Shown here in pieces: positions 1 through 64,000 of a stretch of 64,000 nucleotides of DNA. Under the pieces are notes generated by a model. That model saw only the letters and a list, made by a program, of their open reading frames with translations, did not search any database and was not told the DNA's origin. How positions within the stretch are numbered: the stretch's first letter is position 1; every line of letters starts with the position of its first letter. A program made the translations under genes and the position numbers. This DNA comes from Sinohyriopsis cumingii (taxonomy: Eukaryota; Mollusca; Bivalvia; Unionida; Unionidae), in contig CM068827.1 of assembly GCA_028554795.2 (NCBI GenBank), positions 141,757,251 through 141,821,250 of the forward strand, written 5' to 3'.

Positions 1-1265
1 AAAAGGAGAAGAAATAAAATACTTGGACGTGTGTTCGCTGTATAGTTACATGTGTAAATATTGTCAATTTTCAGTAGGGAACTCGCAATTCATGTCGGAA
101 CACATCGACCTGGACAACATTCGCCAATACGAAGGATTGATTAAGTGAAACGTCTTGCCTCCAACGGACTTGTACCATCTAGTTTTGTCTCACCATTGCC
201 AAGGAAAACCGATGTTTCCCTTGTGCCGTACTTGTGCCGAAACGTGCAACCAAGACCAACCTTGTCAGCACACCCAGGAAGAACGTGCCTTGACGGGAAC
301 CTGGGTCAGCGTAGAATTGTTCAAAGCTCTGGACATGGGATACCAACTGTTAGAAGTGTACGAAATTTGCCACTTTCCTAAGACACAACAATACCACAAG
401 GGTGACCCTACTCAGAAAGGCATTTTCGCTGACTACGTGGATGCCTTTTTGAAACTGAAGCAAGAAGCCAGCGGCTATCCTTCCTGGTGTCACACTCCCG
501 AAGACCAAAGACAATTCAAAGAGAAATACTACGAACAAGAAGGCATCACTTTAGACCACATCGAGAAAAACTAAGGAAGGCGGCCATTTGCCAAAGTGAT
601 GTTAAATTGCTGGTGGGGTAAAATGGCACAACGACCGTGTTTACCCTAAACGGAGTATTGGACAGAACCTTCCCGCTACTTCCAGATGATTCAGGGCAAA
701 ACCAAATACATTCAACACGTGGACGTCGTTTGTAAGAACTTGATCTTAGTCAATTACGAAGAAGAACTGGGCTTTCTAGAAGCCGACGAATTTGTAAATG
801 TCATCATTGCGGCTTACGTGACAGCCCATGCTCACTTAAAATTGTACAAAGCTTCAGACCTGTTCGCAGATTGCGTCCTGTACACGGACAGTTGTATCTA
901 CATCGATCACCTGGGTCAACGTCACCCTGACATCGAAGGAGAAAGTTTAGGAGTCTGGAAAGACGAACACCCCGACGGCAAGATTATAAGTTTTGTTAGT
1001 GGTGGTCCCAACAATTACGGCTACGAATATTGTGATCCACAGGGAGAAGTGCACACCGAGTGTTAAGCGAAAGGACTGACTCTCAATAATCGCACCAGTC
1101 GAGCGAGTGGTGAACTTTGACGTATTGAAAGAAGTCTTGCAATCTGGACAGGATGGAAATGTTAAAGTGACCACCTACGAACCGCACAAGATTGTACGTT
1201 TACCCACATACCAAATCGTGAGTCGACCTTTGCAAAAAGTGTATCAAATCGTTTGCCAGAAGCGA
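1..1265 (+). pseudogene. polB: Polinton copy 1: 3' part of protein-primed DNA polymerase B, decayed
   Basis: Remnant of the Polinton/Maverick replicase, cut by the window edge. It is collinear and very similar to roughly 21457-22720 in the second copy, beginning just before polymerase motif A. The motif A signature is altered (DxCSLYS instead of DxxSLYP). The motif C region reads YTDS, having lost two residues relative to the YFDTDS of copy 2. In-frame stops occur near 147, 572 and 648, with small indels elsewhere. Similarity stops abruptly near 1265, before the end of the gene. The next 230 bases do not match copy 2, so the small membrane-protein gene that follows polB there is missing here. 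The identification is secure and no function is expected. Confidence 0.93.
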
Positions 1266-1493
1266 ACATGATCGATGTTCTCCACATTGTCACTACCTAC
1301 CTTTAGTGGGACGTAGTAATTGATGCGGCACACTATGTCGTTTAAGATACCTGCTTGGCTAGGAGTCCAACGTTGGACAACACCGAGACATGTATGAATA
1401 CCTCATTTGAAAAGTGATATTCAAGGTTTGCCAAACGAACTGCAAGAGAAGATCTACAAGGATGTTTAGCAGGGACTTGCCAGAGCAAAATGT

Positions 1494-2055
1494 CAAACGT
1501 TTGATCGAACATAAACATCATTTGATCGATCGTCCACCTCAATGGATCGTGTGGTATTACAAAGAGTGGCAATCGGCATACAATCTCTTGCGAGAAAGTC
1601 AAGACGATTCCATCGGGTTTGTCGAAGGCATTTTCGGCGAAGACGACGGGTTCGTGTCTGATCCCAGTCAAATCCATCTGGTCATTTTCGACAACGTGTT
1701 AGGAGAAGACGAAGAAGCAATTAAACTGGTTTACACGCAAAGGGCATCATCGTTATGCCGGTGCCATTTACATCACTCTAAATTTGTTTCAACAAAGTAA
1801 AACCCACCGTATCATCAGTCTCAATGCTCATTACGTGGACTTGATTAAAAGCCCTAGAGATAAATTGGAATTGCAAGTATTAGGAACGCCTTACCTAACT
1901 CATGCGTACGACGATGTCACTGAAACCCCACACGCCTATTTACTCTAGAATTTAAATCCCACCCACCCCGATTATTTCCGAGTTCGTACCCATTTGTTTC
2001 ACCGCCAGTGCCAAGAAGGACGGCTTGTCGTGTACACGTCCCCGTCGTCGACTTA
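1494..2055 (+). pseudogene. Polinton copy 1: packaging ATPase, 5' truncated
   Basis: Matches the second-copy ATPase (23272-24015) from about residue 53 onward. The part that would carry the Walker A P-loop has been replaced by unrelated sequence at 1266-1493. The Walker B area survives in altered form (VIFDNVLGED against VIFDDMLGED). Small deletions break the frame near 1730-1900, and a stop replaces a codon near 1948. In Polintons this FtsK/HerA-like ATPase is thought to drive genome packaging into capsids; this copy cannot bind ATP in the usual way. Confidence 0.9.
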
Positions 2056-2127
2056 ACAAACAAAAAATCTATATAATAAAACTCGTTCACATTGGGTATG
2101 TCTCATACAGCGTCAACATCTCCCCTT

Positions 2128-2555
2128 CAGTCTAGTCTCATCATCCCAATAAATTGATTCGTGCCTTCTACGGCATCGGTCGCGAAAAAAATTCACAAAT
2201 ACGTGCTCGTGCCTTAGAAGCCAGTCTCAAAGAAGTCTTACGATGGTTTACAGTGACAGTACGTCAATTACTGCAAGGCATCATTCACATTCCTTTTCAA
2301 ACCAAACGCTTTCTTGACAAAAACAAAGTAGCCTTGACGCAACTGGCTGATCCCCGCATCGACATTCAAACCAAAAGGAAAATCATTTTGAAACCTGGAG
2401 GTATCAGTTCTCTAGGAGGTGTTAACATTTACTCCCTCTTAAAATAGGATCCCAATGCCCCCAACGTTCTTACCAGGAACCCCTCAACGACGTGCCCTGC
2501 CTGTCATCAAGTTGATACGACGAAAAATAATCAGTGGCGACTCATTCCAGTATGA
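2128..2555 (+). pseudogene. Polinton copy 1: basic virion-type protein, internal deletion
   Basis: Homologous to the gene at 24071-25015 of copy 2. The N-terminal segment (LIRAFYGIGREK through GGVNIYSLL) is well preserved, but the start codon is lost and a TAG follows at about 2446. Roughly 500 bp that encode the Ser-Pro-Lys-rich middle part are deleted, so the N-terminal part is joined near 2480 to the conserved C-terminal end (VIKLIRR). It ends in TGA where copy 2 has TAA. Confidence 0.85.
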
Positions 2556-2599
2556 AAAAGACCTGCGTTAAGGATGGGGATTAGTGTTTTTATGCCCCT

Positions 2600-2978
2600 G
2601 AACGCTAAAAGAAGTGCACATCATTTTATGGCTACGACAGGAACGAAAAAAAAAGAACTTCCTCCTCGTTTACTCTGTCCTGTCCAAAGCTCTTTCACCC
2701 ATGTGAAAACAACTCATTCAAACAGCCTCCAAAGACGTCGATACCGCATGTGAATGTTGCCTGAATGTCTTGAAAGGCATGATACTTATGTGTAAATATT
2801 AGAAAGAATGCTTAGCCAAGCATTGACACGTTCTTCGCCAAATGATCCAAAGAAAATACCCATTCGTCAAAAGAAAAAGATATTGGTACAACGCGGAGGA
2901 ATTTTGCCCATGTTGTTAGGACCCTTGCTGAAAGGAGTATTGACAACAATGTTGGAAGGACTCATGGGAACAAGATAG
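2600..2978 (+). pseudogene. Polinton copy 1: small conserved protein with Gly-rich hydrophobic C-terminus
   Basis: Counterpart of 25074-25460 in copy 2. Several stops and frame changes are present, including TAG and TAA around 2800. The C-terminal segment that in copy 2 forms a Gly/Leu-rich hydrophobic stretch is still readable at 2895-2978. The start codon region is eroded, so the 5' limit is approximate. Confidence 0.82.
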
Positions 2979-3044
2979 ACAGGATCAAGAAGATAAAAGG
3001 GACATCTGGAGTTAAAAGATCTCAGACGTGACCATTCAAATCTA

Positions 3045-3483
3045 ATGGAAAGACGAAAACTGACTTTAGTACCTTACAACCGATCGATGGAATTCCGTTG
3101 TTGGCAAGAAGAACAGACCCTGCATTTGCCTCCCAATCCTCATTTGTCATAGATGTACCAATTACGACACGAAATGCAATCGTTGATGGATCGCAACGAT
3201 TTTTCTGAAACAGAAAAATCGCAAGTTACCACCAGAGAAAGTACGCAAGTTAACAACACCACATATATCCAGAATTGGATGGATTAAAAAGATGATGGCG
3301 CTCCCTTCTTCCATAGAAGAGAAAAGGAAAGTGAAGACAGAAGTGAAACAAGATCCGATTACGCTTGTTCAGACATCATCCTACTCAACATTTTTGGCTC
3401 ACCGGACACGCAAAGCATTACAAGCTAAGAAAATACCACACGAAACAATTATTATCATCAGTGAAAAGTGGGTGACCTATTGA
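3045..3483 (+). pseudogene. Polinton copy 1: coiled-coil virion-type protein, internal deletion
   Basis: Counterpart of 25509-26153 in copy 2, with the same opening (MERRKLTLVPYNRSMEF) and the same ending (W-V-x-Y followed by a stop at 3481-3483). About 200 bp encoding the middle of the coiled coil and the Pro/Val-rich linker are missing around 3225. A stop interrupts the N-terminal half near 3150. Confidence 0.82.
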
Positions 3484-3489
3484 CAAACA

Positions 3490-4602
3490 CTGGAGAAGGT
3501 ATTAGCTAGCACTTACTACGATCCGTCCCATCCTGCAGCTTATGGATGAGTTCAGAAATTGTATCCTTCTGCCAAAACCCGACTGAAAAGTCTCCGTTTA
3601 ACTCAAGTGCAACGATGGTTAGAAGAACGAGCCACGTACACTTTACACAAATCCAATCGACGAAAATTTTCCAGAAGTCGCACCCGAGTGGAGCGCGTTG
3701 ATCATCAATAGTAAGCCGAATAGCCGATGTCTCTCATTTGGCCACCTACATCCGTTGCTACCAATATTTGTTTTGTGTCATCGACGTCTTTTCCAAATTT
3801 GCCTGGGTCATGCCATTGACTTCCAAATCGAGCAGTGCCTTAATGCGAGCCCTCAAACTGGTATTAAAACAAACCGGTTGTGACCCTCTTCGATGACAAA
3901 CCGACCAACGCACGGAATTTCTGAACCAAGCTTTCCAAAAAGAATCAAAGAAACATGATATTCATTTTTTTACCACCGAGAATCCCAAAACCAAAGCCAG
4001 CATCGTGGAACGTTTTCAACGCACCTTAAAAGAACGCATGAGGAAATATTTTACGCATCAACACACTCTCAAGTATATTGACGTCTTACCACACTTGGTT
4101 CAAGCGTACAGCCAATCTTACCATCGAAGCATCGCACGTGCCCCACCCACCCCCAAGAGGTGACACCTGACAGCGAAGTGACTGTTTTTGAGCGCCTGTT
4201 TAGCACGTCCCCGACGGTGACAGTCCCCAAGAAAACTGGGGTGTTGTCAACAGGATATTGGGTGCGCACTGGCAAAACCAAACGCACTTTCGACAAGGGT
4301 TACTTAACCAACTGGACCACCGTATTGTTTCGTGTCACTGGACGAGTACGTGGTCGTCATCCAGTCGTCTATAACTGGAAGACCTAAACTGGGAAGTGTT
4401 AAAAGGAACGTTTTACTTGCCCAAGATACAACACGTAACCAAAAGAGAAGACGAAGTGTACGACATCGAAAGCATTCTCGAAGAAAGAAACATGAAAGTG
4501 GGAAAACGCCGCGTCAAAGAAGTCAAAGTACTTTGGCAATGATATCCTCCCAGTTTTGATTCTTGGATCGACGCTTCGCAAGTCATCGACTATCAAAAGT
4601 GA
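3490..4602 (+). pseudogene. Polinton copy 1: retrovirus-like integrase, decayed
   Basis: DDE integrase of the Polinton type, aligned over its whole length with 26177-27286 of copy 2. The start codon is lost. In-frame stops and frame changes occur near 3548, 3708, 3880 and 4145, the last beside a small insertion. The final acidic motif region (TKASIVERFQRTLKERM) and the C-terminal chromodomain-like part can still be read. The gene ends eight bases before the ATG of the membrane-protein gene, as in copy 2. Confidence 0.9.
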
Positions 4603-4607
4603 GCATC

Positions 4608-5019
4608 ATGCCCTTCCACACAACCTCAGCTACCGCTACCACTGCAGTTACAACTCCTTCACCCAGTTCTTCTCTGCAAGACCTACAAAAACAACCTTTG
4701 TGGGTGTGGTGTGGAGAATGTGTACCTAAAACGCAAATCGTCTTTTTCTGCCAAATCTTAGTGGTGTATTGTGGTATCGGAGCGGCCATTGCCAATTTGA
4801 GTTTGCAACAAAGAGACAAGCAATTATGGACCATTTTACTGAGTAGTTGCATAGTTTACCTTCTTTCAATCCTTCCCTGAAATACTCCTCCAACGGGAAC
4901 AACGGGAACCTTATGTCCAACGTCAGTCACCATTTCATCAGCAACCACCACAGCAGTCCTCTTTTAGACACTCCTTTGACTTCCAATGACCGCTCAGACA
5001 GCAGAACATTGGAATTATG
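4608..5019 (+). pseudogene. Polinton copy 1: two-helix membrane protein, frameshifted
   Basis: Counterpart of 27292-27705. Two hydrophobic segments survive (TQIVFFCQILVVYCGIGAA and LWTILLSSCIVYLL). A small indel near 4860 shifts the frame and brings in an early TGA at 4878-4880. Beyond it the copy 2 reading can be followed to the ATGA that overlaps the start of the minor capsid gene at 5017. Confidence 0.83.
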
Positions 5020-5935
5020 AGCAGTAACAACCAATTTTACTTAACGCTACCCAGTGACAGTTCCATGAAGGTGTTTCCCAATAACACTTTGTGTTGTTAC
5101 ACGGCCAAATTATATCAGGCCATTCAATTAAATCACGAAGCTGATTGGAAAGTGGCTTTGGTGGAAATACTTTACCCAACACAAATCAAAAACATCACTG
5201 AAAAGCAAAACACTTTCCAAGTCGAAATCCCGAACGTCCAATTGCAAGATGAGATTAATAAAATTTTGTTTTCGGTTGACACAAAGTCAGCAAGCAATCC
5301 ATCATTCCTCATCTGCACATTGAAAATTTCGTCAGGCTATTATTTTAGCATTAAACATTTGGTGGACATAATTGCTGAGAGGTTCCAGATAGCATTTGGC
5401 AAAGCCCTGAACATAGCAAAAAAAGTGTTCAGATTAAGTACATTAAAGTGGCTCGTCGCCGATAGATAAAATTTTAGGATACCGACACGTTGTTCATCAG
5501 GTTTAATGGTAGTTTGTTTGAAATTCTGGGAGACATCCATAGATGGTATCACAGAATCTCAGTCCGGTGATTAACAGTAATATGGATTTTTACAGGGCTT
5601 TTGGATCCCTTGTAGAACTGAACCAAGGACTCAATTTGATCTTTGTGCACACCGATGTAGTGGATTACAACGTGGTGATACACACCTCCGTACCGTTACT
5701 GCGTGTCATTCCTTTCGAAGTGGATTCTACTAGGGCCAATGATCAGGAAGGAAGAAATACATATGACGTTCACCACAAATTTGTACATCCTCACTATTCA
5801 CCCGTCAGTAAGTCGTATTTCTACACTGTCAACACTACTATTAAAGGAGATATGGGACAAAACGTTCCATTCTCCAAAGGAAAAGTCACGGTGAAACTCC
5901 ATTTCCGAAAGCGATTCTCTAAAGAGTTGTATGTC
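5017..5935 (+). pseudogene. Polinton copy 1: minor (penton-like) capsid protein, split
   Basis: Counterpart of 27702-28624, a single-jelly-roll penton-type protein thought to fill capsid vertices. The N-terminal part (5017-5469) is open here, whereas copy 2 is broken there. A frame change and stop near 5469 separate it from the C-terminal part, which is open again from about 5543. The C-terminal part then runs without a stop into the small basic protein gene that starts at 5936, so the two read as one frame. In copy 2 a stop separates them. Confidence 0.82.
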
Positions 5936-6376
5936 ATGTATCCAGTGTACCGAGGAGTCGCTCGACGTCGAGGACATGGTTTAAGAGATATGTTGAAATC
6001 GGCCTTTCGTTCGGTGGCCCCGGTTTTGAAACCGATGATGACACGAGGATTGCACCCTTTGAAAGATGCCGCATTGACGCACGGCAACGAATCTATACAA
6101 AATATCACCATCCACAAACAAAACCCTAAAGAAACTTTCTTGAGAGCAGACAAAAATGTCTTGCTTCAAACGGGCAAACACATTGTGGGTCAGCCAGAAA
6201 CTCCTATAAATGCCCTGAACGCTGATGAGTGCGGTATTCCTGCTTCCCTGACGCCACAGCAAAGACAAGGCAGTAAGAGACGACGAAGACACACCTCCAG
6301 AGGACTTCACCCTCATAAAGCTATAAAGACTAAGAAAGGAAGAACTGCTAGAGACTTAGACGTTTTTGATTACTAA
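5936..6376 (+). CDS. Polinton copy 1: small basic protein, open frame
   Basis: 147 codons from an ATG that lies inside the longer open frame beginning at 5543. It matches 28632-29048 of copy 2: the N-terminal MYPVYRGVARRRGHGLRDM, an Arg/Lys-rich C-terminus, and the closing RDLDVFDY. Proteins opening with YxVYRGxxxxRGHG occur at this place, between minor and major capsid genes, in many animal Polintons. By position and base composition a virion or core protein is likely, but the function is not shown. It is one of the few frames of copy 1 without a stop. Confidence 0.7.
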   Translation: MYPVYRGVARRRGHGLRDMLKSAFRSVAPVLKPMMTRGLHPLKDAALTHGNESIQNITIHKQNPKETFLRADKNVLLQTGKHIVGQPETPINALNADECGIPASLTPQQRQGSKRRRRHTSRGLHPHKAIKTKKGRTARDLDVFDY

Positions 6377-6404
6377 AGAAATCACAGAGAAAGAAAGAAA
6401 GAAA

Positions 6405-7720
6405 ATGATGCACCACGAGTCTTCCCCCATTCTAAGTCGGAACCGGATCTGTTTGCCATGCCACCCACTATGATGACGATGCAAGAATCCCAATGGGTCG
6501 AATTTCATACCGTCTCCTCTGTCACGGACTCAGGATCAGCTCCCTACGCGTTTGAAATCAAAGGACAGCCCGAAGATTACATTTGTCTGAATAGCAGTTA
6601 CTTGTACCTGAAAGTCAAAGTGATCGACAGATCGACGGACGGTCCCGATATAAAGGATGAAGGGTCAACAATTTCATGCATTTATTGTTCAGTGGAGTGG
6701 ATTTGTACTTGAATAACAAACTGGTCAATAGCACCATGGACACTTACCCTTACCGAGCGTACCTGGAAAATCTCTTGACGTACGGAAAAGAAGCTAAAAA
6801 CACGAATTTGGATGCTTGCGTGGAATGGAAACCTGACACAACAGGAAAACTCAACGATACCGATTTGATTACAGATAAAGAACCCAACCACAATGTGGGA
6901 TTCAACAGTCGACGAAACAAAATCAAAAGGACTCAAACAAATTTAGAACTGATGGATCGTTTGCATTTAGACATGTAGTTGCAAAAAAGTACTTGCTGAA
7001 CGGAATGAATGTGCGCCTGAGACTGAATTCTAGCAGTGTCGCTTTCCATTTGATAGCTGAATCTACCTATTACAAAACCATCATTCAAGAAGCCAGACCC
7101 TACGTATGACTCGTGGAAGTGTTACCTAAAATGGGTAATGACATCAGTTACACTTTGAGCAGAACGACCTCCAAGTAAGCGATAAGACGCGTGGAAGAGA
7201 AAACGTTCACCATTCCCGCTGGACATCAATCGATGCTCGAAGATCATCTGTTCCAACGACAGCTACCCAAACGTCTGATGATTCGTATCGACAAAAATAC
7301 AGCCTTCAATGGAACCTTCGAGGAAAATCCTTTTGAGTTTCAGCACTACAATGCGTCCAAGATCGAATTCAGTTGATAGGGCAAGAGATTGTGTACCAGG
7401 CCTTTCCAATCTGACTTTAGTGACGAGAAGAAGAATTACTTGAGATATTATTTGTCCCTGTACGAAGCCATGGGAGAGGTAGGAACCAACACCAGTCACG
7501 ACATTATGTACGAAGCTTATGCAAAAGGTTACACTTTGTGGGCCTTTGATTTCACTCCAGACCAAGGCAGCGTCGAGGGACAAAATCCGGCCAAATTCGT
7601 GTGGAACTTAAGTTTGCAAAGCCAATACCCGTAAACAACACGGTGAACGTCATCCTGTATGCCGAATTCGACAATACCATAGAAATCAACAGCTTGAGAG
7701 AAGTCATTTTAGACTATTAG
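6405..7720 (+). pseudogene. Polinton copy 1: double-jelly-roll major capsid protein, decayed
   Basis: Collinear with the intact gene at 29065-30378, from MMHHESS to LREVILDY and TAG. Breaks include a short deletion near 6660 that shifts the frame, a TAG for Trp near 6976, a TGA near 7107, a TAA near 7177, a TGA near 7374, and a small deletion near 7590. Long stretches remain close to copy 2, so the copy is old but not ancient. Confidence 0.92.
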
Positions 7721-7725
7721 AAACT

Positions 7726-8825
7726 ATGAAAGTCTGTTATCTTTCTTTGAATAGTGGATAATCTTTGGAAGTGGAATGGGAGGATACCGTGGAAGTAGAA
7801 CCCAAAGACAAAGACGAAGAGGACATAGTGATGATGTCAATATGGCCAGAATAAGAACAACATTTAGTCCCCTGTTATACCAAATACCTGGCAGACAAAA
7901 TTACTTAAATGATTAAGAACGATTGCTATGGATATCAAAACGATCATCCCAGTCAAATTCAACACGATAAATGTCTGATGCTGAGTCAAGAAGAAAAACT
8001 GGACGAGTATCTGGACGAAGCTTGGAAGTCTCATCTCGGAAGAAGCCCTTGTTGCATCAGTGGTATAAAGACTTGCGTGATGATTTCTCTCCTCCATTGA
8101 TGGCTCTAGAGATCCATCACATCGAAGCTCTCTTGGCTCACAGTGAGAGGATGAAGCGAAGAAACGGTTACTTGTCAGACATTTTCAAGCAAAAAGTCTG
8201 CATTAAAATGATATCTTGTCATTTCCTGTGGAGAAAAAAAAACAAGAAACAAAACAACAGCACAAAAAAGGATACCTGGGAACTTTATTACCTTTTGAAC
8301 CACAGTTCGTACACTGCTTCTTGGAATCCTGTCGTGTGTGCTAAAGATGAACTGCCTGATCGCAAACCTCAAGACGATCAAGTTTATGTCATCAACACGG
8401 ACGACAATCATCTCCCAGGAACCCACTGGGCAGCCGCTTACTTTCCCCGTGATGGTTGCGTGGAGTATTTTGATTCGTATAGATTGCCACCTTTGAAAAA
8501 CGACATCATTGACTTTATGAGAAGAAATGCCCAGACGACACGATTCAATAATGTGAAATTACGAGGCACATATTCCATGGTGTGTGGACAATATTGTGTG
8601 TATTTTCTTCATCAACGCAGTCTTTGATATTCTTTAAAACATTTAGTGACTTATTTTGATCGTCATTCTTCAATAATGGATAATAAAGTAGATCGGTGGT
8701 TTTGTGACCATTATCGTTATCTTTTGTCTTTAGCTAGGAAACGTAGTGTACATCAATGGCCCAATGACTTCCAACAGTGTAAGTCTAGCTTAACTTCACA
8801 AAGTTGTCAACCTTATCAAAGATAG
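7726..8825 (+). pseudogene. Polinton copy 1: adenain/Ulp1-like cysteine protease, decayed
   Basis: Capsid-maturation protease of the adenain (C5/Ulp1) group. The catalytic features can be read: His in GTHWAAAYF near 8420, Asp in VEYFDSYR near 8468, and Cys in the MVCGQYCVYFL block near 8580-8605. Stops interrupt the N-terminal part near 7759, 7852 and 7900, and a TGA at 8625-8627 follows the Cys block. Past that stop the same frame stays open and protein-like to a TAG at 8823-8825. This is the only protease in the window; copy 2 keeps only the first codons of its own. Confidence 0.88.
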
Positions 8826-9030
8826 ATTGTTATTTGAAAAAAATGTTTGTTTGAAAATTTGTTTTATTGTTAATTGTTTGTTGTTAGTTATGTGAATTAA
8901 AATGTTGTGTTTTGAAAAAAAATTATGTCTGTCATTTGTTTTCAATTTTTTTTTCATGATACATGCTCTTTGACCTCTTTCTATCCCTCACCCTAAAATC
9001 AGCTATCATAGCGCCCCGACTCTAAACATT
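8826..9030 (+). other. Polinton copy 1: 3' untranslated spacer after protease
   Basis: AT-rich spacer matching the region after the major capsid gene of copy 2 (about 30470-30715), including the repeated GTGTTTTGAAAAA string and the approach to the promoter motif. It shows that the left Polinton continues past its protease into an end region like that of copy 2. Confidence 0.6.
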
Positions 9031-9060
9031 GTAGGGATGTTTTCTATCACGCCCGCGCTT
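9031..9060 (+). promoter_or_regulatory. Polinton end-gene promoter motif, copy 1
   Basis: Reads GTAGGGATGTTTTCTATCAC followed by GCCCGCGCTT. It differs by a few bases from the motif repeated at 30718, 31582, 32587 and 32663 in copy 2, and it also precedes a coding start (ATG at 9066). No clear TATA-like end is visible here. Confidence 0.7.
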
Positions 9061-9065
9061 CAACC

Positions 9066-10125
9066 ATGTCAAGTGGGGAACTCTCCAGTAGACCATATAG
9101 TCGTCAGCGAAGATAGCAGCAAGCAGTACCTATTAGCAGCAATGATGCTAGCGATAGATATGATTCCCTCACAAGCAATGAACGCATTGAAAGGCTTAGG
9201 TCTTTCTGTCGCAACAAGCTGAAGCTTGAGAGCTCAGGATAAAAGGACTACTTTACTCCTGATATGGAATCAACCTGGAAGATATAATGACGAAAACAAC
9301 GTACGTAGTAGTAGAAAGACAGTATCGCAGCCGCGAGAGCAGACAGCGAAACATTCTACGAGCACGCCGTCTACGGTCGCCAAAACAAGCACAAAGCCGT
9401 ACAGCAGTTGCAAATGTCTATTACACCACCAAAGACGAAAAAAACTGAACCTACATAACTGCAAGAAGTGGCCAAGGCTGTGCATGAGAAGCTGACTGTA
9501 ACACCCAAACAACAATAAGAGGTGGCTAGAATAAAGGAGACAATAACACCATCAACGCCACCAATACCACCATCTTCAACACCACTACCGCCAACCTTAT
9601 CCCAGTCACATCAACCGGGACATGCACTAACATGCACATCAACCGGGACATGCATTAACTTCACCACCCAAGCCGGCAGGACAGCGAGCGCATAAAAATG
9701 GTTTGTATCAGGCAAACAGATATATCGCCCGAGGATACTCGCAGGACTTCTGTATGGATAACCTGGGACACAATGTAGCAAAGGCTCAAACCTTTTTGGA
9801 TCATTTGAACACTCTCATACTCAACAAATGGCCAGACAAAGCCAAACCCAGTAAGTCCAGGATAAAAAAGCAGTGGCTAATTTCAAGAAGAAAGAGCGAA
9901 ATGCTACAGGAATGTCCAGTACACCTGTCTGTCATGATTGCAACTTTACTGATAACTCATCTCCTGGACGTGCCGGCAATTAGCTTTCCCCTACTAATGC
10001 AAGACTGGATACTGATGGATCTGATAGAACCTAGTCCGCTAAAAGATCGTCCTGGAAACATTACGAACCACCATCAGAGTATATGGCAGTGGGTGAAATT
10101 CCAAAACAATCCTTTTAAGGGCTAA
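9066..10125 (+). pseudogene. Polinton copy 1: unidentified decayed end gene(s)
   Basis: Sequence between the promoter motif and a possible worn stem-loop. The first frame starts MSSGELSSRPYSRQRR and meets a stop after 16 codons. Protein-like stretches then appear in changing frames: a Ser/Thr/Lys-rich part near 9310-9500, a Thr/Pro-rich part near 9540-9660, and an open 140-codon frame at 9703-10125. I recognise no family. By position it matches the end genes of copy 2, without visible sequence similarity to them. It could hold more than one gene. Confidence 0.4.
10108..10123 (+). terminator. Possible degenerate histone-type 3' stem-loop
   Basis: AATCCTTTTAAGGGCT. It has the 6-4-6 layout of the copy 2 stem-loops (AGCCCTTTTCAGGGCT) with an identical 3' arm, but one pair is lost and one is a G-T wobble. 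The ACCCA flank is worn to AACAA. Position, after a promoter motif and an open frame, supports it; the sequence alone would not. Confidence 0.35.
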
Positions 10126-10308
10126 CAAACTGCCTGCTATCATGAGGTTTTCAATTAGGAGTTAAGAAAACCTATTTAGATAAGAACTCTATCCTGAACC
10201 TAATTCAATTATTTCGACACTGCCATCAAAATTTTACACACTGTACATTTTTTAAAAATTTTTTATTCCTATGCGTGATGGTAGACTGAAATTCTTCTGT
10301 TTAGGCAT

Positions 10309-10445
10309 GAGTGTGTGTTGGGTCCATTCCCATTCAAGTAAGCCCTACATTCAGGTCGTTAGGGACTTAAATAATAGTCATACCAACTGACGGCTGAATT
10401 AATCAGTGCTCCTTGAGCACATAAATGCCTGGGGGATGAGACACT
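10309..10445 (+). repeat. Promoter-like direct repeat, unit A
   Basis: About 137 bp from GAGTGTGTGTTGGGTCCATT to CTGGGGGATGAG, repeated with substitutions at 10730-10863. A shorter third piece lies at 10660-10695. The TATA position reads GAGCACATAAATG here against GAGCATATAAAAG in unit B. This resembles tandem 5' promoter units of some retroelements. Confidence 0.6.
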
Positions 10446-10450
10446 TATTC

Positions 10451-10565
10451 CTTCCCCCAGGAATAATTAAACACTCTGCCTTGCAGGAATAAAACTGATA
10501 CATGTGCCAAAGTACGAAAACCACATTAATTCAATTATGGACCTGGGAACTGTCATTTCCACCCT
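10451..10565 (+). repeat. Direct repeat, left member
   Basis: Similar to 12824-12925 in the same orientation, sharing the AATTAAACA core, a GCAGG-ATAAAAC segment and the AAAACCAC-TT-AATTCAA segment. The pair brackets the CCHC-knuckle region and could be remnants of terminal repeats of one element. Divergence is considerable. Confidence 0.45.
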
Positions 10566-10729
10566 CTCGTCCCTTGTCCCAGACGGACATCAAAATCAAT
10601 CAGCGTGCAGTGCACGCCATTAGTGCAACTGAAATTTCAGTACAATTATATCATAAGTATGAGTGTGTGATAGGTCCAATCCCACTCATACACACCTTGC
10701 GCTACTCGGTAGATATCGACTGGAAAATT

Positions 10730-10863
10730 GAGTGTGTGCTGGGTCTATTCCCACTCGCCATCAAGCCCTCCATTCAGACAGTTAGGGACTTCTATTAGTC
10801 CCACTACCTGATGGCTTCGATTAAACAACGCTCATTGAGCATATAAAAGACTGGGGGAAGTGG
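10730..10863 (+). repeat. Promoter-like direct repeat, unit B, with TATA box
   Basis: Second unit of the 10309 repeat. It contains GCATATAAAAGACTGGGGG with the TATA box at 10841-10848, about 80 bp ahead of the ATG at 10925. It would serve as promoter of the histone-tail-like frame. Confidence 0.55.
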
Positions 10864-10924
10864 CTCGAATTCATTTCCTTAGGACTGAGAAGGAAAGTCT
10901 TACGATTTTACTCATACCCTTGCC

Positions 10925-11053
10925 ATGGCAAGAACAAAACAGAAGTCCACAGGAGGAACGGCTCCAAGGAAACATTTAGCATCCAAGGCTGCTCGTAAGA
11001 GCGCAAAACGTCTACAATTAATTAGGATCAGAATCATTGACATTATAAAGTAA
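10925..11053 (+). CDS. Short ORF beginning with a histone H3-like N-terminal tail
   Basis: 42 codons. Residues 1-27 read MARTKQKSTGGTAPRKHLAS then KAARKSA, which is the histone H3 tail with Thr-Ala-Arg (positions 6-8) removed, Lys14 changed to Thr and a few conservative changes. The Lys4 context (ARTKQ), the KSTGG block and the Lys27 context (AARKSA) are kept. After residue 27 the sequence departs from H3 and ends in an Ile-rich run and TAA, so there is no histone fold. A TATA box lies 80 bp upstream; no histone stem-loop follows. It may be a truncated H3 pseudogene picked up by a repeat, or a tail mimic. Confidence 0.5.
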   Translation: MARTKQKSTGGTAPRKHLASKAARKSAKRLQLIRIRIIDIIK

Positions 11054-11143
11054 AATTAATAATAATTTATACAAGTGAAATAGAAAATACAAGAAGTGAA
11101 CAGTATTCACGTGACAAGGACAAAGCAAGGAAAGCAAGAAAAT

Positions 11144-12585
11144 ATGGCGTCAGCATACAAGGAGTTAAGAAGGCTGGAGACATTTTTTTAGATAAAGAGA
11201 GTGGAAACAGAAGAGGTATCTTTTCTTGAATGTGTATACAAAGAAGGAACCCAAAAACTTGATATGTCAACAACACCATGGGACAGAATGCCTTCAACAT
11301 CAACAGTGATGATTGCACTGAAACAACTAAATCCAGACTATATGAATCAAACGTATTCAGTAAGTAGCAATGGATACAAAGGCTACATTCTACGCCCACG
11401 AGAAAATAAGCCGATAATACCAAACGGCGAAATTCATATCATGGGGGAAAGAGATTTAATCATACCTTTGGAAATACCACTAGAAGCAACAGTGGAAAAC
11501 TTCGAGACTAAATTTTGTGATACAAGTTGAATCATTCAGACTAACAACCATCCCAAAAATATCCATATACAACTGGATTAGAATTTTTGAAATTGAGAAA
11601 AGCAAAATGCGAGAGATGAAAAGGGCATTTTACCTCACCGGTTTTCAACTAAGTTATGGTACAAAGGCTGTATTCACCAAAGAACATGCAACAGGTGTGA
11701 GAAAACGGGCCACACTCCACACAAATGCCCAGACAATTAGGAGTTTCAAGCAGGGACAAGGGCAAATGAACAAAAGAAACAAACCTATGTAGTGACAGCC
11801 GAAATAACACCAAAAACAAACCAACAGGAAGAGAAGATGGAACAACAACAAAACAACGTATACACCAGAGTAATCAAGAAGAGACTCAAGCGGCGATAAG
11901 CGATGAACAAAACAAACAAATACATGTTGGGACCGCAAGTATCTTCCCAAAAACGAAAACCCAGGAAGAACAACAAAACAACAACAACAATTCCATCAGG
12001 GGAAAAAACAAACGACAAAAAAGAAGGAAATCCAGACTCTAAACAACAGAAGAAAGAGACACAACAACAACTATCTAGAAAAAACAAATTCAACAACAAT
12101 AGGAGAAACAAGATCCCGAGACGGGGAAACAAAAACAACAAAGGCAACAAGAGAAAGAATGTCCAAAGCAACCCCAAAGTAAAAAACAACAGCAAGAACT
12201 AGGACAAAAGACAACCCCAAAACCAGAGATGGCAAAACAGAAACAACAGCAAAAACAAAAGGGAGAAATAACAACCAAAGTGTCCAACACAAAACAAGAA
12301 CAAAAAGGAGCAACTTCAGTTAACATAGAACAGGAAATCTAAAACAGAAAGAACAAAAATGAAACCAACAAGACAAACCAAAAGAAAAACAGTAAAAGAA
12401 ACCGAAAAACCGGAATAGTATCATCAGCAAAGACCGAATTAAGAGAACTAGCAGAATTATCCCCGACAGAAGAGGGAACAAAAGAAATGGAACTAGAAAG
12501 AAATATTAGAAGAAGAGAAAAAAGAAGACTAAAGAGACAAGAAGAAAGATGGAAACATACTTGCTGGACTATGATGAATGCTTAA
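11144..12585 (+). pseudogene. Decayed Gag/ORF1-like region with a CCHC zinc knuckle
   Basis: Protein-like sequence in shifting frames: 11201-11530 (ending in a TGA at 11528), then a different frame, then the knuckle. The knuckle at 11687-11728 reads CNRCEKTGHTPHKC, a C-x2-C-x4-H-x4-C motif typical of Gag or LINE ORF1 proteins. An A-rich, Lys/Gln/Asn-rich tail follows to about 12585 with several stops. No reverse transcriptase belongs to it in the window. Family unknown. Confidence 0.5.
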
Positions 12586-12823
12586 AGTAAAATACTGCAT
12601 AATATCAAGAAGAAAAAAATAAATACAATATATAGTTTTTTTATAGTCATAAATATATATAATTTATATGCAATGAATAAATAAAACATTTACAAAAAAT
12701 CAAGCCATGGCACACATACCTCTAAGAGGTAATTACAAGTAGGTCAGGAGGGCCTCCCTAACTGGTCTGGAATATCAAAAAGGTGAGAGCACCCTGCAAA
12801 AATAAAATAAATAAAAAGAATAC

Positions 12824-12925
12824 CTTTCCCTAGGAGTAATTAAACAGCCTGCTGTGCAGGCATAAAACAGTGGCACGTGCACTGTTATGCAAAAACCACT
12901 ATAATTCAACCACAGGAATCTGACG
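12824..12925 (+). repeat. Direct repeat, right member
   Basis: Partner of 10451-10565. It also contains an internal near-palindrome (GTGGCACGTGCACTG). It lies 240 bp after the end of the CCHC-knuckle region. Confidence 0.45.
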
Positions 12926-13227
12926 TTTTATCAATAAAGTACGGTGAAATATCTGACAACATGAAATCACCTTATCGATAATAAATGAACACAAGGAGTG
13001 CAAGCTTAACCACAACCCTTCGCTCGATTCGACATTTTTCACGCGTCTTTTATCGCTTCATAATCGCAAGAAGTCTGAAAAACTACACATATACATTCAA
13101 AAGACAGTGACGTACCAACGCATAACTCTCGGACGACCATCGCATGAATCCAATCTGGCGAATTAACCTTTATTTTCACCATTACGGTCACAAACCCTTT
13201 CCATTAGAATCTACCAGACGGGTATGA
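12926..13227. other. No recognisable gene
   Basis: Non-coding sequence between the direct repeat and the Penelope-flanking repeats. I see no long frame, RNA gene or repeat in it. Confidence 0.5.
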
Positions 13228-13375
13228 GGAGAACTCGCCCCATGCAGAACTCGCTCTGGGAGAACACGCCCCATGGAGAACTCGTCCTGGGAGAACTCGC
13301 CCCAACATATCTGGAGAAGTCGCCCCAGAGTGGTTGGAGAAGTCGCCCCACTTGGTTGAAGTCACCCCAAAACTT
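13228..13375 (+). repeat. Short-period repeats, left inverted arm around the Penelope remnant
   Basis: Tandem variants of GGAGAACTCGCCCCATG, moving to GGAGAAGTCGCCCCA. The same series, reverse-complemented, lies at 15466-15605. The two arms enclose the Penelope-like reverse transcriptase and a SINE, which fits the inverted terminal structures known for some Penelope elements. Confidence 0.6.
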
Positions 13376-13469
13376 GTCACCCAAATAACCTTTTTATAAC
13401 AGAATTAAATCATCCTTTACGTGATTCATATTTAGATTTTTATTGATACGTGATCACAAAAGAGATATT

Positions 13470-15000
13470 AACTGGTAATCATAAAAAGCAATATCATAGT
13501 AATATTTCTAAGGACAAAATTAAGTCTTTATAAAATCTAATGAATGACAACAGTATAGTGATTAAAAAGGATGCTAAGTCAAACACTTTTATTATTATGA
13601 ATCAAGATGACTATGTTAAAGAATTTGAACGTCAATTAAATGATGAAAAATACTACAAACATATTATTGAAGACCCGTCAATAGAAATTAAATAAAAAAT
13701 TTCAACATGCATTAATGAGATCGCTAAAAATAATAATTCCGTATATGAGAAATTTGATATTTTCCCTCTTAACATATGTACACCTCAAAAATAATAATTC
13801 CGTATACGAGGAATTTGATACTTTCCCTCTTAACATACGTACACCTCAAAAATAATAATTCCGTATATGAGGAATTTGATACTTTCCCTCTTAACATACG
13901 TACACCTCAAAAATAATAATTCCGTATATGAGGAATTTGATACTTTCCCTCTTAACATACGTACACCTCAAAAATAATAATTCCGTATATGAGGAATTTG
14001 ATACTTTCCCTCTTAACATACGTACACCTCAAAAATAATAATTCCGTATATGAGGAATTTGATACTTTCCCTCTTAACATACGTACACCTCAAAAATAAT
14101 AATTCCGTATATGAGGAATTTGATACTTTCCCTCTTAACATACGTACACCTCAAAAATAATAATTCCGTATATGAGGAATTTGATACTTTCCCTCTTAAC
14201 ATACGTATACCTCAAAAATAATAATTCCGTAATTGAGAAATTTGATACTTTCCCTCTTAACATACGTACACTTCAATTCTACATATTAACCAAAACTCAT
14301 AAAAATCCTGACCATAATTTACCTTTAAATTATCCAGGACGACCAATCATATCAGGTTATAATTCATATACTGAAAACCTATCCAAATTTATTGATAGTG
14401 TTTTACAACCTTTAATGAAATCACTTCCTTCATACATTAAAGATACCACTGATTTCATTAAAAAGTTGAAGTCTGTTCCACAGCTATCTGATAATTTCAA
14501 TCCTTAGATGTAACATCACTATATACCAACATTCCTCATGCAGATGGTATTGAAGCGTGCAAATATTTTCTTGATAACAATCCTAATAATAGCACACTAT
14601 CTAGTGAAGATCGTTGTAAAATAATAAAACTTATCTTGGAAAATAATTACTGTCAATATAATAATACGAATTACATACAAATAATGGGTACGTAAATGGG
14701 TATTAATATGGCTTCTTCATACTCTTCCCTTTCATGGGTGAATTAGAAAAGGATTTTCTTCAAAACAAAAAGTTTAATCCATCTCTTTGGTTCAGATTTA
14801 TAGATGACATATTTATGAACTGGAAGCATTCAACTGAAGAACTGAAAAAATGTACTGATCGCCTAAATTGTTTTCACCCGACGATTAAATTTACTTATAC
14901 TGCATCTAGTACGCATGTTTCATTTTTAGATGTAAATGTAATCAAAACTTTTGATAAGGCTTTTTCTACAAATATTATTAAAATGTATCTAATGATTTGA
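13470..15000 (+). pseudogene. Penelope-like element reverse transcriptase, disrupted
   Basis: Order of visible blocks: an N-terminal segment (VIKKDAKSNTFIIMNQDDY) near 13555-13625; a stop near 13693; the QFYILTKTHKNP and PGRPIISGYNSYTENLS blocks at about 14275-14390; DVTSLYTNIPHADGIEAC near 14505-14560; the MGTxMGINMASSYSSLFM block broken by a TAG near 14695; the catalytic FRFIDDIF at about 14790-14815; and HVSFLDVNV near 14925. This block order is characteristic of Penelope-like elements. No GIY-YIG endonuclease is seen. A 61-bp tandem expansion at 13735-14275 destroys the frame. Confidence 0.85.
13735..14275 (+). repeat. 61-bp minisatellite, about nine units, inside the RT gene
   Basis: Units of 61 bp, seen from the spacing of CCGTATATGAGGAATTTGAT at 13800, 13861, 13922 and on to 14227. 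Each unit is a copy of one stretch of the Penelope RT coding sequence (NNNSVYEEFDTFPLNI). Since 61 is not a multiple of three, the expansion shifts frame at every unit. Units are nearly identical, so the expansion is recent. Confidence 0.92.
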
Positions 15001-15040
15001 AAAGCAGAGCAAAAGGGACAGATAATACTTATTTTTCGTT

Positions 15041-15327
15041 AAGTGATGTGATGTGGTGTGATGTGATGTGATTTGGATTTTTAACGTAGCTTTAACAATT
15101 TTTCAGTCATATCGCTACGATGTCTGCTATGTGGCAGTTTATAGTGATGTCTAGCACTGGGGCATCATGCCGCAGACATGTAGCACGAAGTCCCACCCAG
15201 TCACATTATCCTGACACCGGGCCGACCAGTCCTAACACTAACCTCTTAATGCTGAGCGTCAAGCGAGGCAGCTATTAGTACCATTTTTTTAAGTCTTTGG
15301 TATGACTCGGCCGGGTTTTCGTTAAGT
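15041..15327 (-). mobile_element. tRNA-derived SINE, copy A, 5' truncated
   Basis: Shares with 41945-42194 the body containing GGGGCATCATGC, CAGTCACATTAT and TCTTTGGTATGACTCGGCCG. On the minus strand it reads from the remnant of the tRNA-like head (near 15320) toward a GATGTGATGTG-type tail at 15041-15073. The A box and most of the B box are missing. Confidence 0.7.
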
Positions 15328-15465
15328 ACAGAAGCGGAGTTGATCAAATGGAAAAGTTGAAAAATTGTAAATGTTATCGATTTAATAAGTTATTAAATTG
15401 AAGAAAAACAGCAATAAATAAAGCCTTAACAACCATGTGGCGACATCTCAGAATTACTATATATG

Positions 15466-15605
15466 ATCCTTGGGGCGTCTTCTCCAGGCAAAGTGGGGCG
15501 ACTTCTCAGACCACCATGGGGCGACTTCTCCTGACACTGGGATGAGTTCTCCCAGGGCGAGATCTCCATGGGGCGAGTTCTCCACTATTCCACCAGACGG
15601 AAGTA
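15466..15605 (-). repeat. Short-period repeats, right inverted arm around the Penelope remnant
   Basis: Reverse complement of the 13228-13375 series (GGGGCGACTTCTC and GGGGCGAGTTCTCC variants). CCAGACGG occurs beside both arms. Confidence 0.6.
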
Positions 15606-15659
15606 GCCCATTTTACCACGGGCTGAATAACATGATGAAAGTAATTTCACAAGATTAAA

Positions 15660-16471
15660 TATTTAGCTTGCTTTTTATTTCTGATTGTATCATTTTATTA
15701 TTTTACATAAATTTCCAGAACAGAAATATGTAAAGTTCGGATAGTAGAAATAACGGTTAATGACGTCATTACACTTCAAAAATTAAAGACCTATGCTGGA
15801 CCCGGTAGATTTAAAAATGTGTTGGATCGACTTTATAGAGGTTGCCACCTGGTAAATTCTGTTATTTGGACTGATGTTTTTTTTTTCTTAACAGAAAATA
15901 AGTGAAGAAGAAAATATGATGCTTAAATGAGAGATGTACTATTTATTATGATGATGATGATATAAAGAAAAAAAAAGAGTAGAAAAGGAGAGTAGCTTAT
16001 ACTTTATACCACTGATAAACCATTGATGATGATGGTGTGTGTGTCTGTGTGTGTGTGTGTGTGTGTGTACATGTGTGTCTGTGAGAGAGAGAGAGTTGTG
16101 ACGGATAAAATCAATACGTAATACGAAACATTCCAATTAATGATGATGCGAGAGAGAACAAAATGATTCTTGTATGATTTACCGATGATGATGATGATGA
16201 TGATGAGAGAGAGAGAGAGAGCAAAGGCAGATGACGAATGAAAAATTTACTTATATTTAGCATTTATGGTAATACTGACGTTAGAGAGGTACAAGTTATT
16301 TACCTGATAATTATACCATTGATGATGATGAGGTGAAAAACATGGTCGTGGTAAAGAAGGCGAGAGAAGAGAAACATGTTTCACTGTTTAATACCTTGCT
16401 CTTGTCAATGATATAAAGATTTGTACCGAAATTGAAATAGTTTATCTAATACCTGAATAATTTCTTTCAAA
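15660..16471. repeat. Non-coding, microsatellite-rich stretch
   Basis: Contains (GT)n at about 16036-16069, GA-rich runs at 16082 and 16206, and several GATGAT runs between 15948 and 16330. No gene seen. The Polinton target duplication follows at 16472. Confidence 0.8.
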
Positions 16472-16477
16472 GGTACA
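16472..16477. repeat. Left target-site duplication of Polinton copy 2 (GGTACA)
   Basis: Perfect 6-bp match to 33501-33506. A 6-bp duplication is characteristic of Polinton/Maverick integrase. Confidence 0.95.
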
Positions 16478-16825
16478 AGTAGTTAAGTGGGGCACTAGAG
16501 CCTCAATGGGAATTAGCATTACAGAGACCCCTGGGTCACTATAGCCTCAATGGAAATTTAACATGGAGAGAAATCGTGGGTCAATATAGCCTCAAGGGGA
16601 ATTTAACATGGGAAATAGTCTTGGGCCACTATAGCCTCAAGGGGAATTGAATATGGGAAAAAAGTATTGGGCCACTATAGCCTCAAGGGAATTGAACATG
16701 GGATTTTTTTTAAAATTTTTTAAAATTTTTTTAAATTTAAATTTAAATATAAAAAAGGGGTAGGCAATTGAAAGGCTATCTCTTTTCGAGAAATATGGCT
16801 GGCCCTGAAAAGGGCCTTTGGGTTT
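16478..16825 (+). repeat. Left terminal inverted repeat of Polinton copy 2
   Basis: 348 bp matching the reverse complement of 33152-33500. The outer part holds five imperfect tandem units of about 40-45 bp with the core CACTATAGCCTCAAGGGGAA. Next comes an A/T tract of TTTAAATTTAAA type, and the inner part holds a histone-type stem-loop and purine-rich element on the minus strand. Confidence 0.95.
16801..16816 (-). terminator. Histone-type 3' stem-loop in left inverted repeat
   Basis: On the minus strand GGCCCTTTTCAGGGCC: a perfect 6-bp stem with TTTC loop, followed by AGCCA and, 13 nt on, GAAAAGAGATAG. It lies 25 bp past the stop of the minus-strand gene at 16841-17080. Confidence 0.85.
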
Positions 16826-16840
16826 ATGTTAATATTAATA

Positions 16841-17080
16841 TTAACATAGATGGCATCTGTCACATCTTCTTCTTCTTCTTCTTCTTAAACTCCTTCTAAC
16901 TGCCGGTCCATACACAAGTACCCTCTTGAGACATCCTTGTCTTTCTATGTAAACTCTCCTCATCCATTGACTAGTATCTGTCCTATCAACAACAGTCCAC
17001 TTGGACCTGACATACATGAGCATGTCCGTCCTAAACATCATGGAAGACACAAGGGTGGATGACTCAACTGTGGTCCACAT
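16841..17080 (-). CDS. Left-end gene: small Arg-rich protein, function unknown
   Basis: 79 codons reading outward toward the left end. The product has a Met/Thr/Val-rich start and a strongly basic tail (RRSLRRRRRRRCDRCHLC) with CxxC and a further Cys. I recognise no family. A TATA box (CTATAAATAAG on the minus strand, near 17125-17136) lies about 50 bp upstream. The transcript would run into the stem-loop at 16801-16816. The Arg run comes from a (TTC)-type repeat in the plus strand at 16866-16886, so the frame may be partly repeat-driven. It is accepted because promoter and terminator bracket it. Confidence 0.5.
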   Translation of the reverse strand: MWTTVESSTLVSSMMFRTDMLMYVRSKWTVVDRTDTSQWMRRVYIERQGCLKRVLVYGPAVRRSLRRRRRRRCDRCHLC

Positions 17081-17245
17081 CTTGAAGCGACGAGAATAGG
17101 TGAATGAATGCAGTGAACTGCGCTTATTTATAGGTACAGGAAGGATTGAAACGGATTGAATTCATTCACCAATCCGAACACGCGTTACAAAATTCAGTCA
17201 GCTCTCATCCAATCCGAAGAGAGCAGTCTGTGACGTCACGTGGTC

Positions 17246-17258
17246 TATATAGATTCGT
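17246..17258 (+). promoter_or_regulatory. TATA box for Gln-rich gene
   Basis: GTGGTCTATATAGATT about 45-50 bp ahead of the ATG at 17300. It lies in the 220-bp gap between this gene and the divergently read minus-strand gene. Confidence 0.55.
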
Positions 17259-17299
17259 TAGCGCTTGTGTGCAGTCAATCTATGCGACAGTGATTCAAC

Positions 17300-17861
17300 A
17301 TGACGGAAACTCAGAAAACGATCCATTGGGGTGCACCAACAGGGGAGACTGCCCAAGGGAACCCGGACTTACTTTCAGAAGAGGTACATTGGGATTTTGT
17401 GGATTTTCTTACCTCGCAAGAATTTGTTCCGGAACCTTCGTTACCTTCTTCATTACCGCAAGTGGAGAATTTTAGACAGAGACAGAAAGAAGAATTGGAG
17501 AAATTTATGCAACGACAAAAGGAAGCGGAACAAGCTTTTCTCCTACAGCAACAGCAACAGCAACAAGAAGAGGTAAGAAAAAAAACAACAGCAACAACAG
17601 CAAGAAGAAGTAGCAGCAAAGAAACAAGAGGGTGAAAATCAAACGGCTACGGTACTGTTGGACATTTTAGCGGAGTTAAGAAGTCTGAAACAAATGTATC
17701 AGACTTCTTTATCACGACCGAAGAGAATACGACCTTCCCGAGCTAAACACGCCAACCCTGTGACTAAGCCTATCGTACCACCCTTAGTGATTTCAACCCA
17801 ATCATCAGAAGCAGGCCTCGGCCGTGGCAAAGGCTTAAGGCAGTTAAAGTTGATTGGTTAA
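17300..17861 (+). CDS. Left-end Gln-rich coiled-coil protein, frameshifted at an A run
   Basis: Starts MTETQKTIHWGAPTGE. A Gln/Glu/Lys-rich helical segment follows (FRQRQKEELEKFMQRQKEAEQ, then a Gln run). The first frame leaves the protein-like path at an 8-A run (17578-17585). Beyond it the neighbouring frame continues the same Gln/Glu composition and runs to TAA at 17859-17861, passing LLDILAELRSLKQMY. A one-base length change in the A run would explain this; an assembly error is equally possible. AGGTAAGA just before the run also looks like a splice donor, but no acceptor is evident. It ends 26 bp before a histone-type stem-loop. Confidence 0.6.
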
Positions 17862-17886
17862 ACTCACCCCTACACCAAAATAAAAA

Positions 17887-17902
17887 GGCCCTTTTCAGGG
17901 CC
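17887..17902 (+). terminator. Histone-type 3' stem-loop after Gln-rich gene
   Basis: AAAAA then GGCCCTTTTCAGGGCC then ACCCACTT. Stem, loop and 3' ACCCA flank fit the metazoan replication-dependent histone signal (GGYYYU-UHUH-ARRRCC-ACCCA). The purine-rich GAAAAGAGATAG starts 12-13 nt downstream, where the U7 snRNA target normally lies. Confidence 0.9.
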
Positions 17903-18099
17903 ACCCACTTCTCTCGAAAAGAGATAGCCTTTCAATTTGCCAATAACTCAAAAATCAACAAAAAAACAAACCATTTTACCCTTATAGTACATGTCTGTGT
18001 ATGAGTGCGTGAGTGTAGCTTCTTATTTTAAAATCAAAACTCAAAGACACTTACCTTATATCATTCATGTATTCTTTTATCCATTTTTTACAATCCAAT

Positions 18100-18626
18100 T
18101 CACAATTCACCAGAGAACAATTTAATTAAAAGTTCATTGACTTCTTCTTTCTCCTTGTTTAGTCTCTCTGTTTTTTGAATTTCTTCACCGTATTCCTCAT
18201 TTTCTTCCCTTCTTCTTTTCTTCTCCTGTTTCTTTGCTTCTTTTAAATAGAATTGTCTTCTTTCTTCCTCTTCTTCCTCTGAAGAATCCCTCTCTTCTTC
18301 CAAGAATCCCTCTCTTCTTCTGAAGAATCCTTCTTTTCTTCTGACTCCTCTTGTTTCTTTTTTGGGCAATCTGGAGACCAATGTCCTTTTTCTTTACAAT
18401 AATAACAGGTATCTTGACTTTTGTCTTTTTTAGCCCCTGTTTTTTTTCTTTTTTTACGGTCTGGACACTCTGAAGACCAATGCTCTTTCTTCTGACAGAT
18501 ATAGCAAGTATCTTGACTTTTATCTCGAAATGAAGGAGAGTAGTCCGTGGGCTGGTCTGAAGAGAATTTTCTAATGACCCCTCGCAAAGCTCTGACGAAA
18601 CGTTCCATCTGGGTAGTCTCTTCCAT
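18100..18626 (-). CDS. Protein with two CCHC zinc knuckles, frameshifted acidic/basic tail
   Basis: Read right to left from an ATG at 18626 (an earlier in-frame start lies before the likely transcription start). Two knuckles are clear, CYICQKKEHWSSEC and CYYCKEKGHWSPDC (C-x2-C-x4-H-x4-C), the second starting 28 residues after the first, implying single-stranded nucleic acid binding. The frame with the knuckles stops at 18243. The adjacent frame from about 18302 to 18100 is a long Glu/Lys/Arg-rich helix ending LIKLFSGEL. A one-base change inside a duplicated AGAGAGGGATTCTT tract near 18300 would link them. CCHC knuckles are typical of Gag proteins and not part of the usual Polinton set. TATA box GTATATAAAAGGG lies 60-70 bp upstream on the minus strand. 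Confidence 0.7.
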
Positions 18627-18660
18627 CGTTGTGCTTGGCTTGAGAGTGAAATGAATAGTG

Positions 18661-18760
18661 AAAGAACAAGACACACACCCTTTTATATACGCTGGTCTGC
18701 CATGACTATAAATTAGTCTATGGTGTTTACACTTGAGTCATTTGACGTTTTGCACTCAAG
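18661..18760. promoter_or_regulatory. Divergent promoter between CCHC gene and polB
   Basis: Minus strand: GTATATAAAAGGG at about 18680-18692 for the CCHC gene. Plus strand: GACTATAAATTAG at 18703-18715 for polB, 46-58 bp before its ATG. Both are good TATA boxes in a 134-bp gap. Confidence 0.7.
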
Positions 18761-21700
18761 ATGAAACGATCCCATTCATTCGAGAAGAAAGAAGAAGAAG
18801 AAAGTAAGAGGCAGAAACGTGATCTATCGCCTCGTACCAGAGCTGAAATCTTGGCACAAATTCATGCCAGTGATTTTGAAGAGGACATGAGTGAACCAGA
18901 ATTTGAAACCTCTAAACCAAGTTCGTCACCCTTAGTCAACCCTAAAAAATACTATTCCATTCGAGAGACGGAAAAGCGCTCCTCTAGAAAATTTAGAACC
19001 ACGGCTTACACCTACACGGTGAAGTTTAAAGATTTCAAGGCCGACGTACCCTTGGAGAAAGCAGAAGGGTTTATCACCGAGATGTGGGATTCTTTGCTCA
19101 CCGCACTCAAGCGACAATGTCAACCCAAAGAAGACGATCGCTTGACACTATCCATAGATCACGACGGTTTGAAATCCCCTGTTTGGATCGAGTTTAGCAG
19201 ACCCGCAGAACTAACCCCTTCCAAAATCATGGACAAGATTCAACACGTACAACAATCTAATGACCAGTTTGACATCACCGATGGTAAAGCCACACTGAAA
19301 ATGGCTCACGTCTCTCTTCCTCAAGGGACTGGACGCAAAAAGATGTTATTGGTGAACGAGCTTCGCAGCATTAAGCGTAGCCTTGTCCAAATTCACAATC
19401 CTCAAGACCAGATGTGTTTAGCTCGAGCCATCATGGTGGGACGAACCTATGCCAACAAGAACGACACGGCAGAATGGAAAAGAGCCTGGAAAACTATTCG
19501 ACAATCGGACCGAGCCAAACAACGAAACGAAGCAGAACTCCTGTTGCAACAAGCCGGACTGTCCAAAGACACACCCTGTGGCATTCCTGAGATGCAAAAA
19601 TTGCAAGATGCCCTAGCTCCACGCTACACCTTGAAAGTGCACCCTCAAGAAGTGCGCGGGTCTCTGTTGTTTCGAGGCCAAGATTTTAAGGACGGAAAAT
19701 ACATTCATGTCTATCATCACGATGACCATTTCGATACCATTACCAGTATCACCGGATTCCTGGGATATGTTTATTATTGTGAGAAATGTGATTATGGTTA
19801 TAACAATCGAGAGCAACACAAGCATTGTGGATGGAAATGCCCAGGATGTTTGGCCTCTCCACCCTGTCTGAGCGAAGAACCAGTGCCTTGTTCGACTTGT
19901 CTGCGCACGTTTGTCAGCCCTACCTGTTACCAACAACATTTGAAAACACAAGGTTCACAGAAGAAATGTGCTTGTCAACTGCTGAGATTGTGCCCTACCT
20001 GTAGACAAGGCATACTTACCAATAATGCCAAGGCACACGTATGTCGAGGAAAGAAAAAATGTCACATTTGTCACCGCATCGTGGACTTGGAACACCAATG
20101 CTACGTGCAAAAATACCAACCCCCACCAGAGAAAGAGGACGGTCACAAGAAGAAAGGCAATTTCATCTTTTTCGATTTCGAATGCATGCAAGAAACCGGC
20201 ATTCACATTCCTAATTTCTGCGTGGCTCATCGAGCGTGCGAGAAGTGCATTCAAGAACCTATCTTCAGTCATTGCCCTCACTGCAGCAAGATTCCTGGAG
20301 GACGTGAAAAAATCTTTCGGGGACCGAACACATTAGCCGATTTTGCCCCATCGACAAGACGTGGAGCCAAGAGGACATCGAACGTTACGGAGATTGTCAT
20401 CGTCATGCCACGGTGATGGCTCACAATTTCTCCGGATACGATGGACAGTTTCTTTTGAGGTACTATACGGAACATGGCACCGAACGTCCTAAAGTGATTT
20501 TGAACGGAGCCAAAATCATTTTCATGCAAGTGGGACAAGTACAGTTTAAAGATTCGATGAGTTACTTGGCCATGCCTTTGAGCCGAATGCCTAAAACGTT
20601 TGGAATGACAGAAATGGCTAAAGGGTACTTTCCACACTTTTTCAATACGGAAGCCAATCAACATGCTGTTCTACCCCATTTGCCTGAGGCTCACTATTAC
20701 GACCCCGACAACATGCGTACCGAACAACGAGAAGCTTTCTACGCTTGGTACCAAGCTCACGCCTCGGACCCTTTCGACTTTCAGGAAGAAATGTTAAAGT
20801 ATTGTCGTTCCGACGTGGACATTTTACGGCGTTGCTGTGGAAAATTTCGAGAACTGTTCATGGAACACGGAGGGGTCGATCCTTTGAAAGAAGCTTGCAC
20901 CATTGCCAAAGCGTGTTCCTTAGTGTACCGCCAACGATTCATGCCTGAAAACACCGTGGCTGTCATCAGTCCTCAAACGACCAACTATGTCAAGCGTCAA
21001 TACTCGGTCAAAGCCCTACGTTGGTTACATTACTTGTGCGACAAGGAAGACAAATGGATTCAGCATGCCCGCAACGGAGGAGGCGAAAAGACCATCGGAA
21101 CGTATTCGGTCGATGGCTGGGACTTAGAAAACCCCAAGATCGTGTACGAGTTTAACGGTTGCTTATTTCACGGATGTCCCGTCTGTTACCCTGACCGTGA
21201 CACTAAAAATCAGTTTTTACAACGGACCGTGGAAGACTTGTACCAGGACACTTGTCAGCGACGCCTAAAGTTAGAACAGCAAGGATACCAAGTGGTGGAA
21301 ATGTGGGAACACGAGTACGATCACCGTATGAAAACCGATCCCGAGTTTAAACGCCTCGTGGAAAGTTACCAGTTCATGGACCCGTTGAACCCGAGGGATA
21401 GTTTGTACGGAGGAAGGACCAATGCCACCTGTTTGCTGTACCAAGCCGACGAAGAGAAAGGAGAAGAAATCAAATACTTGGACGTGTGTTCGCTGTATCC
21501 CTACGTGTGCAAATATTGTCGCTTTCCCGTAGGGCACCAGCAATTGCTGACGGAACACATCGACCTGAAAAACATTCGACAATACGAAGGCTTGATCAAG
21601 TGCAAAGTTTTGCCTCCCACGAACCTATACCATCCCGTCTTACCTCACCATTGTCAAGGCAAACTGATGTTTCCCTTGTGCCGTACTTGTGCCGAAACGT

Positions 21701-22809
21701 GCAACCAGGACCAACCTTGCCATCACAGCCAGGAAGAACGTGCCTTGACGGTAACCTGGGTCAGCGTGGAATTGTTCAAAGCTCTGGACATGGGATACCA
21801 ACTGTTAGAAGTGTACGAAATTTGCCACTTTCCCAAGACACAACAGTACCACAAGGGTGACCCTACTCAGAAAGGTATTTTCGCCGACTACGTGGATGCC
21901 TTTTTGAAACTGAAACAAGAATCCAGCGGCTATCCTTCCTGGTGTCACACTCCCGAAGACCAAATACAATTCAAAGAGAAATACTACGAACAAGAAGGCA
22001 TCTCTTTAGACCACATCGAAAAAAACGAAGGCAGGCGATCGTTTGCCAAAGTGATGTTAAATTGCTTGTGGGGTAAAATGGCACAACGACCGTGTTTACC
22101 CAAGACGGAATATTTGACAGAACCTTCCCGCTACTTCCAGATGATTCACGACAAAACCAAATACATGAAACACGTGGACGTCGTTCGAGAGGATTTGATC
22201 TTGGTCAATTACGAAGAAGATCTGGACTTTGTACAAGACGACCCTTTTGGAAATGTCATCATTGCGGCTTACGTGACAGCTCATGCTCGCTTAAAATTGT
22301 ACGAAGCTTTAGAACTGTTAGAAGAACGCGTCCTGTACTTTGACACGGACAGTTGCATTTACATCCATCACCCGATTCGACATCACCCTGACATCGAAGG
22401 AGACCGTTTAGGAGCCTGGACAGACGAGCATCCCGACGACAAGATTCTAAGTTTCGTCAGTGGCGGTCCCAAAAATTACGGCTACGAATACCGGGACAAA
22501 CAAGGAGAAGTGCACACGACGTGCAAAGTGAAAGGACTGACTCTGAATCATCGTACCAGTCGAGTGGTCAACTTTGGGGTATTGAAAGAAGCCTTGCAAT
22601 CGGGAGAGGATGGAAACTTTAAAGTGACCACCTATCAACCGAACAAGATTGTACGTTTACCCACTCACCACATCGTCAGTCGACCCTTGGAAAAAGTCTA
22701 TCAAATTGTATACCAGAAGCGAGTGAGACTTCCCAATCACTTTACGTTGCCGTACGGTCACGGCGGTATTGGTCTGTATATAAAAAGGAACCCTAGGCAA
22801 GATCGATAG
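18761..22809 (+). CDS. polB: Protein-primed family B DNA polymerase, split by one frameshift
   Basis: Replicase of the element. First part (18761-20416): a charged N-terminus, a globular region, a Cys/His-rich zinc-binding region (about residues 340-450), then exonuclease I (FIFFDFECMQ, near residue 470). Second part (from about 20345, open to 22809): exonuclease II (AHNFSGYDGQFLLRYY), exonuclease III (YCRSDVDIL), motif A (DVCSLYP), motif B (KVMLNCLWGKMA), motif C (YFDTDS), and the late GGPKNYGYEY block. The frames part at GATTTTGCCCC near 20340; the protein path continues in the other frame 70 bases before that frame's first ATG (20413). Apart from this break all catalytic motifs are present. 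Confidence 0.93.
22773..22786 (+). promoter_or_regulatory. TATA box inside the end of polB
   Basis: CTGTATATAAAAAGGAACC, overlapping the last codons of polB and about 55 bp before the ATG at 22836. The same arrangement, with a TATA box in the tail of the previous gene, recurs at 24020, 25012, 25455 and 27271. Confidence 0.6.
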
Positions 22810-22835
22810 TTCATTGTTCATTGAAGTAACTTACC

Positions 22836-23182
22836 ATGTCGTTGACGAAGAAGAAACCAGATTGGTTTGGCTTGCACCCAAGAGGTGGCCCAGTATGCAC
22901 GAGAGTTATTCAAGGAAAAAAGTTACTTTTCAACCCGTGTTAGTGACGGTGCCAGAAGAACCCGTCACCCAGGACGGGACTGTCGTGGACAGGCCTGAAA
23001 GACCCTCTCGGGAGGACACTTGTGTGACCTTACCCCCTACTATAGAACTGGTTAGAACTTTACCCAAAACATGTTGTACAGACACTTGTGTTTATTCCAC
23101 GTTCATGGTTATCATGTGCCTTTTATTCTTGTACTTAAGCCTTTGGCTTTTATGTATTTTTGTCTTTCGTATTCATGTTTGA
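22836..23182 (+). CDS. Small single-pass membrane protein, possibly frameshifted
   Basis: Two overlapping frames look protein-like. The first runs from ATG 22836 (MSLTKKKPDWFGLHPRGG) for 35 codons to a TAG. The second is open to TGA at 23180 and encodes a Pro/Thr-rich middle, a Cys cluster and a hydrophobic helix (FMVIMCLLFLYLSLWLLCIF) near the C-terminus. If separate, the second could start at ATG 22893. A single-base shift near 22935 could join them. AATAAA follows at 23193, so this gene seems to use ordinary polyadenylation. The gene is absent from copy 1. Function unknown. Confidence 0.55.
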
Positions 23183-23192
23183 AAAAAAACAT

Positions 23193-23225
23193 TCAATAAA
23201 CGTGTTCTGAAAAAAAGTATATAAA
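23193..23225 (+). promoter_or_regulatory. Poly(A) signal and ATPase TATA box
   Basis: AATAAA at 23193 after the membrane-protein gene, then GTATATAAACTC at 23216-23227, about 50 bp before the ATPase ATG. Confidence 0.6.
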
Positions 23226-23271
23226 CTCTTGTCTTGTTTGTTTTCGTGTCACAAGTGACATTTCTCACACT

Positions 23272-24015
23272 ATGGCTACCTCTGCTGTCTCTGCTCCCTC
23301 TTCCTCTACTGTCAAAGTCATCGACGAACACTTAGATCGTGCCAGTTGTGAGACTTTGTATCTTCGCCATCCCTTTAACATGCTCATTGCTGGACCTAGC
23401 GGTTCAGGCAAAACCGAATTCGTCAAACGTTTGATCGAACATAAACATCATTTGATCGATCGACCCCCTCAACGAATCGTGTGGTGTTACAAAGAGTGGC
23501 AATCGGCGTACAGCCTCTTGCGAGAAAGTCAAGGCGATTCTATCGTGTTTGTGGAAGGCATTCCTAAAGAAGACGACGGTATCGTCTCTGACTCCCGTCA
23601 AACCCATTTGGTCATTTTCGACGACATGTTAGGAGAAGACGAAGAAGAAATTAAACTGTGGTTCACGCGCAAAGGGCATCATCGTAATGCCAGTGTCGTT
23701 TACATCACCCAAAATTTGTTTCAACAAAGTAAAGCCCATCGCACCATCAGTCTCAATGCGCATTACGTGGTCTTGTTTAAAAGCCCTCGAGATAAATCGC
23801 AAGTGCAAGTCTTAGCCAAACAGTTAGGAACGCCTTGGCTGACTCAGGCGTACGACGATGCCACTCAAACGCCACACGCCTATTTACTCGTCGATTTGAA
23901 ACCTACGACTCCCGAGGATTTGCGATTTCGTACCCACTTGTTTCACCACTGGTGCCAAGACGGAGGGCCTGTCCTGTACACGTCTCCGTCCTCGACTTCA
24001 TTTCACTCCACATAA
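23272..24015 (+). CDS. DNA-packaging ATPase (FtsK/HerA-like, A32 type)
   Basis: 247 residues, complete. A Walker A P-loop GPSGSGKTEFVKRLIEH lies near residue 41 and Walker B HLVIFDDMLGED near residue 114; a later polar block (VVYITQNLFQQS) fits the sensor position of this superfamily. In Polintons, virophages and NCLDVs this family moves genomic DNA into the capsid. The start is chosen at the first ATG after the TATA box. The product ends in a Ser/Thr-rich tail. The frame is undamaged, unlike copy 1, which lost Walker A. Confidence 0.93.
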   Translation: MATSAVSAPSSSTVKVIDEHLDRASCETLYLRHPFNMLIAGPSGSGKTEFVKRLIEHKHHLIDRPPQRIVWCYKEWQSAYSLLRESQGDSIVFVEGIPKEDDGIVSDSRQTHLVIFDDMLGEDEEEIKLWFTRKGHHRNASVVYITQNLFQQSKAHRTISLNAHYVVLFKSPRDKSQVQVLAKQLGTPWLTQAYDDATQTPHAYLLVDLKPTTPEDLRFRTHLFHHWCQDGGPVLYTSPSSTSFHST

Positions 24016-24070
24016 AAAAATCTATAAAAACCTCAGACCCTTTTTCGTCTGTCTCACTCTCAGTGCGAAC

Positions 24071-25015
24071 ATGACGTCCCTTCAGTCGCATCTTCCCGTC
24101 AAATTGATTCGTGCCTTGTATGGCATAAGTCGAGAAAAAGATCCACAAACACGAGCTCGTGTCTTAGAAGCTAGTCTCAAAGAAGTCTTACGATGGTTCA
24201 CGGTGACGGCACGTCAATTACTCCAAGGAATCATTCAGATTCCTCATCAAACCAAACGCTTTTTTGATCGAAACAAAGTCGCTTTGGTCCAACTGGCCGA
24301 TCCCCGCATCGACACTCAAACCAAAAAACAAATCATTTTGAAACCTGGAGGGAGCGGTACTCTAGGAGGGGTCATCATTCGCTCACTCTTAAGATGGGAT
24401 CCTAATGCCCCCAAAGTTATACCCAAGACAAAAGTCCAACGAAGCCCCAAGAAGAAAAAGACCAGGTCCCCAAGGAGAACTTCTCCAGTGGCAGGACCCT
24501 CCTATGACCAGACACTACCACCCCGGAAAAAGAAAAGAAGCCCCCAGAAAAAGAAACAGAGGAAAAGTCCCCAGAAAAAGAAAAGTCCACAGAAAACTAG
24601 TCGCAAGAGAGGCACTTCGGCCAGGACGCAACCTTACACTCGCAAACCACGATCTGCCACGGCTGTGACTGCGTCTCCGGCAGCCTCACGTTCATCCACT
24701 TCTCCGTTAATGACACCCAGAACTGAAGAGTACTTGGAGACGTTGATCACACCAAGAACTTCTCCGTTGATGACCCCCAAAAGAACTTCCCCAGTGGCAG
24801 GACCTTCCAATTTAGTGGCAGTGGCTGCTGCTCACAAAGTACCTTCTCCCAAAATCAAAGTTCAAGAAAGATCGGGCATGTTACAAAGTTTACTGGATTT
24901 GTCCAAGCAAGAACTGGCTCGATTTAGTCCATTACGTACCCCTGCTCGACGTGTCATGCCTGTCCTCAAACTAATACGACGCCAAGACAATCAGTGGCGA
25001 CGCGTTCCAGTATAA
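24071..25015 (+). CDS. Basic protein with Ser-Pro-Lys repeats, probable DNA-binding core protein
   Basis: 314 residues. The N-terminal 110 residues form a conserved, probably helical region (LIRALYGISREKD through GGVIIRSLLRWDP). The middle is rich in SPKK, SPRR and SPQKKK motifs, like those that bind the DNA minor groove in histone H1 tails, and repeats TSPLMTP. A conserved C-terminus (LDLSKQELARFSPL and VLKLIRR) follows. By its charge and its place among virion genes it may condense DNA in the particle, as adenovirus core proteins do; that is inference. TATA box CTATAAAAACC lies at about 24022. Copy 1 has lost the whole basic middle. Confidence 0.7.
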   Translation: MTSLQSHLPVKLIRALYGISREKDPQTRARVLEASLKEVLRWFTVTARQLLQGIIQIPHQTKRFFDRNKVALVQLADPRIDTQTKKQIILKPGGSGTLGGVIIRSLLRWDPNAPKVIPKTKVQRSPKKKKTRSPRRTSPVAGPSYDQTLPPRKKKRSPQKKKQRKSPQKKKSPQKTSRKRGTSARTQPYTRKPRSATAVTASPAASRSSTSPLMTPRTEEYLETLITPRTSPLMTPKRTSPVAGPSNLVAVAAAHKVPSPKIKVQERSGMLQSLLDLSKQELARFSPLRTPARRVMPVLKLIRRQDNQWRRVPV

Positions 25016-25073
25016 AAAGGGCCTGTGACCAAGTCGGGTATCAGTGTTTTTTGGTGCTCCTGAAGACTCAAAG

Positions 25074-25460
25074 ATGTCACCCTCCAGAAAACCCCAAGGA
25101 AAGAAAAGGAAAGGACTGCCACCACGTTTAGCCAAACATGGGGACATGTTATCTGTCCTGTCCAAAGCTTCTCCACCCCTACGAAAAAAACTCATTCAAA
25201 CGGCCTCCAAAGAGGTCATCGATACCGTGTGCGAATGTTGTTTGAACGTTTTGAAAGGCACGATCCCTTTGTCCAAACACCAGAAACAATGCTTAGGCAA
25301 ACATCGTCACGTTCTTCGCCAAATGGTTCAAAAGAAAATTCCCATTCGTCAAAAAAAGAAGATGTTAGTGCAACGTGGAGGTATTTTACCTCTCTTGTTA
25401 GGCCCCATACTGAAAGGAGTCTTGGGAACCATGTTGGGAGGACTGGTGGGAGCAAGATAA
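25074..25460 (+). CDS. Small conserved Polinton protein with Gly/Leu-rich C-terminus
   Basis: 128 residues from ATG 25074. A helical region (LSKASPPLRKKLIQTASKEV), a Cys-containing block (VCECCLNVLKG), a Lys-rich stretch, then RGGILPLLLGPILKGVLG and GLVG at the end. Proteins of this layout sit between ATPase and integrase in many animal Polinton/adintovirus genomes. The amphipathic Gly/Leu end suggests a membrane-active virion peptide; this is inference. TATAAAAAGGGCC at 25012 is its likely promoter, overlapping the previous stop. Confidence 0.75.
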   Translation: MSPSRKPQGKKRKGLPPRLAKHGDMLSVLSKASPPLRKKLIQTASKEVIDTVCECCLNVLKGTIPLSKHQKQCLGKHRHVLRQMVQKKIPIRQKKKMLVQRGGILPLLLGPILKGVLGTMLGGLVGAR

Positions 25461-25508
25461 AAAGGCCTCGGAAGTTCCAAGATCTCAGAATCGACCCCTG
25501 ACAACCCC

Positions 25509-26153
25509 ATGGAAGGACGAAAACTAGCTCTAGTGCCTTACAAACGATGGATGGAATACCATCGGTGGCAAGAACAACACACCCCGCATTTACCTCCCAA
25601 TCCCCATTTGAGCGAGATGTCCCAGTTACAACACGAACTGCAGTCCTTGATGGATCGCCAAGATTTGTCCGAAACAGAAAAATCGCAAAAGTACGGTCAA
25701 CTCTTGCAACGACTGCAACTCTTTCACCAGAAAGCTTTAGACGAAACAGCTGTACCCACTCTGAAAGATTTTAAGACCTTGATGAAAAGTCCAGCACCAT
25801 CACCAGTACCAGTACCAGTACCACCAGTACCAGTGACCAAGACAGAAAAAGGAAAAGAAGAAGAAGAAGAAGGGTTTCAAACTCCACCAGAAAAAGTACG
25901 CAAGTTAACAACACCACCTACCTCCAGAACTGGATGGATTAAAAAGATGATGGCCACCCCTTCTTCATCACAAGAGAAAAAGAAAGTGAAGACAGAAGTG
26001 AAGACAGAAGTGAAACAAGAACCGATATCCCCCGCTCAGACATCCTCCTCCTCTTCAACACCTATTGCCGGTCGCACACGCAAAGCATTGCAATCCAAGA
26101 AAATACCCCAAGAGAAAAAGAGTAGCATCCTCCAAGAGTGGGTGCCTTATTAA
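25509..26153 (+). CDS. Conserved Polinton coiled-coil protein ending in WVPY
   Basis: 214 residues. It opens with a short conserved block (RKLALVPYKRWMEYHRWQ), then a helical coiled coil (LQHELQSLMDRQDLSETEKS onward), a Pro/Val-rich linker, an acidic run, and a basic Ser-rich tail with VKTEVKTEVKQEP repeats, closing in LQEWVPY. This arrangement is known from many animal Polintons next to the preceding small protein. Probably structural; the role is unproven. TATA-like GATAAAAAGGCC lies at 25455. Confidence 0.72.
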   Translation: MEGRKLALVPYKRWMEYHRWQEQHTPHLPPNPHLSEMSQLQHELQSLMDRQDLSETEKSQKYGQLLQRLQLFHQKALDETAVPTLKDFKTLMKSPAPSPVPVPVPPVPVTKTEKGKEEEEEGFQTPPEKVRKLTTPPTSRTGWIKKMMATPSSSQEKKKVKTEVKTEVKQEPISPAQTSSSSSTPIAGRTRKALQSKKIPQEKKSSILQEWVPY

Positions 26154-26176
26154 CACACCAACCAACACAAAAAAAA

Positions 26177-27286
26177 ATGGAAAAAGTCTTAGCCAGCATT
26201 TACTACGATCCCTCCCATCCTGCAGGTTACGCAGGAGTTCAAAAATTGTATCGTGCTGCCAAAACGCAACTGAAAAGTCTCCGTTTACCTCAAGTGCAAC
26301 GATGGTTACAAGAACAAGCTACCTACACTTTACACAAACCCATTCGACGCAAGTTTGCCAGAAGTCGCACCCGAGTGGAAGGCATCGATCATCAATGGCA
26401 AGCCGATTTAGCCGATGTCTCTCATTTGACCAGCTACAATCGTGGCTACAAATATTTGTTTTGTGTCATCGACGTCTTTTCCAAATTTGCTTGGGTCGTA
26501 CCCTTGACTTCCAAATCGAGCAGCGAGTTAGTGCGAGCCCTGCAACGAGTGTTGAAACAAAGCGGTCGTCACCCTCTTCGATGGCAAACGGACAAAGACA
26601 CCGAATTTCTGAACCAAGCTTTCCAAAAAGAATTAAAGAAACGTGACATTCATTTTTTTACCACCGAGAATCCCGAAACCAAAGCCAGCATCGTGGAACG
26701 TTTTCAACGCACTTTGAAAGAACGCATGTGGAAATATTTTACGCATCACCACACTCTGAAGTACATCGACATCTTACCGCACCTGGTGCAAGCGTACAAC
26801 CAATCTTACCATCGAAGCATCGGACGTGCCCCACAAGACGTGACTCCCGACAACGAAGTGCTGGTGTTCGAGCGTCTGTTTGGTACGTCCCCGACGAGGG
26901 CTGTCCCCAAGAAAAGTGGAGAGTTGGCCGTAGGAGATTGGGTGCGCATTGGCAAAGCCAAACGCACTTTTGACAAAGGTTACTTACCTAACTGGACGAC
27001 CGAACTGTTTCGCGTCACTGGACGAGTGCATGGCCGTCATCCTGCCGTCTATAAATTGGAAGACATGAACGGAGAAGTGCTCAAAGGAACGTTTTATTTG
27101 CCCGAGTTACAACGTGTCACCAAAAAAGAAGACGACGTGTACGACATCGAAAGCATTCTCGAACGCAGAACCCGTAAAGTGGGCAAACGACGTGTCAAAG
27201 AAGTCAAAGTACGTAGGAAAGGATATCCGCCCAGTTTTGATTCTTGGATCGACGCTTCGCAAGTCATCGACTATAAAAAGAAGTGA
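26177..27286 (+). CDS. int: Polinton DDE integrase with chromodomain
   Basis: 369 residues from ATG 26177, the first ATG after an A run. It has an N-terminal helical region without a clear zinc finger, then the catalytic core: Asp in QADLADV, Asp in QTDKDTEF, and Glu in ASIVERFQRTLKERM, 34 residues after the second Asp. A strand-rich region follows (VGDWVRIGKAKRTFDKGYLP), then a C-terminal chromodomain-like block (YDIESILERR to RRKGYPPSFDSWIDASQV). The enzyme inserts the element and makes the 6-bp duplication seen at both ends. The frame is intact. Confidence 0.94.
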   Translation: MEKVLASIYYDPSHPAGYAGVQKLYRAAKTQLKSLRLPQVQRWLQEQATYTLHKPIRRKFARSRTRVEGIDHQWQADLADVSHLTSYNRGYKYLFCVIDVFSKFAWVVPLTSKSSSELVRALQRVLKQSGRHPLRWQTDKDTEFLNQAFQKELKKRDIHFFTTENPETKASIVERFQRTLKERMWKYFTHHHTLKYIDILPHLVQAYNQSYHRSIGRAPQDVTPDNEVLVFERLFGTSPTRAVPKKSGELAVGDWVRIGKAKRTFDKGYLPNWTTELFRVTGRVHGRHPAVYKLEDMNGEVLKGTFYLPELQRVTKKEDDVYDIESILERRTRKVGKRRVKEVKVRRKGYPPSFDSWIDASQVIDYKKK

Positions 27287-27291
27287 CTATC

Positions 27292-27705
27292 ATGCCTTTT
27301 CACACAGACGCAGCTACGTCGACCACTCCTCCTTCCCCTAGTTCTTCTGTGCAAGATTTACAAAAACAACCCTTGTGGGTGTGGTGTGGAGAACGTGTGC
27401 CTAAAACGCAAATCGTCTTTTTCTGCCAAATCTTCGTGGTGTATTGTGTCATCGGGGCAGCCATCGCCAATTTGAGTTTGCAACAAGGAGACAAACAATT
27501 GTGGACCATTTTATTGAGCAGTTGCATCGGTTACCTGCTTCCTAATCCCTCCCTGAAATTCACCTCGAACGGGAACCACGGGAACCTTGTGTCCAGTGCC
27601 AGTGCCAGTCACCACTCCAACCACAACCAGAACCCCATTTTGGGCGGAGACACGCCTCTGACGTCCACTAACCCCTCGGACAGCCACAGAACTCTGGAAT
27701 TATGA
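27292..27705 (+). CDS. Two-helix membrane protein conserved in animal Polintons
   Basis: 137 residues. After a short Ser/Thr-rich start comes LWVWCGERVPKTQIVFF and two hydrophobic segments (IFVVYCVIGAAIANLSL and LWTILLSSCIGYLLPNP), then a polar Ser/Asn/His-rich tail. The hairpin layout and the SSCIGYLLPNP signature recur at this place in Polintons of other animals. It starts 6 bp after the integrase stop, with CTATAAAAAG at 27271 as possible promoter, and its TGA overlaps the ATG of the next gene. Confidence 0.75.
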   Translation: MPFHTDAATSTTPPSPSSSVQDLQKQPLWVWCGERVPKTQIVFFCQIFVVYCVIGAAIANLSLQQGDKQLWTILLSSCIGYLLPNPSLKFTSNGNHGNLVSSASASHHSNHNQNPILGGDTPLTSTNPSDSHRTLEL

Positions 27706-28624
27706 GTCACCAAAACCAATTTTACTTAACTTTACCCGGTGACAGTTCCATGGAGGTGTTTCCCAGAACACGTTGTGCTGTTACACGGCCAAATTACCTC
27801 AAGCCATCTAGTTAGATCACGAAGCCCATTGGGAAGTGGCTTTAGTAGAAATGATTCACCCGACCCAAGTCCTCAATGTCCTTCCCAATCAAAATTTTTT
27901 TGATGTGGAAGTTCATGACGAGCAAATGCAACAGTGGATGGATAGCAATGTCAAATATGACAAGAAAACCCGTACACAAAAGTACACCACCTATCACTTG
28001 TTCATTCCCCCAGGCTATTATTTTAGTGGTCAACATTTGGTCAGCACCATAACCTCCAGGTTTAATGTCGTGTTTCTGAAAGCTTTGGAGCATGTCAACA
28101 AAAGTGTCACCATGGAGTACCACAAAACAGCTCGTCGCTTCTTGATGAAATTTGAACGGAGTAAAATCATGTCCATTTTATTTTGTCCTGAATTGTTTGA
28201 CATGTTGGGCGGAGACATGGACATGAGAAAGACCATGCTCAAGAAAAACGAATTACCCATCGTTTACGACAACGAGTCTTTTAGCAAGTTATTTCGTGCC
28301 CCGGTAGAACTGAACCAAGGACTGAATTTGATGTTTGTGTACTCCGATGTGGTGGAGTATAACGTGGTGGGACACACCTCCGTACCGTTACTGCGTGTCA
28401 TTCCTTTCAAAGTAGATTCTGCCACGGACGCTGACGAGGAAGGTGGAAACACTTACCACGTCCACCGCGAATTTGTACATCCTCACTATTTGCCTGTCAG
28501 TAAGTCGTATTTGGACATGGTCAACATTGCTATAAAAGGAGATCTGGGACAAAATATTCCATTCACCAAAGGAAAAGTCACGGTGAAACTCCATTTTCGA
28601 AAACGGTTCTCTCACGACTCGTAA
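27702..28624 (+). pseudogene. Minor (penton-like) capsid protein, broken near the N-terminus
   Basis: Begins at ATG 27702, matching the opening of copy 1 (QFYLTLPxDSSM). A base is missing near 27765 relative to copy 1, and a TAG replaces a Gln codon near 27810, so the first 45 codons are separated from the long open part at 27836-28624. That part includes LFIPPGYYFSGQHLV, LNQGLNLMFVYSDVVEYNVV and the closing VKLHFRKRFSHDS. The family forms capsid vertices in Polintons and adintoviruses. As it stands the gene would not make a full protein. Confidence 0.85.
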
Positions 28625-28631
28625 GTAAGTC

Positions 28632-29048
28632 ATGTATCCAGTGTACCGAGGGGTTGCTCGACAGCGAGGACACGGTTTAGGAGACATGTTAAAATCGGCC
28701 TTTCGTTCGGTGGCCCCGGTGTTGAAACCGATGGTGACACGCGGATTGCACGCCTTGAAAGATGCGGTACTGACGCAAGGCAAAGAATTTCTCCAAAATG
28801 TCATCATCTACAAACAAAACCCTAAAGAAGCCTTCATGAGGGCAGGCAAAAATGTCTTGCTGCAAACGGGTAAAGACATTTTAGGCCAACGAGAAACACC
28901 TATAAATGCCCTGCACGCTACCAAGTCAGGCATTCAGCAAGGACAAGGCAGAAAGAGACGACGAAGAAAACACCCTTTCACCAGACTTCAAGCGAGAAAG
29001 GCCAAGAAAAGAAGAACCGTTCGAGACTTAGACGTTTTCGATTATTGA
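28632..29048 (+). CDS. Small basic virion-type protein
   Basis: 138 residues opening MYPVYRGVARQRGHGLGDML, then an amphipathic helix region (FRSVAPVLKPMVTRGLHALK), a Gln/Lys-rich middle, an Arg/Lys cluster (GRKRRRRKHP) and the closing RDLDVFDY. It lies between minor and major capsid genes, separated from the former by 8 bp. The Gly/Arg opening and position match small proteins of other animal Polintons, sometimes likened to adenovirus core or cement proteins; that comparison is inference. Confidence 0.72.
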   Translation: MYPVYRGVARQRGHGLGDMLKSAFRSVAPVLKPMVTRGLHALKDAVLTQGKEFLQNVIIYKQNPKEAFMRAGKNVLLQTGKDILGQRETPINALHATKSGIQQGQGRKRRRRKHPFTRLQARKAKKRRTVRDLDVFDY

Positions 29049-29064
29049 GAAAAGAGACAAAAAA

Positions 29065-30378
29065 ATGATGCACCGAGAATCTTGCGCTTGTTCCAAGACG
29101 GAACTGGATCTGTTTGCCATGCCCCCCACGATGATGACGATGCAAGAATCCCAGTGGGTGGAATTTCACCCCGTCTCCTCACTGTCCGATTCCGCTCCCA
29201 TCGAGTTTGAAATCAAAGGACAGCCCGAAGATTACATCGATCTGAATAGCAGTTGCTTGTACCTGAAAGTCAAAATTCTAGATAAGACTGGAGGTGCTAT
29301 AGACGATGAAGCAGTAGCTCCCGTCAACAATTTCATGCATTCCTTGTTCAGTGGAGTGGACTTGTACTTGAACAACAAACTGGTCAGTAGCAGCATGGAT
29401 ACTTACCCTTATCGTGCCTACCTGGAAAATCTCTTGACGTACGGAATAGATGCCAAGAACACTCATCTCAATGCCTGTGTGGTATGGGAAGCTGACGAAC
29501 CTACCAAGTTTGAAATATTGGAAACTGATGAAAAGAAAGACAACAATGATGGATTTCTAGAACGAAGAAAGAGAATCACGGGAGCCGACACAAGTTTAGA
29601 ACTGATGGATCGTTTGCATTTGGACATGTGGTTGCAAGAAAAGTATTTGCTGAACGGGGTGGATGTTCGCCTGAGACTGAATCGTAGCAGTGCCGCTTTC
29701 CATTTGATGGCTGATAGTGACGGTTACAAAACCAAAATCCTAGAAGCCAGACTCTACGTACGCCGTGTGGAAGTGTTACCTAAAGTGGGAAACGACATGA
29801 GTCAGACGTTGAGCAGAACGACTGCCAAGTATCCCATACGACGCGTGGAAGTGAAAACCTTCACCATTCCCAAGGGACAGCGATCCATGATCGAAGATCA
29901 TCTGTTCCAAGGACAGTTACCCAAACGTTTGATCGTTGGTATCGTCGAGAATACAGCCTTCAACGGAGCTGCCGAAAAAAATTCTTTCTACTTTCAACAC
30001 TTTGGCGCGTCCAAAATCGAAATCAGTCGCGATGGCAAGACCTTGTGTACCCGACCTTTCGAACCTGACTTTACCAAGAAGAATTACTTGAGATCGTACT
30101 TGTCCCTGTACGAAGCCACCGGACAGTTAGGAACCAATACCAGTCACGGTATTACGTACGAGGATTATGCAGGAGGCTACGCTTTGTGGACTTTCGATTT
30201 CACTCCAGACCAAGGCAGCGACGAGGGACATTTCCACCCTATAAAATCCGGCCAGATTCGTGTGGAAATTCAGTTTAAAGACCGAGACCCTGATGAAACG
30301 GTGAACGTCATCCTGTATGCAGAATTCGATAATACCATAGAAATCAACAGTTTGAGAGAAGTCATCCTAGATTACTAG
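29065..30378 (+). CDS. Major capsid protein (double jelly-roll, hexon-like)
   Basis: 437 residues, intact; a second ATG directly follows the first. The sequence has the strand-rich pattern of Polinton double-jelly-roll capsid proteins: FEIKGQPEDYIDLNSSCLYL and NNFMHSLFSGVDLYLNNKLV in the first half, YLRSYLSLYEATGQ and YALWTFDFTPDQG in the second, and the closing VILYAEFDNTIEINSLREV. It should form trimeric hexon-like capsomers. Ordinary AATAAA signals follow at 30487 and 30585. Its intactness contrasts with the lost protease. Confidence 0.93.
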   Translation: MMHRESCACSKTELDLFAMPPTMMTMQESQWVEFHPVSSLSDSAPIEFEIKGQPEDYIDLNSSCLYLKVKILDKTGGAIDDEAVAPVNNFMHSLFSGVDLYLNNKLVSSSMDTYPYRAYLENLLTYGIDAKNTHLNACVVWEADEPTKFEILETDEKKDNNDGFLERRKRITGADTSLELMDRLHLDMWLQEKYLLNGVDVRLRLNRSSAAFHLMADSDGYKTKILEARLYVRRVEVLPKVGNDMSQTLSRTTAKYPIRRVEVKTFTIPKGQRSMIEDHLFQGQLPKRLIVGIVENTAFNGAAEKNSFYFQHFGASKIEISRDGKTLCTRPFEPDFTKKNYLRSYLSLYEATGQLGTNTSHGITYEDYAGGYALWTFDFTPDQGSDEGHFHPIKSGQIRVEIQFKDRDPDETVNVILYAEFDNTIEINSLREVILDY

Positions 30379-30383
30379 AAACC

Positions 30384-30470
30384 ATGGAAGACTGTTATCC
30401 CTCTTTACCTAGTGGAGAAACTTTTAGTGTTGGATTATTGTTAAAAAATGTTAGAGTTGTTGTTGTTTAG
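30384..30470 (+). pseudogene. Remnant start of the deleted protease gene
   Basis: 28 codons from an ATG six bases after the capsid stop, at the same place as the protease start in copy 1 (7726). The first dozen codons align (both have xxCYxSLxSG), then the sequence jumps to the 3' untranslated type sequence that in copy 1 lies after the protease. About 1 kb is missing relative to copy 1. Confidence 0.75.
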
Positions 30471-30612
30471 TGTTAAGTGATTTTTGAATAAAAAATGTTG
30501 TGTTTTGAAAAAATTGTTTGATGTTATATTGTTGGATTATTGTTAAAAATGTTAGAGTTGTTGTTTAGTGTTAAGTGATTTTTGAATAAAAAATGTTGTG
30601 TTTTGAAAAAAA
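30429..30612 (+). repeat. Two tandem units of about 100 bp with AATAAA
   Basis: Units start GTTGGATTATTG at 30429 and 30531 and each includes AATAAAAAATGTTGTGTTTTG, so the poly(A) signal region of the capsid transcript is duplicated. Confidence 0.85.
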
Positions 30613-30717
30613 TGCCTTTGTCTTTTGTTTAGCTATAAGAATGTTGGATTGATGCTCTTTCATTTCTTACTATCCCTCTCATGACACTCACTAAACGTTG
30701 CGACTCAAAAACCGTGT

Positions 30718-30755
30718 GGGGGATGTTTTCCTTCACGTCCGCGCTTTGACTTTAA
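30718..30755 (+). promoter_or_regulatory. End-gene promoter motif 1
   Basis: GGGGGATGTTTTCCTTCACG then TCCGCGCTTTGACTTTAA. It lies 55 bp before the ATG at 30810. Here the TATA-like end is TTTAA. Confidence 0.75.
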
Positions 30756-30809
30756 GAACCGGGTTGTTTCCAGTCTAACCATCCATTGTCGACTCATCCT
30801 CCTACGAAG

Positions 30810-31169
30810 ATGTGCTCCAAACTAGCTAAGCTCAACGAAGCCTACGTGAATTTGCATAGGGTCAGACACAGTCTGATACCGAAGCCAGAAGAAATAGAGA
30901 ATGTGAGAATGTTAAAAATCACTGAAGACCTGATAGAAGAGCTCTTCAGAGAAGAAATGAACAGGGAAAAAGAAGAATGGATAGAGAAGTACAGACTTCA
31001 GAGACAGCAGCAACAGCAGCAACAACAACAACAGCAGCAGCAACCTGAAGCTGACAGAGGCTTTGTCGATTGTCGTATCGACACCAAAGAGTTCTTCTTC
31101 TCTTTTCGAAGAAGCAGACCTATCGCCAGAAAGTCTATCCTCAGAGGACATCGCATTCTTAGAAACTAA
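30810..31169 (+). CDS. Right-end gene 1: Gln-rich coiled-coil protein
   Basis: 119 residues. A helical N-terminal half (KLAKLNEAYVNLHRVRHSLI then KITEDLIEELFREEMNREKE), a run of about 13 Gln, then a basic tail (FFFSFRRSRPIARKSILRGH). No family recognised. It is bracketed by the shared promoter motif and a histone-type stem-loop 28 bp after the stop. The layout resembles the left-end Gln-rich protein at 17300 and the next two genes, which suggests an old gene family. Confidence 0.65.
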   Translation: MCSKLAKLNEAYVNLHRVRHSLIPKPEEIENVRMLKITEDLIEELFREEMNREKEEWIEKYRLQRQQQQQQQQQQQQQPEADRGFVDCRIDTKEFFFSFRRSRPIARKSILRGHRILRN

Positions 31170-31197
31170 AAAAGAATGCCATAGCAAACAAAAAAAC

Positions 31198-31213
31198 AGC
31201 CCTTTTCAGGGCT
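31198..31213 (+). terminator. Histone-type 3' stem-loop after right-end gene 1
   Basis: AAAC then AGCCCTTTTCAGGGCT then ACCCAATACT. Perfect 6-bp stem, TTTC loop and ACCCA flank; the outer pair is A-T. GAAAAGAAATAAC follows as a purine-rich element. Confidence 0.88.
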
Positions 31214-31581
31214 ACCCAATACTCTAGAAAAGAAATAACAATCCATTTGCCAATGTGTGTAGGTAGAGTAGTGTGAAAATAAACACTAACTCTTTTTTAA
31301 AAAAATGTGAGGGTATGTGTTTGTGTGTTTGTGTTTGTAAGTGGTTAAGTAAGTTGGTATGGATAGCAGATTAAAATGATGTCTTTTTTTTTTTGGTGTT
31401 TGAGGTGTAAATTTGGGGTTAGATTGGATTGAATTGCGTATGTGGATAGTCTATTGAAGTGATTTATAAAAATTTTTAAAATAGTGATGGGTAGCATAAA
31501 AAAGTGAGTGAGTGTTTCTTTTAGGTCCGCGCGTTGTTTCTTTTGGTCATGATCTAGGTAAGATCAATTTTATGTTTCTTA
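31214..31581 (+). other. Spacer after stem-loop 2
   Basis: TG-rich non-coding spacer. The first 110 bp (to about 31325) recur almost unchanged after stem-loop 3 (32089-32200). A truncated promoter-motif copy (TTAGGTCCGCGCGTTG) lies near 31521, followed by GGTCATGATCTAGGTAAGATC, which recurs before 32663. Confidence 0.7.
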
Positions 31582-31620
31582 GGGGGATGTTTTCCTTCAC
31601 GTCCGCGCTTTCACTATAAA
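31582..31620 (+). promoter_or_regulatory. End-gene promoter motif 2 with TATA box
   Basis: GGGGGATGTTTTCCTTCACG then TCCGCGCTTTCACTATAAA, 53 bp before the ATG at 31673. Confidence 0.8.
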
Positions 31621-31672
31621 TTGAAACTCGCTGGGCAATCTAGCTACCCTTGTTGATTGATCAACACCAAAA

Positions 31673-32044
31673 ATGAGCACGAGACTGTCTATACTGTTGG
31701 AACTTCATGTGCATCTGGAATATGCCAGGCGCCTGTTGAATGAACTGGCCGCGGAAGCCATTGTGGAAGACGGAAGGATGAGAGAGGAGGAGGAAAGAAG
31801 AAATAAAGAAGAGGAGAGAAGATATAAAGAAGAAGAGGAAAGAAGATACAAAGAGGAGGAGAGAAGATACAAAGAAGAGGAGGAGGAAAAGGAGAGAAGA
31901 AGAAAAAATTTCAGAATCCCAGAAACCGAAAATTGGGATTCTGAAGCCACATATCCTGCCTCTGCTCTCTCCCCCAAAAAGGTAAAAAGTAACTGGGGGA
32001 CAAGATGTGTATGTGGCGCCAGGCCTGGAAGGTGCCACCATTAA
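31673..32044 (+). CDS. Right-end gene 2: Glu/Arg/Lys-rich helical protein
   Basis: 123 residues. The start is a leucine-spaced helix (LSILLELHVHLEYARRLLNEL), then repeats of ERRYKEEE forming a highly charged helix, then a polar tail with FRIPETENWDSEATYP and a Cys-containing end (CVCGARPGRC). It lies between promoter motif 2 and stem-loop 3. The repeat part is low complexity and matches nothing I know. The N-terminal Leu spacing is similar to right-end genes 1 and 3. Confidence 0.6.
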   Translation: MSTRLSILLELHVHLEYARRLLNELAAEAIVEDGRMREEEERRNKEEERRYKEEEERRYKEEERRYKEEEEEKERRRKNFRIPETENWDSEATYPASALSPKKVKSNWGTRCVCGARPGRCHH

Positions 32045-32072
32045 CCAGGTGTCCATGAAGTTTCAAAAAAAC

Positions 32073-32088
32073 AGCCCTTTTCAGGGCT
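32073..32088 (+). terminator. Histone-type 3' stem-loop after right-end gene 2
   Basis: AAAC then AGCCCTTTTCAGGGCT then ACCCAATACT, identical to the element at 31198 with the same GAAAAGAAATAAC downstream. It lies 28 bp after the stop codon. Confidence 0.88.
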
Positions 32089-32303
32089 ACCCAATACTCT
32101 AGAAAAGAAATAACGATCGATTTGCCAATGTGTGTAGGTAGAGTAGTGTGATTATAAACACTAACTCTTTTTGAAAAAAATGTGAGGGTATGTGTTTGTG
32201 TGATGGTGTTTGTAAGAGCTAAGGTATGGTTGTGTGAATAGTAGATTATGGGTTTCTTTATTGTTTATTTTGTGTGTTTGTTTTTGTGTTTGTGTTTGTA
32301 ACT

Positions 32304-32566
32304 GCTCACGTACGATTGTGTGGATAGTAGATTATGGATTTTGTTTATTGTTTCTTAGCGTATGTGGAGAGTATAGTTTGGGTTTTGTAACCGCTCACGT
32401 ACGATTGTGTGGATAGTAGATTATGGATTTTGTTTATTGTTTCTTAGCGTATGTGGAGAGTATAGTTTGGGTTTTGTAACCGCTCACGTACGATTGTGTG
32501 GATAGTAGATTATGGATTTTGTTTATTGTTTCTTAGCGTATGTGGAGAGTATAGTTTGAGTTTTAT
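32304..32566 (+). repeat. Three tandem 89-bp units
   Basis: Each unit starts GCTCACGTACGATTGTGTGG (at 32304, 32393, 32482) and includes TTATGGATTTTGTTTATTG. They lie in the spacer between stem-loop 3 and the third end gene. Units are nearly identical, so the amplification is recent. Confidence 0.92.
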
Positions 32567-32586
32567 TATATGAAATGAGAAAAGTA

Positions 32587-32700
32587 GGGGGATGTTTTCC
32601 TTCACGTCCGCGCGTTGCTGTTTCTTTGGTCATGATCTAGGTAAGATCAATTTTATGTTTTAGGGGGATGTTTTCCTTCACGTCCGCGCTTTCACTATAA
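32587..32700 (+). promoter_or_regulatory. End-gene promoter motif 3, double copy
   Basis: A first copy at 32587-32617 lacks the TATA end. A second at 32663-32700 ends TCACTATAA and lies 42 bp before the ATG at 32742. Between them is GGTCATGATCTAGGTAAGATC. Confidence 0.8.
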
Positions 32701-32741
32701 GAACCCACAGTATTCGTCGTTCAAACCATTCTACAAAGAAG

Positions 32742-33002
32742 ATGGCTTCTAACCAAATGGACAAAATACAAACATTGCAAGACGTTTTAGACAACTTAGG
32801 AATGATGGAACAGATGTTAATAAGACTCGTTGAAGACCATTATTCCTATAGTCCCCATCGTGTAAAGATGGAAATTAATAACTTAAAAAAGGTAAAGGAC
32901 AAGATTAGTGGTGACATGAAAGAGATAAAGGAGGAGAAGGAGGATGAAGAGGAAAGAATAAGAATAAGCAAATGGAACGAAAAAATTGAAAAAGAAGAAT
33001 AA
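32742..33002 (+). CDS. Right-end gene 3: charged helical protein
   Basis: 86 residues: a helical start (DKIQTLQDVLDNLGMMEQML), HYSYSPHRVKMEINNLKK, then a Glu/Lys-rich helix to TAA at 33000-33002. The same composition continues past this stop to a TAA near 33097, so the original protein may have been longer. It reads outward, and the stem-loop in the right inverted repeat lies 159 bp past the stop. No family recognised. Confidence 0.6.
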   Translation: MASNQMDKIQTLQDVLDNLGMMEQMLIRLVEDHYSYSPHRVKMEINNLKKVKDKISGDMKEIKEEKEDEEERIRISKWNEKIEKEE

Positions 33003-33151
33003 AATGAGAAGAGGAAGAAAGAAGAGGAGGAAGAGAAGAAGAAAGAAGAGCAGGAGAAAAAAAAAGAAAGAGAAGAAGAGAAAGAGTGTAGGAGATAAAA
33101 TAAGAACTTGGTGGAGAAAAAGAAGAAATTAGAAGCAGAAGAAGAAGAAGA

Positions 33152-33500
33152 AAACCCAAAGGCCCTTTTCAGGGCCAGCCATATTTCTCGAAAAGAGATA
33201 GCCTTTCAATTGCCTACCCCTTTTTTAAATTTAAATTTAAATTTAAAAAAATTTAAACAAATTTTTAAAAAAAATCCCATGTTCAATTCCCTTGAGGCTA
33301 TAGTGGCCCAAGACTTTTTTCCCATATTCAATTCCCCTTGAGGCTATAGTGGCCCAAGACTATTTCCCATGTTAAATTCCCCTTGAGGCTATATTGACCC
33401 ACGATTTTTCTCCATGTTAAATTTCCATTGAGGCTATAGTGACCCAGGGGTCTCTGTAATGCTAATTCCCATTGAGGCTCTAGTGCCCCACTTAACTACT
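33152..33500 (-). repeat. Right terminal inverted repeat of Polinton copy 2
   Basis: 349 bp, reverse complement of 16478-16825 with few differences. It holds the stem-loop at its inner edge, then an A/T tract and five imperfect units of the TTGAGGCTATAGTG type toward the end. Confidence 0.95.
33161..33176 (+). terminator. Histone-type 3' stem-loop in right inverted repeat
   Basis: AAA then GGCCCTTTTCAGGGCC then AGCCATATTT, with GAAAAGAGATAG starting 13 nt after the stem. Same element as at 16801-16816 on the other strand. Confidence 0.87.
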
Positions 33501-33506
33501 GGTACA
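33501..33506. repeat. Right target-site duplication of Polinton copy 2 (GGTACA)
   Basis: Perfect match to 16472-16477, directly abutting the inverted repeat end. Confidence 0.95.
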
Positions 33507-33547
33507 GGAAGGTTACAATATTCAATCTTCAAAACTACCCTTTTCGT

Positions 33548-33548
<1 letters not shown>

Positions 33549-33595
<47 letters not shown>

Positions 33596-33656
33596 ACACA
33601 CATGTATGTATGTATGTATGTATGTATGTATGTATGTATGTATGTATGTATGTATG
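33549..33656. repeat. Microsatellites (CT)n and (TATG)n
   Basis: (CT)n at 33549-33590, a short link, then (TATG)n at about 33603-33656. Simple repeat just outside the Polinton. Confidence 0.95.
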
Positions 33657-33860
33657 TGCAGAGTGAGAGCATTTTATTTACAACTTTTGAAAACAGTAGT
33701 AATATAATACTGTAAATAACATTTTCATGAAACATTCATTATTCTGAGCTAATTCAACTAATCTATTGATACCGCATTGTTAATTTCTCTAGTAATAAAA
33801 GATAACACGGATTCTGCGCCGTGTTCGGTACGATTATTAGACACTAACGCATATTTAGGG

Positions 33861-34502
33861 GGCAGGGTCCAGTTTTTATGTACAAATTTAATGCCGCAAT
33901 CAGCGACCTAGTATAAAAAATCATAAAAAATCAAATACACAAGTGAGGTCAAAAAGGTCCATATTTTTAGATACCTATATGAAAACAAAGCATAAGAATA
34001 GTATTCACTTGACCAGAGAAGTCAATGGCAGTTCACAGCAGTAGAGGTTTATGCACCCCAACCCCTATTTTATACCTGCATTTTTCACATCCAAATGCCA
34101 TGTTTGACAGCATGTGGTGCTCACAGTGCAAACGCAAGCCCTTTCCCTGGATGAAAATTTTGAAAAACATTGTCTACTAAATAGTTTGATGCAATTCAGA
34201 ATAGTTGTCATCCAAGCCGTTTTTTAGATACTCTAGTTGCCTTGAACCCACGTGTCTACTGCTATGGGAGGCTAGCTCTTCTTCCTAGCCAACTATTGGT
34301 ATTTCACTATCAACATACTGCAGAGCAACTATGGAAGGTGTACATGCCTGACATCAATTTCAAGAACAATACAAGCCCAAAACACCTAGTTCACAAATAT
34401 ATCCATATCTATAAATAGTAAACAATAATAGCTGAAAAAGTCACACCATAGCCTTAAGTTAGGAAATTTGCCAGGGGCCAATTTACGAAACTGGACCCTG
34501 CC
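33861..34502. repeat. Possible small element with 15-bp inverted ends
   Basis: GGCAGGGTCCAGTTT at 33861-33875 is repeated as its exact reverse complement at 34488-34502, 642 bp outside to outside. No coding frame and no clear target duplication, so it is only a candidate MITE. The rest of 33657-34989 shows no gene. Confidence 0.35.
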
Positions 34503-35301
34503 ACCTTACTGCAGAGTAGAAACTGGTAGAATGGGCTACTTCTGACTGGTGAAAATAAAGGTGGATTCGCCTGGTTGGAGTTATGCGATGGGAAAAGTCG
34601 AATCGAGCAGAGGGTTGTGGTCACGCTTGCACTCCTCGTGTTCATTTATATTACTGATAAGGTGGTTTCATGTTGTCAGAGATTTCGCCGTATTTTATTG
34701 ATAAAATGTCACACTGCTGTGCTTCCATGTACATTGCGCAACTTCAACAAGACTGACCCTCATAACGAAGAGTACCGGAGTGGAGAGAGTTCAGGGAACC
34801 AGACTAGAAGAATATGTCATGCTCATCATTGAATGTGAAAGAATCGGATAGTGGCAGCTCTATATCAACGTCTACCCACGCTGTGGCACAATGGCAGGTA
34901 AGCAACATCCACGGATACGATAGCACGTAACCCAGTCGTATTACCTATATAGCCCTTTAAATCGCATTAATCACTTGTTGATACCGTTTACATATGGGTA
35001 GTCCGAGTTTCCTCAGACCCTTGCCACCCCATTTTTTGATATTTGGACATTTATGTTAGGGTGTAGGGTCAGAGGGTAACGTATCATTAGAGCGCAAACC
35101 AGTAGAGCTTATCACACTAGAGCGCAAAAAATAGTTTTAGAGCTAATCTTATTAGGGCGCATCCCATTAGAGCGCGAAGAACTAGTATCACTAGAGCGCG
35201 AACAATGAAAAACACATTTATTAACTGTGCCTTTATATTTATTTTAAATGGGTTGATTCAGAATGAAAAACACATTTGTTAACTGTAACTTTATATTTAT
35301 T

Positions 35302-35670
35302 TTAAATGGGTTGATTCAGAATATGGCTAATACCAGTTATCACTTCAATAGCATCAATGCTCCCATCGTTGTACATTACCGTCAGTCTCTGAATGCGTTT
35401 TTCATTGTCCAAATATTTCTTGTTTGGACGTACCACTTCTTGTCCTGCAGTAGTTTGCAGTCGTGTAACGGCGGAACTTGCCTGCTCGTCACGAATTGCT
35501 GTAAGTAAACGCCAGATGTTCGGATGATGTTTGTTGACCAGACGATTAAAGCGGTTATGCCATCCCTCACAATGATTGTTCGTTCGTAGGTTGACCTGGT
35601 AGACATTCCACATTTGTATCGGAATGTTTACCATCCACTGTTGTTCGAAATATCCGAATAGAGGCGCCAA
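35302..35670 (-). pseudogene. C-terminal part of a Mutator-like (MULE) transposase
   Basis: Minus-strand frame of about 120 codons. The block WNVYQVNLRTNNHCEGWHNR with FNRLVNKHHPNIWRLL is typical of the C-terminal end of MULE transposases of the kind often joined to FLYWCH domains in animals. The catalytic core is absent. The element's 1.2-kb size shows internal deletion. Confidence 0.75.
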
Positions 35671-36000
35671 AACATGTGAAGCGGAGGAGCGACTGGTTTA
35701 TATATCATGGTCCCTAAATTATAGTGATCTTGACCAAGGATCAATCTATTACAGTATTGTGTTTGTGTTATATATGTATCTATATTGTTTTATTCATGTA
35801 ATATCGTGTTTGTGCTAGGAATGACCACTTTATATATTTTAATTTGCATTACATTTTTTATCTACTTGTTTATTTGCGTACAAAAAAGAATAAACCGGTG
35901 TAAGGTATAATAGTTGTATAAAATTATGTGTATTGATGGTTCTCTGGTTTCTGTCTAGTAATTATTTTCTAATAGTGACGAGACCGCCGTTTTTGTACAT

Positions 36001-36100
<100 letters not shown>

Positions 36101-36571
36101 CATCAAACCTGATGGCAATTCAATCTTATTAAACTCGCGCTCGAGTGAGACTTTTTTGCGCCCTAATGGGATTAGCCGTAATGAGAAAAAGAAAAAAAAA
36201 AATCAGCGCCTCACTGAGCGGCGCTCAAATGCGATGCGCTCAAGTGAGACTAAACCGGTCAGAGCGCATTCCCTATCGAAAAGTTGGAATTCGCCGACAC
36301 CATTTGGTGTCGGCATGGGGTAGCCGCTTTCTAGCTGACCCAACACACTTGAACGACCTTTCATTCAGATATACCTGCATGAAATCAATAGGAATATTAT
36401 TTATTTTCTCAAAAATCGTGAGCATAGCATTCGTCATGTCTTTAATCCGCTGACAGACTAGACGAAAGTACGTCGTTGCTGAAATTTGACCTGAATCTGG
36501 TCATTTGCATTCTGAGTCACATGACTATACAAATCTCGGAACCTACATGTCAATGACATCAGACGTCATAT

Positions 36572-39500
36572 CTTCTTGGCATCCGTCCGTCTACGGGAGA
36601 CGATGGCGTAGCTCCAAAGTAAGCTTTTGTTATCCTTCTTTCTAGCTCTCTTTTCAGCTTGTTTTATTTTTCTCTCTTCCCCTGTGTTTTGAACTCCCTG
36701 CCTGACAGCTAGACGCCAGCTAGAACGGTTGTTTGCACAGGTCTCCTAGTCGTTGACATTGATGTTTGCCGTCTTCATATCCTTCTTGCAAACATCACTG
36801 TAGCGCAGATGTGGTCGTCCAGTTGGTCGTGCACCTTCTGCTAACTCCCCATATAACAGGTCCTTGGGAATGCGGCCTGGGTCCATTCTCTTTGACATGG
36901 TCAAGCCAGCGAAGGCGCCTCTCGCTGAAAATGGAGAACATGCTGTTCATGTTGGCGCGTTCTAGAACCTCTGTGTTGGGTACTTTGTCCTGCCACTGGA
37001 TGTGCAGAATGCTCCGCAGACATCTCAGGTGGGAACTGTTGAGTTTCCTCTCGTGTCTTGCATAGGTGGTCCATGTTTCGCTGCTGTAGAGAAGTGAGCT
37101 GAGCACGCAGGCTTTGTAGACATGCAGTTTGGTCTTCTTTGTAAGGTTGGGGTTGTTCCAGACCCTCTGGTTAAGTCTGACCATCACTGCTGCTGGCTTG
37201 GCAATCATGCCGTTCACCTCAGAATCAATGGAGAGTGAGCTGGAGATGTTAGACCCGAGGTATGTGAAGTTCTCGACAGCTTCCAAGTTGTACCCATCGA
37301 TGGTGAGAGAGGGAGGGGAGTCTGCGTCCTGCGACATAACGTTCGTTTTCTTCAAACTGATGGTCAGTCCAAATTCCTTACAAGCATGGGAGAGGCGGCA
37401 TACCAGCTTTTGAAGTCCATCTTCCGTGTGTGATGTCAAGGCTGCATCGTCGGCGAAGAGCAATTCACAGATGAGTACCTATGTGACTTTAGTCTTAGCA
37501 CGGAGACGGGCGATGTTGTAACAGCTTGCCGTCAGCCCTGGTATGGATGTACACTCCCTCGCTGCAGTCCTTGAATGAGTACTGGAGAAGCATGGAGAAG
37601 AAGATGGCAAAGAGCGTCGACGCAAGGACACATCCTTGTTTGACTCCGCTGATGACTGGGAATGCTTCAGATGTTGCGCCATTGAAGCACACTGTGCTGT
37701 GCATGTTCTCGTGGAACGACATGATGACAGCAAGCAGACGTGGAAGGCAGTCTATCTTCTGCAGGAGTCTGAAGAGTCCACTCCGACTAACCAGGTCAAA
37801 CGCCTTCGTCAGGTCTATGAAGGCAATGTAGAGGGGCTGCTCGCGACACTTTTCCTGCAGCTGGCGTAGTGAGAATATCATGTCTACAGTTGACCTGCCG
37901 GCTCGAAATCTACACTGGAACTCTGGGTAGACGCGGGAGGCTAGGATCTGCAAGCGCGCCAAGGCAACAGGGGCGGAAGCCTTTCCGACGATGGCTTTTC
38001 CGAGCTCTTCCAGGATGGGCTGTGTGTCTATCTCCTCCATGACAGGCAGGTCTGGAAATGCGTCCAGGGCAGTTCCAGTGACATTGTTTTGGTTTACATA
38101 TAGCTTGAGATAGTGTTCAACCCATCTCAGCAGTTGTTTCCCCTGGTCTGTGATGACTTCACCCGTCTTGGACTTGAGGGGGGCTTTCTTGTAGCTGGTG
38201 GGGCCTATCGCCTTTTTGATACCCTCATACATTCCTCTTGTATCGCCGGTGTCGGCAGCTGTCTGTATAATGTTCCAAAGGTTCAGCCAGTAGGTGTTGG
38301 CACATCGGTGGGCGGTCTTCTGGGCGTTGTTCCTTGCAATCCTGGGGGATTGTAGTGTTCTGGGGCTAGGTGCAGCCTTGTATGCCAGGAGGGCTTTCCT
38401 CTTTGCCTCAGTCACGGGCTCCATCTCCTCCCAGTTTGCCTCATACCAGTCGACATTCTTTCGCTCCCTCTTCCCGTAAGCTGTGATGGCTGAATTGTAC
38501 ACAGAGTCACGGATATGGGACCACTTGGAGTCAATAGTTTCATCAGGTGTCACTTTGGTGAGGGCTTCCTTCAGTTTGCTGATGAACTGCTGTGTTTTCT
38601 CTGGGTTGCTTGCACAGCAGGTGTTGATGCGTGGGTGACCCTTCTTCTTGGCGTGGTGCAACTTCTTGGGTAATAGTCGCACCTTGCTGGCCACGAGGGA
38701 ATGTTCACTGTAATAGCTGCGGGTGAGGAGAACACTGGCCAGTTCTGCACGCCTGGTGATGACGAGGTCTAGCTGGTGCCAGTGGCGTGAACGTGGGTGT
38801 CTCCACGACACCTGGTGGATCTCATTGCATTTGAAGAAAGTGTTGGTCACACATTGGCTGTGGGAGCAGCACATCTCCAGCAGTCGCTGACCATTCTCGT
38901 TGATCTTGCCACTTCCGTAAAAGCCGAGACAGGTGGACCAGGCCTCATGATCAGCTCCCACTCTAGCATTGAAGTCTCCTAGTATGTAAAGGCTTTCATT
39001 GTTGGGGACACTGGATATTGCCTGATCCAGAGCCTTATAAAACTTGTCTTTCTCATCGTGGGTAGAGCATAGGGCTAGGGCGTACACGCTGACGATGTTG
39101 ACCTGGCCTTAGGATGTTGACAGCCGTAGGGCAAGGATTCTCTCAGTACCTGTTGATGGAGGTTCAGTGAAGGCGATTAGCGTGTTCCTTACGGCAAAGC
39201 CTACACCATGCTGCCAGGTTCATCCGAGGGCTTCCCCTGCCAAAAGAACGTGTAATTGGCTTTCCTGATGGTGCCGCTGTCAGCCAGTCGGGTCTCCTGG
39301 AGGCAGGCAATGTCGATGTTCAGTCGGGAGAGTTCTCTGTCAATGACGACAGTCTTCCTTGCATCATCGATCTGCTGTAGGTCAGTGGTCAATCCAGGAC
39401 ACATGGTCCTGATGTTCCTGGTTGCAAAACGAAGAGTTCGAGTCTTCTTTATTTCTTCTTTTAGTCTTTCCTTGTGCGGAGTTTTGTGGCCCACTTGTCA

Positions 39501-40292
39501 AGATGGTGCTCTAAGCTCCACGCACCCAGTGAAGCAGGCAGGCCATGGCGGGCAGCACCTTACTGACTGGGGGCTGCCCAGTTTGAGCGGGCGGTAGCTG
39601 TCCAGTGAGACCTGGTGATCTCTCCCACCATCAGAAGTAACCCCTGGCGCCAAGCTCTACACCAATCGGGCTTTGACTTAGAACCGGTAAACTGCTACTT
39701 CTCGTGTTGTGCCGACGCCGTACAACGACGCTTGAGTGTCCTCTCCAGTGGAGCTATGAAGCCTGGGCAGGGTGGTATGGAGAATCAGCTGTTGTCCATG
39801 CAGCAGATCCCCCCTCTCCACACAGCTGGTGGGCCCAAGGGAACGAGGAATCCCTATACAGCTTGGCACCAACGGCGTCGCAGGAGTTGCCGGAATGACG
39901 TTAAAGTCAATGTTAGACCGCCTTAGGGAATCCATCTCCGGATTTTCTGTCGGGGTTTACTCCCTTAGCCTTTCCCATGAGTGGGTATAGCCACAAGGCA
40001 GCAGAGGTTTGGAATCGGAGTTTTCCTTCTCCTAGATGAGCTACCATCCAAGGTTTACGAGTCCCATCTACCCGAAGCAACTGGTTTTAAGGCGCCATTG
40101 GCCCGCCTTCACCCCTTCTCTTGTTAGTGGAAAACGTGGTCTGCCGGGCTTCAAATCTATGCCACTCGCGAAGGCCAGGAGCTGGATTTTAGTTGACAGA
40201 GGCAATCAGAGACGCAAGCCGTATGGGGCATTTTTGGAGGATTGGGGCGCTTGTCTCCCACTCACACCCCGGGCATTAACAACCTTAGATCA
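36572..40292 (-). mobile_element. Non-LTR retrotransposon (LINE), near full length, decayed
   Basis: 3,721 bp on the minus strand, flanked by imperfect 12-bp target duplications CAGACGTCATAT (36560-36571) and CAGAGGTCATAT (40293-40304). A 5' untranslated region of about 0.8 kb (39500-40292) precedes the coding part; the 3' end lies at 36572 without a clear poly(A). It sits inside the 34999-41129 element. Confidence 0.8.
36795..39494 (-). pseudogene. LINE endonuclease/reverse transcriptase, disrupted
   Basis: Read on the minus strand. AP-type endonuclease: RFATRNIRTMCPG, then ACLQETRLADSG near 39300, FNARVGADHEAW near 38950, and HQLDLVITRR and SEHSLVASK near 38700-38760. Reverse transcriptase: FQCRFRAGRSTVDM, YIAFIDLTKAFDLVSR, SGVKQGCVLASTLF, then FADDAALTSHTEDG near 37450 after a frame break at 37464-37495. 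A C-terminal RxLRWLDHV block follows. The early RT segment seems shortened between GKAIVGKAS and APVALARLQIL. An endonuclease-bearing clade is certain; the exact clade is not. Confidence 0.87.
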
Positions 40293-41138
40293 CAGAGGTC
40301 ATATAGTCACGTGACATCGAAATAAACAAATTTCCCAAGTTGTTGTACATAGAATTTTGAAATATTATATAGAAGTCACTTAATGTTTGTAAATAAATAT
40401 AATGCATACTTAATTCTCAACATATTTATTCTAAGAGCAACGAACAGAAACCTGTCGGTATCGCAGCAGGGTGGAGAAAACCATTTTCAAGAAGTACCGA
40501 GCACGCGTCAGCGATGTTTTTTTGTTGGTGTCACGTGACTATACCACATTGACACGTGCTCTTCGTAGTGAATCTGGTTTTCTTCCAACTTTTGCAACAT
40601 TTACAGATTTTCGTCGTTGTTTTCACAATAAATATTTTGAGAATTTTGTTTTTTATTTTTCTATAAAAATTACATGACTTTTATATATATGTTCGATTTG
40701 TTTTCCTACAGCAACACTAGAAATGGGCTGTTGTTGATATCACGTGACTGTATGACCTCTGATGTGATTCAGATGTCGGTCGCGAGCGCTGTGTAGTCAC
40801 GTGACTAGGAGTACAAATGGCCAGATCCAGGTCAAATTTTAGCAACGATGTACTTTTGTCTAGTATCATCGGATTAAAGACATAAAGAATGCTATGATCG
40901 CAAGTTCTGAGAACATAAATCATATTCCTATCGATATCATGCAGTTATATCTCGATGAAAGGTCGTTCAAGTTTGCTGGGCTGGCTAGTAAGCGGCTACC
41001 CCATGCCGACACCAAATGGTGTCGGCGAATTCCAACTTTTCGATAGGGAATGCGCTCTGACCCTACACCCCAACATAAATGTCCAAATATCAAAAGTGGG
41101 GTGGCAAGGGTCAGAGGAAACTCGAACTAACATATGGG

Positions 41139-41944
41139 CTACAACAGGCTTGATGCCCATATCCGGTAGGTAACAACATTTGGTTTACTCTAGTCCTACA
41201 ATGTAAGACATAGCACATGTTGTTTTTGTTTTAGTGCTATGTTTATTATCCAAATAACGGCCTTGTATAGTGTGTTCCGATGTCGATGACATCGGAATGA
41301 GTAATCGAAGTTTCAGGATACTCTTCCACCAATTTATGTGTAATTAATATACTTACTGTGCTTTCTTTATCCTGGCGGAATGAAAATGTGACGTTTACAA
41401 ATCATAGGGGTTCGTTACAAAGAAAATTTGTAGTATCCGTCCTTGAATCAAGGGATGGGGGTTCTAATATGTAACAATATTACACAAGGGAAGACACCGG
41501 TCCGCACCCTTCGGTAGTTCCAACACTGCTAGTTTATCCTAATTGCGTCTGCGAATTTCCAACTTAAGCCAGTCGTAATCAAGAATAGTGCAATTGTCAA
41601 AACAGTTCGACACATTTCGTTCAGTTTGTGACATAATGGAGAAACTGCAATAATTGTTCGCCGATTTGGACGTTTGGACAAATGCCGGCTAGAAGTGCCG
41701 TTTTATATTCGGATAGTCTTGGATTTCACCATTGACCGAAAGGTAAGATCCGAACAACCTAGAGTCCGCAGTAAATAAGTATTGACATGTATTTTCAAAC
41801 AATAAGTATGTTTCTGGAGTTAACAATGCACTCTGCAACAATGTAACCAGCAATCAGCACCAAATTTACCAAAATCAATATTTGTTTCTGTCACCAAAAT
41901 TAAAACGCATCACAATATACATTAACGATATTTACTGCATGATC
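41139..41944. other. No recognisable gene
   Basis: Non-coding sequence between the nested element and the SINE. I see no long frame or repeat. Confidence 0.5.
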
Positions 41945-42194
41945 TAATTTGTAATGTAACTTTAACAATTTTTCAGTCATATCGATAGGATGTCTGCAGT
42001 GTGACAGTTTATAGTGATATCTGGCACTGGGGCATCATGCGGAAAACATTTAGGATCATGTCACACTCAGTCACATTATACTGAGGCAGCTGTTTGTACC
42101 ATTTTAGAAGTCTTTGGTATGACTCGGCCGGGGTTCGAACGCGCGACCTCCCGCATCCGAGGCGGATGCTCTATCCACTAGGCCACCGGATCGG
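41945..42194 (-). mobile_element. tRNA-derived SINE, copy B, with tRNA-like head
   Basis: On the minus strand the head reads GTGGCCTAGTGGATAGAGCA (A box) and later GCGTTCGAACCCCGGC (B box), then the body shared with 15041-15327 and an end matching ACTGAAAAATTGTTAAAG. Its middle is shorter than in copy A. The left limit is approximate. Confidence 0.75.
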
Positions 42195-43179
42195 TTCCGG
42201 AGGAAGCTAAAATCTTTAAAGAACCCCACACTCTTTGCGATTTTGCCTATTGGCGACACTTGGAGAGTGGACGACACTGAGCGTTACAGGGACTGCCATC
42301 GGTATGCTACAATAATGGCTCACAATTTCTAGGAATATGAGGGACAGTTTCTTTTGAAATATTATTCAGAACAAGGCACTGAATACCCCACAGTTACCTT
42401 GAACGAAGCCAATCACATCTACCCGAAAGATCTACGCTTGATAGCAAGCTCACTCTTCAAACCCGTTTGACTTTCAAGAAGAAATCTGGAAATATTGCGG
42501 ATCTGATGTGAATATTTTGCGCTGTTGCTATGCAAAGCGACAGCAATTACTTCTGGATCACGGTATTGTTGATCCTTTGAAGGAAGCTTCTTCTATCGCA
42601 AACAGAGCTTGGATTAGGTTAAGGAAAGAAGTTTGTTCATGAAAACAAACTAGCTATTAGTCCTGTCTTTCGGTCAGGTGTCGCTACCTCGCTAAAGATT
42701 TGCTCTCCATTACATTTGTCAAAGTGAAGATAACTGGATAGAAATGCTAGAAATGCTGAAGAGGAGAAAATTAGAAGTCCTTTAGTGGATGGGTGGGATT
42801 TCCAATATCGCCTAGTCGTCTACGAATTCCAGGGATGTTTATTTCACGAATGCTGTACGTGCTTTCCACAATGAGACTGACAAGTCCTTTCTCAGAGTTT
42901 ACCATGGAATATTTGTACCAGCAAATATACCAACAAACGCCTGAGGTTAGAACCTGAATGACTCAAAGATTTAGAAATGTTGCAACACGATTACGGTCAA
43001 CGGTCCAGAATTTAGACGCAAAACCAAAAGTTACGATGAAAATATGCTCGAATCCCTACCGGTCACCCTGAAATGTTGCCTGAACACATCGACGTGGAAT
43101 ACATTCACCAGTACGAAGGTTTGATCAAATGCAAAGTTTTACCTCCATCCAACGTGTACCAACTCTTGTTACCACATCG
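42195..43179 (+). pseudogene. polB: Third Polinton: internal fragment of DNA polymerase B
   Basis: Corresponds to about 20285-21660 of copy 2. Recognisable blocks: DTERYRDCHRYATIMAHNF near 42280-42330, then YEGQFLLKYYSEQGTE, a deletion, FDFQEEIWKYCGSDVNILR near 42470-42530, LLDHGIVDPLKEAS, VVYEFQGCLFHECC near 42820-42860, and EYIHQYEGLIKCKVLPPSN near 43095-43155. There are many stops and frame changes. It differs clearly from copies 1 and 2, so it belongs to an older or distinct lineage. SINEs abut both ends. Confidence 0.88.
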
Positions 43180-43268
43180 TCTCCAGTGGTTAGAGCGTCC
43201 GCCTCGGATGTGGGAGGTCTGGCATTTGAACCACGACAGAATCATACCAAAGCAGACCTGCCAACCCT
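43180..43268 (+). mobile_element. tRNA-derived SINE head, plus strand
   Basis: CCAGTGGTTAGAGCGTCCGC and CGGATGTGGGAGGTC correspond to the A-box and anticodon-arm region of the SINE at 41945; the B box is worn (GGCATTTGAACCACG). Only the head and first body bases (AATCATACCAAAG) are present. Confidence 0.65.
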
Positions 43269-45023
43269 TACGATTTTGCCGTAAGTCTTACGAAAATTAC
43301 CCTTAAAATACAGACTTACGGCATACAAGCAAACACTGCGACAAAATTATCGTTGCCGAAAAATCCGGATAATTGGTTGATCGGTGTTTGATTTGGATCC
43401 GGGTTTCATATTAGAATTAGTAAAATTAGTCAGGGAACCAGACTAGCTTTACAGCAGCACCCATACGCTTTAAATTATACCTATTTGTTAATGCGAAGCA
43501 TCTGCATGATCAAACTGTTGATTATATAATACAAAAAATTAAGCTGGCGTTCAGAAAGCTTTGCATGTTTGGGACAAAAGGGAAAATAAGCTTCTAGAAA
43601 AAATGTTAATAGTCAACACTGGTGAATAAAAAGGAGTGTTCAGATTATTGTGAATAAAACTTGGAAAGGACACAATTATGTGTATTGGACATCACATGCC
43701 AATTTGAGTGTCTCTTGGCGGGAGATACGATTGCCGTCGTCATGTGAAATGGATAAAGAATTTCCAAGTATTTTTATTACGTCAAGTTGAGAGATAGCAC
43801 CAAGCCATTGAGTTGCATATGGTTTGGAACTAAAGTTTGTGCTACTGTACTAGTGGTAGATAATGTCTACGCGTACTTTACAAACCTTTCGGTTGAACAT
43901 AATCTTTATCGTCGCTGAGTTGAACTTTTAATTACGTTTTCCAGCTTTACAATAGCAGTTATTGAAATTTTGCTACACCTTACTGACGTTTGGTCAATCT
44001 TACGGAAAAGATCAACTGTCTTACTGAGACGGACTCGTTAGGGTTGGCAGATCTTCCAAAGACTTCTAAAAATGACACTTAATATGCCTTGCGAGGCGCT
44101 CATGGACCCAGATGTTGACGCACCCTCTTAAATGTAAATAAATAAATATTAAATGTGATGTACATGCTAACAGCATGCCCTTAATAAACAAACAAATGAA
44201 CACGTCATACGAAAGACAGTGACTTGTTGTAGGAAGAGGGTGCAGGGGAACCAATGTTTGGTATATATATAAATAGTTTGTCGACACATACATTTATTAA
44301 GGGAACAAAATATTGTAATAAGAACTTGACCAAGTGGATTACCATTTCAAGTGTAATATACTTAAATATAGGAGAGCAAAATGTACACTTTCTGTGTGTT
44401 ATGCAACGCCGAGGATAATTCGATTAAAGGGTGGCAATACACAATTATGAGAAAATATACTCAGGCATGAAGACCTTCAAATTTATACCAATGATGGTGA
44501 TTCATATTCAAGGGCCACCGTTACTAAACATAGCAAAACCTTTTAACGGCTTCTTGAAAACCGCTCACTTAAATTTGGTATAAAGGCATGACATGCCTCG
44601 TAGCAAAATAGGATGCTGCCTATTCATATTTTATCCGGTGTATCTTATGAGAACCATTCTTTAAACAATATTGAAAGCCACACATACTGGGAAGCTTTGT
44701 GTCAAAGGTGGTTAAATTTTGTATAACAGGTTTTAGCTCAAATTTATTGTTTTAATAGTTGACATGGATTCCTCCGCCTTTTCATGTACATCTAAGCCCA
44801 TACTAGATAGCATGTTTAATTGCTACAACAAAAGATTCCGGTGATATTTTCTTAAAATTTATTGCAGATATATGTAGGACTTAACGCCACTGTCATCATT
44901 TGGCATGTATTATATTGAGAATGTACATTCATTTCGATTATCATGTTTTTTGAAGCAAAACAAAGATAACAAAAATATTGATTCAGGCTATGTAATCTTT
45001 TTTTTTTATAAATATAAATATAG
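43269..45023. other. No gene assigned; possibly upstream intron of the Death-domain gene
   Basis: No long open frame or known repeat. Earlier exons of the gene at 45024-53159 could lie here but I could not define any. The polypyrimidine tract and AG at 45002-45023 form the acceptor of the first exon I recognise. Confidence 0.4.
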
Positions 45024-45305
45024 GTCTGAGTGACCAGTGCCTTGCCGAATTGAGTTTGGGCATCGGGAAGGATTGGATGTTTCTTGGGATAAACATGGGG
45101 TTCCGGCAGGTACAGTTGGAACAGTTGCAGCAGATGTTCCCGTACAACGTACAGGAGTGTGTTCTGAGCATGCTGACTAGTTGGAGGGACAATGTGCTGG
45201 AGCAGGTGCCTAATGTAGACCTCGTTCCACTTCTGAGCAAGAGTCTAATGGACTGCGGTATGATAGAGCTAGCAGATAAATTGAAGAACCTCGTCGGGAT
45301 ATCAG
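45024..45305 (+). CDS. Death/STAND/ankyrin gene: Death-domain exon
   Basis: Internal exon bounded by a TATAG acceptor and a CAG-GTATGG donor, phase 1 at both ends. It encodes about 94 residues with the Death-domain pattern: ELSLGIGKDWMFLGINMGF, then LEQLQQMFPYNVQECVLSML, TSWRDN, and a final helix pair (VPLLSKSLMDCGMIELADKL). Death domains link receptors to adaptor proteins in apoptosis and innate immune signalling. The next exons, also phase 1, encode a STAND NTPase and ankyrin repeats, so this would be the signalling end of an intracellular sensor. No start codon region was found. Confidence 0.75.
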
Positions 45306-47104
45306 GTATGGAACTTCAGATGCAAAGCTGTAAGATGTTTCAGCAAAAGTGTCATCTCAGCACTCATATATTAGAATGATTGACTTTATACTAAATGAAA
45401 TGCTTTGACAGATGTACACATACTTTAAACTAAAAATTGACTATTAATTGATTTGATTGATGGACTTAAGGTTACACGTCTGTCTCTTAATTGCATTGAT
45501 TGATTGAGTCTATACTAATCAACATCCTATTAATCGATTTCATTGAAAGAATTAAGACTAAAATCCTCGACTTTCGATCACTTTGTCTGATAGACATGAC
45601 GCCCAAAACTTAGACTTACAATTCCTTTGAGTGATAGATTTTAGACTTAATCTTACTATTGTTGATTGCTTCACCTGATGGGCTTACGACTCAAAACAAC
45701 AGATTATTATTTGCTTTGGACTTTTTATTGCTTTGATAGTGGTACTGAAGAACCAAACCGGGAATATCAGTTGCTTTAACCCTAAACCGACTAAAACAAA
45801 GTATATCCTGCTTGGTCCGATGTTATGTAAGACCTACATATATTTAATTTGCATTGTTTGTTTGTGGGGGGTCTTCATGTTTTTTTAATTTCCTTACATG
45901 ATATTGTAATGTATCATTGCATGTTGGTTTCGACCTTGTCCAAAACAGAGTTCATTTCTGCTTGATCTGAAATGACTATTTTGTAAACAACTAATGCATA
46001 GCTAAATTATTCTCTATGTGTGTGGGTTTAAAATCAGACTCATTATCAAGAGAAGTAAATATGTTTATTTGGGTCTAGGTATAGGTTTTGGAATTTCCTT
46101 AGTGTATTTGACAATAGTTCAGAAACTGTTTCTAATAATAACTAACATTTTTCATTTTGTAAACATCGGGAACCTTCTAGAAGGTTCTTTTCCATTAAGT
46201 AATAATTTGTTTTAGAAATTGCTAATTGTGAACTGAGGTCAAGTAGAGGATTATATAATCTTGTAACTGAGACGATTTTTCATTTGTGCTTTAAGTTCTA
46301 GACAATCAACTTGTATTATATGTTGTGTCCAGTAATTCACTTTTGGGCTGGAATCTATTTTCTTCAAATTATTGAATTCAAGTGAGTATTTTCTCTGGAA
46401 ATACAAAAGTGCTATATCAAATTCTTGGATGCAGACATTCACTGTAATTTATAGCGAATTCAAAACTTGGAATTATATTACTGTGATTTAACAAAAGACT
46501 GTTAGTACATCAATATTCTTTGAGCTACCACAGACACGTCATCATTGTCAGTTTTGGATTAATGTGGACTTTTACTGAGTTTTATTCAGGACTTTAAGTT
46601 ATTAGGACTCGTGTCTGTAATTGTTGGATTATTTCGGAATTTAATTCCCAAAACTGTAAGTTCTTTTTTTCTCTTTCAGTTTCGCTTTGTATTATAAGGA
46701 ATTAAATTATTTCTTGAATTTTACAAAGCTTGTTGCTTTTCACTCTTTTCTGTTACTTATTTTTAGAGGATAGATTCGTAACAAAGACTCAAAGCTTTGT
46801 TAATTTCCTGAACTGACTAAATGACCGGGCTGTCCACAGCTGTGTGTGATGTACTTAAAAGATTAAAAACTTGCACTATAATTTCCCCCTTTATTCTGTT
46901 GACTGATCCGATTGCAATAGAATTTCAGGATAATAGATAGTATAAATGCACTTAACGTTTTGTCTAATTTTGCAATATATTAACAACATATGACGCTGCT
47001 TTCAACCATTTGGGATTTAAAGTCAACTTTGTTAATATACAATAGTTTGATAACACTGGTCAACAGTGAAATCATTACTGACTTGAAAAGGCCCTAATCT
47101 GTAG
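45306..47104. other. Intron of the Death/STAND gene, left part
   Basis: AT-rich intronic sequence from the 45306 donor to the DNA transposon. Between 45430 and 45780 it has loosely repeated GATTGATxGACTTA phrases. No coding sequence seen. Confidence 0.6.
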
Positions 47105-47319
47105 TATTTTGGTGTGCCGAACACGAATATAACCGTGAAAAATTTGTATTGGCTCTCGTTTTGAAGATATTCATATACCTCATTTTCTATGTTTCACTGT
47201 GTAAATTTCTCCAGTAGGACTGCAGCAACATCCGGAATAATGATGTAACATTGCATAATACCATCATGCTCACATCATCCACAGTTGATTGCATCATTTT
47301 CTGATGCAATGCAATACTA

Positions 47320-47436
47320 ATGCCATGCGGCTGCTGAAGTAAGTTGACGTCAGCAGTGTACTATACATGTGTAGGCCTATTATACTAATGCCAGGCGGCT
47401 GCTGAAGCTGACGTAAGCAGTGTACTATATAAAGCC
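47320..47436 (+). promoter_or_regulatory. Duplicated promoter unit with CRE-like sites and TATA box
   Basis: Two units, AATGCCATGCGGCTGCTGAA at 47320 and AATGCCAGGCGGCTGCTGAA at 47388, each containing TGACGTCA or TGACGTAA and CAGTGTACTATA. The second runs into CTATATAAAGCCC (TATA at about 47426), 120 bp before the ATG. Confidence 0.6.
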
Positions 47437-47547
47437 CAATCAGATAGGTTCAGCATTTAAAATATTTTAGACGTTGTGCGAGACAGTTCAAGCTACTGTT
47501 ACATAAAACTTATTATTTTATCCATTTACGTACAATAAAGAACAGTA

Positions 47548-49236
47548 ATGCCTCGAAAGTGTGTTAATACCGCGGACAATTTTTGCTATATTTGTGGGGA
47601 AGTGACATTTGCCAACCAGAAGAAAAGTATCAATTCTCAAGTGAAGAAGGCATATCATCTTTACTTCGGATGCAAGGTTGGTGACCAAGACAAGCCTTGG
47701 GCTCCGCATATATGCTGTGCTACATGTACAACACAGCTTTCACAGTGGTTGAATTGCAAAAGGTCATCAATGCCGTTTGCAGTCCCAATGGTGTGGAGAG
47801 AGCCAAGCAACCACCTAAATGACTGTTACTTCTGCTTGGTTCCTCCTCTTTCCGGCGGAATAACGAAGCGAAAGAAGTCGAGAATAGTCTACCCAAACAT
47901 TCCGTCTGCATTGAGACCAGTTCCACATGGTGAGGGACTTCCTATTCCAGAACCTCCAGCAGAATATTCTCTTGATTCATCTGACGAAGACAAAGGTGAG
48001 TCGACCTGTTCTTCTCCTGGTCCATCAGCATGCAGTGATCCAGATTTTCACTGTGGTGCATCATCAACCCCACACAGAATAACACAGGAAGAACTAAATG
48101 ACCTGATTCGTGATTTGGACTTATCAAAGAACAAGGCAGAATTGCTAGGATCAAGACTCCAACAATGGAATCTTCTAGAAGAAGATGTCACAATTACTGC
48201 ATATCGAAAGCGCCACCAGCAATTGGAGCCTTTCTTCAGAAAGGAAAGTAATCTGATATTCTGTTCCGATATTGAGGGCCTCATGAATGCTTTAAAAATC
48301 ACTCATGACCCACAAGAATGGAGACTATTTGTGGACTCTTCGAAACTGAGTCTCAAGGCTGTGCTTTTGCACAATGGAAACATTCTTCCATCTATTCCAG
48401 TAGCGTATGCTGTCCACATGAAAGAGACATACGATAACTTAAGGCAGCTACTGAATTCCATTGAGTATAACAAGTACAGCTGGCACCTCTGTGGTGATTT
48501 GAAGGTAGTTGCCCTTTTAATGGGACTGCAGCAAGGATATACAAAATACATGTGTTTCTTATGCGAGTGGGATAGCCGAGCAAGGGAAATGCACTACATG
48601 AGGAAGGAATGGACTCACAGGCAGAATGTAGCCATTGGAGAGAAGAATATCCAACACCCAGCTCTGGTTGAGGCTCAGAAAATCTTGCTACCACCCCTTC
48701 ACATCAAACTAGGTTTGATGAAGAACTTCGTGAAAGCCATTGACCGGACTTTGCCAGCATTCCGATACCTGCATGAAAAATTCCCTCGACTCAGCGAAGC
48801 AAAGATTAAAGAGGGAGTTTTTGTGGGTCCTCAGATTCGAGAGCTTTTCAAAGATGACCGGTTCAACAACTTGCTGGAAGGTGACGCGAAACAAGCATGG
48901 AATGCTTTTCGCCTAGTTTCTACAAACTTCCTCGGAAATGTTAGGGCAGAAAACTATAAGGAACTAGTAGAAGACATGTTGATGAAGTATAAGAAACTTG
49001 GCTGCAATATGTCTCTAAAGATTCACTTCCTTCATTCCCATTTGGATTTCTTTCCTAGCAACTGTGGTATTGTTAGTGATGAACACGGCGAACGTTTTCA
49101 TCAAGATATCGCAACAATGGAACAAAGATACCAGGGAAAATGGTCCACTACAATGCTGGCTGACTACTGCTGGACACTCCTCAGAGATGCTCCCGAACAG
49201 CTGTACAAGAGACAGGCGAAGAAATCTAAGATGTAG
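47548..49236 (+). CDS. Putative transposase/transposon-derived protein, 562 residues, intact
   Basis: Single open frame. The N-terminus has a ZAD-like Cys arrangement (MPRKCVNTADNFCYICGEVT and later PHICCATCTTQLSQW), then WREPSNHLNDCYFC. A Ser/Pro-rich linker is followed by a large domain with FVDSSKLSLKAVLLHNGN, HLCGDLKVVALLMGLQQGYT, YMCFLCEWDSRAREMHY and, near the end, FFPSNCGIVSDEHGERFHQD. Similar single-exon proteins are numerous in arthropods and other invertebrates and usually carry no name. Spaced acidic residues (VDSS, GDLK, DEHGE) could be a DDE site, but this is unproven. Inverted ends and absence of introns point to a mobile element. Confidence 0.75.
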   Translation: MPRKCVNTADNFCYICGEVTFANQKKSINSQVKKAYHLYFGCKVGDQDKPWAPHICCATCTTQLSQWLNCKRSSMPFAVPMVWREPSNHLNDCYFCLVPPLSGGITKRKKSRIVYPNIPSALRPVPHGEGLPIPEPPAEYSLDSSDEDKGESTCSSPGPSACSDPDFHCGASSTPHRITQEELNDLIRDLDLSKNKAELLGSRLQQWNLLEEDVTITAYRKRHQQLEPFFRKESNLIFCSDIEGLMNALKITHDPQEWRLFVDSSKLSLKAVLLHNGNILPSIPVAYAVHMKETYDNLRQLLNSIEYNKYSWHLCGDLKVVALLMGLQQGYTKYMCFLCEWDSRAREMHYMRKEWTHRQNVAIGEKNIQHPALVEAQKILLPPLHIKLGLMKNFVKAIDRTLPAFRYLHEKFPRLSEAKIKEGVFVGPQIRELFKDDRFNNLLEGDAKQAWNAFRLVSTNFLGNVRAENYKELVEDMLMKYKKLGCNMSLKIHFLHSHLDFFPSNCGIVSDEHGERFHQDIATMEQRYQGKWSTTMLADYCWTLLRDAPEQLYKRQAKKSKM

Positions 49237-49392
49237 TCAATGACTTGATTTTTTATAGGTAGGCTATTACAGTTGACCTTTTACTATTGGAATGCATTTC
49301 GTTATGTAAACATTAATTTCTTGCAGATTACAAAAAAACTAGAGCCAATTTTGCAATTTGACTGTCATATTCGTGTTCAGCACATAAAAATT

Positions 49393-50251
49393 GATAAGAA
49401 TTGACTAATTTTATTTCAGTAACATGACTTTTGTAAAAATTTGTTGTCCAGTGTAATCAATCACGGAGTGAAACATATTTGAGACTTTCTTAGGTTCGCA
49501 TGCTGATTCATATTATTTCAAATTAAAACCCCTCCCCTATTATTTTTGTTACAGTATGGTTTGTTTAGTCCCTTTTCACTCTAAACATCCATATTGCAAG
49601 CATCTCTCCGCTGCCGTGGAAATAGTTTTGTTGTCATATCTTTACTTAATGGCCACATCGATTCAATGTCAGATCAGTAATGGAGCGCACTCAGAGGGTA
49701 TTGACCATGCTAAGTTTGTGATTTTGGAATGTGTTGTTGAATATAGTTCAACATCATATGGTGGCGAAGCATTTGCCATTTGTAATAAAGTAACCTAGTG
49801 TAAGTTACCCACAAGATCACAGTTAATAATTCGCACATTTGTGGATGTCAGATTTTACCCCTAAAGGACTCATTCTAAGAGGTAACTCCGTGGGTTGTAA
49901 GTTAATCAAGAAGAACAGGTCGCAACAAATCTTATTCCTGGTCTGGCTAAGCCTGTTACTTTCGGATGGTAGTTGGTTGTAACAAAGAGTTCGCTGGTTA
50001 GATATCTTAGATATGAAAGGAATCGAAAATTGATGTTGTACTTAGTGTGTAATATATTAATGACGACATATGTCAGTTTTTAACTAGTGTACAAACTTGG
50101 ATTCCATTGTCTCACTTTCCCCACGAATGAAGATGCATCTGGATTGCTTTTTCTCCTAAGATGTTGATAATGATGATTTTAGAACATTGTGTTCAATCTT
50201 CTTTTATGGAATTAGAAGAAGAAAAATATATATATTAATGGCTTTTTTCAG
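49393..50251. other. Intron of the Death/STAND gene, right part
   Basis: AT-rich intronic sequence ending in GGCTTTTTTCAG. No gene seen. Confidence 0.6.
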
Positions 50252-50371
50252 AAGGTTACGATGATATTGACGGACAACGTGAAACATGTGCCGATGTCAT
50301 AAAAATATCAGAGGCCTTGGCGTCTGTTGTGTTTCAGCGACCGGCATCTAACGATCTGAACAGAATAAAAG
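50252..50371 (+). CDS. Death/STAND/ankyrin gene: linker exon
   Basis: 120-bp exon between TTTTTTCAG and AAAAG-GTAGGT, phase 1 at both ends, encoding a 40-residue acidic linker (GYDDIDGQRETCADVIKISE). It joins in frame with both neighbours. Confidence 0.65.
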
Positions 50372-50516
50372 GTAGGTCATTCATAGTACAGATCATTTGA
50401 CATAAAACATGCAAGAAATAGAAGAATGAAATTAAACCAATTAGCGTGATATAAAATTTGCTTTTGTATACAAAATCTCAAGACTTAGTATTTAATGAAT
50501 GTCTTAATAATTTCAG

Positions 50517-53159
50517 AGCAGACCAAGCGTATGCTTCAAAGCTGGAAAGAAGAATCCAGGAACTATGTGAATACCCGGGCTTGGACTCGTGCTTTATTGC
50601 AGTTTAAAGGTGGAAATTGTCTTACAATCACAGGAAACGCAGGGGATGGGAAAACATCTTTAGCAAAATACATATTGGTTGAAGCCGAATCTGCTGGCTT
50701 TGGAGTCGCTATAGTAATGGACCCTATCTTGATTGAAAAAACATATGATCCCTCTGAGAAAACTGTGTTTTTCGTGGACGATGCTTTTGGAAGCCCTACA
50801 TTGGACAACAATCTTGTGCAGTTGTGGACAAGACTTCATGACAAAATAGTTGGCTTTTTGAAGACGGGAAACTTTGGTCTTATCCTGACATCAAGAAAAC
50901 AAGTGTTGTCGTTCTGCTCGGAGCTGCTTGGCGAATTAGACGGTTATAGTTCACACTTGGTGGATCTGACGGCAGAAAGTAATAAACTGACGGAGGAAGA
51001 GAAGGAACAAATGTTATTGGCATACTGCAAGCAAAGAAACATTGAGCTGTCATCAAGAATTTTACAGCAGTCCAAGAAATGCGCATTGTCCGGATTCCCA
51101 TTGATGTGCCGTTTTTTTTACAGCTGATGTAAATCTTAGGGAAATAGATGACTTCTTCGAGAAGCCTCTTGTTGTTTTACAACGCCAAATAAAAGTCCTT
51201 ACCAAAGCAGACCCTACTGTTTTCTGTGGTCTAGTTCTTCTTCTGATGCATGACGGTCATATGGCTAAGATGACGTTTGATATATTTCACAGTTCGTTGG
51301 AGGAAAAATCTAAGATATCCACCATTAAGGACGCATGTGGGGTGGATGCTAATGTACCTCTGTCCAGAATAGAAGAGGGATTACAGTCTCTGGTTGGGAT
51401 GTATGTTGCTGAGTATGAAGACCATTACGCCTACATTCATAATGCTGTCTTTGAAACCGTTACATTATTGTTTGGTGAAAAATATCCAAAAGAGGTCATA
51501 CGCATGTGCTCCACTGATTTTCTTATGAGACGAATTAGAACAGAATTCTATGTTGAAAATTCAACAACTCATTGGACCAATGGGGAACTTTTGGTTGTGC
51601 AAAGGAAATGGTACAAAGATCTGGCTATAAGGTTTCTTAAAGAGGTGTTGGCTGGACGGCTGTCCACTTTGCAAAACCCATGTATTTTGGAACCTCATAT
51701 TTTGCAACCATTTGTTAAAGAGATGGAGAAAATGCCCATCGAAAAGATTAAGTGTGTGAAGGACACGAAAACGAGGCGAAATATTATTTATTATGCATGC
51801 CAGATCGGTGCAACATCACTTGTGAAGTATTTATTGGACAAAGGTATCCCTCTAACCAGCGAACTCTTACTCGTAGCAGCCGATCGAAGCCACGCTGAGG
51901 TGGTAAAGCTTTTAGTTAATTATGGTGCCGATGTGAATGCATCCTGTCCTAAAGCAGGGAACAACGCTGTTCACTTAAGTGCCTACAGAGGGAAGTCGGA
52001 CATTCTGAACTTGTTGCTCCAAGCTGGAGGTAAATTAGAGAGTGCAAATTCAAATGAAACAAATGCGTTCCATTTTGCTTGCCAAAGTGGTGATGTGGCA
52101 ACTGTTTCTCTTCTTTTAGAAAAAGGTGTTGACTTATCAGCCAGAGATACGTTCGGCCGACAACCTATCCATTTCGCTTGTTTGAGTGGGAAACCAGAAT
52201 GCGTCAAATTATTGCTTGATAGGGGAGTAGACCCCAATGCTCGAGATTTTCTTGATTTTCAAGGAACTCATCATGCGTCTGAATTTCTTAATTCTGAACC
52301 CCTCCGTTTGCTGCTAGAAAAAGGAGCAGATCCGAATTCTATCAATAACGAAGGAAAGACACCCCTTCATCAAGCATGCAACTGGGGACGAGTTCAAAAC
52401 ATTCGTGTTCTAATAGATTTTGGAGCGGACATTACCAAAGTAGACACACGTGGTAGAACGCCTATGCACATCGCATGTGAAACAGATATGGATAGCGTTC
52501 TTGCATTAATTGAAAAAAAATCATCCGTCGACTTCAACGTAATGGACCACAATAAGATGCAGCCTCTCCACTATGCGTGTCGCAGACGTTATGACAAATG
52601 CCATGACATCGTCAAGTTTCTGACTGAGCAGGGTGTTGATATGAATGTCCCAGATAAATACGGCATGACTCCATTGTGCTATGCCTGCGAAAGTAATTGT
52701 GAGATGACAGCAGTGTTGTTAATCGAGAAAGGTGTTGACATCAACGTCAAGGGATTTCAGAGCCGTCAGCCAATTCACTTTGTTTCTGCCGAGGACAACG
52801 TAAAAATACTCTCGCTGTTACTAGAGAAGGGTGCAGATATTGGTGCCAAATGTAAGGACGGAAAGCAGCCTGTACACTATAGTGCTCAGTATTCCTCGGT
52901 TGCTTGCTTGACTTTTATGTTAGAACAAGGTACCGATCTGCACGCACGCGATCTCGCTGAGAATACGCCTCTCCATTATGCGTGCAGAGGTAGCCATAAT
53001 GAGGCTGTGAAAGTCCTTATGAAAAGAGGGGCTGACCCAACATTGACAAACTACAGAGGGCTTGTTCCATCTCAACTTATTCCTCTTTGGTCGACCTGTG
53101 AGAGAGAAATCAGACGTTGTCTGGGAGATTGCGGTTTCCACAAAGATGGCAGTTCATAA
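50517..53159 (+). CDS. Death/STAND/ankyrin gene: STAND NTPase and ankyrin-repeat exon, one frameshift
   Basis: Last exon, acceptor TTTCAG at 50511-50516, stop at 53157-53159. The first part encodes a P-loop NTPase: Walker A LTITGNAGDGKTSLAKYIL near 50620-50675 and Walker B KTVFFVDDAFG near 50760, in the manner of novel-STAND NTPases. The second part encodes a helical region, then about 13 ankyrin repeats (51775-53090), as in GKTPLHQACNWGRVQNIRVL and NTPLHYACRGSHNEAVKVLM. Between them, an 8-T run at 51112-51119 puts the downstream part one base out of frame. This is either a true mutation or a homopolymer error. With the Death domain it resembles STAND-type innate immune sensors. Confidence 0.85.
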
Positions 53160-53488
53160 GGGTTTAAATGTTACTGCTGTAAGGCATAAAGATATTGAAT
53201 GAAATATTCTTTTTTTATTGAATGCCAAGTACGTCATATAATGATAGCTTGTAAATATTCATTAATTATATAATAATGCTAACGAATGCCTCTCAAACAG
53301 TTTAAACTTAATACTTCATCATACTATATTGGAAGTCGTTTTCGCTGGTGTATTGGCGATGTTCAAGAAATTGTGCATACACTCTTAAGATGTTTCGATT
53401 GGACGACATGTCCAAGATAGGCTTTATCATTTGTTATGTTCATTGGCACCATTAAGTTTGAAAACAGTGTTTATCTATCCATGCACTG
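53160..53488. other. 3' flank of the ankyrin exon
   Basis: AT-rich 3' untranslated or intergenic sequence with no further frame. The SINE target duplication follows. Confidence 0.5.
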
Positions 53489-53500
53489 GCTTCCATGCAG

Positions 53501-53752
53501 GGGGCCCCGAGTGGTCTAAAGTGCTCTCCGTTACGGATCACTGCCATCTCACCTCTGTCTCAGTGGGTTCGAGTCTCGGATTCGGCCAATGTGGGTATGT
53601 GAGAAAACTTGCCAGTAGCTTCTCGTGGTTCGGTGGTTCTCTTTGGGGTTTTCCCGGGTTCTTCCTCCACCATTAATACTGGCCGCCTTGTATAATCTAT
53701 TGTGTGCTGAAAAATGGCGTTAAACCCTACAACAACAACAATAACAACAAAA
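53501..53752 (+). mobile_element. tRNA-derived SINE with Meta-type 3' end and 12-bp target duplication
   Basis: 252 bp, flanked by perfect GCTTCCATGCAG repeats (53489-53500 and 53753-53764). The head has an A box around CCGAGTGGTCTAAAGTG and a B box GGTTCGAGTCTCGG. The 3' part (CCACCATTAATACTGGCCGC, then TGGCGTTAAACCC and an ACAACAACA tail) resembles the Meta-type ends of bivalve SINEs. The clean duplication shows a fairly recent insertion. Confidence 0.88.
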
Positions 53753-53764
53753 GCTTCCATGCAG

Positions 53765-56700
53765 TTTCCTACCTCTCTTACTTGCATAGGATAACTTAAT
53801 TGGTTGGGGACCGACCATATCATTTTAGGAAAAATTCCCTCAGAAAGCTTCAAAACTATTTTGGTTCTGATTTATAAATAAAAAGGACTTTTTGTATCAA
53901 TTATATTAAAGAAATAATTATAAAGGTAAATCTTTTTCAAATTATCCAGAAATAGGGTTTAATATGTAGTGGTGTCCCAGTTACATGTAGAGATTAATAA
54001 ATACGAAACTTATTTTCAAGTTAATCGGATCATCTTTGACCATCCACCATATTCACATGCACACGCATCAAAGTCAGTGGTGATGAACACTACAGAGATA
54101 CGCTAGGAATGAAAAAGGACAGTTTAATGTCTTTGCGAAGATCAAATAAAAAAGGGTTGGATGGACTTGCCAAATATAATGGATAAGAAAGGTAGTCGAG
54201 AAATAATAGCCTACTCAAGTCGTTGCATGCTATAACAAAGATATAGCAGAATCAGTTTGTAGCATTACTTTTTATGATCATTGAATTTTGTCAGTTTACA
54301 TAAGTTATTTTTAAGTAAATTTTATCTGTGTTTATTTTTCAGTGTTAATTTAATGTTCTTGGGCGTTAACTGAGGTCTGTGCTTTACAATTTGACGGTTC
54401 AGTCGCTGTTTAAACATACATTATATCACCACTGTTTGCATAATAGAGGATAATACCTGAGTTGCTCATTTCAAACGAAATTTTTGAAACTAGTCAAAAT
54501 GTATTTCTTCTGCGATCCTTGGCAAGGAAAAGGAATGGCATTATTCCACGAGTTTCATGAACTTTATTTCGAATGAATACAAGGATTATATTTATAGCAT
54601 GACAAGTATACTAATTTTATTAGATCAGACCGAAGAATAGTGTAGTGAATAAATTTTGAAAATAAATTGGATGCATTTTTCTTTCGAACTTTTATATGCG
54701 TGACAATATGACGTCGGTTGTGAGGTCTGGGAATGTTATTGTACGTTTTTCATCCATAACACTTAAGGTATGGGTGTATTAACGAGAATAACACAGCAGT
54801 CATGTGATAAATTAATATTTCCTTGATCACTTTTCATCTTTTTAATATTATATGTAACTATGAATTGAATGTCTTAATTCGTGTTCATGTTTAGTTATTT
54901 TGACAACAACACTGATATGCTCAATCCATTTTTATGTTGGCAGTAGACTAATAGTTTTAAACAATTAGGAGACAAAAATATTTAAATTTCTATCTACAAA
55001 TAAACACATAAACACCTTTTTAAATAATCGTGCAACAAAATTATCAAGACCTACATTTTTAAAATCTTAAATAGTTCCAATGTTCCTAATTTGTTTTATT
55101 CTAAAATCGTTTGTTCTGCGTTTCTACTTAGTTACTTAGTGAATGACTGACTGAATGAATTTGACAATATTTCAAACAAAAATGTTTTTTTTCCTTCAAA
55201 TCTATAACATTGATTCCAGATAGGCCAGTTCCTGGTGTATGTGGCGTTACTAATTACATGGAAATACTGCCGTCTATGTCTGTTTTGCACAGCTAGTGGC
55301 GAATCAGATTTCAGCTCGAGTGAACAAACTGCCGTGTTTGTTGTTGTTTTGGGCTTAACGTCATTTTTAGATATGCTTCCAGGATGAGTGAATGCGGGAA
55401 TCGCGTAAAATTTGTACAAATTCGTGCACACGGAGAGCAATAATGCACGAGAACTATCGCAAGTTAGTTTAATGTCGCGCATTTAAAATGTACTTTTGTT
55501 CGGTATACATTTTTACTTAACTGTTAATCGTTAAAATCCTTGCCGCGACATAACGGACGCCACCGGTAGAGGTATCGTAGCGCTTGTAGTGGCATCTGTT
55601 TCTCTTCAGGTAGTTAACTGTTCACACATCTTGGGTTCTTCGGCTTGACATGCATGGTTGTTAAACTGACTTTTATTGGCATGTTCGGACTTGGAACAAG
55701 GAATCTGTTTCAGTTTGAACATCGCATCAAGGAAGTTTTACAAATGCATGTTTTGAGACCAGGAGAGCTTATGATATTGCTTGCTGTGGCAACTCCTTCT
55801 GAGTGGATGGTCATATCACTCTGGGTTTTTCTCTAGTTTGTCCTGATTGAATGCATTGCTAATCTGACAGCCAGTATGGTCAATACAGCAGCCATTTTGA
55901 AATTTCGATTATTGCTACCTCTCTTGCACCGAAAGTCATATCAGCATGAGGGTTTCACCAATCCACTTTGTATGGTGTCTAGCTCATCTTGAATATAAAT
56001 TGTGACGATCTGATATCCAATATAGTCACAACAGTGGTCATCTAGAAACTTGTATCGCTACTCCTTTTATCGACAACATGTTTTCACCAGAAGAAATCTT
56101 ATTGTTTCTAGTTTGTACTAAATAAAAATGGTGCCAATCTGACACCCATATGACCACCATAGCCGTCGTCTTGACAATCTTGTTAACAGCTACAAAATGG
56201 GTATAAGCTGGGCACTCCACTGTAGATACCCAGAGGGACAATTTAATTATCAAATGTTTTTCGCTGAAGAATATATTAAAATATATTATAAATTTTAACG
56301 TGATCATTTTATTCATGATATTTGTTGTTTTGTTGTTGTTGTCGTTGTTTTGTTTGATCGAGCTTTTATAGTGGTAAATATTGTTGCACGGTATTAATTT
56401 GTAGTTGCCCTGTTTTTAGGGGCAATTGATTTTTCTACCACTGTCTTGGATAGAACAGCCGCTTCACCTAAAATTTTAGTTTCGTGTGGACCCTGGTCTT
56501 AAACAGAAACTTTGGCATTATATTAGCCAAACGTTTAACCCTGCTGTGCTAGCATGGTTTGTATTGCCTTCAGATGAAGACAAAATATATCATTATAACT
56601 CAGTTCCCAGGTACGACGCATTGTTCCACAGACTCTAAACTTGCAGTAGTCCTTGTCTTTCACGTACGAGCAAGAACAGTCACGATATAGCTTCTTGTTT

Positions 56701-57200
56701 GAATGCCACAAGATAAATAGGAGACACTTCAAATTGTGTGAATAGCCAAACAATAGTTTTATTAGGACAGAATTTTTTAGTACAAGTTATCAGATAGAAA
56801 TTTTCTCTAAATTGTATTAAATGTATGTTTTAATTAAATTATATTGAAAGTAATTTTCTATTAAAATATATTGAAATTAAATCTATTTCGGTATTACAAT
56901 TATATACTATTTAACAAAGATTGCGCCCTTATGAACAAATACAAAACCGTCTTATACATACATTGCCCCTGTATCTCAAAGTCAGCATAAAGTACATTCG
57001 CTAGGTTACGTAAGTAGATGAACTAGACGAATTCCAAAGATTTTTCCTAGACTAGTAAATGAGCTGATCTTGCAGAATTACTTATGTAATAACGTGCATA
57101 GACCAATACGATAATCTGTAAGAGACTACGAAGCCTCACGTTGAGATTCTGGCGAACACAAGAGCTAGACACATGTCCATATTTGGCTTTGACCTAAGAA
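53765..57200. other. Long stretch without recognisable genes
   Basis: AT-rich sequence with only short chance frames. I saw no RNA gene, known repeat or domain signature. A TTGTTGTTGTTGT run lies near 56325. Confidence 0.5.
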
Positions 57201-57203
57201 ACT

Positions 57204-57971
57204 GATATAAAAAGGTCCCAGACCTAGGGCACGCCAGTTTGCTCGCCAGAAACTCAAACGGGCTTCTGTCTTTACAGGTAAGATTATTGTCTATGTACAG
57301 TTTTTCATATAGTATAAGGATTTTTAGTGTTATAAGAATTTTTAGTGTTAAGATGTTAATCTAACATTAGTATGTTTAAACATTGGATTATTTTAATATT
57401 TCTTTACTATTCTTTAATATAATATATTGGAAAATTTAATTGTTTGAAGAACTTATATTTACTTGTAATTATATTATTGACTATAATAAAAAGCAAGTTC
57501 GCTACCAACTTCATACTCAGTAATAGTTAATTTAGAAATAAAATACTCTTTAAATAATAGAGTTTAATATGTTGACATTTTACATTAAATTCAGTAAAAT
57601 ATATTTCAATTACGGTATTAGTCTGAAACATTGAATTTTAGATTCTTTTGCTATCGTGAATTTATTTGATATTTAATTATCTCTATTGTATTCTAAAAGG
57701 CAGAAATTATACAATGTATGATGTTGGTAAGTGAAAGAATATCGTAGTTTTATATGTATCTCTTATATCCATAATTTAAGTTTATGTAGATTGATATTAA
57801 AATGTAATTTTATATGTTGAGTATTTCAATAAAGTTTGTTCGCCAGAAACTCAAACAGGCTTCTGTCTTTACAGCTCGGTCCCCTACCCTCGCAAGACAA
57901 ATTCCCCAGATGTAGCCACATCTTCATCGTCAAGTGACATCTCTTTCAAGAGGATTGAACTTCGTCTTTCC

Positions 57972-58012
<41 letters not shown>

Positions 58013-58445
58013 TGAATGTATATCTTATGGTACTGTGTCACGACGATATCGCTCTAATGCCTTCAAACCAGAAATTATACAATGTATGATGTTGGTAAGT
58101 GAAAGAATATCGTAGTTTTATATGTATCTCTTATATCCGCAATTTAAGCTTATGTAGATTGATATTGAAATGTAATTTTATATGTTGAGTATTTCAATAA
58201 AGTTTGTTCGCCAGAAACTCAAACAGACTTCTGTCTTAACAGTATCCCGTATCTCTCGCAAGCCAAATTCCCCGGATGTTGCTACATCTTCATCGTCAAG
58301 TGACATCTCTTTCAAGAGGATTGAACTTCGTCTTTCCTTCTCTCTCTCTCTCTCCGTTGGGTTTTGAAAACAGCTTGACCAAGAGTTTACGAGAAAATCC
58401 GTCTCATAAAAGCTGATGGGCAATCCTTTCTCGTATAGGCCTATG
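57204..58445 (+). repeat. Repeated promoter/exon-like module, copies 1 and 2
   Basis: A TATA box (GATATAAAAAGG, 57204-57215) precedes GCCAGAAACTCAAACGGGCT and then TCTGTCTTTACAG-GTAAG, a possible first exon with donor. The same segment recurs at 57841-57874 and 58209-58242, each after AATAAAG and each running straight into an exon-like stretch encoding NSPDVATSSSSSDISFKRIE. The unit from ATTATACAATGTATGATGTT recurs at 57706, 58074 and 59978. This could be a decayed retroelement terminal repeat or a duplicated host exon. Confidence 0.5.
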
Positions 58446-58447
58446 GA

Positions 58448-58705
58448 CAGTACCTGATTTACCATTGCGCTTAGGTGTGCTTAAGCACAGGGACCCGTTG
58501 GCCAGGGGGCCCCATCTTCCTGGCAACCAAAAAATTTTACGATGAATTTTTCAAATGTTTTTCAAAGGTCAAAACGTCCTAAACTTCCTAAGTATGTATG
58601 ACTGACTACCTATGTAGGCCTAGCGGCCTACCTCTTTCAGGGCCCAAGTAAGGGGCCTCATAACTTTACTAGCACAGGGCCTCATTTGTCCTAAATCCGG
58701 CACTG
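58448..58705. mobile_element. hAT-type MITE, 258 bp
   Basis: Ends CAGTACCTGATTTA and, reversed, CAGTGCCGGATTTA. Flanked by CCTATGGA (58440-58447) and CGTATGGA (58706-58713), an 8-bp duplication with one mismatch. The related block at 60330-60345 lacks the insert, giving a natural empty site. Confidence 0.85.
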
Positions 58706-58713
58706 CGTATGGA

Positions 58714-59899
58714 TAAATCGTTTCTGACGAATAAATACTTTATTTCGTAAAAGCAGGTGGCTAATCCATAAAAGCTGATACATAAATATTTTCCGATGGA
58801 TAAAAAAAGAAAATTTCTTCATAAAAGCTGGTGGATAAAACGTTTTTTTCTCGTAAAAATTGGTGGAGAATTAAACGAAGTGGAAAACATGAATAAAGGT
58901 GTCACTCCACATAATGATGATTCACGAGAGAGACTCGCACCAAAACCTTTGCGAACATCAGTCGTCACGCCGCCCTGCTACGCTGCATCAACTCCGGAAC
59001 GACTGGACAACTCTTTGTGATTTTCGTACTTTTCGCACACAAAAAGGGTCTGTTCTGAAACATCAGCGCCAGAAACATTACAAAGGTAACGAACATATTA
59101 CAAGTATACAATGTATACATCGCCGATGAGAATTCTTCTTGCAGTAACACTTGAAATTCCGACCTGTTGAATGCATACTATACTTAGTCCAGCCCTGAAT
59201 TCGAGCTACCTACAACCCAGGCTGAAATACATCTATCCATGCCACAACAGAGATTTCCATGGGTCCAACAGCGACATCTCCATCATCCCCCAAGTCAAAG
59301 ACAGTTTCCTTTCCAGTGATAGTGGCTTTAACTTTTACAATTTGAACTCTTTCTATATTAAAGACAATACGTGTATTGTTTACTATTCATTTAATATACA
59401 GTTCGTTTCATAAGGAGAATATTTCTGGACTGTGGTAATTCTCACACAGGTATGTTTTTGCTATACCATATTTTGTATCTTGAATTACAAACATTACAAG
59501 GTTAGTGCGTTAATTTCAAAATATTTCCAAATAACTCATCTAAGTTATGTTGTACTTAATTTCTTATTTAGTAACAATAACTTTTTCTATACCTACTTAA
59601 GTAACATTCATCGCGCTAGCTAAGTTTTCTACAACTGAGAGTGAATGAACCTACCGACTTTAATTTGCATTCCAGACTAAGCTTTTACATCAAACCTGTT
59701 CCTACTGAAATCTGAAACCAGCGTATACACGTTTCGCTGCCTACACACATTTAACAATGTCTTACCGTATTCGCCTATCTTAGCGAGAATTGTAATTTCC
59801 GCCTAGCCGTCTCAGACATATTGATGCAGATGTTTATTGTGTCAGCCCAATGGGGTTCGATAATGTTATTGAGAGTTTTCTCTTATGTTTTCATACGAA
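58714..59899. other. Continuation of the repeated block, then unassigned sequence
   Basis: The first 100 bp or so (ATAAATCGTTTCTGACG and ATAAAAGCTG phrases) match the third block near 60346-60430. The rest shows no gene; short frames near 59171 and 59432 have no recognisable features. Confidence 0.45.
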
Positions 59900-60440
59900 T
59901 CGTATGAATGTATATCTTATGGTACTGTGTCACGACGATATCGCCATAGAAACGGCTCTAATGCCTTCAAACCAGAAATTATACAATGTATGATGTTGGT
60001 AAGTGAAAGAATATCGTAGTTTTATATGTATCTCTTATATCCGCAATTTAAGCTTATGTAGACTGATATTGAAATGTAATTTTATATGTTGAGTATTTCA
60101 ATAAAGTTTGTTCGCCAGAAACTCAAACAGACTTCTGTCTTTACAGTATCCCGTATCTCTCGCAAGCCAAATTCCCCGGATGTTGCTACATCTTCATCGT
60201 CAAGTGACATCTCTTTCAAGAGGATTGAACTTCGTCTTTCCTTCTCTCTCTCTCTCTCCGTTGGGTTTTGAAAACAGCTTGACCAAGAGTTTACGAGAAA
60301 ATCCGTCTCATAAAAGCTGATGGACAACCCTTTCTCGTAAAGGCCTATGGATAAATCGTTTCTGACGGATAAATACTTTTTTTCATAAAAGCTGGTAAAT
60401 AAAACCTTTTTTTCTCGTAATAGCTTCATGCGGTTTACTG
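59900..60440 (+). repeat. Repeated exon-like module, copy 3
   Basis: Matches 58011-58440 and on to about 58800 without the MITE. It includes AATAAAGTTTGTTCGCCAG, TCTGTCTTTACAG and the NSPDVATSSSSSDISFKRIE-encoding stretch in the same frame, then a (CT)n run. Confidence 0.75.
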
Positions 60441-61640
60441 AAGAATAAAATAACATTCTGTCCAAATTTCACAATATTGTCAAATTTCAATATGCCAAAG
60501 AACATAATAAATGTGTACGTGTCTATTATGTACATTACAAAATTTAAATGTTTCGTTGTTCGTCATTTGCTTGCTGGAAAATGCTGTTTTTGGTTCATTC
60601 CATAAAATTACATTTCTCTGAGACTCCATATTTAAAATGATCATTTATAATAGCAGACTTTAATGCATTTTTTCAATTTTTATTTTAAATTATTTATATC
60701 ACAAGAGATTTGATCCTCAATTAACATAGCTGACACTATTGTGTTAATGATTGCAACCCTATATATGGTTGTAAATAATATTATACCATAATTTTTCTTT
60801 GATAATCCTGTATATGAGTTACCTTTAGTATAAGCTCAGCATATCTGAATAACCTCAGGTGTTGAATCAAAATAAGCTACTTGAAAAAGCTATTAAATAG
60901 ATAAGCAATCATGACAGATTGCATGCACGCTTGAACTCCAGTGGGTATTCTAGTTGTATTTTGTGTGTTATTATACAATTTTGGTGTAGCCACTTACTAA
61001 GCGAAACCACTGAACTCTAAAATGGCTGCAATTTTCGTGCTGGAAGCCATATAAATTGTTACCCCCTGATCATTTCGCAGAATGGACCTGTTCTAATTAT
61101 AGATAAGATCTCTTGTGTCGGTCATTATATTGGATTTCACACAAACATCGGTGGTATTTGTGGCGTTGTGTACCAGTTTCCGACTTTTGCAACATTTCAA
61201 ACTTGAAGATTTGTATTAAAAAAAATATCCTCTACTCTGTCGTATGTCCAACAATTATGCTTCGTGTTGTTCTGATTGACAGGTAGAGATGACGACGTTT
61301 CAATACTCGCAGATGACAAGATTTTTCATATTTTTCTTACAAATTAAATAAGGCAGATCATAACTTTACTTATTGTTTGACTCTGCATCTGTTAATTATA
61401 TAGTACAACTTCTGGTTACATCTGATTTAATATGAATCGATTTTCAGTACTTTAAGTTAAAACGAAAATGCTCTCAAGAAAGATTTCAGTTTTACTTTAT
61501 TTATAACACCTAAAATTCGCGTGTAATTCACACGTCAGGGCATCCTATAGAGGTTAATATTTGCGGTCCCAAATTTTGACACTTTTCTTAAATGGACAGT
61601 TGGATAGAGATTATTAGGTAAGAGAGCTTATAGAATGGCC
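60441..61640. other. No recognisable gene
   Basis: AT-rich sequence with no long frame or repeat that I can name. Confidence 0.5.
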
Positions 61641-61689
61641 GTATGTCCGTTGTGCACACATATCAGTTGCAAGTTGTGCATCCATCCAT

Positions 61690-62480
61690 CAACAAGTGCT
61701 TGCTAGCACTCTCAGATCCATACGAGTTTGATAGTGAGCGAGTTCCATGTATGCCGATGAAATTGGTCCTGCATCTGAGAGCAAAGCTTGCAACAATTCT
61801 GAGGGTCATATTTTTTTCGATTTTGATCGAACTTGTGACATGGGTTTATACCTTCCAAATCTTGAATGCCTTTGATAATGATTTTAATCAACGCATATTA
61901 ATGAGATAATCTTGCGTTCGATTGACTGAGCTAGTTGCAACTGAGGAGTCCGTATTTCTGATCCGATTTTAATCAAATTTTGAATATATGCCTGTATCAT
62001 TAAGATTTCGCATGAGTTATTAATTCGTGAGATTCAAGCATATTAATAAGGTGATCATGCATCTAACTGATTGAGCTTGTGACTCCTCCATGGGTCGTAT
62101 TTATGTTCTGATTTTGATAAAACGGAATATATTCTTACATCATGCAGATATTGTACAAGTTCTAAGTTCTATAATATGTGAGATGTAAACATTTTGATGA
62201 ATCTATCCTGCATCTGATTTTTGCTAAATGTTTTACCACCTGAAAACTATATTTCTGATGCGACCTTGTTTAAACTTGAAATAATGACTTCTGTCAACGA
62301 AATTGGTTTCGATAACGAGCGAGATCCACGCGTATGAATGAAGTAATCTTTTATCTGATTGCCGGCACTTGTCGTCACCATTCTGGAAGCCATATTTGTG
62401 GATCTGATTTTAATTGAACTTGGAAGACATGCTTTTATCACAGGAACTTTGAATGTTTTAGTAACGAGAGAAGGTTGACG
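61690..62480. repeat. Degenerate tandem repeat, roughly 150-bp period
   Basis: Phrases such as TCTGATTTTAATCAA, GCATCTGATTGAGCTTGTGA and ATTAATGAGATAATCTTGCG recur with heavy substitution about every 150 bp. The period was judged by eye and is approximate. Confidence 0.45.
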
Positions 62481-62660
62481 CACAAATGCCACTTAATTTC
62501 ATTCTTAACAATTCATGGCGCCGTTAATTGTGTAGATGTATCTGTATACTTGTATGTATGATATATATGTTCTTTTATGTTTTGAATGTTTTTACTTTAT
62601 ATCTGTATTTAATTTAGATGTATGGACTATGTAGTCTGAAATAAAGAATTCTTATGTTAT

Positions 62661-62744
62661 CTTATAATGATTGAGGAATTGACCTTGAGCCGCCTGAATG
62701 ATCTTATAATGATTGAGGAATTGACCTTGAGCTGCCTGAATGAT
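62661..62744 (+). repeat. Two tandem 41-bp units
   Basis: ATCTTATAATGATTGAGGAA with TTGACCTTGAGCCGCCTGA appears twice with one substitution. An inverted pair AAGCCATGTTTC / GAAACATGGCTT follows at 62762-62812. Confidence 0.8.
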
Positions 62745-63184
62745 CTTCTTACCGCTCTTAAAGCCATGTTTCAGGTTCTGACCATTACTCAATCAGAAAC
62801 ATGGCTTATACAAGGTTAAAAACTCAATCAGATGCAAGACTACGTTGTTTATATCCATGGATCTCGTTTATCATCAAACATGTCCGATATATTATGGTAT
62901 AAGCCCACGTTGATTCAAATCTGACCAGAAATAGTCTTCATGATGTTAAACTCCGCTAAGCAGATGCAGCGTCATATTGCCAATATATGTGGATCTCGCT
63001 GAGTATTAACTTGAACAAGATCTTGATGGTATAGGGCGTTATTATATATTTCCTAATGAAATAATTAAATAAATCAGTGCGAGAAAAATGATATCGCCCA
63101 CGGAGGCGATACCACTTTTATCACAACAGTGGTGATATCACTTACGGGACTACACGCTTTTTCCATGTGTATGTCCTTTTTCTT

Positions 63185-63186
63185 CT

Positions 63187-63227
<41 letters not shown>
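63185..63227. repeat. (CT)n microsatellite
   Basis: TTCTTCTTCT followed by an uninterrupted CT run. Confidence 0.95.
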
Positions 63228-63229
<2 letters not shown>

Positions 63230-63851
63230 GCACACACACGATTCAGGATGAACAGGTCTTAAAACATGTCAAGTCTGTTCACCCTCTAGTATAAATTTAT
63301 GTAATCAATGAGAAAGCACCTTCCAGAATGCATAAAAATAAACTCCTAATAAAACAAGCAGGCTTCAAGTATTAAAATATTTTATAATTATGTAAATCAA
63401 TGGCGCAAATTGAAAGTCACTGAACTTAATGACCTTTAGTTATGATATTTTGAGTTGCCTATTCAGTATCATATACCTGTTATATTCAATGACAATGGTT
63501 CACACAGTTTTAAGAAAAAGTCTTCAGTACATATAGTAATAACATTGTTTGTTTAGTGATTTTAACTGTCACCTTAATCATAATCATGTCAGAAAAAGAT
63601 GGAGAAATCAGTCATTGAGTTGTGTGGACTGCAAGCCGAATGTAAGTGACAATCGCATTTTGGATACAGCGTCTGTTACAGAAATAAACTGCAACCCTGC
63701 CAACATTTACGTCTGAATGCAGAAATAAATTTTAAAAAATAGTATAAAAATAAATTCGATGGCATTGGATATGTTGTTTAATGATACGTCTCTCTGAAGC
63801 CTATTAGAGCGTTCTGTCATGTTGATCTACTGCTCGTGCCCCAGTAATGTG
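63228..63851. other. No recognisable gene
   Basis: AT-rich intergenic sequence. Confidence 0.5.

Positions 63852-63897
<46 letters not shown>
63852..63897. repeat. (AT)n microsatellite
   Basis: Uninterrupted AT run of about 46 bp. Confidence 0.95.
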
Positions 63898-63899
<2 letters not shown>

Positions 63900-64000
63900 A
63901 TCCTTGCAGGAAATCTCTACGAAAAAAAAGTTATCCTCATTATTGCATTAAATTACTGATTAAATGAACAAAACACAGAATTAGAAGCATTATATCTACA

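What the first reader, a model, noticed from the sequence alone, without database searches (positions are those of the whole stretch)
16801..33176. Polinton end genes finish in histone-type mRNA 3' stem-loops
Five 16-nt elements (16801-16816 minus; 17887-17902, 31198-31213, 32073-32088 and 33161-33176 plus) read GGCCCTTTTCAGGGCC or AGCCCTTTTCAGGGCT. All have a perfect 6-bp stem and TTTC loop. Three are followed by the exact ACCCA flank of metazoan replication-dependent histone mRNAs and two by AGCCA. All have a purine-rich GAAAAGARAT stretch 12-14 nt downstream, where U7 snRNA binds histone pre-mRNA. Each lies past the stop of a terminal gene (about 25-30 bp in four cases, 159 bp for the last), and none lies after the core genes, some of which carry AATAAA. 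The inference is that a Polinton expresses its end genes as non-polyadenylated mRNAs bound by stem-loop binding protein and timed to host S phase. I know of no description of this for Polintons.
Basis: partly seen in the sequence, partly recalled or inferred. Interest (0 to 1): 0.88.

Follow-up and report, generated by a model that had tools for sequence, protein, structure and literature searches.

The report
Polinton end genes built like histone genes
The short genes at both ends of a virus-like mobile element in a mollusc-like genome end in the RNA signal that animals are known to use only on cell-cycle histone messages, and three of them also begin with a piece of the host's own histone promoters, which suggests that the element times these genes to the host's DNA replication.

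Summary
Confirmed and extended. All five 16-nt elements lie where stated. Rfam's histone 3' stem-loop family (RF00032) matches all five, three above its gathering score; 100 shuffles of the window gave none. They sit in a 17-kb Polinton with TIRs and a 6-bp target duplication. The decisive comparison is with the host's own histone repeat: its five stem-loops are followed 13 or 14 nt later by GAAAAG, the probable U7 site, and each window copy has GAAAAG at 13 nt. Genome-wide there are 47,752 stem-loop+GAAAAG modules and 30,558 promoter boxes; reversed patterns give 0. Of 56 boxes on one chromosome stretch, 41 are followed by a same-sense module, none by an opposite-sense one. Stem pairs covary. 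Most likely these are histone-type transcription units: transcribed like histone genes, cut by U7 snRNP, not polyadenylated. No transcript was seen, U7 was not found, other species could not be tested.

The parts
16472..16477 (.). Left 6-bp target site duplication GGTACA (right copy 33501-33506)
   Evidence: Read directly from the flanks printed
16478..16825 (.). Left terminal inverted repeat, beginning AGTAGTTAAG
   Evidence: Inverted repeats I1 and I2, 94-97% complementary; ends read
33152..33500 (.). Right terminal inverted repeat, ending CTTAACTACT
16841..17080 (-). Left outermost gene, 79 aa, arginine-rich C terminus, open in this copy
   Evidence: Translation; no Pfam match; related ORFs in 37 of 48 fetched loci, mean dN/mean dS about 0.12 over 549 non-independent pairs with dS 0.15-2
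16801..16816 (-). Histone-type stem-loop GGCCCTTTTCAGGGCC, 24 nt after the stop of the minus gene, in the TIR
   Evidence: RF00032 35.6 bits
16782..16787 (-). GAAAAG, 13 nt after the stem (probable histone downstream element core)
17300..17861 (+). Second left gene; the first frame ends at 17635 in this copy; intact 186-190 aa copies exist elsewhere (L013, L054)
   Evidence: homologues P0121-P0140
17887..17902 (+). Histone-type stem-loop GGCCCTTTTCAGGGCC + ACCCA
   Evidence: RF00032 38.4 bits, E 1e-7
17916..17921 (+). GAAAAG, 13 nt after the stem
30722..30745 (+). Promoter box A GATGTTTTCCTTCACGTCCGCGCT upstream of R1
   Evidence: One mismatch to host H2B upstream, two to H1 upstream
30810..31169 (+). 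Right-end gene R1, 119 aa
31198..31213 (+). Histone-type stem-loop AGCCCTTTTCAGGGCT + ACCCA (A-U in place of outer G-C)
   Evidence: RF00032 31.0 bits, below gathering; covariation
31227..31232 (+). GAAAAG inside TCTAGAAAAGA, an 11-mer also found after host H3 and H2B stems
31515..31535 (+). Promoter box B TTTCTTTTAGGTCCGCGCGTT, identical to host H4 upstream
   Evidence: blastn-short 21 of 21 nt
31586..31609 (+). Promoter box A upstream of R2, followed by TATA
31673..32044 (+). Right-end gene R2, 123 aa
32073..32088 (+). Histone-type stem-loop AGCCCTTTTCAGGGCT + ACCCA
   Evidence: RF00032 31.0 bits, below gathering
32102..32107 (+). GAAAAG, 13 nt after the stem
32591..32614 (+). Promoter box A, first copy upstream of R3 (one mismatch to the others)
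32667..32690 (+). Promoter box A, second copy upstream of R3, followed by TATA
32742..33002 (+). Right-end gene R3, 86 aa, shorter than homologues in L015 and L029
33161..33176 (+). Histone-type stem-loop GGCCCTTTTCAGGGCC + AGCCA in the right TIR
   Evidence: RF00032 35.6 bits
33190..33195 (+). GAAAAG, 13 nt after the stem
18761..22809 (+). DNA polymerase B region, in two overlapping ORFs (18761-20416, 20413-22809)
   Evidence: PF03175 8e-41 on the second ORF, no Pfam match on the first
23272..24015 (+). Packaging ATPase
   Evidence: PF04665 7e-8
26138..27286 (+). Integrase with a chromodomain-like C terminus
   Evidence: PF00665 1e-12; PF00385 below its cut-off
29065..30378 (+). Probable major capsid protein (assigned by position and recalled homology), core gene without a stem-loop
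   Evidence: 746 homologues, 120 listed; the listed ones with organism names are mostly bivalve F54H12.2-like proteins

Best explanation
The element is a Polinton (Maverick) whose five short end genes are built as replication-dependent histone-type transcription units. Shown here: the 3' module is A-rich flank, 6-bp stem with TTTC loop, 13 nt, GAAAAG; the host histone genes have the same kind of module; and the three right-end genes have a host-histone-type promoter box (box A, usually followed by a TATA-like word and then the ATG about 60 nt from the box). Inferred: host histone transcription factors, perhaps a HINFP/NPAT-like pair, drive the right-end genes in S phase. SLBP binds the stem and U7 snRNP pairs with the GAAAAG region, so the pre-mRNA is cut about 5 nt after the stem and gets no poly(A) tail. 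The mRNAs are then translated and degraded together with histone mRNAs. This would make the end-gene proteins when the nucleus is replicating DNA, the condition that an element with its own DNA polymerase needs. The left pair uses the same 3' end with a different, divergent promoter. The modules are most simply derived from host histone genes and spread by duplication.
For: Rfam: five of five sites match RF00032, three above gathering. Host comparison: five of five host histone genes in the unit read have the stem with GAAAAG at 13 (H3, H4, H2B) or 14 (H2A, H1) nt; window copies have it at 13. In the 48 fetched Polinton loci, 87 of 93 stem matches have GAAAAG at 13 nt; of 47 stems (looser stem pattern) that were not the reason the locus was fetched, 43 do. 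Genome-wide 47,752 modules against 0 for the reversed pattern. Places 1-42 of the 100 listed for the ACCCA pattern (13,744 in all) were fetched as 40 loci and 40 of 40 match the element's ends by blastn (L033 by the TIR alone). Promoter: box A (up to 5 mismatches) in 8 of 8 loci with right-end genes and in 0 of the other 40; 30,558 exact copies genome-wide against 0 control; box B 21 of 21 nt identical to the H4 upstream region. Stem-loop-blind test: 41 of 56 box A sites have an exact same-sense module 200-1300 nt downstream, 0 of 56 an opposite-sense one, random mean 0.8, maximum 6. Covariation on 23 distinct modules: 3 of 6 pairs changed on both sides (3 of 500 shuffles reach that), 0 of 500 shuffles reach the covariation score. 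Conservation among 35 left ends (the window and 34 loci fetched for the other stem-loop): mean pairwise distance 0.032 in the TIR stem-loop, 0.000 in its 5' flank, 0.019 in GAAAAG, against 0.11-0.19 in neighbouring spacers, 0.275 in the outer TIR and 0.319 at third codon positions of the adjacent gene.
Against: No RNA evidence of any kind. No convincing U7 snRNA: the best RF00066 match is 29.3 bits, below the gathering score of 34, and the pattern candidates that I read were repeats, coding sequence or unlike U7. The left gene pair shares no 12-mer with the host histone unit upstream. Two stem-loop genes also have AATAAA or ATTAAA near the stop (17300 before the stem, 30810 after it), so polyadenylation is possible as well. 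Conservation over the whole left end is less striking: the TIR stem-loop window ranks 18 of 590 in the TIR and minus-gene region but only 245 of 1470 overall. Of 34 unselected TIR stem-loops, 27 are identical to the window's, 31 keep all six pairs and 3 break one. In L014 the R2 stem has one mismatch, in L024 the R2 loop is TTCC. By my simple ORF rule only 13 of 22 right-end genes stop 18-38 nt before a stem. Polinton fragments from other hosts (L005-L009) show no RF00032 match, but their ends are not recognisable. 15 of 56 box A sites lack an exact module downstream.
Confidence: 0.83

Rival explanations
1. The stem-loops act on DNA: palindromes at or near the ends used by integrase, by terminal-protein-primed replication or for packaging.
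For: Two of the five are inside the TIRs, and the element has integrase and polymerase B genes.
Against: Three are outside the TIRs, after internal genes. All five are in gene sense, and none of 56 box A sites has an opposite-sense module downstream. Asymmetric flanks and the 13-nt-distant GAAAAG are conserved and match the host's histone mRNA signals, which a DNA hairpin would not need.
Confidence: 0.06
2. The histone-type ends are inert remnants of a captured histone gene or UTR, carried along by amplification of young copies.
For: The five modules in the window are alignable copies, and 34 of 36 left ends are 84-99% alike to the window in the gene region.
Against: The TIR is only 69-86% alike to the window's (39 loci with 150 nt or more aligned) while the stem and GAAAAG stay nearly fixed. 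The stem has compensatory changes. The minus gene appears to be under purifying selection. Promoter and 3' end are kept together around differing coding cassettes.
Confidence: 0.06
3. A hairpin-directed polyadenylation system like that of mimiviruses, which terminate transcripts at palindromes.
For: Polintons are kin of virophages (recalled), and mimivirus mRNAs end at hairpin-forming palindromes (abstract start of PMC4402537 in the listing).
Against: Giant-virus hairpins are described as A/T-rich (passage of PMC8557863) and cleaved by a viral enzyme (listing); here the stem is short and G/C-rich, matches RF00032, and the host histone genes share its downstream element.
Confidence: 0.03
4. The 3' ends are histone-type, but expression is not tied to S phase; the stem-loop mainly gives intronless transcripts export and stability, for example in the germ line.
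For: The left pair lacks the histone promoter words.
Against: Right-end genes carry host histone promoter sequences.
Confidence: 0.15

Closest known systems
Replication-dependent histone genes of animals (RF00032 stem-loop, SLBP, U7 snRNP)
   Same: Stem, loop, A-rich 5' flank, short gap from stop to stem, GAAAAG 13-14 nt downstream as in the host histone genes, short ORFs, TATA-like words; right-end promoters share 21-24-nt sequences with H2B, H1 and H4.
   Different: The encoded proteins are not recognisable histones; they lie in a mobile element with thousands of dispersed copies. [quoted passage not shown]
Polintons / Mavericks
   Same: PolB, rve integrase, packaging ATPase, probable MCP, TIRs beginning (AGT)2, 6-bp TSD; end motif and TSD fit the passages of PMC8097293.
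   Different: Histone-type promoter and 3' end on end genes. 'Histone' and 'polyadenylation' occur 0 times in the main text of PMC8097293. The window copy has no match to the protease-like ORF of copy 2.
Giant viruses that encode histones (medusavirus)
   Same: A DNA virus that uses histone biology.
   Different: There the virus carries the histone proteins (passages of PMC8557863); here the element carries the histone genes' control signals without the proteins.
Hairpin-directed mRNA ends of Mimiviridae
   Same: Hairpins after stop codons.
   Different: Different sequence, composition and machinery (listing; passage).

Membership tests
Polinton/Maverick | DNA polymerase B of the organellar/viral type | tested here: met
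   PF03175 8.2e-41; in two overlapping ORFs in this copy
Polinton/Maverick | Retroviral-type integrase | tested here: met
   PF00665 1.2e-12
Polinton/Maverick | Packaging ATPase | tested here: met
   PF04665 7.2e-8
Polinton/Maverick | Major capsid protein | tested here: inconclusive
   No Pfam match; 746 homologues, named ones F54H12.2-like; identification as MCP is recalled, no fold was made
Polinton/Maverick | Adenain-like protease (typical; may be lost in single copies) | tested here: inconclusive
   No tblastn match in the window element to the protease-like ORF of copy 2, an ORF that I named by eye and that has no Pfam protease match. The partial copy 2 in the same window and fragments L005, L007, L008 have it, so the family has it and this copy seems to have lost it
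Polinton/Maverick | TIRs and 5-6-bp TSD | tested here: met
   compare passages
Histone-type mRNA 3' end | RF00032 stem-loop | tested here: met
   Three of five above gathering, two at 31.0 bits
Histone-type mRNA 3' end | Downstream element at the host's spacing | tested here: met
   GAAAAG at 13 nt; host 13 or 14 nt
Histone-type mRNA 3' end | Pairing of the downstream element with host U7 snRNA | tested here: inconclusive
   U7 not identified; last pattern search did not complete
Histone-type mRNA 3' end | Non-polyadenylated RNA ending just after the stem | not testable with these tools
   No RNA data
Histone-type mRNA 3' end | SLBP binding | not testable with these tools
   Needs an RNA-protein experiment
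Replication-dependent histone gene | Encodes a histone | tested here: not met
   No histone domain up to E 1 in the five end proteins (the second left protein taken from L054). Only weak, sub-cut-off matches, e.g. CAF1A_acidic 0.0022 for R2
Replication-dependent histone gene | Shared host histone promoter elements | tested here: met
   Right-end genes only; the left pair shares no 12-mer

The most novel reading that the evidence does not exclude
Polintons of this host are complete histone-gene mimics at their right end: they took both promoter and 3' processing signals from host histone genes, are recruited to the histone transcription and processing machinery, and express exchangeable small proteins in step with DNA replication. 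With about 48,000 modules in the assembly they may also draw SLBP or U7 snRNP away from histone mRNA. This would be the first non-histone class of animal mRNAs with histone-type ends.
Probability: 0.6. Interest if true: 0.96.

Novelty: new variant of a known kind. Interest (0 to 1): 0.92.

Why it matters
Histone mRNAs are described as the only animal protein-coding mRNAs ending in a stem-loop instead of poly(A) (abstract of PMC6303110). A mobile element that uses both ends of the histone gene programme would show how a virus-like element can tie its genes to the cell cycle without its own timer, and would offer natural non-histone reporters for SLBP and U7 rules in molluscs. It also suggests why poly(A)-selected RNA data could miss these genes.

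Tried and rejected
U7 snRNA: RF00066 in the own genome gave three sub-threshold candidates (65 of 801,960 first-look candidates scored; sequences). L019 has a possible 3' hairpin but weak complementarity to GAAAAG by eye; not claimed. The pattern TCTTTN{0,6}AATTTGTCTWG gave 259 hits against 98 for the reversed control, 100 of them listed. Of 17 small regions read, L062-L065 and L069 look like one repeat family, L070-L074 like Polinton integrase coding sequence, and the other seven did not look like U7; all judged by eye.

Other species: viral contigs gave no relative of the capsid protein, polymerase or left protein and no match to stem + 13-14 nt + GAAAAG. Four contigs match a 19-nt stem pattern but have no RF00032 match at gathering; taken as chance. 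Genome contigs gave six contaminant contigs: none of the six has an RF00032 match at gathering; L005-L009 have none up to E 10 (L010 left out for size); L005, L006 and L009 show no inverted repeats of 40 nt or more; none of the six has box A.

Print: searches for Polinton with histone/stem-loop, histone stem-loop with virus, transposable element or SLBP, bivalve Polintons and Polinton expression (3 of 3, 19 of 19, 20 of 27, 20 of 57, 20 of 65, 0 of 0 and 15 of 49 hits listed) showed no paper describing this in the listed titles or abstract starts; open-licence PMC papers only. The HINFP site (CGTCCGC) is recalled; one search supports only that HiNF-P binds H4 promoters and recruits NPAT. Searches for the site word and for a mollusc H4 box listed no paper that bears on it.

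Not answered by the genome server: the capsid search in the own genome, so the number of elements is not counted, and pattern GGCTCTTTTMAGAGCCA.

Weak test: dN/dS of the left gene rests on 4 of 276 pairs.

Full report
1. The element. The window lies in a 2.9-Gb, 1138-contig animal genome (G000:C4:141757251-141821250). The capsid candidate's best organism-named homologue is from the bivalve Mercenaria (52% identity), and most organism-named ones in the 120 rows listed are bivalve, so the host is probably a mollusc; I did not identify it. The element runs from 16478 to 33500, with TIRs of about 350 bp and GGTACA on both sides. It has polymerase B, packaging ATPase and integrase by Pfam and a probable capsid protein. 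TIR ends AGTAGT...ACTACT and the 6-bp TSD fit the description of vertebrate Mavericks (passages of PMC8097293). This copy looks damaged: the polymerase region is in two overlapping ORFs, the 17300 gene loses frame, R3 is short and there is no match to the protease-like ORF of copy 2. That second, partial copy matches the element over 2-9060 and stops around the start of the right-end genes, keeping a variant of box A at 9036.

2. The observation. The five stem-loops are real and lie 3' of five end genes in the sense of each gene. RF00032 finds all five, three above its gathering score. GAAAAG begins 13 nt after each stem. 100 shuffles give none. The elements at 16801 and 33161 are the two TIR copies of one sequence, and all five modules are related by duplication.

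3. The host's own histone genes. A Pfam core-histone search found a tandem histone repeat of about 8.3 kb, at C14:13.1 Mb and on many small contigs (150 of 662 candidates scored). One unit (L089) holds H3, H4, H2B, H2A and H1 (the five named by eye), each followed by an RF00032 match above gathering. Host stems are GGCCCTTTTNAGGGCC (H1: GGTCCTTTTCAGGACC). After 13 nt (H3, H4, H2B) or 14 nt (H2A, H1) comes GAAAAG. TCTAGAAAAGA after H3 and H2B is identical to that after the Polinton's R1 and R2 stems. The Polinton thus carries this host's version of the histone signal, not only a general one. That GAAAAG is the U7 site is inferred from position and conservation; U7 itself was not found.

4. The promoter. 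Comparing the whole window with the histone unit (blastn-short, E up to 0.5) gives, besides the stem-loops, three kinds of promoter match: box A GATGTTTTCCTTCACGTCCGCGCT upstream of R1, R2 and R3 (R3 twice, one copy with a further mismatch), one mismatch from H2B upstream and two from H1 upstream; box B TTTCTTTTAGGTCCGCGCGTT upstream of R2, identical over 21 nt to H4 upstream; and a box A variant in the second copy. Other matches in that list are a histone H3 tail fragment near 10925 and three short words at E 0.46. Inside the element GTCCGC occurs only at these right-end boxes. The core CGTCCGC resembles the HINFP binding site as I recall it; a review says that HiNF-P binds H4 promoters and recruits NPAT (passages of PMC5706932). 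Ten right ends were read (the window and nine in eight loci), with 22 genes. In 17 of 22 the ATG lies 51-68 nt after the nearest box A, usually behind a TATA-like word; in 13 of 22 the ORF found by my simple rule stops 18-38 nt before a stem. In the other nine the rule found a short, long or late-starting frame, or the stem is degenerate (L011 both genes, L014 R2, L016 R2, L018 R3, L024 R2, L029 one R3, L037 R3 and the window's R3). The coding cassette of the last gene differs between copies while its ends stay. Box A (up to 5 mismatches) was in 8 of 8 loci with right-end genes and 0 of 40 others, box B exactly in 5 of the 8 (some loci are cut off there).

5. Genome-wide. The exact stem with ACCCA occurs 13,744 times, reversed pattern 0. 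Places 1-42 of the 100 listed, fetched as 40 loci, match Polinton ends in 40 of 40 cases. The eight best RF00032 hits kept as loci, out of 75 scored, do so too. Stem + 13 nt + GAAAAG occurs 47,752 times and box A 30,558 times, reversed patterns 0. On C1:34,140-3,823,594, the stretch covered by both listings, 41 of 56 box A sites have an exact same-sense module 200-1300 nt downstream; 0 of 56 have an opposite-sense one; 2000 random placements average 0.8 with a maximum of 6. This test does not select on the stem-loop. I did not check that every genome-wide match is in a Polinton; some belong to the host histone repeats.

6. Selection. In 35 aligned left ends (the window and 34 loci fetched because of the other, internal stem-loop), mean pairwise distance is 0.032 in the TIR stem-loop, 0.000 in the five bases 5' of it and 0.019 in GAAAAG, against 0.186 and 0.111 in the two spacers, 0.155 past GAAAAG, 0.146 between stop and stem, 0.275 in the outer TIR and 0.319 at third codon positions of the neighbouring gene. 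Against this: the stem-loop window ranks 18 of 590 in that region but 245 of 1470 over the whole left end, because the promoter and left ORF are also little diverged. Of the 34 TIR stems, 27 equal the window's, 31 keep all six pairs, 3 break one. On 23 distinct modules including five host ones, chosen by hand to include the variants, 96.4% of pair cells are standard, 3 of 6 pairs show two-sided changes (outer A-U in five rows, U-A in L057, U-A in host H1), and 0 of 500 shuffles reach the covariation score; slid controls pair 65% at most. The minus gene has mean dN over mean dS of about 0.12 in 549 of 703 non-independent pairs; the left gene gave only 4 of 276 usable pairs (0.29).

7. Mechanism. 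The best reading is that the end genes are expressed as histone-type messages. Steps shown: signals, host match, sense, spacing, promoter match, conservation. Steps inferred: S-phase transcription, SLBP and U7 use, absence of poly(A), co-degradation. The DNA-level rival does not explain sense, GAAAAG spacing or host matching; the inert-remnant rival does not explain conservation and covariation; giant-virus hairpins are of another kind. The least settled point is timing for the left pair, whose upstream region shares no 12-mer with the host histone unit.

8. Novelty. [quoted passage not shown] Searches listed no paper describing this for Polintons, viruses or transposons; they cover open-licence PMC papers only, not all hits were listed, and I read passages of four papers, none whole.

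Noticed in passing
window 10925-11010 +: A short ORF beginning MARTKQKSTGGTAPRKHLASKAARKSA (translated by eye), a degenerate histone H3 N-terminal tail, preceded by a TATA-like CATATAAAAG, upstream of what may be a retroelement. 23 nt match the host H3 gene with one mismatch.
   Followed up: no
window 2-9060 +: A second, partial Polinton copy (73-88% alike over most of it; 68% in the last piece) with a protease-like ORF at 7971-8627 (named by eye) that has no match in the main element; it breaks off around the right-end promoter.
   Followed up: partly
window 30424-30498: The second copy's stretch 7766-8827, which includes the protease-like ORF, has no counterpart at this point of the main element; a 58-nt direct repeat (30459-30516, 30557-30614) lies there.
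   Followed up: partly
L011, L014, L015, L016, L018, L024, L029, L037 right ends: The coding part of the last right-end gene falls into different-looking types (MASNHL..., MTQVSV..., MVAVTE...) under the same promoter and 3' end, as if cassettes were exchanged.
   Followed up: no
window 17081-17299: The divergent promoter of the two left genes has CCAATCC twice and TATA-like words but no histone box; it may be a different class of promoter with the same 3' ends.
   Followed up: no
L054:4540 +: A stem-loop GGCCC..GGGCC with ACTCG and GAAAAG about 1 kb beyond a Polinton end; possibly the end of a neighbouring old element.
   Followed up: partly
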